A DNA stretch of 64,000 bases, taken from contig FOUN01000001.1 in NCBI GenBank assembly GCA_900114885.1, positions 372,001 to 436,000 of the forward strand, given 5' to 3'. This document shows, piece by piece, positions 1 to 64,000 of this stretch. The notes under the pieces were generated by a model. That model was not told where the DNA came from. It saw only the letters and a program-made list of their open reading frames with translations, and searched no databases. How positions within the stretch are numbered: position 1 is the stretch's first letter; the number at the start of each line of letters is the position of its first letter. Made by a program: the position numbers and the translations under genes. This DNA comes from Psychrobacillus psychrodurans. Lineage in GTDB: Bacteria; Bacillota; Bacilli; Bacillales_A; Planococcaceae.

Positions 1-720
1 AATAAGAGAAAACATTTTCGACTGTGTTTCCTCTATAAAATCACTAAATTCAACCCATTTATCTGGAAGAGCTTTACTAATGGATAATGATTTCTTTCGG
101 TATGCTGGTGTCCAGTATACACTGCTTTTTTTTCCTCGAACTACCGTTTCTAACAACCATGTATCTTCCATAGCTTCTGGTTCTGACAATCTTAGTGCGA
201 CTAATAAGCTTGGATGAGTAGCCTGAGATTTGATTGGCCAGCCACCTTGTTGGAAAAACGGTATAAGAGGTTCTATGTCTTCCATAGATAGCCCAGCTTG
301 GAACAGCTTTTGTTTAACAGCATTAACAAGAAGCATTTGCCCATTATCATCTATTGGAGCAGTAACTTTTAGGTCATTTCCTTCTACGTTTATGAAATTC
401 CATAAATCAGGAGTTGCCCAAACTTTTGCTGTATCTTTAAATGTTTCTAACCATTTATTTGAATCTTCATTGACACCGTCAAATAATGTGAATGGATTCA
501 TTTTTCTAGAAAAAAGTTCAACTAATTCAACAGGAGAAGCGATAAGTGCATTATCCTCAATTTGAGCATTGAGACCGAAAAAGCTTTCTCGGTGATTTAA
601 ATATAAGGATGGTACCCACTTCTCTGCAGGTATATTTATCGAAACTAATCGAAACTGTCCGTTTTCTAACGGATGAATATTTAAAGAAAATTCTTTTGTA
701 ATAGATAAAGGCTGAGTCAT
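1..720 (-). CDS. SNF2-type helicase, N-terminal part (YwqA-like), truncated by window edge
   Basis: An open frame of 240 codons starts at ATG (complement of 718-720) and leaves the window at base 1 without a stop. The protein begins MTQPLSITKEFSLNIHPLEN. Only the region ahead of the helicase motor is present, so no Walker motif can be checked. The call rests on context: the start codon overlaps the stop of the upstream SWIM zinc-finger gene by 4 bases (ATGA), which is the arrangement of the B. subtilis ywqB-ywqA pair, where ywqA encodes a SNF2-family ATPase with a long N-terminal associated domain. Translational coupling is likely. Without the motor domain the identity is an inference from synteny. 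Confidence 0.6.
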   Translation of the reverse strand, partial: MTQPLSITKEFSLNIHPLENGQFRLVSINIPAEKWVPSLYLNHRESFFGLNAQIEDNALIASPVELVELFSRKMNPFTLFDGVNEDSNKWLETFKDTAKVWATPDLWNFINVEGNDLKVTAPIDDNGQMLLVNAVKQKLFQAGLSMEDIEPLIPFFQQGGWPIKSQATHPSLLVALRLSEPEAMEDTWLLETVVRGKKSSVYWTPAYRKKSLSISKALPDKWVEFSDFIEETQSKMFSLI

Positions 721-2333
721 AATGGTAGGTTTCCTTTCTCTATTTCTTGTTGCAGTGCACGAAGACGGCGATACTTTTCGCGAACATTTTCGACGTAAGC
801 ATTCCAATAGTCAGTGTCATTCGATTTCTTAGCAACTTGTTTCATTTTTTTCCAGATTCGAACAGCTTGTTTGTAGCTATAGCGATTTTTTTCTTGAATG
901 AAACGCATTGCATAGTCATGGTAAAGTGGAAGTAAAACATCTGGAGCCTCTTCTTTAATAATAGATAGTCCACATGTTTCCGCATATTCTATTGAGGAAT
1001 TAGCCGATTGATGGAGAGCCATCCAATCGTAGTAACGCTTTTCCTTAATGAGTAGGTTCGAATAAGACTGTAGGCCATACAGACCAAATGATTGATATAC
1101 TTTTTCTAACTCCGTAGGCTGTAATTGAACCATCTCAAATAATAGCTCTAATCGACGAATGAGCATAACACGAGATGGGTTTAGTATTACCTCGTTTAAG
1201 TAATAAGAAACATGAGGTAGTAGTTTTCGAGCTAGGTTAGTACCTAATTCTTTTTTGCCAGTCTGAAGTGCCTTTTCACATACTTCTACCCACTCAAGTA
1301 GCTGGTTTCCTTCCATTTTTTCCGCAGCTAACAATAGCTCATCGGTCATGGACAAGGTTAAGTAAAAGTATGGTAGCACCATATTTAATGGCATATCATC
1401 TTCTATAGTCTCCAGTGCCTCTAAATATTTTACTTCCTTCATTCTTGTATTCTTGTCTGTTACGAGCGCATCCCAAAAGGAAAGATATACTTGCTTTCGA
1501 TAGTGTACAAGGTTTTCCATATCGAAGTAAAAATGATGAACTCGAACCATTATTTCTTCGTAAAATGGATCTGCTGCGAACATACGAGGCTTCGATGATA
1601 GTTGGTTTAAATGATCATTCAGCTCCGCAAGGTATTCGTTTAAAAAATGAAGGACTCGATTTTGCATATTCGACTGAGCAAGAGGTTCAATATATGGCCA
1701 GGACTTGATGAGTATAGAAAGTTCCACATACACGTCAAAAATAGGTTGCCACTCGCGTTCAAATGGACGAGACTTCCGAATTTGAGATTTCAAATCATGA
1801 ATAGCAAATTCAAGTAAATAAAAACTAGTAGGTGGGTAATTAGCAATAAATTTACGGAAAAAGTTTTCAACAATAATATCCCAACTTCTTGGACTACGTT
1901 CATCTTTTAGCAAAGACAATTGGACCTGGTCTGCCTGCGAACGCCATTCAGAAATCCAAGTAGACAAAGAATCATTTTGTTGATACAAATAAAAAACAGC
2001 TGCCACAATATGTCTACACGGCTTATGTATAGGACATGGGCAGTGAAAGTTATCTTTTGAGATATGATAGTTCACTTCAATATTTGTAACATCGCGTATC
2101 GTAAAATCAACCCGATGTTCCTGGGGGAAATAATTAGTAATAGAAACAGCACCGTTACGCACAAAAAAAGCGGCACGACGGACAAGCTCCTCATCGTCCA
2201 ATAAAGCAGGATGTAGCTTCTTCGCAATCGTATCCATAGACTGGTGAATCTGTTTATTATAATGGGTTGCAAGTTTTTGATAAGAAGTAGGGTTCAAACG
2301 GATCTCTCCTAAGAAAAAAGGCTTTCCTTCCAT
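717..2333 (-). CDS. SWIM zinc-finger protein (YwqB-like)
   Basis: A 538-residue protein without signal peptide or membrane segment. Residues 98-108 read CPCPIHKPCRH, which fits the SWIM zinc-binding signature CxC-xn-CxH (Cys98, Cys100, Cys106, His108). SWIM domains bind DNA or proteins and are often found beside SNF2 ATPases. The rest looks helical and has no motif I recognise. The gene is followed immediately, with a 4-base overlap, by the helicase-like frame, so the two probably form one transcription unit and work together in DNA or chromatin remodelling. The biochemical role of YwqB-type proteins is not established. Confidence 0.8.
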   Translation of the reverse strand: MEGKPFFLGEIRLNPTSYQKLATHYNKQIHQSMDTIAKKLHPALLDDEELVRRAAFFVRNGAVSITNYFPQEHRVDFTIRDVTNIEVNYHISKDNFHCPCPIHKPCRHIVAAVFYLYQQNDSLSTWISEWRSQADQVQLSLLKDERSPRSWDIIVENFFRKFIANYPPTSFYLLEFAIHDLKSQIRKSRPFEREWQPIFDVYVELSILIKSWPYIEPLAQSNMQNRVLHFLNEYLAELNDHLNQLSSKPRMFAADPFYEEIMVRVHHFYFDMENLVHYRKQVYLSFWDALVTDKNTRMKEVKYLEALETIEDDMPLNMVLPYFYLTLSMTDELLLAAEKMEGNQLLEWVEVCEKALQTGKKELGTNLARKLLPHVSYYLNEVILNPSRVMLIRRLELLFEMVQLQPTELEKVYQSFGLYGLQSYSNLLIKEKRYYDWMALHQSANSSIEYAETCGLSIIKEEAPDVLLPLYHDYAMRFIQEKNRYSYKQAVRIWKKMKQVAKKSNDTDYWNAYVENVREKYRRLRALQQEIEKGNLPL

Positions 2334-2405
2334 TATACGTATAAAGCTTGCTGATTAAAAGCCGAACCTAAAACAATTTGACTAAAAGGATAGTAATAAT
2401 AGAAA

Positions 2406-2438
2406 AAGCCTTTACTTATCATGATATAAGTAAAAGCT
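2406..2438 (-). terminator. Intrinsic terminator of the XRE regulator gene
   Basis: Arms 2406-2419 and 2425-2438 pair almost completely (one mismatch). On the minus strand the hairpin is followed by a T-rich run. It starts directly at the stop codon of the minus-strand regulator. Confidence 0.75.
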
Positions 2439-2843
2439 TCAATCTTTATTCAGTCGATTTAAAATGTATTTTCTTCGGTCTTTGTCATTTTTGGCAAAAT
2501 TAACAATATCCATGGTAAAATCCCGATATTCTTTTAAGTGAATTATTTCCTTCACATACTCTTCTTGAAAAGTTTCTATGTATCTTGTTTTACTCTCCTT
2601 AGCCTCCAAAATAGGATCATTGCTTTTATAGCGTTTATCTTGGAGCATATATAAAAATTGATCATCTGGGATATTATATTTGTCTTTTATCTTCATTAAT
2701 AACTCAATGGAAATACCAAGATCACCTTTTTCATATTTTGATAATGCTGAGTGATCAATGCCTAGAATTTTAGCAGCTTCCATTTGTGTTATGTCTAGCT
2801 TTTCACGATAAGCACGCAACTGCTCTCCAAATGCCATATTCAT
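2439..2843 (-). CDS. XRE-family transcriptional regulator, small
   Basis: A 134-residue protein. Residues about 7-60 form a classic helix-turn-helix of the Cro/C1 (XRE) type, with LDITQMEAAKILGI as helices 1-2 and SALSKYEKGD as the recognition helix. The C-terminal half is charged and helical and has no ligand domain that I recognise. The start ATG is preceded on the minus strand by a run of six G that serves as ribosome site. It stands alone between the SWIM/helicase pair and divergent small genes, so its target is unknown. It could control itself or the divergent gene at 2997. Confidence 0.85.
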   Translation of the reverse strand: MNMAFGEQLRAYREKLDITQMEAAKILGIDHSALSKYEKGDLGISIELLMKIKDKYNIPDDQFLYMLQDKRYKSNDPILEAKESKTRYIETFQEEYVKEIIHLKEYRDFTMDIVNFAKNDKDRRKYILNRLNKD

Positions 2844-2996
2844 CCCCCCATATACAATGCTACGATAGCGAAATTAGGATCGCAATGAATGAAAATCGCT
2901 AAATTGGAGATATTCGTAAAAAGTACAAGCAAATATAGTATAAGATATATACATCGAATAACATAAATGAGAAATATAGGAATAAATACAATATAA

Positions 2997-3377
2997 ATGG
3001 GAGTGATAGCTATCAAAAGAATACAATTTTACATACCGTCTTTATTTGAGTTTCAGGATAATCATTCAAGGGGAAATAAGGAAAAAATAAAAGTCATTGG
3101 TGTTAAGAAAAAGTATATTGAGTATTTTAGTGGATATCGTGAAAAAGAAATGACACATATTAATCAAATTGTTGCGGAAGATTTCACTGTTTATGATTTA
3201 CTACTCGATTGTGAAGCTAACCTATTATCTTTTTACTTAGAACATGAAGAGCAGTCAAACCAAACAAAAGTACTTGAAAAAGTATTTCAAACGTTTATCT
3301 TTGAATACAACGAGCAATCCTTTGGCTATTTTACAATAGCAAAAGGAAAGAATAGACCAAGAACTCTAGTGAAATAA
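2997..3377 (+). CDS. Hypothetical protein, 126 aa
   Basis: An open frame of 126 codons, divergent from the XRE regulator. The product is basic in its first half and acidic and helical later, with no signal peptide, membrane segment or familiar motif. Start assignment is weak: the listed ATG has no clear ribosome site, and a GGAG lies just inside the frame at 3000. A terminator-like hairpin follows (3394-3420), which supports a real transcript. I do not recognise the family. The divergent arrangement with the XRE gene suggests possible regulation by it. Confidence 0.55.
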   Translation: MGVIAIKRIQFYIPSLFEFQDNHSRGNKEKIKVIGVKKKYIEYFSGYREKEMTHINQIVAEDFTVYDLLLDCEANLLSFYLEHEEQSNQTKVLEKVFQTFIFEYNEQSFGYFTIAKGKNRPRTLVK

Positions 3378-3393
3378 AATTATGTTTCAAAAG

Positions 3394-3420
3394 CGGATGC
3401 ATATTGCATTCCTTTTTTTA
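3394..3420 (+). terminator. Terminator-like hairpin after 2997-3377
   Basis: A short stem (GGATGCA paired with TGCATTCC, one bulge) is followed by seven T residues, 17 bases after the stop codon. Confidence 0.6.
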
Positions 3421-3619
3421 TGAGAAACATCTCGATGCCAATGTGGAAGACTCTTCCGTTTAGCAAGCAAATAGTGATAGGGGGAAGTATCTAGGTGGGG
3501 AAAACAAGTAAATCATATTTTGCTTGCTAATTATATTTTTAATGCCATTAACTACACGAAAATGAGAAAATGTGATAAACTAAGAGTAATCAGAAAATTC
3601 TATTAAAGGAGAGGAGAAT

Positions 3620-4060
3620 ATGATACTAGTACAACTAATGAAACCATTTTATACGAAGTTTGAAGGAAACAGCATTAAGATGGTATTTGCCTATCAGTAT
3701 TTTTCCATAAGGAAGGATGATGAGCTATTTCATTTTATACCAGTGGAGGGCAAAGAAATTATTTTAAATGCACAAACGTTACAGGTGGAGAATTTGTCGG
3801 AAGTATTCGTATTTCAAAAGGGGAACAGGTTTATTAGATTGCCACTTTATCAATTACTGCTTGTGTCAGATATTCATACACATTTACAAACAATTTTAGA
3901 AGAAGCAAACCAAGTCGATTCACAGGAAGTCTCAATTGAAGGAACCGAGGAAATCATCCAATTACTAGTACAACAAAACGTAGAGCGCATGATTGACTTT
4001 GCTTTGACAACTAGAGATGAGTCATTATTCAACACACTGCTAATGTATAAAGAACACTAA
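3620..4060 (+). CDS. IDEAL-domain protein
   Basis: A 146-residue cytosolic protein with a good ribosome site (AAAGGAGAGGAG) before ATG. The C-terminus reads MIDFALTTRDESLFNTL, which matches the short IDEAL domain (consensus roughly IDEALD.RDKE.F..L) first described at the end of Bacillus YpiB-type proteins. The N-terminal 100 residues look like a small alpha/beta fold with no motif I know. IDEAL-domain proteins are confined to the Bacillales, and the function of the domain is unclear. A strong terminator follows at 4096-4137, so this appears monocistronic. Confidence 0.75.
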   Translation: MILVQLMKPFYTKFEGNSIKMVFAYQYFSIRKDDELFHFIPVEGKEIILNAQTLQVENLSEVFVFQKGNRFIRLPLYQLLLVSDIHTHLQTILEEANQVDSQEVSIEGTEEIIQLLVQQNVERMIDFALTTRDESLFNTLLMYKEH

Positions 4061-4095
4061 TGGGGGCTGTTACATTGTATAACATTATCAATTAG

Positions 4096-4137
4096 AAAAC
4101 ACCTAGCGAATAGGAATATTTCGATAGGTGTTTTTAT
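4096..4137 (+). terminator. Intrinsic terminator after IDEAL-domain gene
   Basis: Perfect 10-base arms (4096-4105 with 4125-4134), core AACACCTA/TAGGTGTT, followed by T residues. Confidence 0.8.
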
Positions 4138-4401
4138 GTGCATTCCAATTTAAAGAGATGAGAAGAAGTAAAGGAACAACACAAAACCACTTGATCCAAG
4201 TACCCCAAACAAAATGTCCCCCCAATTTAATCCAAACTTGTCGATTTTCATTTACAAAAGCTCCTTTCCTGTCAATTTCCCGGGAAATAACTCGATTATT
4301 ATATTTGTCGTAAAGCTATCTCAAAAGTTACGTTTATTCTTCCCAAATCCGTAAAGAATTAATCGTTATCAGGCAATTTATTTCGTAGAGTTCTAGAAAG
4401 C

Positions 4402-4428
4402 TAAAAGAATTTTCAATAAAGACGATAT
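4402..4428 (+). promoter_or_regulatory. Sigma-D (flagellar) promoter
   Basis: TAAA at 4402-4405, exactly 15 bases, then GACGATAT at 4421-4428. The known B. subtilis sigma-D consensus is TAAA-N15-GCCGATAT, so this differs at one position of the -10. It lies about 260 bases upstream of the flagellin gene, consistent with its function. Confidence 0.85.
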
Positions 4429-4435
4429 AATGAAT

Positions 4436-4688
4436 AAAGGGAAGCAACAGTCAGATTTTTCTTAATTTGAACTTTGGCAAATAGCATCGCATCGTGTGGC
4501 AATACTCGAGTGACCAACATCGTGTTAGTATGAATAAGTTTGGATTTTACGGGGAGTTGATCGCAAACTCAACCTTTGAAGTGAGAGTCTTGCTATAAAG
4601 AGGACGTATTGTTGCCAAAGAACGTGGTTAATTAAATAGAAATGACCGTTTTCATACGAGATAACTGGACCAAAAAGGAGCTGATATA
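4436..4688 (+). promoter_or_regulatory. Long foldable 5' leader of flagellin mRNA
   Basis: If transcription starts just after the sigma-D box, the flagellin mRNA has a leader of about 250 bases. Within it CTTTGGCAA (4472-4480) is perfectly complementary to TTGCCAAAG (4612-4620), closing a 131-base domain. Inside is a smaller hairpin (GTTGA/TCAAC near 4557-4574), and CATCGTGT occurs twice. No short open frame with a good ribosome site is evident. Its role is unknown; in B. subtilis the hag leader is the target of CsrA/FliW control. Confidence 0.5.
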
Positions 4689-5501
4689 ATGCTTGGAAAT
4701 TGGAATGCTACTGGACTATCTATTTTACGGAACATGAACTCTCAATGGGCACAGGTAAATAAGTCGATGGAACGCATTTCTTCTGGATACCGTATCAACC
4801 GAGCAGGTGATGATCCTGCAGGTCTAGCTATCTCAGAAAAAATGCGTGCCCAAATTCGCGGACTGGGACAAGCAGCAAGGAATATCCAGGACGGGATTTC
4901 CCTTGTCCAAACTGCAGAGGGTGCTCTAAATGAAACTCATTCTATTTTACAAAGGATGAGAGAACTAAGTGTTCAATCCGCAAATGATACGTTAACCGAC
5001 AAAGATCGAGATCAATTAGCATTAGAATTCGAAGAACTAAAAAAAGAAGTAACAAGAATTTCAAAAGATACTGAGTTTAATACAAAGCCGTTATTAGATG
5101 GATCTCAAACCTCTCTTAAAATTCAGGCTGGTGCAAATACCGGACAATATATCGAATTGTCATTTGGCAATATGGGGTCCACCAGTATTGGTATACAGGA
5201 TTTGTCCATTTCCACGAGAGATGATGCAGATAAGGCGATGGGAGAACTAGATAAAGCAATTCAAAAAGTATCGAATGAACGCTCTAAAATGGGAGCTTAT
5301 GCAAATCGAATGGAACACGCCTACAATAATGCAGTTAATATGGAAGAAAATCTGACTGCAGCAGAATCTAGAATTAGAGATGTAGATATTGCAAAAGAAA
5401 TAATGGCGCTCACTAAAGCTAATATATTAATGCAAGCCAGTCAATATGTTCTAAGCTTGCATATGCAACAAGCACAAGGTGTTCTGCAACTACTCAACTA
5501 A
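4689..5501 (+). CDS. Flagellin, variant/secondary type
   Basis: A 270-residue flagellin with conserved N-terminal D0/D1 (ISSGYRINRAGDDPAGLAIS, then QTAEGALNETHSILQRMREL) and C-terminal D1/D0 ending in QQAQGVLQLLN. The variable central domain is nearly absent, giving a filament-core-only protein like short Bacillus flagellins. The N-terminus is unusual: MLGNWNATGLSILRNMNSQW in place of the common MRIN-type start, and the C-terminal QASQ.ML stretch is altered to SQYVLSLHM. This suggests a paralogue rather than the main Hag. Expression is likely sigma-D dependent (4402-4428). A ribosome site AAAAAGGAG precedes the ATG and a terminator follows. Confidence 0.93.
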   Translation: MLGNWNATGLSILRNMNSQWAQVNKSMERISSGYRINRAGDDPAGLAISEKMRAQIRGLGQAARNIQDGISLVQTAEGALNETHSILQRMRELSVQSANDTLTDKDRDQLALEFEELKKEVTRISKDTEFNTKPLLDGSQTSLKIQAGANTGQYIELSFGNMGSTSIGIQDLSISTRDDADKAMGELDKAIQKVSNERSKMGAYANRMEHAYNNAVNMEENLTAAESRIRDVDIAKEIMALTKANILMQASQYVLSLHMQQAQGVLQLLN

Positions 5502-5511
5502 TCAGGTGAGG

Positions 5512-5540
5512 CAACCGTTGTTATTGACGGTTGTTTTATT
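5512..5540 (+). terminator. Intrinsic terminator of flagellin gene
   Basis: CAACCGT (5512-5518) pairs with ACGGTTG (5527-5533), followed by TTTTATT. Confidence 0.85.
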
Positions 5541-5617
5541 AATTGTATAGAAATTTATGCAGTTTTAGTAAGTTTCAGTTAAGATAGGTTTATAGATACA
5601 TAAAAGGGGGAAATGGG

Positions 5618-6991
5618 ATGAAGAGGTTTACTGTCTTAGCGGTAATCATTATCGGATTGATCTCAGCGCCGATTTCTTCATTAGCGACACCGCTAGATGA
5701 AGTAAAAAATTTAGTTAGAGTGCACTATAAAGGAGAAATACCCTCTAGTATAGAAGAAATAGATTCTATTGATGATATAATGGAGCAGTTAGATCCATAC
5801 TCTACCTATTTTACTAGAGAAGAATTTGAGGCGTACACGAACTCTATTAATAACACAACGACTGGAATTGGTGTGACAATTGAAGAACATGTGACTGGAA
5901 TTCAAATTGTCAGCACATTTGATGGAGGAGCAGCACAGCAAGCTGGTATATCACCTGGTGATATTATTCTTTCAATCAATGGTATATCTACTACAGGTAT
6001 GGCAATTCAACAAGCTTCCTCGATCATTACGGGTAAAGAAGGAACCACAGTCCAGGTACAGGTTTTGAAAAGCAATAATACGAAAGAAATGTATAACTTA
6101 ATGCGTAAGAAATTTACGATTCCTGTCGTAACCAAAGAACTCTTAGCAGGCAATATTGGGTATATAGGGATGAATTCATTTTCAGATAATGGAGCAGTCC
6201 TTGTTCAAAAGGCAAAAGTTGAACTTCAAAAGCTTGGAGCGACTTCGTTTATATTAGACTTGCGCAATAATGGCGGAGGATATGTACATACAGCAGAAGA
6301 ACTTATTGGACTATTTCCTAACAGTCCTGATGCATTCAAAATCATTAAAACTAGTGAGTCTACTTTAACTAAATCGACGAAGCAATCCTCGTTATTTCCT
6401 GCGAATACAAAAGTACTAATAAATGGGTATAGTGCGAGTGCGTCCGAAATGACTGCAGCAGCGCTATTAGACCAAAAATCAGCATCTCTATACGGGCAGA
6501 AGACTTATGGAAAAGGTTCGATGCAATCATTTTTTAGTCTTTCTGACGGATCTATATTAAAGCTGACGATTGCGAATTTCACAGGACCAAAAGACACTAT
6601 TATTCACAAAACTGGAGTAAATCCGCACTTTGTAACAGAAGTTGGACACGAATTAGTAAAAGCACATAGAGATGCATTAATAGAAGTAAATAAAAACTAT
6701 AAAAAGATGTCCGCATTACATAATGTACCGACAACGAAACAATTTACCATTACTTTTTCCAGCAATGTAGTACAAAATGCAAAGCAAAAAGTGGAATTAG
6801 TAAAACTAGGAACAACCGATACCGTTCCTGTCACAATTGAACTAAAATCACCGAAACAGTTCGTTGTCACACCAACAGCACCGCTAGAAAAAGGGGCAGC
6901 CTATCTACTACTCATCCATCCGACTTTCCAAACGAATGCAGGAATCATGATGAAAAATGGTGCTTATGTGGAAGTAACTGTTCAACCATAA
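5618..6991 (+). CDS. S41-family C-terminal processing peptidase with PDZ and Ig-like tail
   Basis: A 457-residue secreted serine protease of the CtpA/CtpB family. Residues 1-23 form a signal peptide. A PDZ domain lies at about 80-160 (GGAAQQAGISPGDIILSING). The catalytic core shows GYSASASEM with Ser274, and TYGKGSMQ with Lys299 and Gln303; the Ser-Lys spacing of 25 is that of E. coli Tsp and CtpB. DLRNNGGGY is the conserved substrate-cleft loop. Residues 370-457 look like an SbsA/Big-type Ig domain (FTITFSSNV...), unusual for CtpB proteins. It heads an operon with the membrane protein and adaptor-like protein downstream, suggesting envelope processing. The ribosome site is AAAAGGGGGAAATGGG. 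Confidence 0.9.
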   Translation: MKRFTVLAVIIIGLISAPISSLATPLDEVKNLVRVHYKGEIPSSIEEIDSIDDIMEQLDPYSTYFTREEFEAYTNSINNTTTGIGVTIEEHVTGIQIVSTFDGGAAQQAGISPGDIILSINGISTTGMAIQQASSIITGKEGTTVQVQVLKSNNTKEMYNLMRKKFTIPVVTKELLAGNIGYIGMNSFSDNGAVLVQKAKVELQKLGATSFILDLRNNGGGYVHTAEELIGLFPNSPDAFKIIKTSESTLTKSTKQSSLFPANTKVLINGYSASASEMTAAALLDQKSASLYGQKTYGKGSMQSFFSLSDGSILKLTIANFTGPKDTIIHKTGVNPHFVTEVGHELVKAHRDALIEVNKNYKKMSALHNVPTTKQFTITFSSNVVQNAKQKVELVKLGTTDTVPVTIELKSPKQFVVTPTAPLEKGAAYLLLIHPTFQTNAGIMMKNGAYVEVTVQP

Positions 6992-7007
6992 GAGGGGGAA
7001 CACTGGA

Positions 7008-7688
7008 ATGTTTTTTGAATTTCGATTTTGGAAATACCTGTTTAATAGAAATGATCTCATTGTATCGTTAAAAGAAGATGCAACGATGCGAGGATTTCAG
7101 AGTCGCGTATGGTTCGTAGCAATCTTTGGAATCCTATTATTTGCCCTACGAGACATTTGGGGATTACATACGGAAGAACTAACGGCTCTTTTTGTCAACA
7201 GCTACGAAGATACTTTTACGATTGCTAGAATTATATCTTTAATAGGAACTATCTTTTGGTCTTTACTATACATGGGCTTTCATTTCTTTGTAATTGCGTT
7301 TATCTTACATAAAATTACACAAGTGGAATTATCAAAAGTAGCTATATTACAATTATTCGTCGTAGCATTTCTATTAATGGAAAAAGCATTTAACTATTTC
7401 TTATATGCTGTTGTAGGCTATGCAACGGACTATTCGGTCCTTTCATTTGGTCCACTAGCAGCAACATTTATAGAACAGTCGTATGTCAATTATTTCTTTA
7501 ACGAATTATCCCTAATTACAGGGTTAATAATCGCTATTCAGTTTCACTTTTTACGAGCTTTTACTGCGATGTCCACTCGTAATCTATTTCTACTATTACT
7601 AGGAATTCAAGTGATTTTGGCCATAATCACAGCGGGCTTTGAAGTACTCCCAATTGAATTATGGATTGAAGGAGGGCAAACCAAATGA
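7008..7688 (+). CDS. Multipass membrane protein, Yip1-like
   Basis: A 226-residue protein with about five hydrophobic helices (around residues 32-50, 76-100, 105-130, 150-180 and 192-215). The size and topology resemble Yip1-family membrane proteins such as YknW, which in B. subtilis precedes the adaptor YknX. Here also it is followed, with a 4-base ATGA overlap, by a HlyD-like protein. A ribosome site AGAGGGGGAA lies upstream, 16 bases after the S41 peptidase stop. It probably helps assemble or regulate the adaptor. Family assignment is by topology and synteny only. Confidence 0.6.
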   Translation: MFFEFRFWKYLFNRNDLIVSLKEDATMRGFQSRVWFVAIFGILLFALRDIWGLHTEELTALFVNSYEDTFTIARIISLIGTIFWSLLYMGFHFFVIAFILHKITQVELSKVAILQLFVVAFLLMEKAFNYFLYAVVGYATDYSVLSFGPLAATFIEQSYVNYFFNELSLITGLIIAIQFHFLRAFTAMSTRNLFLLLLGIQVILAIITAGFEVLPIELWIEGGQTK

Positions 7689-8944
7689 ATAAATGGTTAA
7701 CTATTGGTATATCCATAGTTGTCTCTACCTTTATCGGCGCGAATGCAATCCTAATCTATTCCGATAAAAGCCAAATCAGTCGAACATTTTACGTTAGTGA
7801 ATATAACGTTGTGCATGAAAATACGTATGCACAAGAACTAGAAAAAGAAGCTATAGTAGTTCCTACAAATGAGGTAACCGTTACGATAGATGTTGAAGCT
7901 ATTGATGATTTCGTTGTCATGGAGGGGGACCCTGTGGAGGAAGGTACTGACCTTGCCACACTGCGGACTGATTCTGCTGAAGACCAACGTTTATTATGGG
8001 AAACAGAGCAGCAGGCATTTATGCAGGAGCAGTCAGAGCTGCATACCATTATTAGTGATCTGGAATCAGAGCGTTCTCGAGCAGATTCAAGTTCCTCAGG
8101 AGATGGTCAAGCAACTGGAGGAACGGCAGATGAGATCGTGGATGTAAATGTTCAAGTCGACGTCAATGTAACCCAAGACGGTAACTTTGCTCATGGTATA
8201 GCTGAAGCAAAGCAAAAACTGGCTGAAGTAGAACGTAAACTTCAAATCGTCGATGCACAGCTAGCACAAGATTCATCCCAACTTTCTTTGTTAAGCCCAA
8301 TAAGTGGTACTGTTTCGACTATCGAAGAACGCAACGGAAAATATTTCATACACTTATATGCAAATGAAAAATCCGTCATTACTTACGTAAAAGAGTCCGA
8401 ATGGCACGACATTCAAGAAGGTCAATTAGTGAAAAACTACTCAACCCACCGTGAAGGAGTAGTAGAAGGAAGCGTATCGAGCAAAACACAGGTACCCGCA
8501 AACGCATCCAAATGGCTCACAGCATACGAACAATTTGAACATAAAATTGACGAACCTGTTTACGAAGTTCGTGTTCAGCTAGCAGAACAACTGGAAACCT
8601 TGCCTTTTGCGGCAAATCTTAACTCAGTAATCGTAACGAACCATGCAGAAAATGCAGTACAAATAAAATCGAATTGGCTACTAAACCGTTCCAAAAAAGT
8701 AGCAGAAGTATACACACTCACAAGTGACGGAAAAATAGCCCGTACTCCTGTTACTGTCCCATTCGATCTAAAACAACATGCCATCCTATCTGAAGGACTA
8801 AGCAATGGTACTGTCGTCCTCAATGCAGACCTAAAAACAGACGGCGCTGAAGTATTCCTACCATTCCCAATAGACCTTCCGACCTGGAACAGTATAAAAT
8901 CTGTCAGCTGGAAAGACTACGTAAAATACTTAACATATAAATAA
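7685..8944 (+). CDS. HlyD/MacA-like membrane fusion (adaptor) protein
   Basis: A 419-residue protein with one N-terminal transmembrane anchor (residues 4-26). It has a split biotinyl-lipoyl-like half motif (VVMEGDPVEEGTDLATLRT, about 78-96), an alpha-helical hairpin region (100-205) broken by a Ser/Gly linker, the second half (LLSPISGTVSTIEERNGKY) and beta-barrel-like segments. This is the architecture of periplasmic-adaptor-type proteins, which in Gram-positives pair with ABC exporters. No ABC ATPase follows, since a perfect terminator lies 18 bases downstream. Together with the S41 protease and Yip1-like protein it forms a three-gene unit whose substrate is unknown. Confidence 0.75.
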   Translation: MNKWLTIGISIVVSTFIGANAILIYSDKSQISRTFYVSEYNVVHENTYAQELEKEAIVVPTNEVTVTIDVEAIDDFVVMEGDPVEEGTDLATLRTDSAEDQRLLWETEQQAFMQEQSELHTIISDLESERSRADSSSSGDGQATGGTADEIVDVNVQVDVNVTQDGNFAHGIAEAKQKLAEVERKLQIVDAQLAQDSSQLSLLSPISGTVSTIEERNGKYFIHLYANEKSVITYVKESEWHDIQEGQLVKNYSTHREGVVEGSVSSKTQVPANASKWLTAYEQFEHKIDEPVYEVRVQLAEQLETLPFAANLNSVIVTNHAENAVQIKSNWLLNRSKKVAEVYTLTSDGKIARTPVTVPFDLKQHAILSEGLSNGTVVLNADLKTDGAEVFLPFPIDLPTWNSIKSVSWKDYVKYLTYK

Positions 8945-8962
8945 ATACTGCAATTAATAGCG

Positions 8963-8994
8963 AACCGGAAAGCATTTACGCTTTCCGGTTTTAA
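8963..8994 (+). terminator. Intrinsic terminator of the S41-adaptor operon
   Basis: Perfect 11-base arms: AACCGGAAAGC (8963-8973) with GCTTTCCGGTT (8980-8990), then T residues. Confidence 0.9.
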
Positions 8995-9043
8995 ATTAGT
9001 TGTATGAGAGAGATTTACGTTAATACAAGAGAACCTAGCCTCT

Positions 9044-10071
9044 ATCTCGGTGTGAGCAAATTTATGGAATAATTATCCTGAACGCAAGTAAACTTGATAC
9101 GAGCGCAAGTAATCAAAGTACCTCCGCAAGTATTTAATATCGAAAGCAAGTAAACATACGGTGAACGCAAGTAAACAACAATCGAGAGCAAGTAAACAGT
9201 GAAATTGGTGTTTGTACGAAAGCGAATTGATTCAAATGGGAACGCCACTGCTATACGAAAGAGTTCCACATCTCGGTGTGAGCAATTTTATGGAATAATT
9301 ATCCGGAACGCAAGTAAACTTGATACGAGCGCAAGTAATCAAAGTCCCTCCGCAAGTATTTAATATCGAAAGCAAGTAAACATACGTTGATCGCAAGTAA
9401 ACAACAATCGAGAGCAAGTAAACAATGAGATTGGTGTTTGTAGGAGAGCGAATCGATCCAAATGAGAACGCCACTGCTATACGAGAGAGTTCCATATCTC
9501 GGTGGGAGCAATTTTATGGAATAATTATCCAGAACGCAAGTAAACTTGATACGAGCGCAAGTAATCAGAGTACCTCCGCAAGTATTTAATATCGAAAGCA
9601 AGTAAACATACGTTGAACGCAAGTAAACAACAATCGAGAGCAAGTAAACAATGAGATTGTTGTTTGTACGAAAGCGAATCAATCCAAATAAGAATGCCAC
9701 GGCTAAACGAGAGAGTTCCACATCTCGGTGTAAGCAATTTTATGGAATAATTATCCAGAACGCAAGTAAACTTGATACGAGCGCAAGTAATCAATGCCCT
9801 TCCGCAAGTATTTAATATCGAAAGCAAGTAAACAATGAGATTGGTGTTTATACGAGAGCGAATCAATCCAAATGAGAATGCCACGGCTATACGAGAGAGT
9901 TCCATATCTCGGTGGGAGCAATTTTGTGGAATAATTATCCTGAACGCAAGTAAACTTGATACGAGCGCAAGTAATTAGAGTCCATCCGCAAGTATTTAAT
10001 ATCGAAAGCAAGTAAACATACGTTGAACGCAAGTAAACAACAATCGAGAGCAAGTAAAAAAAGAAATTGGT
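9044..10071 (+). repeat. GCAAGTAA array A: five tandem higher-order units
   Basis: About 1 kb without a credible gene. Units begin at ATCTCGG at 9044, 9270, 9496, 9722 and 9906, giving periods of 226, 226, 226 and 184 bases. The short unit lacks 42 bases, that is two of the internal cores. Each full unit has six copies of GCAAGTA(A/T) separated by short unrelated spacers, all in the same orientation. The spacers are conserved between units, so the array grew by tandem duplication of the whole 226-base block. No dyad symmetry is present in the core. Confidence 0.9.
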
Positions 10072-10124
10072 GTTTACACAAAAGACTAAATCCTCTCCAG
10101 CCTCCATCTTTTCACCTGCCCCTA

Positions 10125-10153
10125 TTAACAACTGAATTTAACTTAGTTATACT
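10125..10153 (+). promoter_or_regulatory. Sigma-A type promoter of yhdT-panF
   Basis: TTAACA (10125-10130), 17 bases, TATACT (10148-10153), 35 bases upstream of the first start codon. Confidence 0.65.
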
Positions 10154-10188
10154 AGAGTGAATCAATATGAACGGTAGGAGTGGTAGAG

Positions 10189-10446
10189 ATGGATCCTAGA
10201 TTTAAGATTGCACATCGGGAGGCACTGATTGGTGTTGCGCTCGCGATTGTGCATTTTATATGGTGGTTTGGCTTTGCTTATGGGCTTGGTTCAAAGCCGG
10301 TAGAGGAGTATTCGTATATTCTTGGTTTTCCAGATTGGTTTTTTTATAGCTGTATTGTTGGTTTTATCCTTGTGGCAATTACCGTTATTGTACTTGTGAA
10401 ATTTGTGTTGAAGGATGTTTCGTTAGAAGAAGAGGGGGATGAATGA
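10189..10446 (+). CDS. yhdT: YhdT-family small membrane protein
   Basis: An 85-residue protein with two transmembrane helices (about 14-35 and 50-72) and an acidic C-terminus. Small YhdT/DUF997 proteins are regularly encoded immediately before the sodium/pantothenate symporter PanF, as here, with a 4-base overlap. The start ATG at 10189 is chosen because the ribosome site (GGTAGGAG) lies eight bases upstream; a GTG at 10180 would sit on top of it. It is probably an accessory subunit of the symporter. Confidence 0.8.
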   Translation: MDPRFKIAHREALIGVALAIVHFIWWFGFAYGLGSKPVEEYSYILGFPDWFFYSCIVGFILVAITVIVLVKFVLKDVSLEEEGDE

Positions 10447-11894
10447 TGAATATACAAGTAATCATCCCAATGGTTTTCTTTCTTGCGATTATTTTTTTCA
10501 TTGGCTTTTGGTCAAGTAAGAAATTAGAATCGTCGTCAGGTGGCTTTTTACAGGAGTACTTTTTAGGTGGGCGTGAGCTTGGAGGATTTGTGTTGGCCAT
10601 GACAATGGTTGCAACATATGGTAGTGCCTCGAGTTTCCTAGGGGGACCAGGAACTGCATACACAATGGGCTTTGGCTGGGTATTACTTGCGATGACTCAA
10701 GTAGTGACGAGTTATTTTGTCCTGCTTATTTTAGGGAAAAAGTTCGCAATTCTAGCTCGAAAATATAATGCAATTACACTAATCGATTTTCTGAAAGTGC
10801 GCTACAGCAATAGTAAAGCGGTTGTATTACTTGCAGCTGCTAGTATCATTATCTTTTTGTTTTCCGCAATGACAGCTCAGTGGGTTGGTGGCGGTCGTTT
10901 AATCGAGTCACTAACTGGCATGAAGTATACAACAGCATTATTTATCTTCGCTGTGTCAGTACTTGTTTACGTAGTCATCGGTGGTTTCCGAGCAGTGGCG
11001 GTGACGGATGCTGTCCAAGGTGGAGTTATGGTCATTGGGACGCTCGTGCTACTGATCGCAGTTATTATCGCCGGCGGAGGAGTACCGAATATTATGCAAG
11101 ATCTTTTGAACGAAAATCCAAACTTGGTGACTCCATACGGTAATGAAGGGAATTTATCTGCCGCCTATGTATCGTCATTTTGGATACTTGTAGGAGTAGG
11201 GGTTGTGGGACTACCACAAATGGCAGTCCGTGCAATGTCTTATAAAAATACTCGGTCGATGCACCGCGCGCTAGTAATTGGAACGCTTGTCACTGGTTTT
11301 ATTATGCTGAATATGCATCTTATCGGTATTTTTGCTCGCCCGCTAATGCCGGGGATTGAGGTGGCAGACACAGTGATTCCGCTTGTTGCACTGAAAGTAT
11401 TACCTGCATGGCTTGCGGGGATAGTACTTGCTGCACCACTTGCTGCAATCATGTCTACGGTAGATTCCCTACTCATTCTAGTGAGTTCTTCTATTGTAAA
11501 AGACGTATATATTAACTATATAAACCCAAATGCAACCGAGAAAAGAGTAAAAAACCTAAGTTTTGGAGTAACAACACTTTTAGGTACTATCGTCTTTTTA
11601 TTAGCATTGAACCCACCAGAACTATTAATCTTCCTAAACTTATTTGCTTTTGGTGGACTTGAGGCAGCCTTTATTTGGCCAATTGTGCTAGGCTTGTATT
11701 GGTCATATGGCAATAAATACGGAGCAATCGCATCGATGATTACTGGAATCGTTTCCTATATTGCACTCCATTTTTACAACCAAGCATACGGCAATCTATT
11801 TGACATGCATACAGTGGTAATTCCAGTTGTCCTCTCGCTAATTGCCTATGTATCATTTAGTTTATTAATCAATAAAACAAAATATATATACTAA
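10443..11894 (+). CDS. panF: Sodium/pantothenate symporter
   Basis: A 483-residue membrane protein of the sodium:solute symporter (SSS) family with 12-13 transmembrane helices. It carries SSS-type features such as LGGRELGGFVLAMTMVATYGSASSFLGGPGTAY near residues 39-71 and LAAPLAAIMSTVDSLLILVSS in the middle helices. Its position behind YhdT points to PanF, which imports pantothenate with Na+ for coenzyme A synthesis. The frame overlaps the yhdT stop (ATGATGA), so the two are translationally coupled. Other SSS substrates such as proline or sugars are less likely given the partner gene. Confidence 0.85.
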   Translation: MMNIQVIIPMVFFLAIIFFIGFWSSKKLESSSGGFLQEYFLGGRELGGFVLAMTMVATYGSASSFLGGPGTAYTMGFGWVLLAMTQVVTSYFVLLILGKKFAILARKYNAITLIDFLKVRYSNSKAVVLLAAASIIIFLFSAMTAQWVGGGRLIESLTGMKYTTALFIFAVSVLVYVVIGGFRAVAVTDAVQGGVMVIGTLVLLIAVIIAGGGVPNIMQDLLNENPNLVTPYGNEGNLSAAYVSSFWILVGVGVVGLPQMAVRAMSYKNTRSMHRALVIGTLVTGFIMLNMHLIGIFARPLMPGIEVADTVIPLVALKVLPAWLAGIVLAAPLAAIMSTVDSLLILVSSSIVKDVYINYINPNATEKRVKNLSFGVTTLLGTIVFLLALNPPELLIFLNLFAFGGLEAAFIWPIVLGLYWSYGNKYGAIASMITGIVSYIALHFYNQAYGNLFDMHTVVIPVVLSLIAYVSFSLLINKTKYIY

Positions 11895-11909
11895 CAAGGA
11901 GATCCTCAA

Positions 11910-12812
11910 ATGAAACACTGGAAAATATACGTAATGCTCGTAGTTGTCATGTTCGCTTGGGGAGCTAACGTACCATTACTCAAGTTTATGGTGGAAGAAG
12001 TCCCACCCGTAACACTGACTGCATTTAGAATACTAACGGCGGGTTTAGTAGTAGTGCCAATTTTATGGAAAATGAAACTACTGCGTAAACCAACGTCCAG
12101 TGAATGGAAATACATTTTACTCGGAGCATTCACCAATGTAGTAGCTCATCACTATTTCTTAAATATGGGGTTATCCATCACAAGTGCAACCCATGGCGGA
12201 TTAATATTAGGAACAGGACCTATGCTGACAGCAATATCAGCAGCGATTATTTTGAAATATTTCCCTTCAAAATTGCAGTGGTTAGGACTAGTGTTTGGTC
12301 TAGCTGGCATTGCAGTATCCATCCTAGTTGGAAGTGAAACTATGGGGGCAAATCTAGGTGATTTCTATGTATTCCTAGCGATATTTGTTCAAGTGTTAAG
12401 TTTTATGGTGGTAAGTAAAGCTTCTAAAACATTGGACCCAAGATTACTCACAGCTTATATGCTATTAATCGGTGCGGTAATCCTACTTATCATTAGTCTC
12501 ATTCAAGAGCCCGGTGCAATTAAACTATTTGCAGAAACCACACCGTCCTTTTGGTGGATTTTCTTTGCATCTGCTATCGTATGTACGGCAATTGGCCATC
12601 TTATATACAATTATGCCGTAGGACAAGCTGGTGCAACAAAAGCAGCGATATTCATGAATTTAAACCCTATGTTTGCATTAATTCTTTCTGCGTTATTTTT
12701 GGGAGAGGTGTTACACCTTAATCATTTCTTCGGACTTGTCTTAATCGTAGCGGGTGTCATGCTAGGTTCAGGAGCCGTAGAAGATTTATGGAAAAAACGA
12801 AAACAAAGTTGA
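11910..12812 (+). CDS. EamA/DMT-family transporter
   Basis: A 300-residue protein with ten predicted transmembrane helices in two EamA repeats (about residues 5-140 and 150-290). It shows typical DMT features: FAWGANVPLLKF in helix 1, the VPPVTLTAFRILTAGLVVVP stretch, and the second-repeat signature AAIFMNLNPMFALILSALFLGEVL. Such proteins usually export amino acids or metabolites. A clear AAGGAG ribosome site precedes ATG, 15 bases after panF, so it is probably in the same operon. The substrate cannot be read from sequence. Confidence 0.88.
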   Translation: MKHWKIYVMLVVVMFAWGANVPLLKFMVEEVPPVTLTAFRILTAGLVVVPILWKMKLLRKPTSSEWKYILLGAFTNVVAHHYFLNMGLSITSATHGGLILGTGPMLTAISAAIILKYFPSKLQWLGLVFGLAGIAVSILVGSETMGANLGDFYVFLAIFVQVLSFMVVSKASKTLDPRLLTAYMLLIGAVILLIISLIQEPGAIKLFAETTPSFWWIFFASAIVCTAIGHLIYNYAVGQAGATKAAIFMNLNPMFALILSALFLGEVLHLNHFFGLVLIVAGVMLGSGAVEDLWKKRKQS

Positions 12813-12996
12813 AAAAATGATACTTTGACCCTATTAGTGAGCTTAAATGTAATTCAATAGTATCAAGGTGAAATTCCTATCACATGTGGAAAGTATATAT
12901 TTTATACCCTTCTAGGTGCAAAGTGTCCATATACACAAGGAACCCTATAGCCTATACTTACATAAAGGCTACTTTGCAAAAGGGGCGAGCTATAAA

Positions 12997-13371
12997 ATGG
13001 ACTTTCAAGAACTATTAAAACAACTAAATAAATGTATAGATAGCTTAGATTTAGTATCAGCTAGAAAGTATATTGAAGAAAATATAGATATATTAACAAA
13101 AAATAGACAGCTTTTACGTGGCAACACCAGAGCAATGTTTGATCTCATCAAACAGAAAAAAGATACAGGCGAAAAACCATTAAGCCGTCACGAAATGACC
13201 GTAATCTATTCCATAAACACATACGCTACTAAATTTGACCTCACAGGACTCAAACTAGTAGTTAACAACAACCCAGAACTATTTCTGAATGAAGAAATTA
13301 ATCAATACTTAAATGCAGATGCCAAAACACTACTTCAAGGCATGAAAGTACTCCACAAAAATGAAATATAA
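12997..13371 (+). CDS. Hypothetical protein, about 124 aa
   Basis: The frame is open from 12916 (GTG), but ATG at 12997 (MDFQELLKQLNKCIDSLDL) is the more natural start: it is preceded by AGGGGCGAG at good spacing and begins an amphipathic helical protein. The product is all-helical and charged, with no signal peptide and no motif that I recognise. It looks like a small alpha-repeat or scaffold protein. A perfect 15-base terminator follows, supporting an expressed gene. Confidence 0.65.
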   Translation: MDFQELLKQLNKCIDSLDLVSARKYIEENIDILTKNRQLLRGNTRAMFDLIKQKKDTGEKPLSRHEMTVIYSINTYATKFDLTGLKLVVNNNPELFLNEEINQYLNADAKTLLQGMKVLHKNEI

Positions 13372-13402
13372 TACTCCACAAAACGAACGCTAAACTGATC
13401 TG

Positions 13403-13446
13403 CCCCGTAAATGTTAGACACCAACTAACATTTACGGGGTGTTTTT
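13403..13446 (+). terminator. Strong intrinsic terminator
   Basis: Perfect 15-base arms (13403-13417 with 13425-13439), core CCCCGTAAATG, then TGTTTTTAT. Confidence 0.92.
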
Positions 13447-13476
13447 ATGATTAGGAAATGGATAAAAATCCCGTTT

Positions 13477-14280
13477 CACAAGTAAAATCCACTACTCCGC
13501 AAGTAAACCAAGCCAAACAGCAAGTATTCACATCACGAGAGCGAGTATCCAGTAATCCAAAGCAAGTATTCACCTAGCAACCGCAAGTAATCCAGCAGAA
13601 GAAAAATGCCCTTAACAAGTTCACCGCCAATAATCTGGATAAATATCCAGTTCCGCAAGTAAAAGCCACGACTCCGCAAGTAAGCACATCACGAGAGCAA
13701 GTATCCAGTAATCCAAAGCAAGTATTCACCCAGCAACCGCAAGTATTCCAGCAGAAGAAAAATGCCCTTAACAAGTTCACCGCCAATAATCTGGATAAAT
13801 ATCCCGTTCCGCAAGTAAAAGCCACGACTCCGCAAGTAAACCGAGCCTAAGAGCAAGTACCCACATCACGAGAGTAAGTAACCAGTAATCCAAAGCAAGT
13901 ATTCACCTAGCAACCGCAAGTATTCCAGCAGAAGAAATATTCCTAGCGGGTACACCGCCAATAATCTGGATAAATATCCCCTTACGCAAGTAAAAGCCAC
14001 GACTCCGCAAGTAAACCAAGCCAAACAGCAAGTATTCACATCACGAGAGCAAGTATCCAGTAATCCAAAGCAAGTATTCACCTAGCAACCGCAAGTAATC
14101 CAACAGAAGAAATGCCTTTAACAAGTACACCGCCAGTAATATGGATAAATATCCCGTTCCGCAAGTAAACCGAGCCTAAGAGCAAGTACCCACATCACGA
14201 GAGCAAGTACTCACATCACGAGAGCAAGTAACCCCCTCACAAAAGCAAGTAACCACCCACCAACCGCAAGTAAACCACCA
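13477..14280 (+). repeat. GCAAGTAA array B
   Basis: About 0.8 kb of the same GCAAGTA core as array A, with different spacers. A marker CGCCA.TAAT recurs at 13625, 13781, 13956 and 14131, giving units of 156, 175 and 175 bases. All cores are in the same orientation as in arrays A and C. A few cores are degenerate (acaagtaa, gcgagta, agtaagta). No coding signal; minus-strand open frames here are artefacts of the repeat, which lacks stop codons in that frame. Confidence 0.88.
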
Positions 14281-14395
14281 ACAAATCACAACTAAAAATA
14301 AAATTTATCCATCCAACCCCCATAAAAAAGACAAGCCCCTCGAATAATTAAGTGTCCGAACAAAAAGGGCAAATTCAATACGAGGTGATGAGACA

Positions 14396-15076
14396 ATGCA
14401 GATGAAATTCAAGAAAACGGGAGCAGCACTACTAGTAGCAACAATGACGGTAACTGGAGCAAGTTATGCGTGGGCAAACGAAAATCTGTTTGATACGGTA
14501 GATTTGAATGAAGTACTTAACCAAAAAGAAACTGAAACTGTTGAAGCACCGAAAACATCTACACCAGACACTGTCACACCTGTTGTTACAACTGGCGATT
14601 CAGTAGGATTGGATATTGAAATTCCAGAAGGATACACAGCTGGAAACTTAGCAGCACTATCCAAAGCTTATGAAAATGCCGGAAATGAGACTGCTAAAGC
14701 GGCAATTAAACGTAATGCAGAACGTGCCATTGCAAAATTTGAAGCAAAACAAGCAGAAACAACAGAACCTATCAAAGAAGAAGAACCAAAACAGGAAGAT
14801 CCTATAGTGCAACCCCCTGTGACGGAACAGCCGAAAACAGAGGAACCTGTTGTTGAAACTCCTATAGAAGAACCTGTTAAAGAAGAGCCGGTTGAAGAAA
14901 AACCTGTAGTAGAACAACCAAAAAAAGAAACTAAACAAGCTGAAAAAGAAGAAAGAAAAGCACTACAACAAGAACAAAAAGAAGAACGTAAAGCATTACA
15001 AGCTGAGCATAAAGAAGAAAAGACAGCTTTAAAGGAAGAACACAAAGCTGAAAAACACGAAAACAAAAAGAACTAA
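14396..15076 (+). CDS. Secreted Glu/Lys/Pro-rich protein
   Basis: A 226-residue protein with a signal peptide (hydrophobic 9-22, cleavage near YAWA-NE). Residues about 60-110 form a helical segment (AGNLAALSKAYENAG, AIKRNAERAIAKFEAKQ). Residues 115-175 are repeats of EEPVxEEP type and the C-terminus is a highly charged helix with KEERKALQ repeats. Similar low-complexity secreted proteins occur beside sigI/rsgI loci, and this one lies 184 bases upstream of sigI, so it may be in the SigI regulon or sense the envelope. The ribosome site is GAGGTGATGAG. No catalytic motif is visible. Confidence 0.75.
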   Translation: MQMKFKKTGAALLVATMTVTGASYAWANENLFDTVDLNEVLNQKETETVEAPKTSTPDTVTPVVTTGDSVGLDIEIPEGYTAGNLAALSKAYENAGNETAKAAIKRNAERAIAKFEAKQAETTEPIKEEEPKQEDPIVQPPVTEQPKTEEPVVETPIEEPVKEEPVEEKPVVEQPKKETKQAEKEERKALQQEQKEERKALQAEHKEEKTALKEEHKAEKHENKKN

Positions 15077-15194
15077 GACCAAAAATAAATCCATTTCAAA
15101 TAAAACACTATTTTTAAATGATGAAATAAATCGTGTAGATACTTTTAATTTCGTCTAATAATCTATGAAAATATTAAAACAAAAATAGGACCGC

Positions 15195-15224
15195 TTTTCA
15201 TTCTCCACTCAGCTAAAGTATAAT
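15195..15224 (+). promoter_or_regulatory. Candidate sigma-A promoter of sigI-rsgI
   Basis: TTTTCA (15195-15200), 18 bases, then a perfect TATAAT (15219-15224), 36 bases ahead of the sigI start. The -35 is weak. Confidence 0.55.
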
Positions 15225-15260
15225 GGTAGGCTAAGGGAAACATGGGAACGGAGGATATGT

Positions 15261-16010
15261 ATGCTCTTGTCAATTGTGCAGGGTCTATTCAAAACAAAAC
15301 CAAAACAAAATATGCAAGAGCTTATAACGAAGGCTCAGGCAGGTGATAAGGAGGTTTTAAACGACCTCCTTCTTGCCCATACCCTTTTTTTGAAAAAAAC
15401 AGCTAGTTTCATATGTAAAAGAACTATTGATGAGCAGGATGAGGAATTCAGTATTGCCTTAAATGGATGTCATGAAGCGATAAATGCATATAATCCAACT
15501 GAAAATGCGTCTTTCCAAACCTTTGCACACTTAGTAATAAAAAGACGAATCACAGACTTTATCCGAAAAGAAACAGTCCGACATAAAAAAGAACTACTCT
15601 TCGATGGCAGTGTAGATAATTCGGAGGATGAACATTTTTTATTAAAGCAACTTGCAGTAACTACATATTCAGAAGAACAATTTACGGAGTCAAGACGAGA
15701 AGAACTAATAAAATATAGCAAACTATTAACCAGCTTCAACTTGTCATTTGATGAACTGACAAAATCAGCACCAAAGCATAAGGACGCCAGAAAAACAGCC
15801 TTTCAAATTGCTCAAATTATTGCTGACTCAGAAGAGTTATACGAACTATTAATAAAAACTAAAAAACTACCTTTGAAAGAAATAGAAGCACTAGTAGAAG
15901 TCTCGAGAAAGACACTTGAACGGCAACGAAAATACATCATTGCTGTAGTACTTCTATTAAACAGTGACTTCGTTTATATAAAAGACTACGTGAAAGGAGA
16001 AATCATATGA
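15261..16010 (+). CDS. sigI: RNA polymerase sigma factor SigI
   Basis: A 249-residue sigma-70-like factor of the SigI group. Residues 20-110 form region 2 (ELITKAQAGDKEVLNDLLLAH, FSIALNGCHEAINAYNP, FQTFAHLVIKRRITDFIRK). The C-terminal SigI-specific region (KLLTSFNLSFDELTKSAPKH) takes the place of region 4, with a helix-turn-helix-like LPLKEIEALVEVSRKTLERQRKY. In Bacillus SigI responds to heat and envelope signals; in clostridia homologues sense polysaccharides. The gene overlaps the anti-sigma factor rsgI by 4 bases. The ribosome site is ACGGAGGAT. Confidence 0.92.
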   Translation: MLLSIVQGLFKTKPKQNMQELITKAQAGDKEVLNDLLLAHTLFLKKTASFICKRTIDEQDEEFSIALNGCHEAINAYNPTENASFQTFAHLVIKRRITDFIRKETVRHKKELLFDGSVDNSEDEHFLLKQLAVTTYSEEQFTESRREELIKYSKLLTSFNLSFDELTKSAPKHKDARKTAFQIAQIIADSEELYELLIKTKKLPLKEIEALVEVSRKTLERQRKYIIAVVLLLNSDFVYIKDYVKGEII

Positions 16011-16891
16011 TGCGCAACTATAGAGGCGTTGTTTGCGAAAAGAAGGCGACCTATACCATTTTTCTTACAGAAGATGGCGAATTTCTTCGTGGAGTTCCAC
16101 TTATTGCAGACGTTCAAATAGGTGAAGAAGCAGAGTTTCATTTAATTGCTTCGGCCACAACTAAAAGACCTATGAAACCAATTTTCATAGCGCCAGCTTT
16201 AATCGCAGCAGTCCTCCTCATTTTTTTAGTTGCATCATGGTTTCCCAAGACCACTACTGCCTATGCCTACATACATGTGGAAGGTGATTCGACTATTGAA
16301 ATTGGGATAGACGAGGAAGGTAATGTCATGTCCCTACACCCAACTACAGGTACAATGAAAGAATGGGAAGGTCAATCAATCGACTTGGTGTTAGCAAAAG
16401 CAGTAGAACAAGTAAGTACTGATAAGAAAGAACTTGCCGTCACCACCGTATATGAAAAAGAAGATAAACCGAAGCTCAAAAAACAAATTGAAAAAGCGGT
16501 CCAGGAAGTGAAAAAAGAAAAAACTTCTTCACAAAAGAATCCTATTGAACCAAAACCAAAACCAAAAAACATTCAACCTAAAGAGGAAAAAACCAAACCT
16601 CCCGGACAAGTTAAAAAAGAAGAAAAATCACCAAACCCAACTAAACCAGCAACAAATAAAGAGCAAAAGATCCCACCAACTGAAAAACCAGTAAACAATA
16701 AGGAAACTAAAGACAAACCGAAAGATAATACAACACAACCAGCAAAAGAAACTAAATCAACAAATAATGCTAACAATATTCCAGGTCAAGAAAAGAAAAA
16801 GAACGAAGAAAAAGCAAATAACAAATCAAATAACGGAAACAGTTCTAATAAAAACAATGGCAATGGTAACAATAAAAATTCAAATAACTAA
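16007..16891 (+). CDS. rsgI: Anti-sigma-I factor RsgI-like
   Basis: A 294-residue single-pass membrane protein. The cytosolic N-terminus (residues 1-55, YRGVVCEKKATYTIFLTEDG) is an RsgI_N domain that binds SigI. A transmembrane helix lies at about 65-82, followed by a conserved extracellular region of about 80 residues (TTTAYAYIHVEGDSTIEIGID) and a long Lys/Pro/Asn-rich low-complexity tail (about 170-294). The tail resembles wall-spanning regions, so the sensor part may sit in the peptidoglycan. It is translationally coupled to sigI and followed by a terminator. Confidence 0.9.
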   Translation: MMRNYRGVVCEKKATYTIFLTEDGEFLRGVPLIADVQIGEEAEFHLIASATTKRPMKPIFIAPALIAAVLLIFLVASWFPKTTTAYAYIHVEGDSTIEIGIDEEGNVMSLHPTTGTMKEWEGQSIDLVLAKAVEQVSTDKKELAVTTVYEKEDKPKLKKQIEKAVQEVKKEKTSSQKNPIEPKPKPKNIQPKEEKTKPPGQVKKEEKSPNPTKPATNKEQKIPPTEKPVNNKETKDKPKDNTTQPAKETKSTNNANNIPGQEKKKNEEKANNKSNNGNSSNKNNGNGNNKNSNN

Positions 16892-16894
16892 TTA

Positions 16895-16930
16895 CAACTC
16901 CTCTTTGCAAAAGTAAAGGGGAGTTGTTTT
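16895..16930 (+). terminator. Terminator after rsgI
   Basis: CAACTCC (16895-16901) pairs with GGAGTTG (16920-16926), with CTTT/AAAG extending the stem, followed by TTTTC. Confidence 0.82.
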
Positions 16931-16933
16931 CTT

Positions 16934-17004
16934 TTATTCATCAGATAAATATTCAGTAAATAACTAAAAATACAATTGACTTTATAATTATGCAGTATTA
17001 TACT
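16934..17004 (+). promoter_or_regulatory. arg operon promoter with possible arginine-repressor site
   Basis: TTGACT (16976-16981), 17 bases, TATACT (16999-17004): a strong sigma-A promoter. Upstream, TTATTCATCAGATAAATATTCAG (16934-16956, interrupted dyad of ATTCA type) resembles the ARG box bound by AhrC/ArgR. The promoter call is firm; the operator is tentative. Confidence 0.65.
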
Positions 17005-17034
17005 AGTCATTATCTTACTGTTGAGGTGATAGGT

Positions 17035-18069
17035 ATGAAAATAGGGATTATAGGAGCAACGGGTTATGGTGGTCTGGAATTGATAAGGCTATTGCATAAT
17101 CATCCGGAAGCCCAGTATATTGATTTATTCACTTCTTCAGAAGAAGGAATACAATTTTCGAATAAATATACACATTTAATGAATATTTACGACCAAGCGC
17201 TTCTACCAATCGAACATAATAGACTAACAGAATACGATGTTATTTTTACGAGTACTCCCTCAGGGGTATCTTCCGAGATATTGCCTTCTTTAATAGGAAG
17301 AGGACCAAAGCTTATCGATTTATCTGGTGACTTCCGTTTGAAAAACCCAATAGATTATGAGCAGTGGTACCAAAAACCACCGGCTCCTCTAAAAGCAGTT
17401 GAAAAAAGTGTTTATGGTCTAACAGAGTGGAACGAAGCCTCAATTAATCAAGCAAGTCTAATCGCAAATCCAGGATGCTATCCGACAGCAGTACTACTTT
17501 CATTATTACCCCTATTAAAAGAAAACTTAATCGACGGGGAGAATCTCATCATAGATGCAAAAAGTGGTGTGTCAGGAGCGGGTAACAAACCGTCTCAAAT
17601 GACGCACTTTAGCGAAACAAATGAAAACACTGCTATATACAAAATACATCAACACCAACATATACCGGAAATCGAACAGGCAATCAGTATGTTTGCAGGT
17701 ATTACATCACCCATAACTTTCACGACCCATCTTGTCCCAATGACAAGAGGAATTCTAGCGACAAGTTACGCATCTCTGAAGCCAAACGTTAATGAGAAAC
17801 AACTGATAAACGCATTAAAAGAGACATATGCCAACCATCCATTTGTCCGGATCATTGAACAATCGAACAAATTCGGTACCAATCAAGTATACGGCTCAAA
17901 TTTCTGCGATATTCACGTGAAAGTCGACCCGCGTACAAATCGTGCAACAATCGTTTCGGTCATTGACAACCTCGTAAAAGGAGCAGCCGGCCAGGCAATT
18001 CAAAATATGAATGTGCAATTTAATCTCAACCAAACGACAGGTCTTCAGCAAGTCCCGCTATTCATTTAG
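17035..18069 (+). CDS. argC: N-acetyl-gamma-glutamyl-phosphate reductase
   Basis: A 344-residue enzyme of arginine biosynthesis that reduces N-acetylglutamyl-phosphate to the semialdehyde with NADPH. The N-terminal Rossmann motif is MKIGIIGATGYGGLELIRLL. The catalytic Cys148 is in IANPGCYPTA, and the C-terminal region shows the conserved HQHIPEIEQ and LVPMTRGI motifs. Start ATG at 17035 is chosen because the upstream TGAGGTGAT ribosome site fits and it begins the Rossmann strand; an open extension to 16990 is not needed. It is the first gene of argC-argJ-argB-argD. Confidence 0.97.
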   Translation: MKIGIIGATGYGGLELIRLLHNHPEAQYIDLFTSSEEGIQFSNKYTHLMNIYDQALLPIEHNRLTEYDVIFTSTPSGVSSEILPSLIGRGPKLIDLSGDFRLKNPIDYEQWYQKPPAPLKAVEKSVYGLTEWNEASINQASLIANPGCYPTAVLLSLLPLLKENLIDGENLIIDAKSGVSGAGNKPSQMTHFSETNENTAIYKIHQHQHIPEIEQAISMFAGITSPITFTTHLVPMTRGILATSYASLKPNVNEKQLINALKETYANHPFVRIIEQSNKFGTNQVYGSNFCDIHVKVDPRTNRATIVSVIDNLVKGAAGQAIQNMNVQFNLNQTTGLQQVPLFI

Positions 18070-18087
18070 ACAGAGGAGGAAAAACCG

Positions 18088-19314
18088 ATGACTACTAACA
18101 CGATGACGATGAAAAGCATCTCCTACAAAAACATCGCTTCACCAAAGGGCTTCCAAGCAACAGGAATCCATTGCGGTTTAAAGCATAAGAAAAAAGATCT
18201 TGCACTACTTGTTAGCGACGTGCCTGCAAGTGTAGCTGGAGTTTTCACAACAAATGCCATCAAAGCTGCACCATTACTCATCACAAAAGATGTTGTATAT
18301 GAAACAGGTAAAATGCAAGCAATCATCGTCAATGCAGGGAATGCCAATGCCTGTACAGGAAAACAAGGTATGGCGGACGCATACATGATGCAAAAACTCA
18401 CAGCAGAAAAACTAGGAATCGATCAATCACTTATCGGCGTTGCATCCACTGGAGTAATAGGGGAGCTAATGAAAATGGAACCAGTAACAACAGGTATCAA
18501 AGCATTAGAGCCTGTAAATGAACTTGAAGGTGCAATTGACTTTTCTCTAGCAATCATGACTACAGATACCGTAACAAAAAATACAACATATCAAACAATC
18601 ATTGACGGTAAAGAGGTTATTATCGCAGGAACGGCAAAAGGCTCTGGCATGATCGAACCAAATATGGCAACGATGCTCGGTTTTATTACAACCGATGCGA
18701 ATATCGAATCCACCCATCTTCAAGACGCACTAAAAGCTATCACCGACGTGACTTTCAATGCAATTACCGTAGATGGCGATACATCGACAAATGATATGGT
18801 TATCGTGATGGCAAATGGAATGGCACAAAACAATCCATTAACTCCGGACCATCCAGATTGGGAAAACTTTGTGCAAACCTTACACACTGTGTCACAGGAT
18901 CTAGCTAAAATGATCGCCAAAGACGGAGAAGGCGCAACGAAATTAATTGAAGTGGAAGTAAAAGGTGCCATTACAGACATAGAAGCCCGTAATATAGCAA
19001 AAACCGTAGTAGGTTCTCCGCTTGTAAAAACTGCCATCTTCGGAAATGATGCGAACTGGGGAAGAATCATCGCTGCAGTCGGCTATAGTGGTGCAACAAT
19101 CGATCCAAACGCTATTACAATCCTACTCGGCACAACAAAAGTAGTAGAAAATGGAGAGCCCGTTCCATTCTCAGAAGATGATTTAATCATTTATTTGAAG
19201 CAACCAGAAGTCAAGATCTTCGTCGATATACATCAAGGCAATGGTCAAGGAACTGCATGGGGGTGCGATTTGACATATGACTACGTCCAAATCAACGCAA
19301 CTTACCGCTCCTAA
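18088..19314 (+). CDS. argJ: Bifunctional glutamate N-acetyltransferase / ornithine acetyltransferase
   Basis: A 408-residue precursor of ArgJ, which transfers acetyl from N-acetylornithine to glutamate (cyclic arginine pathway) and may also use acetyl-CoA. The autoproteolysis site is visible: KGSGMIEPNMATMLGF with Thr195 as the new N-terminal nucleophile. NAGNANACTG forms the oxyanion region. The ribosome site AGAGGAGG precedes the ATG. The end of the gene overlaps the start of argB by 38 bases. Confidence 0.97.
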   Translation: MTTNTMTMKSISYKNIASPKGFQATGIHCGLKHKKKDLALLVSDVPASVAGVFTTNAIKAAPLLITKDVVYETGKMQAIIVNAGNANACTGKQGMADAYMMQKLTAEKLGIDQSLIGVASTGVIGELMKMEPVTTGIKALEPVNELEGAIDFSLAIMTTDTVTKNTTYQTIIDGKEVIIAGTAKGSGMIEPNMATMLGFITTDANIESTHLQDALKAITDVTFNAITVDGDTSTNDMVIVMANGMAQNNPLTPDHPDWENFVQTLHTVSQDLAKMIAKDGEGATKLIEVEVKGAITDIEARNIAKTVVGSPLVKTAIFGNDANWGRIIAAVGYSGATIDPNAITILLGTTKVVENGEPVPFSEDDLIIYLKQPEVKIFVDIHQGNGQGTAWGCDLTYDYVQINATYRS

Positions 19315-20056
19315 AAGCATCGTCATCAAGCTTGGTGGTAGCATGCTCGATGGGTTAAATGAAAACTTCTTCGCCAATTTCAAAAAACTTCAAGCAACGG
19401 GTCATCAAATCGTAATTGTCCACGGTGGAGGCCCAGCTATCAATAAGGCTCTTGCTAATAATGGAATATCGACCACATCTATTAACGGAATACGTGTGAC
19501 ATCCGCTGAAGCAATTGGAATTGTTCAATCTACCCTGGTTGGTCAAGTAAATCCAGCACTAGTTCACCAGCTGAATAAAAGCGGTATCCAAGCAATAGGG
19601 CTTAGCGGCTACGATAACCAATTATTACAGTGCACGATACTAGACAAATCAACGTACGGTTTTGTCGGAGAAGTCCAGCAAGTGAATACCTCATTTATTG
19701 AAATGTTGCTGAAAAACGGAATCACTCCAGTCATTTCAAGTATTAGCTGCACGACAGATGGAGAACCACTTAACATTAATGCCGACACTGTAGCAAGCGA
19801 AATTGCTTTAGCAATAAAAGCGGAAAGCTTACAACTCGTTACCGACACTCCAGGTATAAAAATAGATGGTGAGATACAAGAAACTGTTACCTCTGAAAAA
19901 GTTACAGACTGGATTATTTCTGGTGATATTTACGGAGGAATGATTCCAAAAGTAACAGCAGCACTTGACTGCCTTGCAGCAGGCATACCATCCGTCCAAA
20001 TCGTAGGCGATCAGCTTTCTGGCACAACAATTTTGCAGCAGGAGGTATACGCATGA
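19277..20056 (+). CDS. argB: Acetylglutamate kinase
   Basis: A 259-residue amino-acid kinase that phosphorylates N-acetylglutamate. Residues 14-23 read IVIKLGGSML and 44-52 IVHGGGPAI, both nucleotide/substrate motifs of the family. VTDTPGIK near 190-200 is the ATP-binding loop. The start at 19277 lies inside argJ; starting later would remove only a few residues before the KLGGS strand. It overlaps argD by 4 bases (ATGA). Confidence 0.96.
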   Translation: MTTSKSTQLTAPKSIVIKLGGSMLDGLNENFFANFKKLQATGHQIVIVHGGGPAINKALANNGISTTSINGIRVTSAEAIGIVQSTLVGQVNPALVHQLNKSGIQAIGLSGYDNQLLQCTILDKSTYGFVGEVQQVNTSFIEMLLKNGITPVISSISCTTDGEPLNINADTVASEIALAIKAESLQLVTDTPGIKIDGEIQETVTSEKVTDWIISGDIYGGMIPKVTAALDCLAAGIPSVQIVGDQLSGTTILQQEVYA

Positions 20057-21177
20057 ACTCTTTATTCCAAAACTATACTCGCCGACCTATTCACCTAGTG
20101 AAAGGAAAGGGTACCATCGTTACCGACGACACTGGAAAAGACTATCTCGATTTCACAAGTGGTATAGCCGTGCTCAGTCTTGGTCATACTCATCCTGCGA
20201 TAGTTCAAGCGATTCAACAACAAAGCGAAAAACTCTGGCATGTATCTAACTTGTTCGAAAGTCCCGAACAAGAAAAACTTGCTGAAACACTTGTAAACGA
20301 TACACACTTCGCACACGCATTCTTTTGCAACAGCGGAGCAGAGGCGAACGAAGCAGCTATCAAGCTAGCGCGCAAACATACTGGGAAACATACCATCATC
20401 ACATTTGAAAAATCATTCCACGGACGCACATTCGGCGCCATGTCCGCCACTGGCCAAGGCAAGGTACGCAACGGCTTCGGTCCATTACTTGAAACCTTTC
20501 GTACTGTACCCTTCAATGACGTAACAGCCTTAAAAGCAGTAATCGATGATGAAGTTGGCGCGATCATGCTCGAAGTAATACAAGGGGAAGGTGGCGTTAA
20601 CCAAGTAACACCTGAATTCGCTCATGCCATCACCGACATATGCGCATCTAACGGAATCTTGCTCATAGTAGACGAAGTCCAAACAGGTATCTCTCGTACT
20701 GGTACCCGCTATGCATACGAGCAAACAGTCCTAAAACCTGACATCATGACGTTAGCCAAAGGACTTGGTGGCGGCTTCCCAATCGGAGCCATGCTCGGAA
20801 CAGCAGAACTACACGACACATTGGGTCCCGGCACACACGGCACGACCTTCGGAGGAAATCCTCTAGCTGTAGCCGTCGCACAAACAGTTCTAGACAATGT
20901 ATTTATGCCAGAATTTATAGCAGAAGTGAATAAAAAATCTGCTTATTTTATCGAGAAATTAAACGAAGCATTACCAACAAACCAGCTAGTCGGCTCTGGT
21001 CTATTACTCGGAATCGTCTGCGAAGAAGATGTTGCAGCCTACATAACAGCAGCCGACGAAGCAGGTCTACTACTAGTAGCGGCAGGACCCAACGTAATCC
21101 GCCTCCTGCCGCCACTAACCGTAACAACCGAAGAAATCGACCAAGCCGTCGACATCTTAAAAACCATCCTATCTTAA
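20053..21177 (+). CDS. argD: Acetylornithine aminotransferase
   Basis: A 374-residue class III PLP aminotransferase. FCNSGAEANEAAIKLAR (about 94-110), IVDEVQTGISRTG (about 208-220) and TLAKGLGGGFPIGAML with Lys236 as the PLP lysine are clear. It converts N-acetylglutamate semialdehyde to N-acetylornithine. It ends the operon: a perfect terminator follows. carAB and argF, which follow argD in B. subtilis, are not present here, so carbamoylation must be encoded elsewhere. Confidence 0.96.
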   Translation: MNSLFQNYTRRPIHLVKGKGTIVTDDTGKDYLDFTSGIAVLSLGHTHPAIVQAIQQQSEKLWHVSNLFESPEQEKLAETLVNDTHFAHAFFCNSGAEANEAAIKLARKHTGKHTIITFEKSFHGRTFGAMSATGQGKVRNGFGPLLETFRTVPFNDVTALKAVIDDEVGAIMLEVIQGEGGVNQVTPEFAHAITDICASNGILLIVDEVQTGISRTGTRYAYEQTVLKPDIMTLAKGLGGGFPIGAMLGTAELHDTLGPGTHGTTFGGNPLAVAVAQTVLDNVFMPEFIAEVNKKSAYFIEKLNEALPTNQLVGSGLLLGIVCEEDVAAYITAADEAGLLLVAAGPNVIRLLPPLTVTTEEIDQAVDILKTILS

Positions 21178-21221
21178 TAACCACTTGAATTAAAGCGCTC
21201 AGCGAACCGCTATTCACAACC

Positions 21222-21250
21222 AAGGACCTGCCATTCCGGCAGGTCCTTTA
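21222..21250 (+). terminator. Terminator of argCJBD
   Basis: Perfect 11-base arms: AAGGACCTGCC (21222-21232) with GGCAGGTCCTT (21238-21248), then T. Confidence 0.9.
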
Positions 21251-21284
21251 ATGTATACAGCAACAACTTTCAAATAACCCCGGT

Positions 21285-21910
21285 CCGCAAGTTTAAAAAG
21301 AATGCATTTCTCCCATGCGAAAGCCGATTGTATCGAAAAAATCCAAATAATCCCAGTGCGCAAGTAAACCTCCACTGAAAGCAAGTAAGCTATGATCATG
21401 AGCAAGTACTCAACCCGACTCCGCAAGTAAATCCACCACGAAAGCAAGTAACCCCCATCTCTCCGCAAGTAAAACCCAAAAAGGAAAGATTTTCGGCCAT
21501 GCAAAAAGCCAATTGCATTGAAAAGAATCCAAATAGTCCCAGTCCGCAAGTAAACCTCTATTGAAAGCAAGTAACCTATGATTATGAACAAGTATTTAAC
21601 CGAACTCCGCAAGTAAATCCACCGCGAAAGCAAGTAACCCGCATCCCACCGCAAGTAAAACCCAAAAAGGAAGCCTTTCGCCCATGCGAAAAGCCAACTG
21701 CATTGAAAAAATTTCAAATAGTCCCAATCCGCAAGTAAACCTCCACTGAAAGCAAGTAACCTAGGATCATGAGCAAGTACTCAACCCGACTCCGCAAGTA
21801 AATCCACCATGAGACCAAGTAACCCCCATCTCTCCGCAAGTAAACTTCCACTGAAAGCAAGTAACCTATGATCATGAGCAAGTACTCAACCCAACTCCGC
21901 AAGTAAATCA
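21285..21910 (+). repeat. GCAAGTAA array C
   Basis: About 0.6 kb between convergent argD and the XRE-cupin gene. The same core GCAAGTA(A/C) appears with a third set of spacers. A marker TCCCA.T.CGCAAG recurs at 21351, 21537 and 21722, giving units of 186 and 185 bases. A final partial unit follows. Orientation of the core matches arrays A and B. No coding sequence is supported. Confidence 0.88.
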
Positions 21911-21923
21911 AACCACACCAACC

Positions 21924-21953
21924 AAAAAAGGCCCTCCGCTCACACGAAGGACC
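21924..21953 (-). terminator. Terminator of the XRE-cupin regulator
   Basis: On the minus strand GGTCCTTCG pairs with CGGAGGGCC (two G-U pairs), followed by six T residues. Confidence 0.75.
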
Positions 21954-21963
21954 TCCCAAAAAC

Positions 21964-22518
21964 CTAAAAATCATGAGTCATCGTCCAAACAGCAATCGCG
22001 TCCGTATCCCCATCGTTCATAAAACGATGCGGAAGCGAGCTATCAAAGTAAATACTATCCCCTTCATCGATAAGGTAAACCTCGCCCTCAATTTCAATCC
22101 TCAAACTACCAACTAGCATCAGACCGCATTCTTCGCCACCATGGAACATAAGTGGATCATCAGTGCCTTCGCCTGGCGACACAATCATCTTAAAAAAGCT
22201 CATCTGCTTGCCTGAACTTGGCGACAAAAGTTCATATCCGACATTTGGTCGCACGCGTTTTATGAAATGACCCTCACCTTTGCGGGTCAAAGTTACTGCA
22301 TTATTTTCTTCTGCTTCAAAGAACGAAAACACAGGAACCTTCAAACTATGGCTTAATTTCCATAAAGTCTCCAGAGAGGGGGATACTTGTCCGCGCTCTA
22401 TTTGAGAAATCATACTCTGGCTCACACTAGCTTTTTTCGCCAATTCATCGGAAGTCAATCCTTGAAATCTACGTAAATACCTAATTCGTTTACCAACCTC
22501 ACTTTTGGGAAAAACCAA
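21964..22518 (-). CDS. XRE-cupin transcriptional regulator
   Basis: A 184-residue two-domain regulator. Residues about 5-62 form an XRE helix-turn-helix (LTSDELAKKASVSQSMISQI), and about 105-180 form a cupin (PLMFHGGEECGLMLVGSL, then SIYFDSSLPHRFMNDGD), the PuuR-like layout used to sense small metabolites. I choose the TTG start at 22516-22518 because AAAGGAG lies eight bases before it; an in-frame ATG at 22548 would place this site inside the gene. It is divergent from the amino-acid ABC transporter at 22783 and probably controls it. Confidence 0.87.
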   Translation of the reverse strand: MVFPKSEVGKRIRYLRRFQGLTSDELAKKASVSQSMISQIERGQVSPSLETLWKLSHSLKVPVFSFFEAEENNAVTLTRKGEGHFIKRVRPNVGYELLSPSSGKQMSFFKMIVSPGEGTDDPLMFHGGEECGLMLVGSLRIEIEGEVYLIDEGDSIYFDSSLPHRFMNDGDTDAIAVWTMTHDF

Positions 22519-22696
22519 TTTAAACACTCCTTTTGAATAAAGATACAATATACAGAATAATAAAACATTATGATATTAAAATCAAAAATACTAATATTAT
22601 AATAAAAAGCATATAATACAACTATACATAATCTATTTTGCACCTTTATTCTAATAGAATCAATAATAAAAATATTATAACTAATTATTTTTTATG

Positions 22697-22738
22697 TAGA
22701 CACGTGAATAATAATAATTTATACTACTAATAATTCAC
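22697..22738 (+). promoter_or_regulatory. Promoter and candidate operator of the ABC transporter operon
   Basis: TAGACA (22697-22702), 17 bases, TATACT (22720-22725). An inverted repeat GTGAAT ... ATTCAC (about 22704-22738) brackets the -10, a plausible site for the divergent XRE-cupin regulator. Confidence 0.6.
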
Positions 22739-22782
22739 TAGTTTCATAAGGGGAACTGAATAAAAAAACGGGGGTTAAGTTT

Positions 22783-23604
22783 ATGAAGAAATGGTTAGTG
22801 GCAGTACTAATGATTACCATGTTAATCATTGCTGGATGTAGCAATGATTCAGGTGGTGGAGTTTCAACAGAAAACTCTACAATTCAAAAAGTATTAAAAG
22901 AGAAAAAACTAATTATCGGGATGTCATCAGGATATTTTCCATTTGATATGAAAAATCCAGATGGTGACTTTGTTGGGTATGACGTAGATTTCGCAAATGC
23001 GCTTGGAGAAGCACTTGGAGTGAAAGTGGAGTACAAGCAATTTACATTTGACGGATTGATTCCAGCATTACAAACAGGGGAAGTTGACATGATTTTCGCT
23101 GGTATGACAATAACAGGTAGCCGTGCTTTGGCGGTTAGCTTTGCAGATCCTTATTTCCAAACTGGTCAAGCAGTGATGGTTCCAGGGGATGATACACAAA
23201 CAAAAACATGGCAAGAACTAGATGTTAAAGGAACTAAAATCGCTGTTGGTATTGGAACTACTGGTGCTCTACTTGCAAAAGATGTATTCAAAAACGCAGA
23301 AATCATGGACTTTGAAGATTTCCCAGCAGCTGCAGCAGCAATGGCTCAAGGCCAAGCAGCAGCTGTAGTATACGATGAGCCTGCAATCGCTGTATGGAAA
23401 TTACGTAACGGCGATGCTGTAAATCAACTTGAAGGTTTAATTTCTACAGAAAACTTAGGGATTGCAATTAAGAAAAATGATTTCGAAACCATTCAATGGG
23501 TTAACTCATTCTTAAGCAGCTATCTTGGAAGTCCATCAGAACTTGCATCACGTGCAAAATGGTTCGAATCTTCTGAATGGTTAGATGAAGTAGTAGAGGA
23601 ATAG
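22783..23604 (+). CDS. Polar amino-acid ABC transporter, substrate-binding lipoprotein
   Basis: A 273-residue lipoprotein. Signal and lipobox IIAGC with Cys19 place it on the outer face of the membrane. Residues 35-260 are a family 3 solute-binding (PBPb) domain: KLIIGMSSGYFPFD, GYDVDFANALGEALG, GEVDMIFAGMTIT and the domain 2 strand KIAVGIGTTG. These bind polar amino acids such as glutamine, arginine or cystine. It is followed by a permease and an ATPase in one operon. The exact substrate cannot be read. Confidence 0.93.
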   Translation: MKKWLVAVLMITMLIIAGCSNDSGGGVSTENSTIQKVLKEKKLIIGMSSGYFPFDMKNPDGDFVGYDVDFANALGEALGVKVEYKQFTFDGLIPALQTGEVDMIFAGMTITGSRALAVSFADPYFQTGQAVMVPGDDTQTKTWQELDVKGTKIAVGIGTTGALLAKDVFKNAEIMDFEDFPAAAAAMAQGQAAAVVYDEPAIAVWKLRNGDAVNQLEGLISTENLGIAIKKNDFETIQWVNSFLSSYLGSPSELASRAKWFESSEWLDEVVEE

Positions 23605-23686
23605 GGACTAGCGCTGAGTAGTGATCAAATATCTACTCAGTGCATATTCTTGCAAAACACTCAGCCAACTTAGAGGAGGAACAACT

Positions 23687-24346
23687 ATGTATCAATATGA
23701 CTGGAGTGTCATAAGTCGAAATATGGACGTGTTCATCGAAGGTGCGCTGAAAACGCTTGAGATTTCTGCGATTTCCATCCTTCTAGCAATTCCAATAGGC
23801 ATTCTATTTGGACTCGGACGTATTTCTAAAAACAAGATCGTATTTATCATTTCATCCGCATACATAGAAATAATGCGAGGGGTACCACTACTGGTTCTAC
23901 TCATCTGGATTTTCTACGTACTTGGACAATTTTTCTCATTAGGCTCCTACTGGGGTTCAATTACTGGTCTTTCCCTGTTTGCTGGAGCATTCATCGCTGA
24001 AATAGTTCGATCTGGTATTCAAGGTGTTCCAAAGGGACAAATGGAGGCAGCTCGCTCATTAGGTATGTCCCATACAAAAGCGATGATTCATATTATTTTA
24101 CCGCAAGCATTTAGACGTGTATTGCCGCCGCTTGCATCACAATTCATCATGCTAATAAAAGATTCATCACTTATATCTGTAATAGCAGCATCCGAATTAA
24201 CGCTAGCAGCAAAAAACTTAGTGGCAACATCATTCCGATCCATTGAAGTATGGACATTCGTCGCGCTAATCTATTTCATCATGACATTCAGCCTATCGTT
24301 AATCATTCGATACTTCGAAAAACGATTACTAAAAGGCGAGGCATAA
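23687..24346 (+). CDS. Polar amino-acid ABC transporter, permease
   Basis: A 219-residue HisM-type permease with about five helices. The family signature EAARSLGMSHTKAMIHIILPQA (EAA loop, around 122-143) contacts the ATPase. The TLEISAISILLAIPIG start is also typical. ATG at 23687 is used because TAGAGGAGG precedes it; the frame is open further upstream but without a ribosome site. It probably works as a homodimer, as only one permease is encoded. Confidence 0.94.
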   Translation: MYQYDWSVISRNMDVFIEGALKTLEISAISILLAIPIGILFGLGRISKNKIVFIISSAYIEIMRGVPLLVLLIWIFYVLGQFFSLGSYWGSITGLSLFAGAFIAEIVRSGIQGVPKGQMEAARSLGMSHTKAMIHIILPQAFRRVLPPLASQFIMLIKDSSLISVIAASELTLAAKNLVATSFRSIEVWTFVALIYFIMTFSLSLIIRYFEKRLLKGEA

Positions 24347-24367
24347 CGTTAAGGAGGGTGTACCCAA

Positions 24368-25096
24368 ATGATCACTATCAAAAATGTTAACAAAAGCTTC
24401 GGCGACCACCACGTCCTAACCGACGTTTCGCTTGAAGTACCAAAATCGAATGTTATCGCATTGATTGGCCCAAGTGGAGCAGGGAAATCGACCTTAATCC
24501 GAACTATAAACGCATTGGAGCCGGTAGATAATGGGGAAATAACAGTGGACGGCATCTCCATCCATGACAAAAAAACAGATATCAACGTAGCCCGCACAAA
24601 CATCGGCTTCGTATTCCAAAGCTTTAATCTATTCCCATTCTTAACCGCATTAGAAAACGTTACAATGGCACCTATAAAAGTAAAAGGATTGAGCAAAGAA
24701 GAAGCTGAAAAAAGAGGAAAAGAGCTACTAACTTCTCTTGGCTTAGCTGACAAATTCGATGCCTATCCAAACAGACTTTCCGGTGGTCAGCAACAACGTG
24801 TAGCAATTGCACGAGCATTAGCAATGGACCCGCAAGTCATGCTATTTGATGAACCAACATCTGCACTCGATCCTGAAATGGTAACCGAAGTGCTTGATGC
24901 CATTCGCAAACTAGCAAAAGACGGCATGACGATGGTTGTTGTAACACACGAAATGGGCTTCGCCAAAGAAATTTGCGACGAAATCGTCTTTATGGCAGAA
25001 GGCAAAATAGTCGAACGCGCTGCACCATCTAAATTCTTCACCAACCCAGACACACAGCGCGCCCAAGACTTCCTATCAAAAGTCCTTAACCACTAG
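24368..25096 (+). CDS. Polar amino-acid ABC transporter, ATP-binding protein
   Basis: A 242-residue GlnQ-type ATPase. Walker [10 protein letters not shown] (34-42), Q-loop FQSFNLFPF, signature [15 protein letters not shown], Walker [15 protein letters not shown] and the H-loop VVTHEM are all intact. TAAGGAGGG precedes the ATG. It powers uptake by the preceding permease and binding protein. The terminator hairpin begins at its stop codon. Confidence 0.96.
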
Positions 25097-25117
25097 AGTA
25101 ATCTAGTGGTTTTTATT
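25088..25117 (+). terminator. Terminator of the ABC operon
   Basis: AACCACTAG (25088-25096) pairs with CTAGTGGTT (25103-25111), then TTTATTTT. The left arm includes the stop codon. Confidence 0.85.
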
Positions 25118-25282
25118 TTGAATAAAACACCATCCTCAAAAACTTGATTCCAACTCTTAGAAAAGATAGATATTAGCAAATGCATTTCGATATCCTCTTG
25201 GACTTGTTCAAGTAGCTAAACGTTAACCTTCTTGAGAAGATGTTTTAAAGAATCTCCTATTACTTTCGAGGAGGTGTTCTAA

Positions 25283-25661
25283 ATGAGTAATCAAGCACTT
25301 TGTAATAAAGAAGAGTCATGTATGTATGCTCAAGTTTGTACAGATGTTTGTCCAGTGAAAATCCCATTGCATAGTTACTACTTAAACATCGCCAAGTAAT
25401 AGTAGAAACAGAAGGGAAAGCGCCTATTAGTGAACGCCTTATGATGAAAGCGTTTGGTATCGGTGCATCTACGAACTCTGTATATACAGGGGACTCTAAA
25501 ATGGTCGCAGTTAGTCTCAAAATGCTACTAAAAAACAAACAAACTATATCAAATGGTCCTGGTCTTTTAAAAGAATGGACGAATAGTCGGGACTTCCCGC
25601 ACCAAAACAAAGTCGTTTCCGGGATTGGATGAAAGATCGGGAGGGAACGAAGGGTGACTAA
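25283..25661 (+). pseudogene. lutB: lutB remnant (lactate-oxidation iron-sulfur protein, C-terminal end, frameshifted)
   Basis: Only the last quarter of LutB is recognisable. The first 33 codons give CTDVCPVKIPLH, the second cluster-binding segment of LutB-like proteins, then the frame stops at 25399. Deleting one base near 25385 is enough to explain the shift: the next frame reads RQVIVETEGKAPISERLMMK, the conserved continuation, and later GPGLLKEWTNSRDFP. A second shift near 25610 moves to the frame that gives RFRDWMKDREGTKGD and ends at TAA 25659-25661, overlapping the lutC start as in intact operons. The N-terminal three quarters and lutA are absent. Clearly non-functional. Confidence 0.85.
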
Positions 25662-26272
25662 ACTACAAAGAAACAAAGTAGAACTACCTATTTCAAGTGT
25701 TTATACCGCACTCAAAACAAATTCTTTGAAACAAGTATTCATAGAATCTGCCAAGCTTATTCGGGCAGATATAATTGAAACAACACAAAGAAATCTTATC
25801 GAAAGCTTAACTGAACTAATAAAAGATATACCATCAGAAAAAGTACTTTCTTCTATAGAAAGAGGAAACGCAGAATTAGATGAATGGCTCCAAGCTAATA
25901 AAACACCTTGGAACCCAGCACTCGGCTCCCAAAATATCCAAAATGCTGAACAAGCAACAATCGGACTCTCCTACTGTGACCATCCATTAGCTGAATCCGG
26001 CACAGTCGTCCTACTAAACGAACATAACAAAGGAAGATCTGTCAGCCTATTACCGGAAATCCAGATCGTACTATTCCCAACAAATTCTATTATTCCAAGA
26101 TTACAGGAAAGCATGAGATCCTTAAGTGAACGTATTAAACAAGGAGAACCTATTCCAACCTGTATTAATTATATAACCGGTCCAAGTAATTCGGCAGATA
26201 TCGAAAGTTATTTGAGTAGGAGTTCATGGTCCATTACGAACTATTTACGTTCTAATTGATGAAGATATCTAA
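25654..26272 (+). pseudogene. lutC: lutC (lactate utilisation LUD-domain protein), frameshifted near the end
   Basis: From GTG at 25654 the frame runs 201 codons to 26259. The core is LutC/YkgG-like: EQATIGLSYCDHPLAESGTV, then NKGRSVSLLPEIQIVLFP and TGPSNSADIE. After ADIE the expected LVVGVHGP sequence is in another frame: from 26216 it reads VGVHGPLRTIYVLIDEDI and ends at TAA 26270-26272. A two-base loss near 26213 would explain this. The N-terminal 90 residues are also diverged. With lutB broken upstream, the operon is decayed. Confidence 0.82.
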
Positions 26273-26444
26273 ATAAATAGATTTTTAACAACGAGATTAC
26301 CACCATTGGATTCTGTAACATAACTTTAATGGGCAAAAAATGTTTAAACAAATCTACTGTAGTTCCTTCTATTCAACACACGATACTTTTCTACTAATTA
26401 AAAAGGAGGTAAAAACATGCTGACATAATAACATACTAAATAGC

Positions 26445-26662
26445 ACAAGGAGTATATCAAATGATGCTAGCATACGCTCCTGAATCGTATCTTTAATGGT
26501 AGGGGAGTGATGAACCAAAACCACCTTCTACCGAAATTAAAACAAACCATATTAAGAAATTCAATAATTACACCTATTATCAAGTACATGAAACTTAGAG
26601 GAGACAATGCCGGTCTAATAGGTGGACTAATTATTTGCTGCACAAATAAAAAAGGGCTTTGA
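26445..26662 (+). pseudogene. ROK-family fructokinase C-terminal remnant
   Basis: Frame 26510-26662 encodes MNQNHLLPKLKQTILRNS and ends DNAGLIGGLIICCTNKKGL. With the preceding codons this matches the ScrK/GmuE-type fructokinase tail, where GGGVMNQ.HL.P and GDNAGLIGA are conserved. Here the upstream part reads QMMLAYAPE, then after a one-base shift IFNGRGVMNQ, so the conserved GGG is degraded to GRG. Nothing of the N-terminal ATP-binding or ROK signature remains. A remnant, not a gene. Confidence 0.7.
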
Positions 26663-26817
26663 TCATTAGATCAAAGCCCTGATAAAATAAGAAAAGAAGC
26701 ATCCGATGTTCAGATGCTTCTTTTCTTGAGCGATAAAACGAAGGAAGTAGAAGGCTGCACACTAATGAATGTACAAACAAGTTTACGGCGTTACACATCT
26801 ATAAGTAACCTTCTATA
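26650..26817 (-). ncRNA. Candidate small RNA with two terminator hairpins
   Basis: On the minus strand an extended -10 TGTTATGAT (complement of 26824-26832) is followed by about 165 bases holding three helices. The first is TAGAAGG paired with CCTTCTA, closing a loop region. The second is a perfect 12-base stem (26692-26703 with 26713-26724) followed by TTATTTT. The third is GGGCTTTGATC/GATCAAAGCCC (26654-26679) followed by a TTTTTT run. The T runs point to minus-strand transcription. The second hairpin also has TTTTC on the plus strand and could act both ways. No open frame is convincing. Confidence 0.4.
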
Positions 26818-27082
26818 CAGTACATCATAACACAAATATAAAAAAATGCACGCAATAAATTCAATAAATCTAAAAAAATTTAAAAGTTTTTAAATATGAA
26901 TATACTTCGATTTATGAAATAAAAGAATAGGGAATCTATAAACCTAAAAAATAGTAAAAATTATTCAGAAAAAAAACTAGCGTTATTGGTTATATTACTG
27001 TAATATGGAATATGTAATAGTGTCCTTGGTGCTTCCAAAATGTCAATCTCGAAAAAAACTGGAAATCTTTTAGTATTTTTAG

Positions 27083-27111
27083 TTGATTTTAGCATATGAG
27101 TTTTGTATACT
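27083..27111 (+). promoter_or_regulatory. Sigma-A promoter of the S-layer gene
   Basis: TTGATT (27083-27088), 17 bases, TATACT (27106-27111). The start codon lies 98 bases further, so the mRNA has a leader of about 90 bases, as is common for stable S-layer messages. Confidence 0.7.
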
Positions 27112-27209
27112 CATATATTAGTTAGGGTGACGATATTGGACGCGATCAGCGACCGGCATTACACACTACAAAAAATTGCACCACACAAGCGAAGGGAGAT
27201 CACAAGTTT

Positions 27210-29600
27210 ATGAAGAAAAAAGCTATCAAAATTGCAGCTTCAACTGCAGTAGCAGCTTCAGCATTCGTTGCAGCAGCACCAGCACAACAAGCTGACGCAG
27301 CAACTAATGTAAACCAATTAACAACAAACGCACAAAATGCAGGTACAGTATTAAAATGGGCTATCTCAGTAGAAGGTTCTGCTAACTACGTTACACGTCC
27401 ATACAATGAATACAACGCTGCTAAAAAAGCAATCGCAGCAGCAGAAGCAGCAGCTAAAAAAGCTACTGCATCTGAACAACTAAGCATTGCAGCTAAACTT
27501 GTTGAACCAAAATTACAAGTTAAACGTGCAGCAGCTTACATCGATGCAATCACTTCAAGTGAAAAAATTAAAGAATTAACTGCTGCTTTAGATGCAGCTA
27601 TTAAAACTGACGATATCGAAAAAGTAGAAACTGCTTATCACAAAGCAACTGCTGAATACCGTAAACAAGCAGCACTACTTGACCGTGTATATGGTCAATC
27701 TACTCGTGACGGAATCCGTAACGCAGTAAAACCAGCTATCGAAAAATTAGTAGCTTCAGTTAAAAACGAAGTAACTGTAAACATGCTAGCTAAATCAGCA
27801 GCGGCTAACTCTAAAGCTGGTAAATTAGAAGTAGCGGCTCAAAACTTAACAGACGCTCAAGCTATTCTTGACGCTAACGTTCTTAAATGGGAAACTTCTT
27901 TACAAAAATCAGTTAATGATGTAGCAGATGCTTTGCCATTAAAAGTTCTTTCAGTTGCACGTGTTGACAAAAACACAGTTACTGTAAAATTCTCTAAAGC
28001 TCCAGAAGCAGTTCTAGCAGCAAGTCAATTCACATTTGACAATAGTTTACTAGTGCACTCTGCTTCAGTATCTGCTGATAAAAAGACTGTTACTTTAACA
28101 ACATCTGACCAAGCAGCAAGCAAAACATATGCACTGTCTTACCAAGGTGTAGCTACAGGTTTATCATTTACTACTCCTGCAACTGCAGCTGATAACAGCT
28201 TCTTCATTGATCAAGCAGACAATGCATACTTAGATTTAGGTCAAACAAGAACATACACTGTTACAGTTAAACAAACTGATGGTCAACCATACAATGGTCC
28301 AGCAGTAATTGACTTGGAAAACATCGCAGGTACGGCAGCTACAAATGCTGAAATCGCTACTGTTGATGGAAAAAATAACAATGGTGTTGCATGGGGTCCT
28401 AAATGGACTGGTGACGTAAAAGACGGTAAAGTTACATTTGTAGTTAAATCTACAGAAGCTAACTTAAATCTTCCAACACCATTATCTACTTATGCTAAAC
28501 CAGTTGTAACTATTGATGCTAACGACAACCAAACTGCAGATGCTACTGAAAGATTTGTTGAGGGTGGAGGTTCTTACTTCTTCGCAGAAGCACAAAATGG
28601 TCAAACAGTACTTGATTTCAACACAAATACATTGATTGCTGTTAAAGACAAAGACTACTTTGTAGCTTGGACTGGTGCTAAGACAGAAGTTGGTATTAAC
28701 ACAGCTCTTAAATATAAGTACGATTCAAATGATATCTTTGGAAACGGAAGCTTTGATGCATTTGAAAATGCATTATCTGCTGGAGATATTGTAAACGTAA
28801 ACTACAACCGTACTGTTGCAAACAGCTCTTCATTCACAATAACAAGTGACGTAACTGAAACTGCTGTTTCTATTACTAATCCTTCACGTGAAGTTTCTTA
28901 TGAAGGAGCTACTTTCCGCTTTGAAGGTAAAGGGACTGCAGGTTACAAACTTGGGTTATACCGTGATATCGATGGCAACGGTGCTTTAGATGCAACAGAA
29001 TTAGCTAACCACCAAGTTGGTCAAACAGTTTCTGTTTCTTCTAATGGAACTTGGGTTGTTCAAGCAAATAACCTTGTAAACAATGCAGCTAACGACTATA
29101 TCGCTATTCAGTTCCCTTCTAGTTCTTCGGCAGTAGCAGCAACTACTAATGGAACATTAGCAAACACTGAGTTATTAAGTACTAATATTTCTGCAACTGC
29201 AACTCCAGTAGGTGATAAACAGTCTGTACATCGTCAAATCTTCTCACCTGCATCTATTACATTCAATGATGCTGATACAAGTGGTGGATTATCAAGTGAC
29301 GATACTTTAGACTTCACATTCGACAGTGCGTCTGCATATGCGCATGAGTTTAAAGGTTTCACAACTGGAACAATTACACTTGAACAAAACTTCAAGTATG
29401 TTACTTTGAACGTTGAATTCGTTGATGTTAACACTGTTAAAGTTAAAAATATCGTAGGAACAGTTCCTACTGGATTCAGCACTGATGTAGCTGATATCAA
29501 AGCTAAAGCTACTAAGTTGTCTGGAGCTACTGGTTTAATCAACCAAGACAAACTTCAACTTAAAGTTAGCCCAACAGCAGCTCAAAATATTCTTCAATAA
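27210..29600 (+). CDS. Probable major S-layer protein, SbsC-type anchor
   Basis: A 796-residue secreted protein. Residues 1-31 are a signal peptide (cleavage after ADA). Residues about 32-235 form an all-helical domain matching the SbsC N-terminal wall-polymer-binding region of Geobacillus; LLDRVYGQSTRDGIRN aligns with SbsC LDRVYGKTTRDLLR. Then come Ig-like beta domains, e.g. VLSVARVDKNTVTVKFSKAP at about 245-325. No SLH motif. The coding sequence uses a restricted codon set (GCA/GCT, CGT, GGT) typical of very highly expressed genes, unlike its two paralogues downstream. With a strong promoter, AAGGGAG ribosome site and strong terminator it is the best candidate for the main lattice protein. 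Confidence 0.82.
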   Translation: MKKKAIKIAASTAVAASAFVAAAPAQQADAATNVNQLTTNAQNAGTVLKWAISVEGSANYVTRPYNEYNAAKKAIAAAEAAAKKATASEQLSIAAKLVEPKLQVKRAAAYIDAITSSEKIKELTAALDAAIKTDDIEKVETAYHKATAEYRKQAALLDRVYGQSTRDGIRNAVKPAIEKLVASVKNEVTVNMLAKSAAANSKAGKLEVAAQNLTDAQAILDANVLKWETSLQKSVNDVADALPLKVLSVARVDKNTVTVKFSKAPEAVLAASQFTFDNSLLVHSASVSADKKTVTLTTSDQAASKTYALSYQGVATGLSFTTPATAADNSFFIDQADNAYLDLGQTRTYTVTVKQTDGQPYNGPAVIDLENIAGTAATNAEIATVDGKNNNGVAWGPKWTGDVKDGKVTFVVKSTEANLNLPTPLSTYAKPVVTIDANDNQTADATERFVEGGGSYFFAEAQNGQTVLDFNTNTLIAVKDKDYFVAWTGAKTEVGINTALKYKYDSNDIFGNGSFDAFENALSAGDIVNVNYNRTVANSSSFTITSDVTETAVSITNPSREVSYEGATFRFEGKGTAGYKLGLYRDIDGNGALDATELANHQVGQTVSVSSNGTWVVQANNLVNNAANDYIAIQFPSSSSAVAATTNGTLANTELLSTNISATATPVGDKQSVHRQIFSPASITFNDADTSGGLSSDDTLDFTFDSASAYAHEFKGFTTGTITLEQNFKYVTLNVEFVDVNTVKVKNIVGTVPTGFSTDVADIKAKATKLSGATGLINQDKLQLKVSPTAAQNILQ

Positions 29601-29609
29601 TAATGTTTT

Positions 29610-29644
29610 AAAAAGGAGGATGTCCATAAGGACTCCTCCTTTTT
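29610..29644 (+). terminator. Terminator of the S-layer gene
   Basis: AAAAAGGAGGA (29610-29620) pairs with TCCTCCTTTTT (29634-29644), with an inner GTCC/GGAC helix. Confidence 0.9.
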
Positions 29645-29728
29645 AAATTTAGGTGCCAGGTACCTAAACAAGGCAAGAAAACAGTTCTGAAAACATGGTT
29701 TTAGAAAACTAGGCTGTGAGGATGAGGA

Positions 29729-29771
29729 AAGTCTCTTGATCGAGAAATCGATTGAGAGACTTTTTTTTATT
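29729..29771 (+). terminator. Second hairpin with T run
   Basis: AAGTCTCT and AGAGACTT arms with an inner GATCGA/TCGAT helix, followed by eight T residues. No gene lies between it and the previous terminator, so it may serve a lost gene or act as a fail-safe. Confidence 0.7.
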
Positions 29772-30099
29772 GGGTTGATAAGTTTGGTTTCGGCATCCAT
29801 TTAGTTTTACTATAATGTTTGAGCATATACGGCTGAAATTATATTTGAAAAGTAGCCTTCAAGTTATTCCTTAAAGGTGTAATTATGTTGCATTGTTTTT
29901 TCCTAGCTATGATCCATATAATACTTTGTATAGACAGGTGCAGTTTTTTCTATACACGGTGGCAATATGATCGAAGAAGCTTTAACTGAAGAAACGAATA
30001 GTTACTCTTAAGATTGTTAAAGTAGCATGGAAAAGTGGGTAGGGACAGTGTTCTAGCGAAGCTACCATAGAGTTTTAGTATCGACTGGATTGGTATGAA

Positions 30100-30345
30100 T
30101 ATAGGAACTAACATAGAAAAGACCACTAGAGTTTAGAACTTCTTTTGGATAGTAACGATATTCGTAGATTTGAGCAGTGTAGTTGTACTTTTGCATGTAA
30201 TCGCTATACCGCTTTTTTATCCGATTCATTAATTTCCACTATTGGGATTATTCTTGAACGGAGCAATAAATGAACATGATTGCTCATAATGCAGTATGCA
30301 TATAGTTCAAATCGCAAAGTTTGTTGTAGAACTTATTCTACCTAT
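30100..30345 (-). pseudogene. IS200/RAYT-like Y1 transposase remnant
   Basis: On the minus strand one frame reads QTLRFELYAYCIMSNHVHLL, the hallmark HUH region of Y1 (REP-associated/IS200-like) transposases, usually written YCIMPNHVHLL. After a frame change it continues NRIKKRYSDYMQKYNY, corresponding to the MKRI..RY...YN.KY helix that bears the catalytic Tyr. The usual GHLFQ.RFKS box is not recognisable and the N-terminus is missing. It is a decayed copy and cannot be active. Confidence 0.78.
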
Positions 30346-30419
30346 TAGTTATAATTATAATAATAAAAGTTTTCTATATTTTGGTAATCAAATACAAAAA
30401 GAAAAAGGGGAGTAATTTA

Positions 30420-32657
30420 ATGAGAAACAAAACATTGAAAGTAGGTATTTCTGCTGCAGTAATAACATCAGCATTTGTAGTTGGGACACCAAATTATAAA
30501 GTGGAGGCAGCAACGAATATAGAACAATTAATGACGAACGTTCAAAATTCAAGCACTGTTTTAAAATGGGCGATTTCAGTAGAAGGTTCTGCTGATGGAG
30601 TAACTCAGCCATGGATCCAATATAATGCAACAAAAATTGCTATTGCTAATGCAGAGAAGTCTATAAAACAATTAAGTTTTTCTGATCAATTAAAGTATGA
30701 AGCTCGACTGGCAGATGCTAAAACCCAATTAAAACGCGCGCAAGGATATTTAGATGCAATAACAGCAAGTACAAAAATTAATGAAAAAACAAATGCCCTT
30801 TCTGCAGCCGTTTCAGCAAATAATCTTAATTTAGTGGAAAAATCCTATCATGAAATGACTGCTGAGTTTCGAAAGCAAACAATTTTATTGGACCGTGTAT
30901 ATGGACAATCTACACGTGATAAGATTCGAAATGCAGTGAAGGGTCCTGCAGAAAAGTTAATTAATGAATTGAAGAATGATGTAACAGTTCATATGTTAAC
31001 AAAGGGAGCAAGTGAAGATATTAGAACTTCTAAACAAGCAGAAGCTTCTAGAAAAATACATGAAGCTCAAGCAATATTAAATGCCAATGTTTTATACTGG
31101 GAAAGTACTTTGCAAAAAAGCTTAACAGCGGTAACGAATTCTATACCTGTACAAATAGCTTCGATTTCAAGAGTAGATAATACAACGGTGTCTGTCAGAT
31201 TAAATAGAGCAGTGTCCAATATTCAAACTTCTGAGTTTACCTTTGATAACAGTTTATCTGTTACAAGTGCTTCTCTAAGTCCAGATGGGATGAATGTCAC
31301 GTTAAAAACATCAGTACAAACTCCTTCTTTTAAATATACTTTAAAGTACAAAGGAAGTAGTGCTAGCTTTACAGTTCCTGGAAGCATAGTGCCTATTCAA
31401 GTAGGAAATACCACAACACAGTACAGAGAAACCTCTGAAATTCTTGCATTATCTGCAACCTTTGCTGGTACTTATGGAAATAATAACATTCGAGTTGATA
31501 TTCCTGCTGGTATCAAAGTATTAACGATAAATGGGATCGATAATTCAATTGCAGGTGCAAAGAGTGTGAATGTTATCCCAGATAGAAATGGCACTGTAAC
31601 CATAACATTTACATCAAATAATTTAAACGCGGCAGCTATGGATAAAGTATTTACTTTTAATAAAATGGAGAATAATAAAGTAGTAGAAACGCAAACCTCT
31701 GGGTATATGAACTTTTACGTCCCTGCAAAAGATGGATCAATTTCAAGTAAAAAGGTTCAATATGTAGATTTAGCTAACAATTACTTTGTAACTGTAGATG
31801 GCATAAAATATCAAATTAAAGGATCTAACGATACATTCCGAAATGAAAGTGTTGCTATTTCTTATGAGTCATTTAAAGCAGCATTAAATATAGATGATAC
31901 AATTAATGGTACGTACAAAACAACCTCATCTTCATCATTTAACATAGTAACCAATCACTACTCTGTACCGCTATTAGTAGATTCAAAATTTGCTTATAAA
32001 TCTGGATATGGTTACAGAATGATTGGTAAACAAATAGAACTAAAAGGTACTGGTCAACCAAATTATGAGTTGTTCTTATTCAAAAATTCAGGTTCTTTTC
32101 TGGGGAAAATAAAAATTAATTCGTCTGGAGCATGGAGTTTTAATACGAATCTTGAACAGAATGCTATAAATGATTTCTATATGGTACAACAAGTAGCGGG
32201 TAAATCGGCACCTCTTTATACTAGTGGTAATATCTTAAGAGTAATAGAAGGTCCTTTTGATCTTTTATCTACTAGTGAGGGTACTACTCGTGATGAAGAT
32301 ATATCTGATGAAGAGATAACTTTTACAATTGCACCAGTTAAGCGAACAAATGGCGCATTAGTAGTTCAAGATAAAGCAGTAATCACAAAACAAGCATCTA
32401 TTATTGTTAGTGATGAGGATGGAACTAAAATTCAGTTTACAAATAATGAGAACGGGACTCTTTTTAGTTCCGTGACAAATGGCTTTAAAATAAAGTTTGG
32501 TCCTACCAAAGAAGGCACTATTTCTGGTGTTACTCTAGATAAGGGTGCAGATGAAAAACTAACAGGAACCCTAGACATAATTTCTATTGATGGAGTGTCA
32601 AATGGTTACGATCTTCAATTAAAAGTTAATCCAGGACATCAGATTAAAGTATATTAG
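30420..32657 (+). CDS. S-layer-like protein, SbsC-type anchor (paralogue 2)
   Basis: A 745-residue secreted protein. ATG at 30420 is preceded by AAAAAGGGGAG, and the signal peptide ends at VEA-ATN. The helical anchor (about 30-235) is closely related to that of the 27210 gene, including VLKWAISVEGSA and LLDRVYGQSTRDKIRN. Ig-like domains follow (IASISRVDNTTVSVRLNRAV), and the C-terminal half is divergent. Codon use is ordinary, so expression is probably lower or conditional. Likely an alternative or minor surface-layer protein. Confidence 0.78.
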   Translation: MRNKTLKVGISAAVITSAFVVGTPNYKVEAATNIEQLMTNVQNSSTVLKWAISVEGSADGVTQPWIQYNATKIAIANAEKSIKQLSFSDQLKYEARLADAKTQLKRAQGYLDAITASTKINEKTNALSAAVSANNLNLVEKSYHEMTAEFRKQTILLDRVYGQSTRDKIRNAVKGPAEKLINELKNDVTVHMLTKGASEDIRTSKQAEASRKIHEAQAILNANVLYWESTLQKSLTAVTNSIPVQIASISRVDNTTVSVRLNRAVSNIQTSEFTFDNSLSVTSASLSPDGMNVTLKTSVQTPSFKYTLKYKGSSASFTVPGSIVPIQVGNTTTQYRETSEILALSATFAGTYGNNNIRVDIPAGIKVLTINGIDNSIAGAKSVNVIPDRNGTVTITFTSNNLNAAAMDKVFTFNKMENNKVVETQTSGYMNFYVPAKDGSISSKKVQYVDLANNYFVTVDGIKYQIKGSNDTFRNESVAISYESFKAALNIDDTINGTYKTTSSSSFNIVTNHYSVPLLVDSKFAYKSGYGYRMIGKQIELKGTGQPNYELFLFKNSGSFLGKIKINSSGAWSFNTNLEQNAINDFYMVQQVAGKSAPLYTSGNILRVIEGPFDLLSTSEGTTRDEDISDEEITFTIAPVKRTNGALVVQDKAVITKQASIIVSDEDGTKIQFTNNENGTLFSSVTNGFKIKFGPTKEGTISGVTLDKGADEKLTGTLDIISIDGVSNGYDLQLKVNPGHQIKVY

Positions 32658-32665
32658 TTTTATAT

Positions 32666-32713
32666 AATGAACAAAGCCGTATAAGGTATAATCCTTTAAC
32701 GGCTTTGTTCATT
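32666..32713 (+). terminator. Terminator after paralogue 2
   Basis: Perfect outer arms AATGAACAAAGCCGT and ACGGCTTTGTTCATT (32666-32680, 32699-32713) with an inner AGG/CCT pair. Confidence 0.82.
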
Positions 32714-32807
32714 ATTAATTTTTGTTAATAAAAATATAATAAATTTATTATTCGGATTTCCTCCTCGTATTAGAAATAAAATTAGTTGAGACAATGTTCT
32801 AGTCCAT

Positions 32808-32842
32808 AAAGCCGTTAAAGAAGTGAATTCTTTAACGGCTTT
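32808..32842 (-). terminator. Terminator of the SLAP-domain gene
   Basis: Perfect 15-base arms (32808-32822 with 32828-32842), core AAAGCCGTTAAAGAA. It faces the minus-strand gene and shares sequence with the terminator at 32666. Confidence 0.8.
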
Positions 32843-32850
32843 ATGTATTA

Positions 32851-33672
32851 TTATAAAGTTTGTGGAACCAATTCTATTCTCCAAGAACTGAAATCTGGAT
32901 TCTCTTTCATGAATACATCTTTGGAGAAAGATAAGCTAATGGGACGTGCTTGCTTAGAAGCAATTTCGAATTGTCCGATTGGAAATCCGAGTTTACACAC
33001 CATATCATCGGCAGCATCAAATAGTTGGATAGGCAGATTTTCAATGGTTAATGTATTAGAAAATGCATTACGAATGATGATATAAATATTGACTGCGTCA
33101 TCTGACTCGTGGAAATGGAATCCAACAATTGAGATTTCGTTCTCTTTAATAGGTTCTAATGTAGATACTAGATTGTGGACATATCCTTGTTGATCTTCAT
33201 TAAGTCCATTCTTCCAATAATCATCTAAGTGTAATTCGAAGTCTTTTACAACTTTCTCGTAATACTCAAATGCCATTTCAAAATCCATTTCGTTTACTAT
33301 TTCATCATAAGGTACTAGTATATCTTCCATTTCAAATAGGAAATTCCACGGTCTTGCTGTACATGCTTCTAACTCTCCAAACAACTCCATGTCAAATTGT
33401 TTCTTTGCTAGTTCTTTCCCTTCCTTATCTTTCACAACTAAAACCACTTGTTCCAGGCGTAATTTTTTAGGTAAAGAATGTCTAATTATAGCTGTTACGA
33501 CAATTCCCGAATCCACTGTATATAATTTTACTCCATGAATATGTAGTTGATTTGCTTCTAAATTTTCTAATTGTTGATGGAAGTATTGGAAAATATACTT
33601 CTCAGCTGCGGGTATTTCCCAGTCTGTAGAAAAATCGATTTCAGTTTTATATGTTTTAGGAGAATTTGTCAT
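32851..33672 (-). CDS. SLAP-domain protein, probable S-layer assembly factor (SlaP-like)
   Basis: A 273-residue protein without signal peptide. It contains two similar domains of about 100 residues (about 15-115 and 160-270). Each has the pattern of a SLAP domain: I.G....ES(or VDSG).V....IR..L...L..E...L.L.D..G......F..G and a C-terminal PW.F or SW.IEL motif, e.g. ACTARPWNFLFEMEDILVP. In the Bacillus cereus group SlaP works with SecA2 to export S-layer proteins. Its position between three S-layer-type genes on the opposite strand supports that role. No secA2 is in the window. A cytosolic export or assembly factor is the best guess. Confidence 0.72.
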   Translation of the reverse strand: MTNSPKTYKTEIDFSTDWEIPAAEKYIFQYFHQQLENLEANQLHIHGVKLYTVDSGIVVTAIIRHSLPKKLRLEQVVLVVKDKEGKELAKKQFDMELFGELEACTARPWNFLFEMEDILVPYDEIVNEMDFEMAFEYYEKVVKDFELHLDDYWKNGLNEDQQGYVHNLVSTLEPIKENEISIVGFHFHESDDAVNIYIIIRNAFSNTLTIENLPIQLFDAADDMVCKLGFPIGQFEIASKQARPISLSFSKDVFMKENPDFSSWRIELVPQTL

Positions 33673-33857
33673 ATTTTTTAGTCCCTTTCTGCTATACGTG
33701 ATTAACTATAAGTATAACACAATGTTGCTAGCTGATAGAAAGACTACAATCTTACTATCGTTTCCAATATTAAGAAATAAGTTTGATTAAACTTATATGA
33801 TACAATCATATAGATTATTCAGATGTATAAACAATCTTAGCATGGAGGCAAATTAGT

Positions 33858-36110
33858 ATGAGGAAAAAGTCTTTGAAACTTGTAATAGCAATAACTACTA
33901 TTCTTTCTATTATTGCCGCCCCACAAGTAAGTGCATCAACAAACATAAAACAATTAATAATAGATGCACAAAATGCAGGAACTATATTAAAATGGGCAAT
34001 TTCTAAAGAGGGATCAGCTGATTTTAGAACTCGCCCATATGAGCAATATAATACGACAAAAGAAACTATTGCAGCTGCTGAAAAAGTTGCTACCAAGTTA
34101 TCTAAATCTGAACAACTCAATGCTAAAGCTAAATTAGTAGAGCCAAAAATTCATGTGAAACGTTCACAAGCATACATAGATGCTATAACCTCTAGTGAAA
34201 AAATTACGAAGTTAACAAGTAATTTGCAAGATGCGATAGATTCAGCAAATCTTAATAGTGTAGAAGCTGCATACCATATAGCAACAGCTGAATATAGAAA
34301 ACAAGTAAAACTATTAGACAGAGTATATGGGCAATCAACTAGAGATGGTATACGTAATCAAGTCAAACCGGACATGGAGAAACTAATTCAAGATGTCAAA
34401 AATGATGTGACGGTAAAAATGTATCTCGACCAAGCGAGTGAATTTATTAAAGACAATAAATGGTTAGAAGCTTCCTTAGAATTAGACAAAGCCAACTCTT
34501 ACATAGCTAACAAAAGTACGGATTTTACTTTTAAAACATTCCTAACGAAAGCCTATGATGAAACTTTAAAATCTTTACCTTTACAACCTTTGTTCATAAC
34601 ATCTGATGGCAAAAATAACGTAACAGTTAATTTCTCTAAAGCCTACCATATACCATTAGAAGGTTTAGTGGCAGGTCAATTTAAAGTCTCAGGAGAAACT
34701 GTTCAATCAGCTCAATTATCCAAGGACAAAAAATCTGTAATATTAAATACATCTGACTTAGACGCTAATACAAGTTACACGGTAAGTTGGAAAGAAAACC
34801 AATTGAACTTTATGACAGAGGCTGTTCCTGATACAACAGGTATTGCATTAACTGATAAGGAAACTACATATCTCGAAACAACTAATTCGAAAGTGTATAC
34901 AGCTAAGCTAACTAATTTAGACGGTAGTGCTTATACAGGGAGAGTTAAAGTTAGCTTGGGAGAAGTAAATGACATGACAGCAACTAACTCTACCTCAGCA
35001 GTAATTACTTCTATAAACGCTCAAAGCGTAGAAAGTGGTCAAGAGACGATTGGCTACGCAGGTCAAGATGGAAATCTAGTAATTATAATAGCTGCTGCGT
35101 ATGGATTTAATGCCGAAACTCCATCAGCCACATATGTCCAACCAGTAATAGAAAAAATAGATGGTATTAAAAGTACCAAAAAAGCAGGAATTACACATTT
35201 TTATCAGCTTCAAAATGTTGAAGGTCCTTATATGTTGACTATTGATAGTAAAGTGATCACTACTGAAGATGATTACATTTTTACTGGTGACCATAAATAT
35301 AAATGGGATGCTAATGATCTATTCTTTATCTATGGAGTACAAGTTTCACAAGAAGTTTTCGGAAATGCTCTATCTAAAGGGGATAGAGTAGAAGTTAGTT
35401 ATGAAACACGGATAGATAACCATTCTACTTGGAACATTAATGTAGATGTTACTGAGGATGATGATGTGGTATTCCAAAATCCAGTTACTTCACCTTTAAC
35501 ATTTGATGGGTACTCCTACGATATAAGCGGTACAGCACAACCTGGCAATCGAGTAAAAGTTTATAGAAATGACATACTAGTAGGAACTACTATTGTTGAT
35601 ACAAAAGGATACTGGACCATTGGATCTGTGAGCTTGTTACAAGAAGTAGCTAATACATTTGTTGCTTATCAATACACTCCCGGCAAAGATGGTATAAACG
35701 GGGAAGGGGCTGTGAACGAAAACAACCCTGCTACAACAATAATTAACGAAGGGGTATTTGCTTCAATCCAAATAGATTTAAATGATAAGGGTTCAAATGG
35801 TTTATCTATTTCGGACACATTAGAATTTACATTCCATAATCCTTCTTATGATCATGAATTTAAAAAAGGGATATCCGGTACTATTACATTTAATGATGGT
35901 TTTGGAAAAAGTGCTGTAGTGAAGATTAAGTATATAGATGAAGATACTCTTCAAATCGTTGAATTCGTTTCTACAGACGCTGGGTTCAATCACAAAACTT
36001 CATTATTCGTGATTACCAAGACTAATGGAATTGTGAACCAAGACCATATGACATTTAGTATTTTGGGAAATGGAGTTACTTCCTTTGTGGAAAATAATTC
36101 AATAAACTAA
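33858..36110 (+). CDS. S-layer-like protein, SbsC-type anchor (paralogue 3)
   Basis: A 750-residue secreted protein: signal peptide 1-24 (cleavage near VSA-STN), SbsC-type helical anchor at about 25-230 (ILKWAISKEGSADF, LLDRVYGQSTRDGIRNQV), then Ig-like domains and a C-terminal region that resembles that of the 27210 protein (DHEFKKGISGTITFND compared with AHEFKGFTTGTITLEQ). It is divergent from the SLAP-domain gene, sharing an intergenic region of 185 bases. The ribosome site is ATGGAGGC. The three paralogues could be alternative S-layers or components of a mixed lattice. Confidence 0.78.
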   Translation: MRKKSLKLVIAITTILSIIAAPQVSASTNIKQLIIDAQNAGTILKWAISKEGSADFRTRPYEQYNTTKETIAAAEKVATKLSKSEQLNAKAKLVEPKIHVKRSQAYIDAITSSEKITKLTSNLQDAIDSANLNSVEAAYHIATAEYRKQVKLLDRVYGQSTRDGIRNQVKPDMEKLIQDVKNDVTVKMYLDQASEFIKDNKWLEASLELDKANSYIANKSTDFTFKTFLTKAYDETLKSLPLQPLFITSDGKNNVTVNFSKAYHIPLEGLVAGQFKVSGETVQSAQLSKDKKSVILNTSDLDANTSYTVSWKENQLNFMTEAVPDTTGIALTDKETTYLETTNSKVYTAKLTNLDGSAYTGRVKVSLGEVNDMTATNSTSAVITSINAQSVESGQETIGYAGQDGNLVIIIAAAYGFNAETPSATYVQPVIEKIDGIKSTKKAGITHFYQLQNVEGPYMLTIDSKVITTEDDYIFTGDHKYKWDANDLFFIYGVQVSQEVFGNALSKGDRVEVSYETRIDNHSTWNINVDVTEDDDVVFQNPVTSPLTFDGYSYDISGTAQPGNRVKVYRNDILVGTTIVDTKGYWTIGSVSLLQEVANTFVAYQYTPGKDGINGEGAVNENNPATTIINEGVFASIQIDLNDKGSNGLSISDTLEFTFHNPSYDHEFKKGISGTITFNDGFGKSAVVKIKYIDEDTLQIVEFVSTDAGFNHKTSLFVITKTNGIVNQDHMTFSILGNGVTSFVENNSIN

Positions 36111-36112
36111 TT

Positions 36113-36150
36113 AAAATTCCCTTCTAACTTAGGCTAGAAGGGAATTTTAT
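36113..36150 (+). terminator. Terminator after paralogue 3
   Basis: Perfect 14-base arms (36113-36126 with 36135-36148), core ATTCCCTTCTA. It is followed only ten bases later by a member of the palindromic repeat family. Confidence 0.85.
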
Positions 36151-36158
36151 GTTCATGT

Positions 36159-36207
36159 TCCCTGTGTAAGATACAATTCTGAATTGTATCTTACACAGGG
36201 ACTTTTT
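36159..36207 (+). repeat. Palindromic repeat, copy 1 (terminator-like)
   Basis: Perfect 21-base arms (36159-36179 and 36181-36201) starting TCCCTGTGTAAGATACAATT, single-base loop, then TTTTTG. First of five copies in the window. Confidence 0.9.
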
Positions 36208-36225
36208 GTGAACACATGTTATTTA

Positions 36226-36334
36226 TCCCTGTGTAGCACACAATTAAAACACCTTCGATTGGAGGCACATGCTAATCATGTTCGTTTATCGAAGGTGTTT
36301 TGAATGCTTATGGTCCCTGTGTAATAAACAAATT
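36226..36334 (+). repeat. Two half-copies of the palindromic repeat around a hairpin
   Basis: TCCCTGTGTAGCACACAATT starts at 36226 and TCCCTGTGTAATAAACAAAT at 36314. Between them a perfect 14-base stem (36246-36259 with 36288-36301, core AACACCTTCGAT) ends in TTTTG. The same half-site, hairpin, repeat order occurs at 44884-45005 and 56437-56561. Confidence 0.75.
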
Positions 36335-36368
36335 AGAATAGTGTTGAATACAGGAACAAGTCGAATAT

Positions 36369-37121
36369 TTAAAACAAATGGTTAATATTATTAAAATACT
36401 CAATCATTTTAGAATTCCCAACAATAGTGACGAAAAGTATCATTAAAACTGTAAAAGTAGCAATATAGAGAACAAATCCGTAGAGGGGGTCAACACCAGA
36501 AGGTTTTTTTGCAAGCAAAAAACTAATTATATAGAGTGGCAGTATAAAAAGACTAAAAACTAGGGATATAGTTAAAATTGCATTTCCATAACTAAATGAT
36601 TTTACAAGCATTAGAAATATGGAAACAGTTACTAAGACAATGGGTGCAGACAATTGTCCCCCATAAAAACTGATAATTACTTTAAATGAATACTGTGGAC
36701 CAAAAAAACTGCTAATGAGAAAAGAAGAAAATATTACAAGGCCAATGATAAAGAATGTAAGTAAAAAAGATTCCATAAAAAACGATAAAAAGCCTGGTGA
36801 ATCGCTCCAATTCAAATTATTTGAAAATAAAAACAGAGATAAAGTAATAAGTGCAGTAAATAAAATAATACTTACAAGACTACTTGTAAACTCACTTTCT
36901 CCTTGATTGTATGCATGAGAAGGTTTTTTTAGTTGTTGAATAAAATATGAGCTATATATTTTAGTTTTTCTTTTCATATTTTCTACATGGACATTTGGTT
37001 TTACAGATTTTGTTCTGGAAGCAACACTGTCGACATTCAAAAGAAGTTCCTCCAATTTAGTTCCACATAAACTGCAAAACTTCCCAGTAACCTGATTGTG
37101 ACCACAGTTTGTACAATTCAG
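36369..37121 (-). CDS. Zinc-ribbon membrane protein, CTG start
   Basis: A 250-residue protein. The frame extends upstream of the first ATG (37055) to a CTG at 37119-37121 (minus strand) that is preceded seven bases earlier by AAAGGAGG. From there the protein starts (M)NCTNCGHNQVTGKFCSLCG, a zinc ribbon with two CxxC pairs; starting at the ATG would remove it. No ATG, GTG or TTG lies between the upstream stop and this CTG. Five to six transmembrane helices follow (about residues 85-240). The plan resembles YvbJ/DUF6574-type proteins. Function unknown. See the gene at 49348 for the same start pattern. Confidence 0.75.
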   Translation of the reverse strand: MNCTNCGHNQVTGKFCSLCGTKLEELLLNVDSVASRTKSVKPNVHVENMKRKTKIYSSYFIQQLKKPSHAYNQGESEFTSSLVSIILFTALITLSLFLFSNNLNWSDSPGFLSFFMESFLLTFFIIGLVIFSSFLISSFFGPQYSFKVIISFYGGQLSAPIVLVTVSIFLMLVKSFSYGNAILTISLVFSLFILPLYIISFLLAKKPSGVDPLYGFVLYIATFTVLMILFVTIVGNSKMIEYFNNINHLF

Positions 37122-37224
37122 TGATTTTCCTCCTTTGATACTTATTTCTAGCGAGTTCTTCTCTCTGATTATATGAATCTAATAAATTTATTATTCGTAA
37201 CAATCATCTATTATCAGTAGAATG

Positions 37225-37312
37225 TGGGTGCAGATGAGGTTGAACCTTGCTTGGGGAAAGCGTCCGCTTGAAGCAGAAATCAGTGTTGTTCGAGTTTCAC
37301 TATTTAATCTCA
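37225..37312 (+). other. Intergenic stretch with GGGGAAAGCGTCCGCTTGAA motif
   Basis: The 275-base gap between the zinc-ribbon gene and the first nucleotidase has no open frame. It includes a segment around 37254-37290 that I recall as similar to dispersed intergenic elements in Bacillales genomes (GAAAGCGTCCGC..GAAGCGGAAATCA type). I cannot confirm copies elsewhere in this window. Confidence 0.35.
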
Positions 37313-37396
37313 TCTTTAAAAATAAATTCTATATTCATAAATTTCTCCTGTATTAAATAGGATAAGCGAACAGCTAAAGAATATAGGAGGGAACTT

Positions 37397-40090
37397 ATGA
37401 GAAAGAATAGAGTACAGAAGACCGTAGTAGCTTCAGTTCTTGCAATGTCGTTATTAACTTCTACTAGTGTCGGTTTGGCTAATAATTCTTTGCAAGACTT
37501 AGTTGATCAGGCAAGGAAAGATATGAAGGAAGCATCTTATGCTTATGTAGTACCATCTCAAAATGGAAAACTTGCTACAAGTGTAGAATTGTATCCAACA
37601 TTGAATTTGGCAAAATTAAACTATCAAAAAGCAAGAAGTGCTCTTTTAAAATCAAATGTTAAAAATAAGGGGACTTTACTCAAAGAACTAGATGATTTAT
37701 ATAATGAACGTATTACAAAAGGAATAGTGCCATATATTGATGCCTATAATTATGCGGACAAGTATTTAACACCTATTTTGGAAGATATCAAGAAAGCTGA
37801 GGTAGAAAGAGATTGGGTTAAAATTGAAAAGTTGTATCACCAATTATCTGTCCAATTAAAAAGTAGAACTGCCATTTTATATCGTTTTACAGGTAAAGCT
37901 GCTAGGGATTTATTGTTAAAGCAATACAAGGATCCTGCTAACTTAAAGCGTGATCAATTAATGGTTGCGGTAACTGTTTATATGAAAGTAAGGGAAGCAG
38001 ACAGACTAATAGCAGAAGGAAAAATAGAAGATGCAAGAAGAGTACTAGAATCTATTAAACAGTTACTTTATAGATTGCCGACTACGAATAATTTGCCGAT
38101 GATCAAAGAACTTTTAGTGCAAATAGAAACAGTAAGTAAAAAAGCGGGAGTTATCATAATTACCACGCCAACTATTCCTCCAACAACAGGTGGTGGAAAT
38201 AACGGAGGTGGAAACGGTGGTGGAGGAAATAATGGAGGAGGAAACTCAGGGGCAAACTTCAACTTATCCATTATGCATACAAATGACACACATGCTCAAT
38301 TAGATAATGTGGCCAAACGTGTTACAGCTGTAAAGGAATATAGGAAAGCAAATCCAAATGCATTATTAGTGGATGCTGGAGATGTCTTCTCAGGAACATT
38401 GTATTTCAATGAATTCAAGGGACAAGCAGATGTTGAATTCATCAATATGATGAAATATGATCTGATGACTTTTGGTAATCATGAGTTCGATTTGGGCTCG
38501 AGTGCTGAAGGACATAAAGCACTAGCAGAATTTGTGAAGAAAGCTAATTTTCCATTTGTAGGTGCGAATACTGATTTTTCACAGGACGAGCATTTAAAAG
38601 GATTATTTAATGTAAAAATACAAAATAACCCGAAAAATAGTCAAATTTATAGCGGTATTATTAAAGTGGTAAATGGACAGAAAATAGGATTGTTTGGATT
38701 AACGACTGCTGAAACAAAGGATATTTCAAGCCCAGGCAAAGTGAGTTTTACAGATTATGTGAAAGCTGCTCAACAAATGGTTAACGAGTTCGAAAAGCAA
38801 GGAGTGAACAAAGTAATTGCTGTGACGCATCTTGGCTATGATGATAATCCGCAATATGACAATGACTTACAGTTAGCAGCTAAAGTATCTGGCATTGACG
38901 TAATTGTTGGAGGTCATAGTCATACCAAATTAGATAAACCAGTTGTGGTAGATAAGGATTTAGTAGGAAAAGCGAAAGATCCGACTGTTATTGTTCAAGC
39001 TTATCAATATAGTGAGTTTTTAGGAACATTAGACGTTGAGTTCGACAAAAGCGGAAAAGTAATAAAACACGCTGGTCAATTAATTAGCGTTAACAACCAA
39101 GCTGAGGATGGTAAGGCAAAAGAGCTGTTAGAAAAATATTCATCTAAAATTAGTGCATTAAAAAATGAACTGACTGGAGCAATCGCAGTAAATGCTTTAG
39201 ATAATCCACGTTCTAGTACTGGTGGTTCAAGTGTTCGAAGCAACGAAACTGCCCTTGGGAATCTCATTGCGGATGGCATGCTGAAAAAAGCAAGAGAATA
39301 CAACAAAGATGTGATTATGGCTTTCCAAAATGGCGGTGGTATTCGAGCAGCTATAAATCAAGGACCTATTACAGTTGGTGAAGTGATCACCGTCCTGCCT
39401 TTTGGGAATACATTAGCAACGATGAAACTTACAGGTGCAGAGATAAAAGCAACATTTGAAGTCAGCTTGAAAGAATTTCCGAAAGAAAACGGAGGATTCC
39501 TACATGTGTCCGGTGCTAAAGTCAGCTATGACTCCACTAAGCCAATTGGACAACGTGTTGCTTCCATCCAGTTTAAAAACGCTGATGGAACTTACACGGA
39601 AGTAAAAGAGGATGCAACATACACCATTGCAACGAACGCTTTTACTGCTAAAGGTGGAGACGGCTACGATGTATTGAAAAAAGCGTACGAAAACGGTATA
39701 GTAACCGATTTAGGTTTATCTGATTGGGAAAATTTCCGTGAGCACTTAGTAAGTATTAGACAAGTTGACCCACAAGTTGAAGGACGGATTGTAGATGTGA
39801 AGGATGAAACTCCAGACAATGAATATCCAGGTGGAGATGTGGATCCGAAGAACTTTTCAGGAACAGTAGAAGCCCCAAAAATCTATAACGGCGATGTGAG
39901 GGTTTCGGTTACAGATGTCAGCTTCCTTGGAAATGCCATTATTAAAGGAAATTTAACGATAAAAGGTATTCCTTCTACTAATTTAGCACTTACAAATATT
40001 ACAGTTAAAGGCAACCTTGAACTTTCCGAGGCAAACGGAAAAAGTGTGGACATAGATGGGATCATTGTTGATGGAGAAACTACTCTTTAA
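37397..40090 (+). CDS. S-layer-anchored 5'-nucleotidase (bifunctional UshA/YfkN type)
   Basis: An 897-residue secreted protein. Signal peptide 1-28. Residues about 30-250 form an SbsC-type helical anchor (IDAYNYADKY, LYRFTGKAARDLLLKQY). A Gly/Asn-rich linker (about 262-288) leads to a calcineurin-like metallophosphatase: HTNDTH with Asp297/His299, DAGDVFSG, GNHEFD with Asn361/His362 and GGHSHTKL. Then the 5'-nucleotidase C-terminal domain (about 600-770) with FQNGGGIRAAI and VLPFGNTLATM. A short beta-rich tail (820-897) ends the protein. It should hydrolyse nucleotides outside the cell. The next gene (dual nuclease) begins 21 bases later, so they are co-transcribed. Confidence 0.9.
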   Translation: MRKNRVQKTVVASVLAMSLLTSTSVGLANNSLQDLVDQARKDMKEASYAYVVPSQNGKLATSVELYPTLNLAKLNYQKARSALLKSNVKNKGTLLKELDDLYNERITKGIVPYIDAYNYADKYLTPILEDIKKAEVERDWVKIEKLYHQLSVQLKSRTAILYRFTGKAARDLLLKQYKDPANLKRDQLMVAVTVYMKVREADRLIAEGKIEDARRVLESIKQLLYRLPTTNNLPMIKELLVQIETVSKKAGVIIITTPTIPPTTGGGNNGGGNGGGGNNGGGNSGANFNLSIMHTNDTHAQLDNVAKRVTAVKEYRKANPNALLVDAGDVFSGTLYFNEFKGQADVEFINMMKYDLMTFGNHEFDLGSSAEGHKALAEFVKKANFPFVGANTDFSQDEHLKGLFNVKIQNNPKNSQIYSGIIKVVNGQKIGLFGLTTAETKDISSPGKVSFTDYVKAAQQMVNEFEKQGVNKVIAVTHLGYDDNPQYDNDLQLAAKVSGIDVIVGGHSHTKLDKPVVVDKDLVGKAKDPTVIVQAYQYSEFLGTLDVEFDKSGKVIKHAGQLISVNNQAEDGKAKELLEKYSSKISALKNELTGAIAVNALDNPRSSTGGSSVRSNETALGNLIADGMLKKAREYNKDVIMAFQNGGGIRAAINQGPITVGEVITVLPFGNTLATMKLTGAEIKATFEVSLKEFPKENGGFLHVSGAKVSYDSTKPIGQRVASIQFKNADGTYTEVKEDATYTIATNAFTAKGGDGYDVLKKAYENGIVTDLGLSDWENFREHLVSIRQVDPQVEGRIVDVKDETPDNEYPGGDVDPKNFSGTVEAPKIYNGDVRVSVTDVSFLGNAIIKGNLTIKGIPSTNLALTNITVKGNLELSEANGKSVDIDGIIVDGETTL

Positions 40091-40111
40091 CATACAAAGG
40101 AGAATTTATAG

Positions 40112-43100
40112 ATGCGTAAAAGGAATTTGAAAAAATCCATAAATGTTTTCTTATCTGCCAGTTTAGTAGCTAGTTTAGTATTCCCTGTATTACCATCGAA
40201 AGCAGTAGCCGTATCAAATACATCTGATTTGATAATTTCAGAGTATATTGAAGGTAGCAGCTTTAATAAGGCCATTGAAATTTACAATGGAACTGGAGCA
40301 ACAGTTGATTTAAGTGTTTATTCACTTGAACTTCATACAAATGGAGCAGCTGCGGCAGCTAATAAAGTCTCATTAACAGGTACATTAGCTAATAATGATA
40401 CGTATGTTTTATATCATAATGATGCAAATGCAGATATTCAAAGTAAGGGAAACCATGCAAACAATTCTGTTATTAATTTCAATGGAAATGACCCTGTCGT
40501 TTTAAAGAAGTCAGGTGCAATCATTGATTCCATTGGGCAAGTTGGTTCAGCTGCAGACTATGGTAAAGATGTAACGCTTGTCCGAAACAGTAATATTGTT
40601 GCTGGTGACACAATTATTGATGATGCCTTTAATCCAACAGAATGGACGACACTGCCAAAAGACGATTCCTCCAATTTAGGCTCCCACACAATGGTCATTG
40701 GGGACCCTGATCCCGGAGAAACCCAAGTAGAAGCTGTAACGGTTTCAATACCATCATCGGCTGTTCCAGCAGACACAGAAATTACATTATCGACTAACAC
40801 GGAAGGAGCTTTCATTTACTATACGACAGATGGATCTGATCCAACTAGCTCAAGTACGAAATATGAAAATCCGATTGTTATCGACAAAGATATTACGATT
40901 AAAGCAATCGCAGTAAAAGAGGGTCTAGTAAGCAGTCCAATTTCTGCATTCATTTACACAGTTATTAGTGAAACCGGGGCTTTGTCCATTGAAGAAGCAC
41001 GTAATACAGCTATTGGTCAAACGGTTACTATTAAAGGGATAGTAGCTGCAAACTTAAAAAATTCAATTTCAGTTCAAGATGCTACAGGTGGTATTGCAGT
41101 TCGTCCTTCAAGTCTACCTGCGACAGTAGGAGATGAAGTAACACTTACTGGGAAAATAGCGGAATTCCGTGGACTTCTTCAATTAGACGGTACGACGATA
41201 GTTAGCAAAACAGAAAATGTAGGAGCTCCAACTCCTAAGGTTATAGCAGGCGCAGAGGTGAATGAAAGCAATGAATCCCTTCTTGTTCAAGCAAAACAAA
41301 TTACAATAACTGCAGTAAATGCATTAAACTATACTGCAACAGATGGAATGACAGAGTTCATCGTTCGTGATGAAAACAGTTCACTAGGCTTAGTTGTAGG
41401 GAATACGTACGAATCTATTACTGGTATTGTTCAACAGTTTGATGCTGATTATCAAATTATCCCTCGCTCAGTTCAAGATATTGTAGAGGACAGTTCCATT
41501 TTACAGCCCGTTACTGCAACTCCTGGTAGTGGAACATTCAATGGATCTACTCTTGTAACGTTGTCTACAACGACGGCGAACGCGGAAATCCATTACACAT
41601 TAAACGGTTCAGAGCCGACAAAGGATAGCGCAAAATATTCAACACCAATCGAGATTAAAGAAAACACCACACTTAACGCAGTAGCAATTACTCCAGTAGG
41701 TACTTCAGAAGTGAAGACATTCGAGTATACTATTACGGATAGTCTTCAAATTCATGATATCCAAGGAGCGGGACACCACACTTCTTTTGACAATAAAACA
41801 GTAGAAGGCATTCAAGGAGTTGTAACTTACTCATTTTTGTTAAATGGGGCAACCTACTATCATATCCAAACACCGGATGAGCTAGCGGATACGAATCCAA
41901 ATACTTCTGAAGCCATTGTACTTTACAGCGGCACAAACACATGGCCGATTAAAGTAGGAGATTTGGTATCAGTTACTGGGAAAGTAAGTGAATTTGCATA
42001 TGACGGATATGCTGATCGTCAAACAACAGACTTAAAAACAACGCAAATTAATGTTAGAAATGACCAGGGTGGAAAAGTGGAAGTTATTACAAGTGGCGTA
42101 GCTTTACCAGCTCCAATCTTAATCGATGAAACGAAAATGTCTCTAGCAAAAATTGATAGCGACAATCTTGCAGTTTTCAATCCAACCGTAGATGCAATCG
42201 ATTTCTGGGAAAGTATCGAAGGAATGCGCGTGCAAGTTGGAAATGTGAAAGCGGTAGCGCCTCAAGAGCATGGTGATTTGATAACTGTTTTGGAAAGCGC
42301 TCCAACGAACTCCCTACATGGTGGAGTTTTATATGAAAAGGACAATCAAAATCCAAACCGCGTGCAATTCCGCTTAGAACCAAATGGACCTGGGCGGGAT
42401 TTCGAAGTAGCAACTGGGGATAAGTTCAAAGGGCCGATTACTGGAGTGGTGGGTTATTCGTTCCAAAACTTTAAAATTTATGTCTCTTTAAATGAAATGA
42501 AAGCTGCCCATACAAAAGGAAATGCAACACCAGAAAAAACAACAATTGTGAACGCAGAAGATAAGTTAACAATTGCATCTTATAACTTAGAAAACTTCTC
42601 GAATAATAAAACATCTACTACAGACGACAAAGCACGTAAATTAGCAAGAGCAATTGCAACTGATATGCAGAGTCCTGATATTGTTGGTGTAACTGAAGTA
42701 CAAGATAATAACGGAGAAAGCTCTGGAGATTCAAAAGCAGATCAAAGCTATATAAGACTTATTGCTGCAATTAAAACTGCTGGTGGAGCAAACTACAAAT
42801 ATGTAAATATTGACCCAGTGAACAACCAAGACGGCGGAGCACCAAATGCAAATATTCGTGTTGGATTCCTCTATAATCCAGAACGAGTAAAGTTGACAGA
42901 AGGTATTTCTGGTGGAAATGCAACTAATGCTGTTGGTTACAAAGATGGCAAGCTAACACTTAACCCAGGTCGTATTGATCCAACAAATAGCGCATTTAAT
43001 AGTAGCCGTAAACCTTTAGCGTCACAATTTGACTTTAAAGGTGAAAGTGTCATCGTTATCGCGAATCATTGGAACTCTAAAAGTGGTGATACACCATTAT

Positions 43101-44827
43101 TCGGATCCATTCAACCACCAAAATATGACAGTGAAGTACAACGTAAAAACATTGCAAAAATCGTTTCTGACTTTGTTATAGATATTAAAACGAAAAACCC
43201 AGATGCAAATGTTGTTTCTTTGGGTGACTTTAACGATTATCAATTTGCTGATGCACTTTTAATTCATGAAGGTGAACACATGACAAACATGATTAATAAA
43301 GTGGAAACATCAGATCGATACACATACCTATATCAAGGGAACTCACAAGTATTAGATCATATTTTAGTCACAAAGAACTTAGAAAATAAAACGAAAATCG
43401 ATATTCTTCATATCAATGCAGACTTTACCGATATGGCAGGACGTGCAAGTGACCATGATCCAGTAATGGTACAAATTGATATATTTGCAGATGATGCTGT
43501 TACACCGATTACAGCTGAAAAAACATACAATATCAATAATCTTCAAACAAAGAAACTTACTATTGGTAAACCTAGCGTATCTATCACAATTGACGATTCA
43601 TCAGAAATCACAGAAGGCATTCTTTTTACGAGTGATTATGCAGAATTCCATGGAGACGGTTTTGCAGAGCAAACTGTAACGATTAAACCACTAAACGCTG
43701 GCGCGATGATGGATTTCAAAGGTACGAATGTCCAAAAAGTAATCATTGATGGTACGAACGTAAAAGAAATTAGAGGCGCTGAGAATATTCAAGAATTTGA
43801 ATTCATTAATGGTGCAGATAGCAAAAATATTAAATTCACAAATTCGAAAGGGGAACCCATTGTGGTTCCTTCTTTACCTGGTGAAAATCAAGCGCCAGTG
43901 GTAAAGAATAATATTCCAAGTCAAACAATTAAACCTGGTGAGTCTATTTCAATTTTATTAACAGATCATTTCGCAGATCCAGAAAACCAAGTACTAACTT
44001 TTTCTTCTACGTTAGGAACGATAGCAGGGTCTATGTTAACACTAACACTTGCAGAAGGAAGCCATATTGTAGGAGTTACCGCTACAGACGGCGAAAAAAG
44101 TGTAACGACAAGATTTAGTGTACTTGTAACTTCCGCTAGCTCACCTATTGATGTCTATTATAAAGATGCTATTGGTAAAGAAGGTCAAGCTTTAAAAACT
44201 GCACTATATGAAATAATTGACGACCATACACAGCTTTCTTATGACCAAGTATGGGCAGCATTACGAGAAACGGATGAGGATCCGAATAATACAAACAATG
44301 TCATATTGTTTTACTCTGGAGTACCACGTTCTAAAACTGCCAATGGTGGAAACGTAGGACAGTGGAATAGAGAACACACATGGGCAAAATCACATGGAGA
44401 CTTCGGCACAAGTAAAGGACCAGGAACCGATATCCATCATCTTAGACCTACAGACGTACAAGTGAATAGTTCAAGAGGAAACTTAGATTTTGATAACGGT
44501 GGCAGCCCGGTAAATAATTGTGACGAATGTAAACGAGCTTCTAACTCGTTTGAGCCACCAAATCGTGTCAAAGGTGATGTAGCACGAATCCTTTTTTACA
44601 TGGCAACACGTTATGAACAAGGAGATAAAGTAGACTTAGAACTAAACGAAAAGCTCGGCAATGGAAGTGCGCCCTACCATGGAAAGCTTTCGACCCTACT
44701 AAAATGGCATGAGCAAGACCCGGTTGATGAATTTGAACGTAATCGCAACGATGTCATTCAAAAATGGCAAGGAAACCGCAATCCGTTCATTGATCATCCA
44801 GAATGGGTAAACCTGATTTGGAAATAA
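40112..44827 (+). CDS. Giant secreted nuclease with NucH/ExeM and endonuclease I domains
   Basis: A 1571-residue secreted protein. Order: signal peptide 1-33; lamin-tail domain about 35-150 ([21 protein letters not shown]); chitobiase-type beta domain about 205-285 ([17 protein letters not shown]); OB-fold about 290-400; a second chitobiase-type domain about 468-545; NucH/ExeM OB region about 550-800; an endonuclease/exonuclease/phosphatase domain about 810-1120 ([26 protein letters not shown] with Asp1039, SDHDPV with His1115); an Ig-like domain about 1265-1345; and endonuclease I about 1350-1571 ([14 protein letters not shown] with His1422, [18 protein letters not shown]). Two unrelated nucleases are thus fused. 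No anchor domain is seen; it may be freely secreted. Confidence 0.9.
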
Positions 44828-44883
44828 TCAAGTACATGATGGTGAAATTTTACAAATATTTTGAGAGTAGCCTATTAGCTTGC

Positions 44884-45005
44884 TCCCTGTGTAACAAACA
44901 ATTTCAACCGAGCAGTTAGAAGACATTTCTATTTAATTTCTGAGGATTTAACCTCTTTGGTCCCTGTGTAAGATACAATTCTGAATTGTATCTTACACAG
45001 GGACC
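44884..45005 (+). repeat. Palindromic repeat, copy 2, with a half-copy 77 bases upstream
   Basis: The half-site TCCCTGTGTAACAAACAATT starts at 44884. The full copy has perfect 23-base arms (44959-44981 and 44983-45005, GGTCCCTGTGTA...) followed by TTTTTG. The remaining 170 bases to the next gene are AT-rich with no other feature I can support. Confidence 0.88.
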
Positions 45006-45174
45006 TTTTTGTAAATGCATGTAAAATAGTATTTACAATTTATTTACAGTTATGCGATTGAAGTTAATAATTATTAGACCTATATTTAAGTGGCGACTTT
45101 GTTATTCTATTATTTTTAAAATGGAGAGCTATAGATAGAGATAGTATTGTTCAACTAATTTTAGGAGGGAAATT

Positions 45175-48100
45175 ATGCAAAACCATGCGTTGAAAAAATC
45201 GATAATGTCAGCTGTTCTTGCAACAACTTTATTAACTTCGACAAATGTTAGCTACGCAAGTAGTTCGCTACAAGATATAGTAGATCAAGCAAGAAAAGAT
45301 ATGAAAGAGGCTGCATATTCTTATGTAGTACCCTCTCAAAATGGAAAACTTGTCCCTAGTGCGGATTTGTATCCAACCTTGAATAAGGTTAAAAAAGACT
45401 ATCAAATAGCAAAAGATGCAATCTCAAAATCTAATGCTAAAAACAAAAGTACTCTATTAAATGATTTAAATGATTTATATAACGAAAGAATAACGAAAGG
45501 ATTAATCCCTTATATAGATGCTTATAATTATGCGGATAAATATTTAAATCCGATAATGGCAGATATTCAAAAAGCAGAACAGACAAAAGACTGGGAACAA
45601 GTTGAAAAACTGTATCATAAATTATCTTTCCAACTAAAAACCCGTTCTGAAATTATGTATCGTTTTACCGGAAAAGCTACACGGGATCTATTATTAGACC
45701 AATATAAACAAACTGCTGACATGAAGCGTAGTCAGTTAATGGTACCTGTAACTATTTATATGAAAGTGAAACAAGTTGATAAATTACTAGCTGAAGGAAA
45801 ACAAGCAGAGGCTAAAAAGGTATTAGAATCTATCAAACCTTTACAGTTAAGATTACCATCAACTAGTACTTTACCAATGGTGAAAGAGTTACTAGAAGAA
45901 ATAAATACAGTATCTAAAAAAGCTGGTATGGACATTACTCCAACCCCAACCCCAACAACGCCAACTAATCCATCCCCAGGTGGAGGGAACACTGGTGGAG
46001 GAAATAACGGTGGTAATAATGGCGGAGGTGCAGATAAAAAATTCAAACTTACTTTATTGCATACAAATGATACGCATGCAAAGGTAGAGACTGCACCTAA
46101 ACGTATTACAGCTATTAAAAAAGAAAGAGCAGAAAACCCCAATGCCGTATTAGTAGATGCAGGAGATGTATTCTCAGGAACTCTATATTTCAATCAATAT
46201 AAAGGTCTTGCCGATTTAGCATTTATGAATCTCGCAGAATATGATGTAATGACTTTTGGTAATCATGAATTTGATCTTGGTTCTTCAGAAGAAGGCCATA
46301 AAGCATTAGCTGACTTTATAAAAGGTGCTCAATTCCCATTTGTTAGTGCAAATGTAGATTTTTCGAAAGATGAAAATTTACGAGGTCTGTTCAGTGACAT
46401 AGCATCAAGCGCACCTGAAAATGGAAAAATCTATAATGGTATTGTTAAAGAAGTAAATGGCGAAAAGGTAGGGTTCTTTGGACTAACGACACAAGAAACG
46501 AAAGGTCTCTCTAGCCCAGGACAAGTGACGTTTACAGATTATATTATAGAAGCTGAAAAAGCAGTAAAAGCATTTGAAGATATGGGAGTGAACAAAATTG
46601 TTGCAGTTACCCATATTGGATACGATGACAACCCAGCAATTGATAATGACTTAGCATTAGCTGCTCAAGTAGACGGCATTGACGTTATTATCGGTGGTCA
46701 CAGTCATACAAAACTAGCAGCTCCAGTAGTTGTGGATAAAAATGAAACTGGTGCAACAAAGGACAAAACGATTATCGTACAGGCATCTTCCCAAGGAGAC
46801 TTATTAGGTACACTTGATGTGGAATTTGATAATAATGGAAAAGTTGTTACTCAAAATGGAGAACTAATTGAGGTTAGTAAATTCACAGAAGATGCAGAAG
46901 CAAAAAAATTACTAGAATCATATAAACCAAAAGTAGATGAGGTTGCTGGTGAAGAAATTGGTGTTAGTGCAGAGGTCATATTAGAAAATCCTCGAACGAA
47001 TGGAGACAATACTAAACCAAGTGTACGTAAAAACGAAACAATACTAGGTAATCTAATTGCTGATGGCATGTTGGTAAAAGCTAAGTCACTTAATCCAAAA
47101 GTAATAATGGCATTCCAAAATGGTGGAGGAATTCGCGCTAGTATGGATGCAGGTCCAATTACAGTAGGTGAAGTAATTACAGTTCTTCCTTTCGGTAATA
47201 CACTATCTACAATGGAGATTACAGGAGCGGAATTAAAAGAAGCATTTGAAACGAGTGTAGGTGTATACCCACTTGAAAACGGTGGTTTCCTGCATGTAGC
47301 AGGAGCAAAAGTAGAATTCGATTCTACTAAACTTAAAGGCGAACGTGTCGTTTCTATCTCTTATGAAAATGCAGATGGTGCTTATAAAAAAATAGTAGAC
47401 ACAGAAACATACACAGTGGCAACGAATTACTTTACAGCTCAAGGCGGAGATAGCTATGATGTCTTCAAAGAAATTTATGAAGCAGGAAAAGTAAAGGATC
47501 TAGGTCTTTCAGATTGGGAAAACTTTGCCGACCATTTAAAAACTTTATCAACGATTCCAACAAAAATTGAAGGTCGTATCGTTGATGTTGCAGTACAAGT
47601 TGTAAATCCGGAACCAGAAATCGTTGAAGATCCTGGAACAACACCAGCTCCAGTAGCAACAACTGAGCCACCGCTTTATAACTCCAATCCAGAGGAATTT
47701 ACAGTTTCTCAAATTGCGCGCTATGACAGCGGTCAAGGTGAAACAGGAACTGAAATTTTAGCATACGATGTTGCGACCAACAAAGGATTTGTTACAAATG
47801 GAGCAGTTGGTGGATATGATATCCTTAATTTTGCAGATGTAAAGTCTGGGACATTTAAGCAACTTGATTCTACAAAGCGTGTAGTTGTTGAAGATTATGG
47901 AATCCCAGGAGTTAAGAATATAACAAGTATTGCGTCTCATCCTACAGAAGATTTAATCGCAATTGCTGCTTATGCTGAAAAAACAGACCCGGGTTATATC
48001 ATATTTGCTACAAAAGACGGGAAATATGTGAAGCATGTGGAAGTTGGAGCATTGCCGGATATGGTGACATTTACTCCAAATGGTAAAAAAGCAATTGTTG

Positions 48101-49206
48101 CAAACGAAGGTGAACCAAACAAGGATACAACTATCGATCCAAAAGGTTCTATTTCGGTTATTGATGTAGCAACATTAACTGAAACAACACTTAACTTTAC
48201 AGAAGCAATGTTGGATGAAAATGTTCGTACTTCTTATAAAGGGGCTTCAATTTTAGAGCAACTAGAACCAGAATACGTAACTGTCTCTGATGATAGTAAA
48301 ACTGCCTATGTAACTTTACAAGAAAATAATGCAATTGCGACAGTAGATCTTGAAACGAATACAATTCTTCATGTAAGAGGTCTTGGAGTCATTGACCATT
48401 CTGTAGAAGGATTTGAAATGGATGCAAATAAAGACGATAAAAAAGCGGACATTATCAAACAACCAATTCTAAGTTTCCATATGCCAGACGCTATTGATAC
48501 ATTTACGGTGGCTGGTAAAACATACATCATTACTCCAAACGAAGGTGACTCTCGTGATTATGCTGATGATGGAGGATATAGCGAAGTTTCAGAGTTAGCT
48601 GATCTTGCATTACCAATTGCTTTAACAGAAGCAAATTATAAAGGATTTACACAAGCAGAGTTAGATGCATTTGATCTATCTACTTTAGATGGTTATAAAG
48701 TTACAACGGAAAATGGTTTAAACAAAGCTAGTACAGCATATGAAGCAATCTATGGATATGGTGGTCGTAGTTTCTCCATCTTTGATGCAGTAACGATGGA
48801 GCAGGTATATGACAGCGGAAGTGAATTTGAAAAAATTATTGCTGAGAAAACACCAAAATATTTCAATATTAATAGCGATGACATTAAAGTAGATAATCGT
48901 AGCGATGATAAGGGACCTGAGCCAGAAACAGCTGTAGTAGGTGAAATTGATGGCACAACTTATGGATTTATCGCTTTAGAACGTTACAGCGGTATTATGG
49001 TTTATGATTTAACAGATATAAACGCACCTAAGTTTGTAACACTAATTTCAAGCAGGGACTTCACTGCAAAGGTTGCAGGGGACGTTTCTCCAGAAGGATT
49101 ACAATTTATACCAGCTTCAGAAAGTCCAACTGGCAAAGCACTATTAGCAGCTACACATGAAGTATCAGGAACAATAGCTGTTTATGAATTTGGAGTAGTA
49201 AACTGA
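45175..49206 (+). CDS. S-layer-anchored 5'-nucleotidase fused to a choice-of-anchor-I-type propeller
   Basis: A 1343-residue secreted protein. The first 780 residues parallel the 37397 product: signal peptide 1-27, SbsC-type anchor about 28-250 (LYHKLSFQLKTRSEIMYRFTGKATRDLLLDQY), Pro/Thr and Gly/Asn linker, metallophosphatase (HTNDTH with Asp299/His301, GNHEFD, GGHSHTKL) and 5'-nucleotidase C domain (FQNGGGIRASM, VLPFGNTLSTM). The extra C-terminal part (about 830-1343) looks like the choice-of-anchor I beta-propeller seen in secreted alkaline-phosphatase-like proteins: ISTASHPTEDLIAIAAY-type blades, VANEGEPN, ITPNEGDSRDY, GGRSFSIFD. The ribosome site is AGGAGGG. It likely adds a second phosphatase or esterase activity, unproven. 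Confidence 0.85.
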   Translation: MQNHALKKSIMSAVLATTLLTSTNVSYASSSLQDIVDQARKDMKEAAYSYVVPSQNGKLVPSADLYPTLNKVKKDYQIAKDAISKSNAKNKSTLLNDLNDLYNERITKGLIPYIDAYNYADKYLNPIMADIQKAEQTKDWEQVEKLYHKLSFQLKTRSEIMYRFTGKATRDLLLDQYKQTADMKRSQLMVPVTIYMKVKQVDKLLAEGKQAEAKKVLESIKPLQLRLPSTSTLPMVKELLEEINTVSKKAGMDITPTPTPTTPTNPSPGGGNTGGGNNGGNNGGGADKKFKLTLLHTNDTHAKVETAPKRITAIKKERAENPNAVLVDAGDVFSGTLYFNQYKGLADLAFMNLAEYDVMTFGNHEFDLGSSEEGHKALADFIKGAQFPFVSANVDFSKDENLRGLFSDIASSAPENGKIYNGIVKEVNGEKVGFFGLTTQETKGLSSPGQVTFTDYIIEAEKAVKAFEDMGVNKIVAVTHIGYDDNPAIDNDLALAAQVDGIDVIIGGHSHTKLAAPVVVDKNETGATKDKTIIVQASSQGDLLGTLDVEFDNNGKVVTQNGELIEVSKFTEDAEAKKLLESYKPKVDEVAGEEIGVSAEVILENPRTNGDNTKPSVRKNETILGNLIADGMLVKAKSLNPKVIMAFQNGGGIRASMDAGPITVGEVITVLPFGNTLSTMEITGAELKEAFETSVGVYPLENGGFLHVAGAKVEFDSTKLKGERVVSISYENADGAYKKIVDTETYTVATNYFTAQGGDSYDVFKEIYEAGKVKDLGLSDWENFADHLKTLSTIPTKIEGRIVDVAVQVVNPEPEIVEDPGTTPAPVATTEPPLYNSNPEEFTVSQIARYDSGQGETGTEILAYDVATNKGFVTNGAVGGYDILNFADVKSGTFKQLDSTKRVVVEDYGIPGVKNITSIASHPTEDLIAIAAYAEKTDPGYIIFATKDGKYVKHVEVGALPDMVTFTPNGKKAIVANEGEPNKDTTIDPKGSISVIDVATLTETTLNFTEAMLDENVRTSYKGASILEQLEPEYVTVSDDSKTAYVTLQENNAIATVDLETNTILHVRGLGVIDHSVEGFEMDANKDDKKADIIKQPILSFHMPDAIDTFTVAGKTYIITPNEGDSRDYADDGGYSEVSELADLALPIALTEANYKGFTQAELDAFDLSTLDGYKVTTENGLNKASTAYEAIYGYGGRSFSIFDAVTMEQVYDSGSEFEKIIAEKTPKYFNINSDDIKVDNRSDDKGPEPETAVVGEIDGTTYGFIALERYSGIMVYDLTDINAPKFVTLISSRDFTAKVAGDVSPEGLQFIPASESPTGKALLAATHEVSGTIAVYEFGVVN

Positions 49207-49221
49207 TAAAATAGATGATTG

Positions 49222-49270
49222 TCCCTGTGTAAGATACAATTCTGAATTGTATGCTACACAGGGGCGTTTT
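49222..49270 (+). repeat. Palindromic repeat, copy 3 (imperfect right arm)
   Basis: TCCCTGTGTAAGATACAATT begins at 49222. The right arm ends GTATGCTACACAGGGG, with two changes from perfect pairing, followed by TTTTC. It lies 16 bases after the nucleotidase stop. Confidence 0.85.
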
Positions 49271-49347
49271 CAATTATTTTAGTGGAATACCGAAAATGCA
49301 AAAGCATATTATATGGAAGGGGTAAAAGAATTATAGGAGGAATATAA

Positions 49348-50808
49348 CTGTTTTGTGCTTCATGTGGTTCTAGAATAGACGATGTTGTAAGGTTTTGCTC
49401 AGCGTGTGGTAAAGAGATAGCTTTAATAAAAGAAGACATAGAATCCACTCCTAACAAGAGAAGAAATAGAAATAAACCTGAAATTGATAATCAAGTACTT
49501 AGATTATTTATAGGTGAAAAAAAGCAACACTATTACATACGAAGATGGTCAAAAGGTTTGAATACGTGGAACTGGGTAGCATTTTTCTTTCCACTTTTTT
49601 GGTTTGGTTATAGGAAAATGTATAAGCCAATATTCTCGATTCTAGGAATTTCTATAGTAATGAACCTCTTAGGTAAAGTATTAGGAATAGATGAGGTCAT
49701 TCTTAATACTGTGATAGGGTTAGCTGTTTCTTTCACAGTCGGAATTACCGGTAATAATTTTTACCGTCTCCATGCATTAAAAAGAACTCGAGAAATGTCG
49801 GAAAGTAATATTAGTGATGTGGAGTTATTAAAGAATGAAATTCAGTTGCGAGGTGGTACCAGTTGGAAAGGCGTTTTTGGAACAATTGTGTTGATAGGAT
49901 TGTATTTACTAATAGTAATGAACATGGGCAGATTTGTTCCAACTAATAACAAAATAACAGAGTCAGAGCCAGATTCTAATATTGAATTTGAGATTAAGAA
50001 AGTGCTTGAAGATAATATACAGGCTCTTGAAAATGAGAATATGGATGAGTATATGTCTATGGTGTATACACATGCGGAGCAAACAACTTTTGCTGAAACC
50101 AAAAAAATGTTAAGTGACCTATTTGAAAACTTTGACTTGGCATATGAACTTAAGGATTTTGAATTTCTATCGATTTCAGAACAAGAAGTTAAAGTCCGGG
50201 TTACTCAAATAACAACTCTTGTAGAAGGAGAAAACTTCCAAGATGACGAATCCATATTCATCCATATCCTGAAACCTCAAAAAGAAGAGTGGAAGTTTTT
50301 TAACAGTGAAGTGGAGTCCATAAAGTACTTGGCTGAAGATCAATCGGTAAAAACAAATTCGGAGACTATTTCTAATGAACCTTCCTATATTACTGCATTA
50401 CAAGCACCCAGCATGTTTGATTTTTTTATTACTAAGAAAATCGACGTAAATAATGATGGAATCTTAGAAACAATTTCCTTTAGAGGTGGGCCAGAAGAAA
50501 GTAGCAGTTACTCAAATAACAATGTAGAGATCATAGTAGAGTTTGATGATCTTGATGTGACGACGCTAACCATTTCTGCAGAGAATGCGCCAATTCTATA
50601 CTTTTACGATATTAACCATGATGGCTGGATGGAGCTTTTCTATGAAACTGGTGCTCGCATAATAGGAACGGAAATGTACCAATTCACACCAGACGGATTA
50701 GCGAAGGTTACCACTTTAAATGGTTCTGTAGAAAAGTTTAATCCAAATGAGGTAATCACAAGCGAATATAATTACATATTTGATAAGTCTTTAATAGTTA
50801 GTAATTGA
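49348..50808 (+). CDS. Zinc-ribbon DUF2628 membrane protein, CTG start
   Basis: A 486-residue protein. A stop (TAA) lies directly before CTG 49348-49350, and ATAGGAGG lies seven bases upstream, so translation must begin at this CTG or much later (first ATG 49558). From CTG it reads (M)FCASCGSRIDDVVRFCSACGKEI, a two-CxxC zinc ribbon of the kind that normally starts MxC. Then WNWVAFFFPLFWFGYRKMY (about 73-91) marks a DUF2628 domain with transmembrane helices, followed by a further helix (about 175-192) and an extracellular region with two DxNxDG-type calcium-like motifs (DVNNDGILE, DINHDGWME). The function is unknown; surface sensing is possible. Confidence 0.8.
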   Translation: MFCASCGSRIDDVVRFCSACGKEIALIKEDIESTPNKRRNRNKPEIDNQVLRLFIGEKKQHYYIRRWSKGLNTWNWVAFFFPLFWFGYRKMYKPIFSILGISIVMNLLGKVLGIDEVILNTVIGLAVSFTVGITGNNFYRLHALKRTREMSESNISDVELLKNEIQLRGGTSWKGVFGTIVLIGLYLLIVMNMGRFVPTNNKITESEPDSNIEFEIKKVLEDNIQALENENMDEYMSMVYTHAEQTTFAETKKMLSDLFENFDLAYELKDFEFLSISEQEVKVRVTQITTLVEGENFQDDESIFIHILKPQKEEWKFFNSEVESIKYLAEDQSVKTNSETISNEPSYITALQAPSMFDFFITKKIDVNNDGILETISFRGGPEESSSYSNNNVEIIVEFDDLDVTTLTISAENAPILYFYDINHDGWMELFYETGARIIGTEMYQFTPDGLAKVTTLNGSVEKFNPNEVITSEYNYIFDKSLIVSN

Positions 50809-50811
50809 GTT

Positions 50812-50866
50812 GGTCCCTGTGTAAGATACAATTCCGAATTGTATCTTACACAGGGACCTTTTTGAT
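50812..50866 (+). repeat. Palindromic repeat, copy 4 (terminator-like)
   Basis: Perfect 23-base arms (50812-50834 and 50836-50858) with loop C, then TTTTTG, four bases after the DUF2628 gene stop. Confidence 0.9.
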
Positions 50867-51046
50867 AGGGACATGTCATAGCTACCAGGACTAGCACATA
50901 TAGTAGAAATGATATTACATCATGAAAATTACTTTATAAGTAACCATTCATAGGAAGGAAGCGATTTTCATAAAAAAGCATTAGTGTTAAGGGGCCAAAC
51001 TTATAGTTTCGTAAAGTAAATTAGGTTGGGAAAAGGGGGAATTATA

Positions 51047-54000
51047 TTGAAGAAAAAGTTTTTAAATAAATTTTTTAGTGCTTTTATGGTACTAGCTATG
51101 ATCTTTATGATGCTTAGTCCGGCAATGACTGCTTCTGCAAACTCAGGTGTAAAGCCGTTCAAGCAGAACACACCAAGCGAGAGTACAATGCAGTTAAAAT
51201 CAGCTGTCGCGGAACAATTAAATTTAATAGATGGTGGGCCAAAGCTACACAAAGATTTACAAGACCAATCTGGTAACCAAGAGGTTGCAGTAATTATACA
51301 TTTATCTGAGAAACCAGTAGCTCTTGAAAAAGGAATAAGCGAATTAAAAGGAAAAGCTTTCTCGACCACACAAGAAAGCCAAGTGAGAACAAAAGTAAAA
51401 ACACAACAAACACTAGTCAAAAAAGAATTAACAACAAAAAATATTGCTATTAAACAAGGATATACCTTTGACACAGTGTTGAATGGCTTCGCAGCAACGG
51501 TTAAAGCGAGTGACATTCCAAAACTACTTACTGTTCAAGGAGTAACATTAGTGGAACCAGACACAATTGTTTACGCGTCAGAGGAACCACAAAAAACAAA
51601 ACCAACAAAGTCATCTGTGATTAAAAAAGATCCTAAAGTAGATGCTAAGATGAACACAAGTATTTCATTCTTAGGTATTGAAAAGCTTTGGAGTGAAGGA
51701 ATCGAAGGACAAGGCATTAAAGTTGCGGTACTAGATACAGGAATTGATGCTGATCATCCAGAGTTCGCGGGTATTTATAAAGGCGGAAAGAACTTTATTC
51801 CAAACTCATCGACTTATACAAAAACACGTGCAGATAATGATGCATCTGAAACATTACCTTCAGAACGTCCAGCGGGAACACCTGAATTTAATGCAAATGG
51901 AAGTGCGTTCTACACTTCTCATGGTACCCATGTTGCCGGCACAATTGCCGCAATTGGAGCAAACGAATATGGCATTAAAGGGATTGCACCTAAAGTAGAC
52001 CTTTATGCTTATCGTGTGCTAGGAGCATATGGTAGTGGATCAACTTCAGGTATTGTGAAAGCAATAGATACAGCTGTAATTGAAAAAATGGACGTTATCA
52101 ACCTTTCACTTGGTGGTGGAGCAAACTCCGAAACGGATGCAGGATCATTTGCTATAAATAATGCAATGATTGCTGGTACTATCGGAGTTGTCGCAACAGG
52201 TAATGATGGTCCTAACCGCGGCACAATGGGTACTCCCGCTACAGCACGTTTAGGGATTGGGGTTGGTAACACTACAAATCCGGAAACGATGCACAATGGA
52301 GAAGTAAAAGTTACGGTTGGAGATTACAACTTAACAAAACAACTACAATTAATGGGTACAACTTTTGGAAAAGATTTAGCTACACAACTTCAAGGTGAGT
52401 TTGACCTAGTCGCAGTACCTGGCCTTGGGGAAGTAAAAGACTTTGAAGGAATTGATGTGGAGGGTAAAGTGGCATTGATTGCTCGTGGAAATATCGCGTT
52501 TGTCGATAAAATTGCGAATGCAAAGGCAAATGGAGCAGTTGCTACGATTATTCATAACTCTGCAACCGGATCGAATACACCAAATGCTTCTGGAACATTC
52601 CTGGGGGATTCTTTTGCCTTCCTTCCAACTTATGATATGTCTTTGACTGATGGCGAGGCAATCCGCGCTGCATTGGCAGGGGGAACAGGAAAGGTTAGCT
52701 TTGGTAAATTCGCTTCTAGAAATACTGTTGGAGATGAGGTAAATGACTCCAGTTCACGTGGACCTTCTACACCAAACTTTGATATTAAACCAGATGTAAG
52801 TGCACCTGGAACAAATATTATGTCCACAATACCAATGTACAAAACAGATTTCCCTGATGCTGTTTACGGTGAAGCATATGATCGTAAAACAGGAACTTCA
52901 ATGGCAACACCACATATCGCAGGTATTGCTGCTCTTGTAAAACAAGCAAATCCTGATTGGAATGCTTTCGATGTGAAAGTAGCCCTTTCTAATACTGCTA
53001 AAATTTTGGATACAACGAAGTATGATGTATTTGCTCAAGGTGCAGGGCGTGTGAATGCATATGCAGCAGCACATCCAGAAATACTTGCTTATGGAGTAGA
53101 TACTGCAGTGTTAGATGGTACTGGAGCAGTAGTAGAAAACTTAAAAGGGACAGTTACTTTCGGTCCACAATCACTTAAAGAAGGTAATATATCTGTAACA
53201 AAAGAAATTTTAGTGAAAGATATTGCTGGTAAAGGTGGAAACTATAACGTCTCAGTGGATGTAACAAAATCCTTTGGTGATGCAAAAGTGACGATAGACA
53301 AACCGACATTCAATCTTGCTGGAGAGCAAGTGTTAAAAGTTACATTGACTGCGTCTAAAGCAACTGCACCAAACGGTTCTGAAATACTGGGATATATCAA
53401 CATTAACGGTGGGTCTTCAGAAGTTTCCTTGCCATTTGCGGCTGACTTTGGTGGAGTAACAGCAACTGAAATCAAAAACTACCAGATCACAAAAACAGAT
53501 TTATCATTTAATGGAGACGGAGTTCAAGATTCTGCAGTTCTTTCGTTTACATTAACTGGTGACGTAACAACAAATTATATTGAACTTTGGGACATCATGA
53601 ATCCAGAAGGTGGAGAATATGGTGACGGCTACATCGGCTACTTACATTCAGGATCTTCACTTGCAAAAGGATCATATAACTTGAACGTTGCTGGACAGTA
53701 CAAACCATGGGGGACTGCACCTGCAACAACAATACCAGACGGCCTATACACAATTGACTTCACTGGACTTGCAGCATCAGGAGTCGTCCAAGACTATGTG
53801 GGTCCGATTGTAGTAAAAACTACAAAACCAGTAGTTACTGGAGCAGTAACGGAAGGCATAGCGACGGGGAAAATTACAGACAAATATATCGATTACAATG
53901 AAGAATTATATTTATACGGTTTAGAATACAACTTAAATGACAAATTAAAAGCTTCGTATATTGCCACTGAAAATGGAGTGGCAAAAGCAGCGGTTTCATT

Positions 54001-56419
54001 TAATTTGAATGAAGACGGTAGCTTTACATTCCCAGTAACAACTGACACAGATTCAGTGAAAGTAATTATTAATGATGCGGCAGGAAATGTTGGCGAAGCA
54101 TTAATTTACGAAAAAGAAACGGAAGTACCAGAACCAATTCTATCACTTTCTGTTAATCCAACTAAGCTAGACTTAACAGCTGGAGAAACGTCTCAACTTA
54201 CTGTAACAGAAACATCTACACCTGTAGAAGGTGATGCAACCAATAAAGATGTAACTTCAGAAGCTACATATTCTGTAGCAGATGAAAGTATTGCAAAAGT
54301 TGTAAATGGATTAGTAACTGCGGTAGGAAAAGGTTCTACTACAATTACTATTACTCATGGTAAAAATGAAGTGACAGTAAATGTGACTGTAAAAGATCCA
54401 GTAGTTATTGTACCAGGAGTAACTTTAACTGCTAACAAAACACAAATTGATTTGGAACCAAAAGAAGAAGCACAATTGAAAATTACAGAAGTAACAACAA
54501 CAGCAGATGGAAAAACAAAACGAAAAGACGTGACAAAAGCTGCAACTTACAAAGTCGTTGATAATAAAGTGGCTAGCGTAAAAGACGGTTTAGTAATAGC
54601 TAAAAATGCAGGTAGTACAGCAATTACTGTTAAATACGGTAAAAATGAGCTAACAGTAAATGTGACGGTAACAGAACCAGGGGTAACTTTAACGGCTAAC
54701 AAAACACAAGTTGATTTGCAAAAAGGAAAAGAAGCGCAACTGAAAATAACAGAGGTAACAACAACAGCAGATGGAAAAACGAAAAAGACAGACGTAACAA
54801 GTGCTGCCAAGTATTCAGTAGCAGACAATAAAGTAGTTTCAGTGAAAAATGGATTAGTAACAGCTAAAAATGCAGGAAGTACAGTTATTACAGTTAAATA
54901 TGGAAAAAATGAGCTAACAGTAAATGCAACGGTAACAGAACCAGGAGTGACACTAACTGCGAATAAAACACAAATTGATTTGGAGCTAGGAAAAGAGTCT
55001 CAGCTAAAAATCATGGAAGTAACAACAACAGCTGATGGAAAAACAAAGCAAGTAGACGTAACAAAGGCTGCAACGTATAAAGTAGCGAATGGTAAAATTG
55101 CTACTGCGAGCAATGGTTTAGTAACAGCAATAAAAGCAGGGGAAACTACAATCACTGCTAAGTATGGTAAACAAGAAGTAACTATAAGTGTGACAGTTAC
55201 AGAGCCAGTAGTGACTTTGATTGCAAACAAAACACAGATTGATTTGGAACCAGGAAAAGAAGCACAACTAACAATTAAAGAGGTAATCACTTCAGCAGAT
55301 GGAAAAACAAAACAGTCCGATATAACAAGTCTGGCAACATACAAATCTGGAAATAATAAAGTAGCTACAGTCAATAAAGGTTTAATAACAGCAAAAGGCG
55401 TAGGTAGCACAACAATTATTGCTAAATATGGCAAAAATGAAGTTACTATTAATGTCACAGTGTCAGAACCAGAAGTAACACTTACCGCCAACAAACCAGA
55501 TATTAGTTTGGAATCAGGAAAAGAATCCCAACTAAAAATTACAGAAGTAACAACAACAGCAGATGGAAAAACAACCGAAAGAAATGTAACAACAGCTGTG
55601 ACCTATACAGTGGCAGATAAAGCAGTGGCTACTGTAACGAATGGATTAGTAAGAGCAAAAAATGCAGGAAGTACAACAATCACTGCGAAATATGGTAAAA
55701 ATGAAATAACTATAAACGTAACGGTTACAAAACCCGAAGTAACTTTATTTACAGACATTTCTCAAATTGAATTGGAACCAGGAAAAGAAGCACAACTAAC
55801 TATTAAGGAAATAACAATAACAGCAGATGGCAAAACATCTGAAAGAAACGTGACTTCATCTGCAAAATATAAAGCAGCAGATAATTCGGTGGTCTCTGTA
55901 ACGAATGGTTTAATCAGAGCAAAAAATGCCGGAGCTACAACGATCAATATTAGCTATGGTGAAAACAATTTAACTGTAAATGTAACAGTTGCAGCACCAG
56001 AAGTAACACTAGTGGCAGATAACACACAAATCGAGTTAGAAGCTGGAAAAGAGATACGCGTGGCAATTAAAGAAGTAACAACAACTCCAGATGGTCAAAC
56101 AACTGAAAGAGATGTAACAGCAGCTGCAAAATATACTCCAGGGGACAAAGCAATAATTTCCGTGAACAGTGGTTTAATCAGAGCGAAAAAAGCAGGAAGC
56201 ACTACGATTACCGTTAAATACGGTAAACACGAACTAACGGTAAATGTAAATGTTTCAGAAGCAAGCTTCAAATCTATTATTCCAGGCTCTGAAACTGTGG
56301 TCCCTAGTCCTGATTCCTTGACGCCAAATCCAGAAACAACAGTACCAAGTCCTGAACTTTCAGTACCGATTTTAGAATCGATGCCACAAGATGCTGGAGC
56401 AATTCTGATGCCTGCATAA
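51047..56419 (+). CDS. Secreted S8 subtilase with PA domain and eight Big_2-type repeats
   Basis: A 1790-residue protease. The TTG start at 51047 follows AAAGGGGGAATTATA. Signal peptide 1-32, inhibitor-I9-like propeptide about 75-170, peptidase S8 with VAVLDTGIDADH (Asp230), SHGTHVAGT (His292) and GTSMATPH (Ser618), with an inserted PA domain (about 430-540). An Fn3-like region follows. Residues about 1037-1745 are eight repeats of 88 residues, each near VTLTANKTQIDLEPGKEAQL ... GLVTAKNAGSTTITVKYGK. The tail is Pro/Ser-rich without LPXTG, SLH or SbsC anchor. Resembles minor extracellular protease Vpr with an added stalk. Confidence 0.93.
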   Translation: MKKKFLNKFFSAFMVLAMIFMMLSPAMTASANSGVKPFKQNTPSESTMQLKSAVAEQLNLIDGGPKLHKDLQDQSGNQEVAVIIHLSEKPVALEKGISELKGKAFSTTQESQVRTKVKTQQTLVKKELTTKNIAIKQGYTFDTVLNGFAATVKASDIPKLLTVQGVTLVEPDTIVYASEEPQKTKPTKSSVIKKDPKVDAKMNTSISFLGIEKLWSEGIEGQGIKVAVLDTGIDADHPEFAGIYKGGKNFIPNSSTYTKTRADNDASETLPSERPAGTPEFNANGSAFYTSHGTHVAGTIAAIGANEYGIKGIAPKVDLYAYRVLGAYGSGSTSGIVKAIDTAVIEKMDVINLSLGGGANSETDAGSFAINNAMIAGTIGVVATGNDGPNRGTMGTPATARLGIGVGNTTNPETMHNGEVKVTVGDYNLTKQLQLMGTTFGKDLATQLQGEFDLVAVPGLGEVKDFEGIDVEGKVALIARGNIAFVDKIANAKANGAVATIIHNSATGSNTPNASGTFLGDSFAFLPTYDMSLTDGEAIRAALAGGTGKVSFGKFASRNTVGDEVNDSSSRGPSTPNFDIKPDVSAPGTNIMSTIPMYKTDFPDAVYGEAYDRKTGTSMATPHIAGIAALVKQANPDWNAFDVKVALSNTAKILDTTKYDVFAQGAGRVNAYAAAHPEILAYGVDTAVLDGTGAVVENLKGTVTFGPQSLKEGNISVTKEILVKDIAGKGGNYNVSVDVTKSFGDAKVTIDKPTFNLAGEQVLKVTLTASKATAPNGSEILGYININGGSSEVSLPFAADFGGVTATEIKNYQITKTDLSFNGDGVQDSAVLSFTLTGDVTTNYIELWDIMNPEGGEYGDGYIGYLHSGSSLAKGSYNLNVAGQYKPWGTAPATTIPDGLYTIDFTGLAASGVVQDYVGPIVVKTTKPVVTGAVTEGIATGKITDKYIDYNEELYLYGLEYNLNDKLKASYIATENGVAKAAVSFNLNEDGSFTFPVTTDTDSVKVIINDAAGNVGEALIYEKETEVPEPILSLSVNPTKLDLTAGETSQLTVTETSTPVEGDATNKDVTSEATYSVADESIAKVVNGLVTAVGKGSTTITITHGKNEVTVNVTVKDPVVIVPGVTLTANKTQIDLEPKEEAQLKITEVTTTADGKTKRKDVTKAATYKVVDNKVASVKDGLVIAKNAGSTAITVKYGKNELTVNVTVTEPGVTLTANKTQVDLQKGKEAQLKITEVTTTADGKTKKTDVTSAAKYSVADNKVVSVKNGLVTAKNAGSTVITVKYGKNELTVNATVTEPGVTLTANKTQIDLELGKESQLKIMEVTTTADGKTKQVDVTKAATYKVANGKIATASNGLVTAIKAGETTITAKYGKQEVTISVTVTEPVVTLIANKTQIDLEPGKEAQLTIKEVITSADGKTKQSDITSLATYKSGNNKVATVNKGLITAKGVGSTTIIAKYGKNEVTINVTVSEPEVTLTANKPDISLESGKESQLKITEVTTTADGKTTERNVTTAVTYTVADKAVATVTNGLVRAKNAGSTTITAKYGKNEITINVTVTKPEVTLFTDISQIELEPGKEAQLTIKEITITADGKTSERNVTSSAKYKAADNSVVSVTNGLIRAKNAGATTINISYGENNLTVNVTVAAPEVTLVADNTQIELEAGKEIRVAIKEVTTTPDGQTTERDVTAAAKYTPGDKAIISVNSGLIRAKKAGSTTITVKYGKHELTVNVNVSEASFKSIIPGSETVVPSPDSLTPNPETTVPSPELSVPILESMPQDAGAILMPA
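54155..56266 (+). repeat. Eight in-frame 264-base tandem repeats in the subtilase gene
   Basis: The motif encoding VTL.A(N/D) recurs at 54419, 54683, 54947, 55211, 55475, 55739 and 56003, always exactly 264 bases apart, with a divergent first copy at 54155. Each unit encodes one Big_2-like Ig domain. No indels have accumulated, although the sequences differ by many substitutions. Confidence 0.93.
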
Positions 56420-56436
56420 AAAGGTCCCTAAAAAGG

Positions 56437-56568
56437 TCCCTGTGTAGCAAACAATTCTGATAGTTAAACAAATGCCCACTCCTCTCGATATTACTGAGGA
56501 GTGGGCTTATTTTGTTGTTCCCTGTGTAAGAGACAATTCAGAATTGTCTCTTACACAGGGACCTTTTT
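56437..56568 (+). repeat. Palindromic repeat, copy 5, with half-copy and intervening terminator
   Basis: The half-site TCCCTGTGTAGCAAACAATT starts at 56437. A perfect 11-base terminator stem GCCCACTCCTC/GAGGAGTGGGC (56474-56484, 56496-56506) followed by TTATTTTG lies between it and the full copy (arms 56519-56539 and 56541-56561, then TTTTTT). In this copy GATAC/GTATC is replaced by GAGAC/GTCTC, changing both arms and keeping the pairing. Confidence 0.9.
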
Positions 56569-56655
56569 TAAGTATCTGAAAAATATGATTGTAAATATAA
56601 TTGCTTTCATTGTACAGTAAGATAAGGAGTAATTTGGAAATGGAGGTGTCATTTA

Positions 56656-59600
56656 GTGAAAAGAAAGATTTCCATCCTGCTATCAATTAGTATCTTTCTT
56701 ATAACATTGATATATGTAGTTAACCCATTTCAATCATTAAATTCTCATACCTCTCCAATACAAAATGGAGTTTTAACTTTGGAGGATTGGGATGAGGTAA
56801 ATGATCCAGTTATAGAGCTGAATGGGGAGTGGGAATTTTATCCCGAACAATTAATCATTCCCAATCCTAATCACGATGTTTTTGCTATTTACCAAGAAAT
56901 ACGAGAGCAAATAACAGTGCCTGGAGAGTGGAATACCAGTTTGAAAGATGGTAGTCCACATGGAATAGGTACGTATCGGCTTCTTATAGATGTGCCGGAG
57001 GAAGGGTCTTACGGGATAAAGGCATACGCCATCCGTAACTCCAGTAAATTTTATATAAATGGCAAAGAAGTTGGAGGAGCAGGAAATCCTACAAAGAATA
57101 AAGAAGACTTCATATATGATAATAGAAAATATATAGTTATAGGCGAAAGTGTAAATGAACAGCTGGAAATTGTAGTGCAAGTTGCTAATTTAACTTATTA
57201 TACCGGTGGGATTATCCATCCTCTTAAGTTTGGCACGGCTGAAACTATCATAGCCAAACATGAATTGGACAGGCTTATCGAAATGATGATCATTTCAGGA
57301 TATATGCTGTTAGGGTTAATTCACTTTTTCACATTTATACAACGGAAAAAGTATATATACGAATTGTTCTTTGCATTATTTTGTATCGCCCTTGGTTTAT
57401 ATACTTCCATGCTGAACGAGTATTTATTTTTTATAGTATTTCCTGAGTTTGATGCTAAAGAACAGACTAGATTACAGTTGTTGATCATCCATTTAGTCGT
57501 GCTATTTTTCATGTTGTTTGTTTACCATTTGTTTAAACAATATGTAAATAAACTAATAGTCATTGTCTTAAGCAGTTTGCTCTTTATGCAAATACTTAAA
57601 TATAGTATGTATAATTCCATTTTTGTACCAACTAAATATTTTCCAATGCAGATTAGACAAGTTTTAATTGTTTTGCTTTTAGCTATATGCTTTGCTTATA
57701 TTTTCATCGTTTTGATGAGGGCTTTTTTTAGAAAGAAAGAGGATACCGAGTATTTGTTACTGACGGTGACTACCTTTATGTGTTATGGATTGGTATTAGG
57801 TTTAGAATTCCTTTTGGAAATCGAAGTTAAAGGCTTGCTATCAGCTTTATGTTTGCTGATGATATTTAGCTTGTCCTTACTGGTGAGTCATCGCTATCAA
57901 GATGCTTTTAAAAGAGTGGAGGCACTCTCCGAAGAGCTCCTTTTGTATGACCGACTAAAAGATGAATTTTTAGTGAAGACATCACACGAACTAAGCACGC
58001 CATTACATGGGATTATAAATCTGTCTAAGTCCTTATTGGAAGGAATCAATGGTCCCTTAAAGCGTCAACAACAGGAAAATGTTATTTTAATACATAATGT
58101 TGGTAAACGATTGGCAAGTATTGTAGAGGATCTATTATTTGTATCCAACATTAAAAATGGAAATATTCGTACAGTTGCACGTCCAGTGAACATTACTATA
58201 GTTGAAGAAGTACTTGCTGAAATGAGTTACTTAATCTCACCGATGCAACAGATAAGTCTTGAAAATAATGCATTAAAGAATCTTCCGCTAATATACATAG
58301 ATGAACAAAAGCTTAAACAAGTCTTTTTTAATCTGATATATAATGCGATTAAATATACGAACCAAGGAAGCATTACGATTGATGCGAAAGTAAAAGGAAC
58401 TCATATGCACGTATCGGTAACAGACACTGGCAAGGGGATAGAAAAAGAACACTTGGAATTGATATTCTCTTCCTTCTATCAAATTGAAAGCAGTAGATCA
58501 GGAGATGCCAAAGGTCTTGGGTTAGGACTAAGCATCACAAAAAATATTATAGAAAGTTCTGGAGGAAGTATTTCGGTTTCCTCTGAAATTGGGAAGGGCT
58601 CCTGCTTTACTTTTACAGTTCCTCTTGCGAGCGAACAACAGATAGTGAAACAAAAAGTGAAGGAACGCTTAATGTGGCCAGAGCAAATGAGTTTCCCTGA
58701 AACAACAGAAGTAACACAGCTTCAAGCTGCGACAGTCGTATCTGATAAAGAGACAGGATCAAAAACTTATACCATTCTAGTAGTAGACGACGAACCTGCA
58801 AACTTGAAAGTTCTTATAAATATGATTCACTCGTTGAAATATAATGTTATCGCTGCTAGTAGTGGTACAGAAGCATTGGATATCATAAAAACACGTTCAA
58901 TCGATCTAATCATTGTGGACCTAATGATGCCAAATATGTCGGGATATGAATTATCTCAAGCTATACGGGAGGAGTATGCTCTTGTTGAGTTACCTATTAT
59001 AATATTAACAGCTGCTGGACAATTGTCTGATCTAGTCGTTTCTTTCCAGATGGGTGCGAATGACTTTTTACAAAAACCAGTAAATTTAGATGAGTTAAAA
59101 GCTCGAGTAGAATCATTATTATTGATGAAAAAATCTGCCCAAGATGCCTTAAATCATGAGTTAAGTTTCTATTATGCACAAATAAAACCCCATTTTTTAT
59201 ATAATACTCTTAATACGATCATTGGTTTAAGCTACACCGATGTAGAAAAAACACGAGATGCCCTGCAGCATCTAGCTATCTACTTCCGTGCAAAATTAGA
59301 TTTCCAGGGTCATCATTCACTAGTAACGTTAGAAGATGAGGTAGAACTAGTACAATCCTATTTAGCAATTGAACAAATGCGTTTTGGTAACAGACTGTCT
59401 ATTCAATATGATATTGACGACACAATTGAAACCTATATTCCTTCAATGACTATACAACCGCTTGTTGAAAATGCGATACAGCATGGTATTTCTAAACAAC
59501 AAGATGGAGGGACTTTACAGCTGGTAATTGAGCGAGAGTTGTCCAACATCAAAATAACGATTGAGGATAACGGTGTTGGTATTCCACTTGAAAAACAACA

Positions 59601-59766
59601 AGAACTATTAGAAGGAAAAAATAACAGGATCGGTTTTAACAATCCATTGAAGAAGCTATCACTTATAAAAGGTGTAACTTTACATCTTGAAAGCGAAGAA
59701 GGGAAAGGAACAAAAATAACAATACGATTGCCCGAGGTAAATAACAATGAAAATATTATTAATTGA
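56656..59766 (+). CDS. Hybrid sensor kinase: 7TMR-DISM sensor, HisKA, REC and LytS-type kinase
   Basis: A 1036-residue membrane kinase, GTG start after TGGAGGTG. Helix 6-25; an extracellular jelly-roll sensor of 7TMR-DISMED2 type about 35-185 (LNGEWEFYPEQL, GIGTYRLLIDV, FYINGKEVG); seven helices about 205-415; HisKA with SHELSTPLHG (His444); HATPase with NLIYNAIKYT, DTGKGIE and GLGLGLSI; a receiver with IIVDLMMPN (Asp755); and a second, LytS/YehU-type kinase: QIKPHFLYNTLN (His846) and an ATPase with VENAIQHGI and DNGVGIP. Two kinase modules of different families in one chain suggest an internal phosphorelay. It overlaps the response regulator by 20 bases. Confidence 0.92.
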   Translation: MKRKISILLSISIFLITLIYVVNPFQSLNSHTSPIQNGVLTLEDWDEVNDPVIELNGEWEFYPEQLIIPNPNHDVFAIYQEIREQITVPGEWNTSLKDGSPHGIGTYRLLIDVPEEGSYGIKAYAIRNSSKFYINGKEVGGAGNPTKNKEDFIYDNRKYIVIGESVNEQLEIVVQVANLTYYTGGIIHPLKFGTAETIIAKHELDRLIEMMIISGYMLLGLIHFFTFIQRKKYIYELFFALFCIALGLYTSMLNEYLFFIVFPEFDAKEQTRLQLLIIHLVVLFFMLFVYHLFKQYVNKLIVIVLSSLLFMQILKYSMYNSIFVPTKYFPMQIRQVLIVLLLAICFAYIFIVLMRAFFRKKEDTEYLLLTVTTFMCYGLVLGLEFLLEIEVKGLLSALCLLMIFSLSLLVSHRYQDAFKRVEALSEELLLYDRLKDEFLVKTSHELSTPLHGIINLSKSLLEGINGPLKRQQQENVILIHNVGKRLASIVEDLLFVSNIKNGNIRTVARPVNITIVEEVLAEMSYLISPMQQISLENNALKNLPLIYIDEQKLKQVFFNLIYNAIKYTNQGSITIDAKVKGTHMHVSVTDTGKGIEKEHLELIFSSFYQIESSRSGDAKGLGLGLSITKNIIESSGGSISVSSEIGKGSCFTFTVPLASEQQIVKQKVKERLMWPEQMSFPETTEVTQLQAATVVSDKETGSKTYTILVVDDEPANLKVLINMIHSLKYNVIAASSGTEALDIIKTRSIDLIIVDLMMPNMSGYELSQAIREEYALVELPIIILTAAGQLSDLVVSFQMGANDFLQKPVNLDELKARVESLLLMKKSAQDALNHELSFYYAQIKPHFLYNTLNTIIGLSYTDVEKTRDALQHLAIYFRAKLDFQGHHSLVTLEDEVELVQSYLAIEQMRFGNRLSIQYDIDDTIETYIPSMTIQPLVENAIQHGISKQQDGGTLQLVIERELSNIKITIEDNGVGIPLEKQQELLEGKNNRIGFNNPLKKLSLIKGVTLHLESEEGKGTKITIRLPEVNNNENIIN

Positions 59767-60850
59767 TGATGAAGAAATGTCCTTAGACTTCAATGAAATA
59801 ATGCTAAAAGAATTGGGTGGCGTCGAGGTAGTTGGAAAGTTTACAAACCCGTATTTTGCTTTGGAACGACTAGAAGTAATGGATGTTGATGTAGTCTTTC
59901 TAGACATGGAAATGGGTGCAGTAAATGGTCTCGAACTAGCGGAAATTATTAGAAGTAAATACAGTCATATAGAAATAATGTTTGTGACCGCACATGCTCA
60001 GTATGCATTACAAGCATTTGAAGTGAATGCTGTTGATTATTTGCTGAAACCTCTAAATAAGAAACGACTTAAAAGAGCCACTGAGAGACTGAAGGAAAAG
60101 TTAGATCTATATAAAGAAAGTAAAAAACAGCTAGCCTTTAAAAAAGCTAACTTTTATATGAAAACCTTCGGGGGCTTTCATCTATTGGACAATCAACATA
60201 ATATCGTTAAATGGCGCACGAAGAAAGTGAAAGAACTTTTTCTATTTCTATGGCAGCATCATGGAGCCCCTGTTCATAAAGCTATTGTCATGGAACAGCT
60301 TTGGCCTGATATACATGCTGAAAAGGCAGCTAAGCTACTTCATACAACGGTGTACCAACTTAGAAAGACATTTAAAGAACAAGGGATAGAAGATGCTGTA
60401 AAGTTTAATAACGAACACTACTCATTAGGCTTGTTGGTAGACAGTGACTGTGCAGTGTTAGAAGGATTATTAAAGGATAATAAAATGGAATCTTCCGAGT
60501 TGGAACAAATTCTCACCTTATATAAAGGAGATTTCTTGGAGGAAGCAGATTTTAGGTGGGGCACTCCTATTCAACAGCGTTTAAGGCAATCAGTTCTGCA
60601 GTATTTAGAACAAATAATCTCTGTTGGTGAAGTGAATCCCCTTCTAATAGAAGAGTGTTTGCTCAAAATGCTTGAGCTCGATTGCTATAATGAAACCTAT
60701 ATGTACAATCTTTTGGCTTTTTATGAAAATATGGAAAATAGTCAAAAGATGAAAGAATTTTATAAAATGATTGAAGCTAGATTAGGAGATGACTTAGGTA
60801 TTGAAGTACCAATTAAAATAAAGAAATCATATGGGCATTTTGTCGAATAA
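59747..60850 (+). CDS. Response regulator with BTAD-type output
   Basis: A 367-residue regulator. REC domain 1-120: LLIDDEE, VFLDMEMG with the phospho-Asp near 54, and VTAHAQYALQAFEVNAVDYLLKPL. Then a winged-helix region about 140-230 (MKTFGGFHLLDNQ, KELFLFLWQHHGAPVHKAIVMEQLWPD) and a bacterial transcriptional activator (BTAD) TPR-like domain about 240-365 (LYKGDFLEEADF, ELDCYNETYMYNLLAFY). This is the SARP-like output seen in Firmicutes regulators paired with LytS-like hybrid kinases. Its partner is the overlapping upstream kinase. Targets may be the flanking surface genes. Confidence 0.92.
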   Translation: MKILLIDDEEMSLDFNEIMLKELGGVEVVGKFTNPYFALERLEVMDVDVVFLDMEMGAVNGLELAEIIRSKYSHIEIMFVTAHAQYALQAFEVNAVDYLLKPLNKKRLKRATERLKEKLDLYKESKKQLAFKKANFYMKTFGGFHLLDNQHNIVKWRTKKVKELFLFLWQHHGAPVHKAIVMEQLWPDIHAEKAAKLLHTTVYQLRKTFKEQGIEDAVKFNNEHYSLGLLVDSDCAVLEGLLKDNKMESSELEQILTLYKGDFLEEADFRWGTPIQQRLRQSVLQYLEQIISVGEVNPLLIEECLLKMLELDCYNETYMYNLLAFYENMENSQKMKEFYKMIEARLGDDLGIEVPIKIKKSYGHFVE

Positions 60851-60857
60851 TGAGTAT

Positions 60858-60896
60858 ACACTTATTTCCAATTCATAGGGAATAAGTGTTTTTATA
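60858..60896 (+). terminator. Terminator of the two-component operon
   Basis: ACACTTATT (60858-60866) pairs with AATAAGTGT (60881-60889), extended by CC/GG, then TTTTTAT. Confidence 0.85.
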
Positions 60897-61056
60897 TTTG
60901 TTCAGAAATTGTTCAGTGCTAAACAGGTACTATTAAGTGGGTATTTCTGAGAACAAAATTCAAACATCTTAAGATAGAATCACCAACAATAATGTGGAGA
61001 ACTTAGCGATACCTACAAAGGAATTGAACGTATTAATTGGGAAAGGAGATGTAAAA

Positions 61057-61662
61057 TTGCGGAGAGTCATCAGTATTTGCTTTTTACTTTTTGGTTTCTT
61101 CCTACTGTTTTATCCGCAGATTGAGAAGAAGTTTTTTGACACGAATCAGGAGCAACTTATAGAGGCTTTTGAAAATCTGGGTAATACAAGTTTCGATGAA
61201 GAGGCGGTATCGCCAATAGAAGTTAAAGCAAATCCCGATGATGAGGAGCTAGGACTATTAGATGGTACAAGAGGGATCATTCGAATCCCAAAAATTGATT
61301 TGGAAATGATGATTTTTGAAGGGGCAACTCCAAATTCTTTAACAAAAGGAATCGGCATGATTGAACCCAACAAACAATTCGGTATTCATAATATTGGGCT
61401 GGCAGGGCATCGGTCTACAACGCATGGAAAACAATTCAATCGATTAGACGAGCTCACACTTCACGATAGTGTGGACATACAAACAGAGTCAGGCAACTAC
61501 GAATTTGAAATTGTACGCACCTTTGTTGTAGATCGAACAGAAATAGAAGTCCTAGATGATGGACAAGAACCCCTCTTGACATTAGTAACCTGCACCCCAC
61601 TCGGCAAAAAAAATCCAACCGACCGGTTAATCGTTCAAGCAAAGTTAAAAAACAAACGATAA
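61057..61662 (+). CDS. Class D-like sortase
   Basis: A 201-residue transpeptidase from TTG at 61057, chosen because AAAGGAG lies eight bases upstream; an upstream GTG frame from 60994 lacks a ribosome site. One N-terminal membrane helix (4-22), then a sortase fold with IIRIPKIDLEMMIFEGAT, LAGHRSTTHGKQFNRLDEL (His118), TLVTCTPLGKKNPTDRLIV (Cys179 and Arg190). The TLVTC motif and H..T.G..F.RL fit class D sortases. It lies 12 bases before a large secreted protein that is probably its substrate. Confidence 0.9.
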   Translation: MRRVISICFLLFGFFLLFYPQIEKKFFDTNQEQLIEAFENLGNTSFDEEAVSPIEVKANPDDEELGLLDGTRGIIRIPKIDLEMMIFEGATPNSLTKGIGMIEPNKQFGIHNIGLAGHRSTTHGKQFNRLDELTLHDSVDIQTESGNYEFEIVRTFVVDRTEIEVLDDGQEPLLTLVTCTPLGKKNPTDRLIVQAKLKNKR

Positions 61663-61674
61663 CAGGGGGAAGCT

Positions 61675-64000
61675 ATGAAGAAGATAAGTTTTATAGCGCT
61701 AGTATTTCTATTAGTCTTGCAAAGTTTTATAGGACCAATTACAACAAGCGCAAATAATGATACTAGTTCAGCACTCGGTCAAAGCTTTACATTTGGCGAA
61801 GTCACAGTAGACGAAGCTGGTAAAGCAAGTATTCCGTGGAGCTTTGTTGCAGGAAACGAAGAAACAGAAGTTCAATACACATACCAAAGTGAGCTTAAAT
61901 TAGATGCAGCAACATCTGGTACTCTAACAGGTAATATAGGCTCCTACACAATTTCGGTTGATGGTCTAATTACCGTAACTATCGCACCAAACCAATTGGA
62001 GGATGTTGCAGGATCAATTAGCGTAGAAGGAGTGGAAACTGTTGCTCCAGTAAAAGAAGACTCAATTACAGAGCCTACAGTTGAAGAGCCAGTTTCAGAA
62101 CCTGTTACAGAAGAGTCAAAAGAAGAAACTGATTCTGAGGAATTAAAGGAAGATGAGAAAGATGCTAAAGTAACATCTTTAAATTCGAATCCACTTATGG
62201 CTGCTCAATCTATAAAAATAAATTCTATGAAATTTAGTTTAAAAATTGATGAAGAAGAACTCACTGCTGCATCAGCATTAACGATGGAGTTAGAGCAAAA
62301 TCAGGTAGCAAAATACAATTTAGCTTTTGATGTTGACTTAACGGACAAGGAATATGTTGCTGGAGATTCTTTCATATTCGAACTTCCACCATCTGTATTA
62401 AATTTCGGTAACTTCAGTGGAACTGTAGTTACAGAACCTGGTAATCCAGAATTTAATTATGAAACAGTAGGTCAAAAGGTTACAGTAATTTTAAAGAATG
62501 ATATAACACCTGAACAAGCTCATTCTAATTACCCCATTGTTATGGAGTTCGAGTCAACATTCTCTCTTTCTGGGGATGAGTTATCTCAAGATATTATCAT
62601 TCCGAAAGATAATAATCTAGACGAAACAGAAGTAATAGCTTTAACGTTTAAACCATCAACTAGCAATAAAACAACATCGAAGACAAACAAAGGTTTTAAA
62701 ATAGTAGATGGAGAGCGAATAATTGACTGGGAAATTTGGGTTAACGAAGCTGGAAAGCAGTTATCGGCTGCAACTGTAGAGGATACTCCAGATAACAAGC
62801 ATGAAATAGTGGCAGGATCCGTTCAGGTAGCAAAATATGATGTTGGTTTAAACGGTGTGATCAATAAAACAGGGGCTGGAATTTCTCATCTTACGAATTC
62901 CAATTTTTCTGATATAAATTTGAATGGAAATAATGCCTACAAGATCACTTACAAAACAAAAGTAGTAGCAGAAAGTCTCGCAGGAAATCAATCATTTACT
63001 AATACTGCTACATTAACTAATGGCCCATCGACAGAGACTGCAAAAGGATCACAAAGTATTACTTATGGTGAAGTTCTTGCAAAGAATAAAATAACTGGTC
63101 AAGTTAATAATAACTATGAGACAAACTGGGAAATAAAGTACAATTATAATCTAGCGAAAATCCCAGCACCAACCGAATCAAACTACAATATTAAAGATAC
63201 TTTCCCAGGGCCACAAAATATCGATTTATCAACTATTAAAGTGTTTAAAATGGATGCGGTAAATGGATTAGTGACCGCTGGAAATGGAGAAGAAATTAGT
63301 AATTTATTATATGATATAGAGTCCGTTCCTGAAGGTTTCGAATTGAAATTCAAAAATGAGATTACGGATGCGTATAGAATTACTTATAAAGCTAAATACG
63401 ATGTTCTAAATCAGAAAGATTTCTATACAGGAAAAGATGGAAATCTTACGAACACTGTAACAAATGGAACGATTACAAAAACATCAGGACATCGCGTATA
63501 TCAAGGGATTTTAACTAAAGATTATTCACTAGATTTAAATGCCCAAAAACTAACATGGACAATTACAATTAAAGCGGATAATGAAGCAATTAGTAATCTA
63601 ACTTTTGAAGATTTGTTTAGTGAAGGCGCCCAAACGCTTACGAAGGGGCTTGATCAAACTGGTTTAACAGTTACTGGTATGACTGACCAGATTATATCCA
63701 TAACAGATGCATCTAAAGGGTTTGAGTTAACTGGTGGTAATATTGCAAAAGGTCAAACCGCAACGATTAAGTATACAACCGACTATGATATTGAAACAGC
63801 AGGAGTTGTTGCTAAAGCATATACAAACACTGCAAATGCTAGCTGGATATATAATGGAAACACGTATAAAGTTTCTGAATCAAAAACTTATACACCCTCA
63901 ACAACGACTGTTAATAACGGTAGTAAAGCAGGGAAATATGATTATATAAATCAACTATTTACTTGGGGTATTAAAGTTAACTTCAATAAACAGCCAATTG
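61675..64000 (+). CDS. Large secreted adhesin-like protein, 5' part (runs off window)
   Basis: ATG at 61675 after AGGGGGAAGC starts a frame still open at base 64000 (775 codons). Signal peptide 1-26 (cleavage at TSA-NND). A beta domain at about 30-125, an acidic Glu/Pro/Thr linker at about 125-165, then repeated beta-sandwich domains with alternating features such as WEI(W/K) and VTW or LTWTITI (e.g. ERIIDWEIWVNEAGKQL, YETNWEIKYN, AQKLTWTITIKADNEAI, NQLFTWGIKVNFN). This pattern resembles collagen-binding/SdrG-like Ig folds of MSCRAMM adhesins. The C-terminal sorting signal is outside the window. The adjacent sortase supports a wall-anchored adhesin. Confidence 0.8.
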   Translation, partial: MKKISFIALVFLLVLQSFIGPITTSANNDTSSALGQSFTFGEVTVDEAGKASIPWSFVAGNEETEVQYTYQSELKLDAATSGTLTGNIGSYTISVDGLITVTIAPNQLEDVAGSISVEGVETVAPVKEDSITEPTVEEPVSEPVTEESKEETDSEELKEDEKDAKVTSLNSNPLMAAQSIKINSMKFSLKIDEEELTAASALTMELEQNQVAKYNLAFDVDLTDKEYVAGDSFIFELPPSVLNFGNFSGTVVTEPGNPEFNYETVGQKVTVILKNDITPEQAHSNYPIVMEFESTFSLSGDELSQDIIIPKDNNLDETEVIALTFKPSTSNKTTSKTNKGFKIVDGERIIDWEIWVNEAGKQLSAATVEDTPDNKHEIVAGSVQVAKYDVGLNGVINKTGAGISHLTNSNFSDINLNGNNAYKITYKTKVVAESLAGNQSFTNTATLTNGPSTETAKGSQSITYGEVLAKNKITGQVNNNYETNWEIKYNYNLAKIPAPTESNYNIKDTFPGPQNIDLSTIKVFKMDAVNGLVTAGNGEEISNLLYDIESVPEGFELKFKNEITDAYRITYKAKYDVLNQKDFYTGKDGNLTNTVTNGTITKTSGHRVYQGILTKDYSLDLNAQKLTWTITIKADNEAISNLTFEDLFSEGAQTLTKGLDQTGLTVTGMTDQIISITDASKGFELTGGNIAKGQTATIKYTTDYDIETAGVVAKAYTNTANASWIYNGNTYKVSESKTYTPSTTTVNNGSKAGKYDYINQLFTWGIKVNFNKQPI

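What the first reader, a model, noticed from the sequence alone, without database searches (positions are those of the whole stretch)
27210..49206. Candidate S-layer-scaffolded system for extracellular nucleic-acid and phosphate scavenging
Two large 5'-nucleotidases carry the same kind of N-terminal SbsC-type wall-binding domain as the three adjacent S-layer-like proteins, and a secreted dual-nuclease protein lies 21 bases behind the first nucleotidase. A nuclease would release nucleotides, the tethered nucleotidases would remove phosphate, and products would be held at the surface. Fusion of this S-layer anchor to nucleotidases is, as far as I know, not a described system. Domains are seen; the joint role is inferred from co-location.
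Basis: partly seen in the sequence, partly recalled or inferred. Interest (0 to 1): 0.75.

Follow-up and report, generated by a model that had tools for sequence, protein, structure and literature searches.

The report
Wall-anchored nucleotidases with swappable anchors
A Psychrobacillus bacterium carries enzymes that look made to strip phosphate from nucleic acids and to sit on its wall by an S-layer-type anchor, and close relatives carry some of the same enzymes on an unrelated anchor, so the anchor behaves like an exchangeable plug.

Summary
Two 5'-nucleotidases (37397, 45175) carry an N-terminal SbsC-type wall-binding domain; NT1's matches a solved S-layer anchor at 4e-24. A secreted two-nuclease protein lies 21 bases behind the first. 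The genus is Psychrobacillus.

Scavenging gains support: in other genera nuclease and nucleotidase are one polypeptide; a genome of another family has its own SbsC-nucleotidase followed by the nuclease; a Pho-box-like doublet precedes 9 of 30 nucleotidase genes against 1 of 193 other frames (NT2 has it, NT1 does not).

More surprising is anchor exchange. Of 19 Psychrobacillus genomes 14 have SbsC; four have many SLH domains and alone have strong CsaB matches. A phosphodiesterase is 92% identical over 605 residues between an SbsC and an SLH genome, with no similarity found upstream of its catalytic part. NT2 shows the same; NT1 does not, its SLH and SbsC forms being separate clades. On an rpoB tree anchor type changed at least three times.

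Not shown: wall binding, activity, phosphate control, an S-layer, products held at the surface. SLH-nucleotidases and B. subtilis YhcR/YfkN are precedents: a new variant of a known kind.

The parts
27210..29600 (+). SLP1, surface protein with N-terminal SbsC-type domain
   Evidence: PF18058 85 bits; matches 2RA1 at 5.2e-18
30420..32657 (+). SLP2, surface protein with N-terminal SbsC-type domain
   Evidence: PF18058 88 bits
32851..33672 (-). SLAP-type protein, like accessory Sec S-layer assembly proteins
   Evidence: TIGR04399 212 bits (cut-off 250, not reached), TIGR04398 SLAP domain 190 bits (cut-off 28.5)
33858..36110 (+). SLP3, surface protein with N-terminal SbsC-type domain
   Evidence: PF18058 75 bits
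37397..40090 (+). NT1: 5'-nucleotidase with N-terminal SbsC-type domain and C-terminal beta cap
   Evidence: model
37478..38131 (+). NT1 SbsC-type domain (residues 28-245)
   Evidence: 2RA1 4.4e-24; all-helical in the model
38252..39796 (+). NT1 nucleotidase (residues 286-800)
   Evidence: 2Z1A 3.9e-99; PF00149 + PF02872
40112..44827 (+). NUC: nuclease with ExeM/NucH-like and Endonuclease I domains, no wall anchor found
44959..45005 (+). terminator-like palindrome behind NT1-NUC
45032..45048 (+). Pho-box-like doublet, 126 bases before the NT2 start codon
45175..49206 (+). NT2: 5'-nucleotidase with N-terminal SbsC-type domain and C-terminal choice-of-anchor I domain
45256..45909 (+). NT2 SbsC-type domain (residues 28-245)
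   Evidence: PF18058 44 bits
46036..47592 (+). NT2 nucleotidase; nearest of the 30 rows compared is on an SLH anchor (G012b)
   Evidence: (89%)
47746..49188 (+). NT2 choice-of-anchor I domain
   Evidence: PF22494 303 bits

Best explanation
The locus encodes a cell-surface set for taking phosphate (and nucleosides) from extracellular nucleic acids. The secreted two-domain nuclease cuts DNA (perhaps RNA) to oligo- and mononucleotides; NT1 and NT2, held to a wall polymer by their SbsC-type N-domains, remove phosphate close to the membrane transporters. NT2 is probably induced by PhoP when phosphate is short. The wall anchor is an exchangeable module in front of the catalytic part: Psychrobacillus lineages carry enzymes of this kind on either SbsC or SLH domains, in step with the presence or absence of a CsaB-like wall pyruvyltransferase. 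Shown by sequence: domains, order, pairing, Pho-box-like doublets, anchor exchange in NT2 and in the phosphodiesterase. Inferred: enzyme activity, wall binding, PhoP control, physiological role.
For: Anchor homology to solved 2RA1 and an all-helical N-domain in the model. Nucleotidase domain related to solved 5'-nucleotidases, best 2Z1A. ExeM-like and one or two 5NT domains in one polypeptide in 8 loci of other genera (L012-L017, L019, L020), 6 of 8 with LTD, 6 of 8 with an LPXTG-like motif near the end. Of 38 PF02872 matches over 120 bits in 19 genomes, 20 have an ExeM match on the same strand within 8 kb downstream, in 14 of 19 genomes. G338, another family: SbsC + 5NT gene, nuclease about 100 bases on, and the only Pho-box doublet in 40 kb, before the nucleotidase. 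Doublet before 9 of 30 NT genes against 1 of 193 other frames; 10 of 14 doublets in 752 kb stand before NT genes. In the own genome the doublet also precedes a PstS-like binding protein (Pfam PBP_like_2), a GDPD and a Ppx/GppA gene. Anchor exchange. Precedent: YhcR (PMC11458576, passages).
Against: NT1-NUC, the unit that holds the nuclease, has no strict doublet upstream; 21 of 30 NT genes have none. Genome-wide the doublet is not enriched (22 against 19 for the reversed control). No anchor was found on NUC. G001, G008 and G016b nucleotidases have no anchor, so tethering is not essential. Five of 19 genomes (G002, G006, G009, G011, G017) have no nuclease match within 8 kb behind a strong PF02872 match. 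The SbsC genomes also hold 2-7 SLH matches each, so the anchors are not strictly exclusive. NT1-type catalytic domains do not mix anchors: SLH forms (G012a, G014a, G015a, G016a) are one starred clade, SbsC and unanchored forms another. In B. subtilis a yfkN mutant showed no significant change in DNA degradation.
Confidence: 0.8

Rival explanations
1. The enzymes serve nucleoside and carbon or nitrogen salvage, or removal of extracellular DNA from the cell layer (matrix turnover), and phosphate is a by-product.
For: The same enzymes release nucleosides (general knowledge); the doublet is missing before NT1-NUC and before 21 of 30 NT genes; a large subtilase lies next door.
Against: Doublets stand before NT genes in several genera and, in this genome, before PstS-like, GDPD and Ppx genes.
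Confidence: 0.25
2. The SbsC/SLH difference reflects transfer or differential loss of whole genes or surface loci (paralogues of each anchor type), not exchange of the anchor inside a gene.
For: SLH type is scattered on the rpoB tree. NT1-type catalytic domains follow the anchor: the SLH forms of G012a, G014a, G015a and G016a are one starred clade although G015 lies elsewhere on the rpoB tree. The third nucleotidase is only 51-54% identical between anchor types.
Against: Similarity stops inside genes: the phosphodiesterase aligns over 1802 bases at 85% from its first catalytic codons and blastn finds nothing upstream; NT2's catalytic domain is 89% like G012b's while the anchors are unrelated; a second starred clade mixes SbsC (G003, G007) and SLH (G014b, G015b).
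Confidence: 0.2
3. The nucleotidases act in defence or signalling at the surface (removal of extracellular ATP/AMP or cyclic dinucleotides), as described for AdsA and Nt5e of cocci (recalled).
For: Same enzyme family; CD73 structures match and NadN and Nt5e models match below their cut-offs.
Against: Pairing with a nuclease and the Pho-box-like doublets point to nutrition. Host association of Psychrobacillus was not looked up.
Confidence: 0.1

Closest known systems
Bacillus subtilis YhcR and YfkN
   Same: Extracellular nucleic-acid and nucleotide hydrolases; YhcR is sortase-anchored, reclaims DNA phosphate together with NucA and NucB, and is raised under phosphate limitation, as is YfkN (PMC11458576, passages)
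   Different: Sorting-signal anchor; here SbsC-type domain, separate genes, and ExeM-like + Endonuclease I nuclease domains (that YhcR's nuclease is of another fold is recalled)
SLH-domain 5'-nucleotidases, e.g. B. pseudofirmus OF4 D3FZK5 and UshA D3FQK4
   Same: S-layer-type non-covalent anchor on a 5'-nucleotidase (Table 1 of PMC5938343, passages)
   Different: SLH binds polymer pyruvylated by CsaB; the SbsC-type domain is unrelated to SLH
SbsC of Geobacillus stearothermophilus (2RA1, 4UIC, 4UJ6; the call names them only 'surface layer protein', that they are SbsC is recalled)
   Same: N-terminal wall-polymer-binding domain, sequence match 4e-24
   Different: SbsC is an S-layer protein, not an enzyme. 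A G. stearothermophilus amylase with an SbsC-like anchor is recalled from memory, not seen in a call
ExeM/NucH extracellular nucleases (NF033681)
   Same: Full-length model match 174 bits
   Different: Below NCBIfam's cut-off of 300 bits; carries a second nuclease, Endonuclease I, at the C-terminus

Membership tests
SbsC-type wall-anchored proteins | PF18058 domain over cut-off at the mature N-terminus | tested here: met
   NT1 34 bits, NT2 44 bits, cut-off 27; 2RA1 4.4e-24 for NT1
SbsC-type wall-anchored proteins | Binding to a non-pyruvylated secondary cell wall polymer | not testable with these tools
   Indirect only: no CsaB match in 13 of 14 SbsC genomes, a 31-bit partial match in the other, G006
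S-layer proteins (SLP1-3) | Self-assembly into a lattice | not testable with these tools
   Only the anchor domain and a SLAP-type neighbour were seen
5'-nucleotidase (PF00149 + PF02872) | Both domains over cut-off | tested here: met
   2Z1A 3.9e-99 for NT1
5'-nucleotidase (PF00149 + PF02872) | Metal-site motifs HTNDTH, DAGD, GNHE, GGHSHT (names recalled) | tested here: met
   read in both translations and in the alignment of NT1 to 2Z1A
ExeM/NucH nuclease | NF033681 over its cut-off of 300 bits | tested here: not met
   174 bits; 0 of 19 genus genomes over the cut-off
Endonuclease/exonuclease/phosphatase fold | Sequence match to a solved domain of that kind | tested here: met
   9SF9 4.3e-91 over about 306 residues; PF03372 25.0 bits (cut-off 24.5), PF19580 41 bits (cut-off 27)
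Endonuclease I | PF04231 over cut-off | tested here: met
   160 bits, cut-off 25
Pho regulon | TTHACA repeats 11 bases apart before the gene (consensus recalled) | tested here: inconclusive
   Present before NT2, absent before NT1-NUC; PhoP binding untested; PhoPR genes not searched for
YhcR-type sortase-anchored nuclease/nucleotidase | C-terminal sorting signal | tested here: not met
   The ends of NT1, NUC and NT2 read show no LPXTG-like motif; the scripted scan covered locus proteins only

The most novel reading that the evidence does not exclude
Psychrobacillus lineages have repeatedly changed their wall-anchoring system as a whole: the wall polymer chemistry (CsaB) and the anchors of surface enzymes switched together between SbsC and SLH, in several enzymes by replacing only the part in front of the catalytic module. 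A genus in mid-swap would let the co-evolution of wall ligand and surface proteome be followed step by step.
Probability: 0.55. Interest if true: 0.8.

Novelty: new variant of a known kind. Interest (0 to 1): 0.62.

Why it matters
It supplies a natural experiment on how a bacterium changes the glue of its surface without losing its surface enzymes: a near-identical enzyme on two unrelated anchors in related species, in step with one wall-modifying gene. It also shows SbsC-type domains, known from S-layer proteins, as enzyme anchors, in this genome on nucleotide hydrolases in 4 of 9 cases, and offers natural anchor/linker pairs for surface display.

Tried and rejected
A loose four-box Pho search gave no clear result (NT2 p about 0.02, G008 0.005, most genes not significant). 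The strict doublet was chosen after seeing that output, so one search is partly post hoc; the later-fetched own-genome sites and G338 are the independent checks. Rows dropped: L007-L011, L018 and L023-L030 (genomes seen again as L061-L078, or phosphodiesterase-type loci), L015 (near copy of L014), frames with under 300 bases upstream, and nuclease frames from the background; the background is mechanical reading frames of 200 residues or more, not curated genes. The 30 NT genes include near relatives (L013/L017, L064/L070, L068/L072), so the Fisher value 4e-8 overstates independence.

In one search the pasted tables left out PF02872 rows under 74 bits and the short secondary NF033681 pieces. 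The order-level search repeated the family set (=). Structure search of NT1 showed only nucleotidases in the 50 rows listed of 855; the anchor rests on sequence and the all-helical model. Names of G genomes are inferred from equal contig lengths (e.g. G016 = Psychrobacillus sp. OK028). The loci are about 3.4 kb, so fusions at far ends could be missed.

Paper searches saw listings only: 20 of 61 shown; 12 of 23; 2 of 2; 12 of 1,250; 12 of 32; 10 of 33; 10 of 42; 8 of 93; 3 of 3. In those, judged by titles, abstract starts and the passages, I saw no SbsC-nucleotidase and no genus-wide SbsC/SLH exchange. Most subscription papers are not held.

I raised rival 2 from 0.12 to 0.2 and lowered the novel case from 0.6 to 0.55.
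Full report
What is there. The window lies in a 4.0 Mb, 99.96% complete genome. Named relatives of NT1 with the anchor are Psychrobacillus: five near-full-length matches at 64-75% and one, split, at 90% in its best segment (OK028, L018); the genus is inferred from that. Six proteins fill the finding: SLP1-3, NT1, NUC and NT2. Pfam puts SbsC_C (PF18058) at the N-terminus of all but NUC. The N-domain of NT1 matches solved 2RA1 at 4.4e-24, and the model of NT1 is all-helical there (residues 2-223 of the stretch modelled), followed by a linker, the nucleotidase and a C-terminal beta cap (mean pLDDT 76). NT1 and NT2 have both nucleotidase domains; NT2 adds a choice-of-anchor I domain, modelled as a beta-propeller. 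NUC has LTD, Fn3-assoc repeats, an ExeM/NucH-like domain and Endonuclease I. The anchor domains are basic (pI 8.8-9.4), the other parts tested acidic (pI 4.3-5.8).

Own genome. Nine frames have PF18058; four of the nine also have PF02872: NT1, NT2, a third 5'-nucleotidase (C9, L079) and a 2',3'-cyclic-nucleotide phosphodiesterase/3'-nucleotidase type protein (C8:480k, L080). Over the 14 SbsC genomes of the genus 33 of 141 PF18058 matches share a frame with PF02872, and each genome has at least one.

Nuclease and nucleotidase belong together. Of 38 PF02872 matches over 120 bits in 19 Psychrobacillus genomes, 20 have an ExeM match on the same strand within 8 kb downstream; they lie in 14 of 19 genomes (the distance is long, 6.1 kb, in G007). 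In eight loci of other genera found (L012-L017, L019, L020) an ExeM-like domain and one or two 5NT domains are one polypeptide; six of the eight have a recognised LTD and six an LPXTG-like motif near the end. In G338, a Bacilli genome of another family, a protein with SbsC_C (136 bits) and 5_nucleotid_C (152 bits) is followed after about 100 bases by an ExeM-like protein (205 bits, cut-off 300). Among 398 Bacilli genomes sampled, 9 had PF18058 over the cut-off, 7 of them not Psychrobacillus; among their loci that I examined a fusion to a nucleotidase showed in one, G338 (short loci).

Phosphate control. A strict doublet TTHACA-N4-6-TTHACA (Bacillus Pho-box consensus, recalled) lies within 300 bases before 9 of 30 nucleotidase genes, all nine with N5, against 1 of 193 other long frames; Markov shuffles of the 30 gave 0.1 on average and 2 at most. 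The window's NT2 has it at 45032-45048, NT1 does not. In 752 kb of fetched sequence 14 doublets occur, 10 before nucleotidase genes and one before an SbsC-propeller gene; the reversed control gives 3. In the whole own genome there are 22 doublets against 19 for the reversed control, so the motif alone is weak; but of eight that stand outside long frames and within 300 bases before a frame, four precede a PstS-like binding protein, a GDPD, a Ppx/GppA and NT2. G338's nucleotidase has the only doublet in 40 kb. The motif was fixed; the own-genome sites and G338 came later.

Anchor types. PF18058 occurs in 14 of 19 Psychrobacillus genomes and not in G004, G012, G014, G015, G016. SLH matches number 59-75 in G012, G014, G015, G016, 2-7 in the SbsC genomes and 1 in G004. 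CsaB (TIGR03609), the wall pyruvyltransferase needed for SLH retention (PMC5938343, passages), scores 165-237 bits in exactly those four (only G016 passes the 213-bit cut-off), with weak partial matches in G004 (51 bits), G012 (39) and G006 (31) and none elsewhere. In the four SLH genomes seven nucleotidases carry three SLH domains (L068, L069, L071, L073-L075; L072) and are followed by a nuclease of the same architecture, its ExeM part 43-95% like the window's. An eighth, G016b, has no anchor. G004's carries a single SLH match.

Cases where the cargo is kept and the anchor differs. The phosphodiesterase is 92% and 91% identical over 605 residues between G000 (SbsC) and G012, G014 (SLH), 86% to G015, 76% to G016; two SbsC relatives are 90% (G018) and 88% (G013). 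Pfam sees two SLH stretches in G012, G014, G015 and one in G016, SbsC_C in G013 and G018. In DNA the alignment with G012 runs 1802 bases at 85% and begins at the first catalytic codons; blastn finds nothing upstream, signal peptide included. NT2's nucleotidase domain is 89% identical to that of G012b, which is on SLH, while its propeller is closer to other proteins: a mosaic. A second starred clade holds SbsC (G003, G007) and SLH (G014b, G015b) nucleotidases.

Cases against. NT1-type catalytic domains follow the anchor: SLH forms of G012a, G014a, G015a and G016a are one starred clade, SbsC and unanchored forms another, so for NT1 whole-gene transfer or paralogy is as good a reading. The third nucleotidase type is only 51-54% identical between anchor types, with C-terminal SLH in G012 and G014, so it may not be the same gene. 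The unanchored nuclease follows species only roughly: the window's groups with G012a and G014a (93% to G012a; starred), near G016 and G001, although rpoB joins G012/G014 to G016/G006/G001 first; L065 and the G004/G014b copies fall in a distant group.

History. On the rpoB tree (one gene) three SLH genomes lie inside a starred clade with SbsC genomes G000, G001, G006, and G015 lies elsewhere; starred branches force at least 3 changes of the SLH label (105 of 500 shuffles were as low, so the label is not clustered). Three nucleotidases without anchor (G001, G008, G016b) keep a signal peptide and about the first helix of an SbsC domain before a Gly-rich linker; in DNA the window's NT1 has 703 bases where G001 and G016b have 10, with 78-86% identity on both sides. 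G016 is an SLH genome, so its copy looks like a relic of an SbsC past, unless it was transferred. Within the family, PF18058 over the cut-off is found in 14 of 261 genomes, all Psychrobacillus. Gain of SbsC in this genus with partial return to SLH is my inference; SLH in the rest of the family was not counted.

What is known. SbsC as a non-SLH anchor and G. stearothermophilus S-layer proteins with either anchor are described (PMC3297441 and PMC8559796, passages). SLH-domain 5'-nucleotidases are in Table 1 of PMC5938343 (passages). YhcR, NucA and NucB reclaim DNA phosphate in B. subtilis biofilms; the authors think YfkN may help, though its mutant degraded DNA normally (PMC11458576, passages). 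PMC10454023 names Psychrobacillus in its genus tables on ushA-like genes (passages). The listings of the searches named in Tried and rejected showed no SbsC-nucleotidase and no genus-wide SbsC/SLH exchange.

Verdict. Confirmed observation; interpretation largely right in function, overstated on scaffold and on products held at the surface. New variant of a known kind, with an anchor exchange that deserves its own study.

Noticed in passing
window 36160-36200, 44962-45002, 49223-49263, 50815-50855, 56520-56560: A terminator-like palindrome (arm CCCTGTGTAAGATACAATT, copies with 0-2 mismatches an arm) stands behind SLP3, NUC, NT2, the 49558 gene and the subtilase; with single arms 14 matches at up to 3 mismatches against 0.03 expected. 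Of 136 loci then held only L061 (G001) and L122 (the window's own DNA) had it exactly. It brackets NT1-NUC and NT2 and could serve recombination.
   Followed up: partly
window 32851-33672 (-): SLAP-type protein, like accessory Sec S-layer assembly proteins, between SLP2 and SLP3, suggesting a dedicated export route for surface proteins.
   Followed up: no
L008:17557-19686, L030:10001-13705: SbsC-type domain on the choice-of-anchor I domain alone, and a permuted order SbsC - choice-of-anchor I - nucleotidase: further shuffling of the same modules.
   Followed up: partly
L076:6128-8321 (G016): Nucleotidase copy without anchor and with a stop in the frame beside an open nuclease frame.
   Followed up: no
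L063:9303-13118 (G004): Nucleotidase - choice-of-anchor I protein with one SLH match in a genome with one SLH match in all, no SbsC and only a weak CsaB match: possibly a decayed anchor.
   Followed up: no
window 56656-59766 and 59747-60850: Hybrid 7TM histidine kinase and response regulator pair downstream of a large subtilase; a similar pair lies beside the SbsC-phosphodiesterase loci L023, L025 and L029.
   Followed up: no
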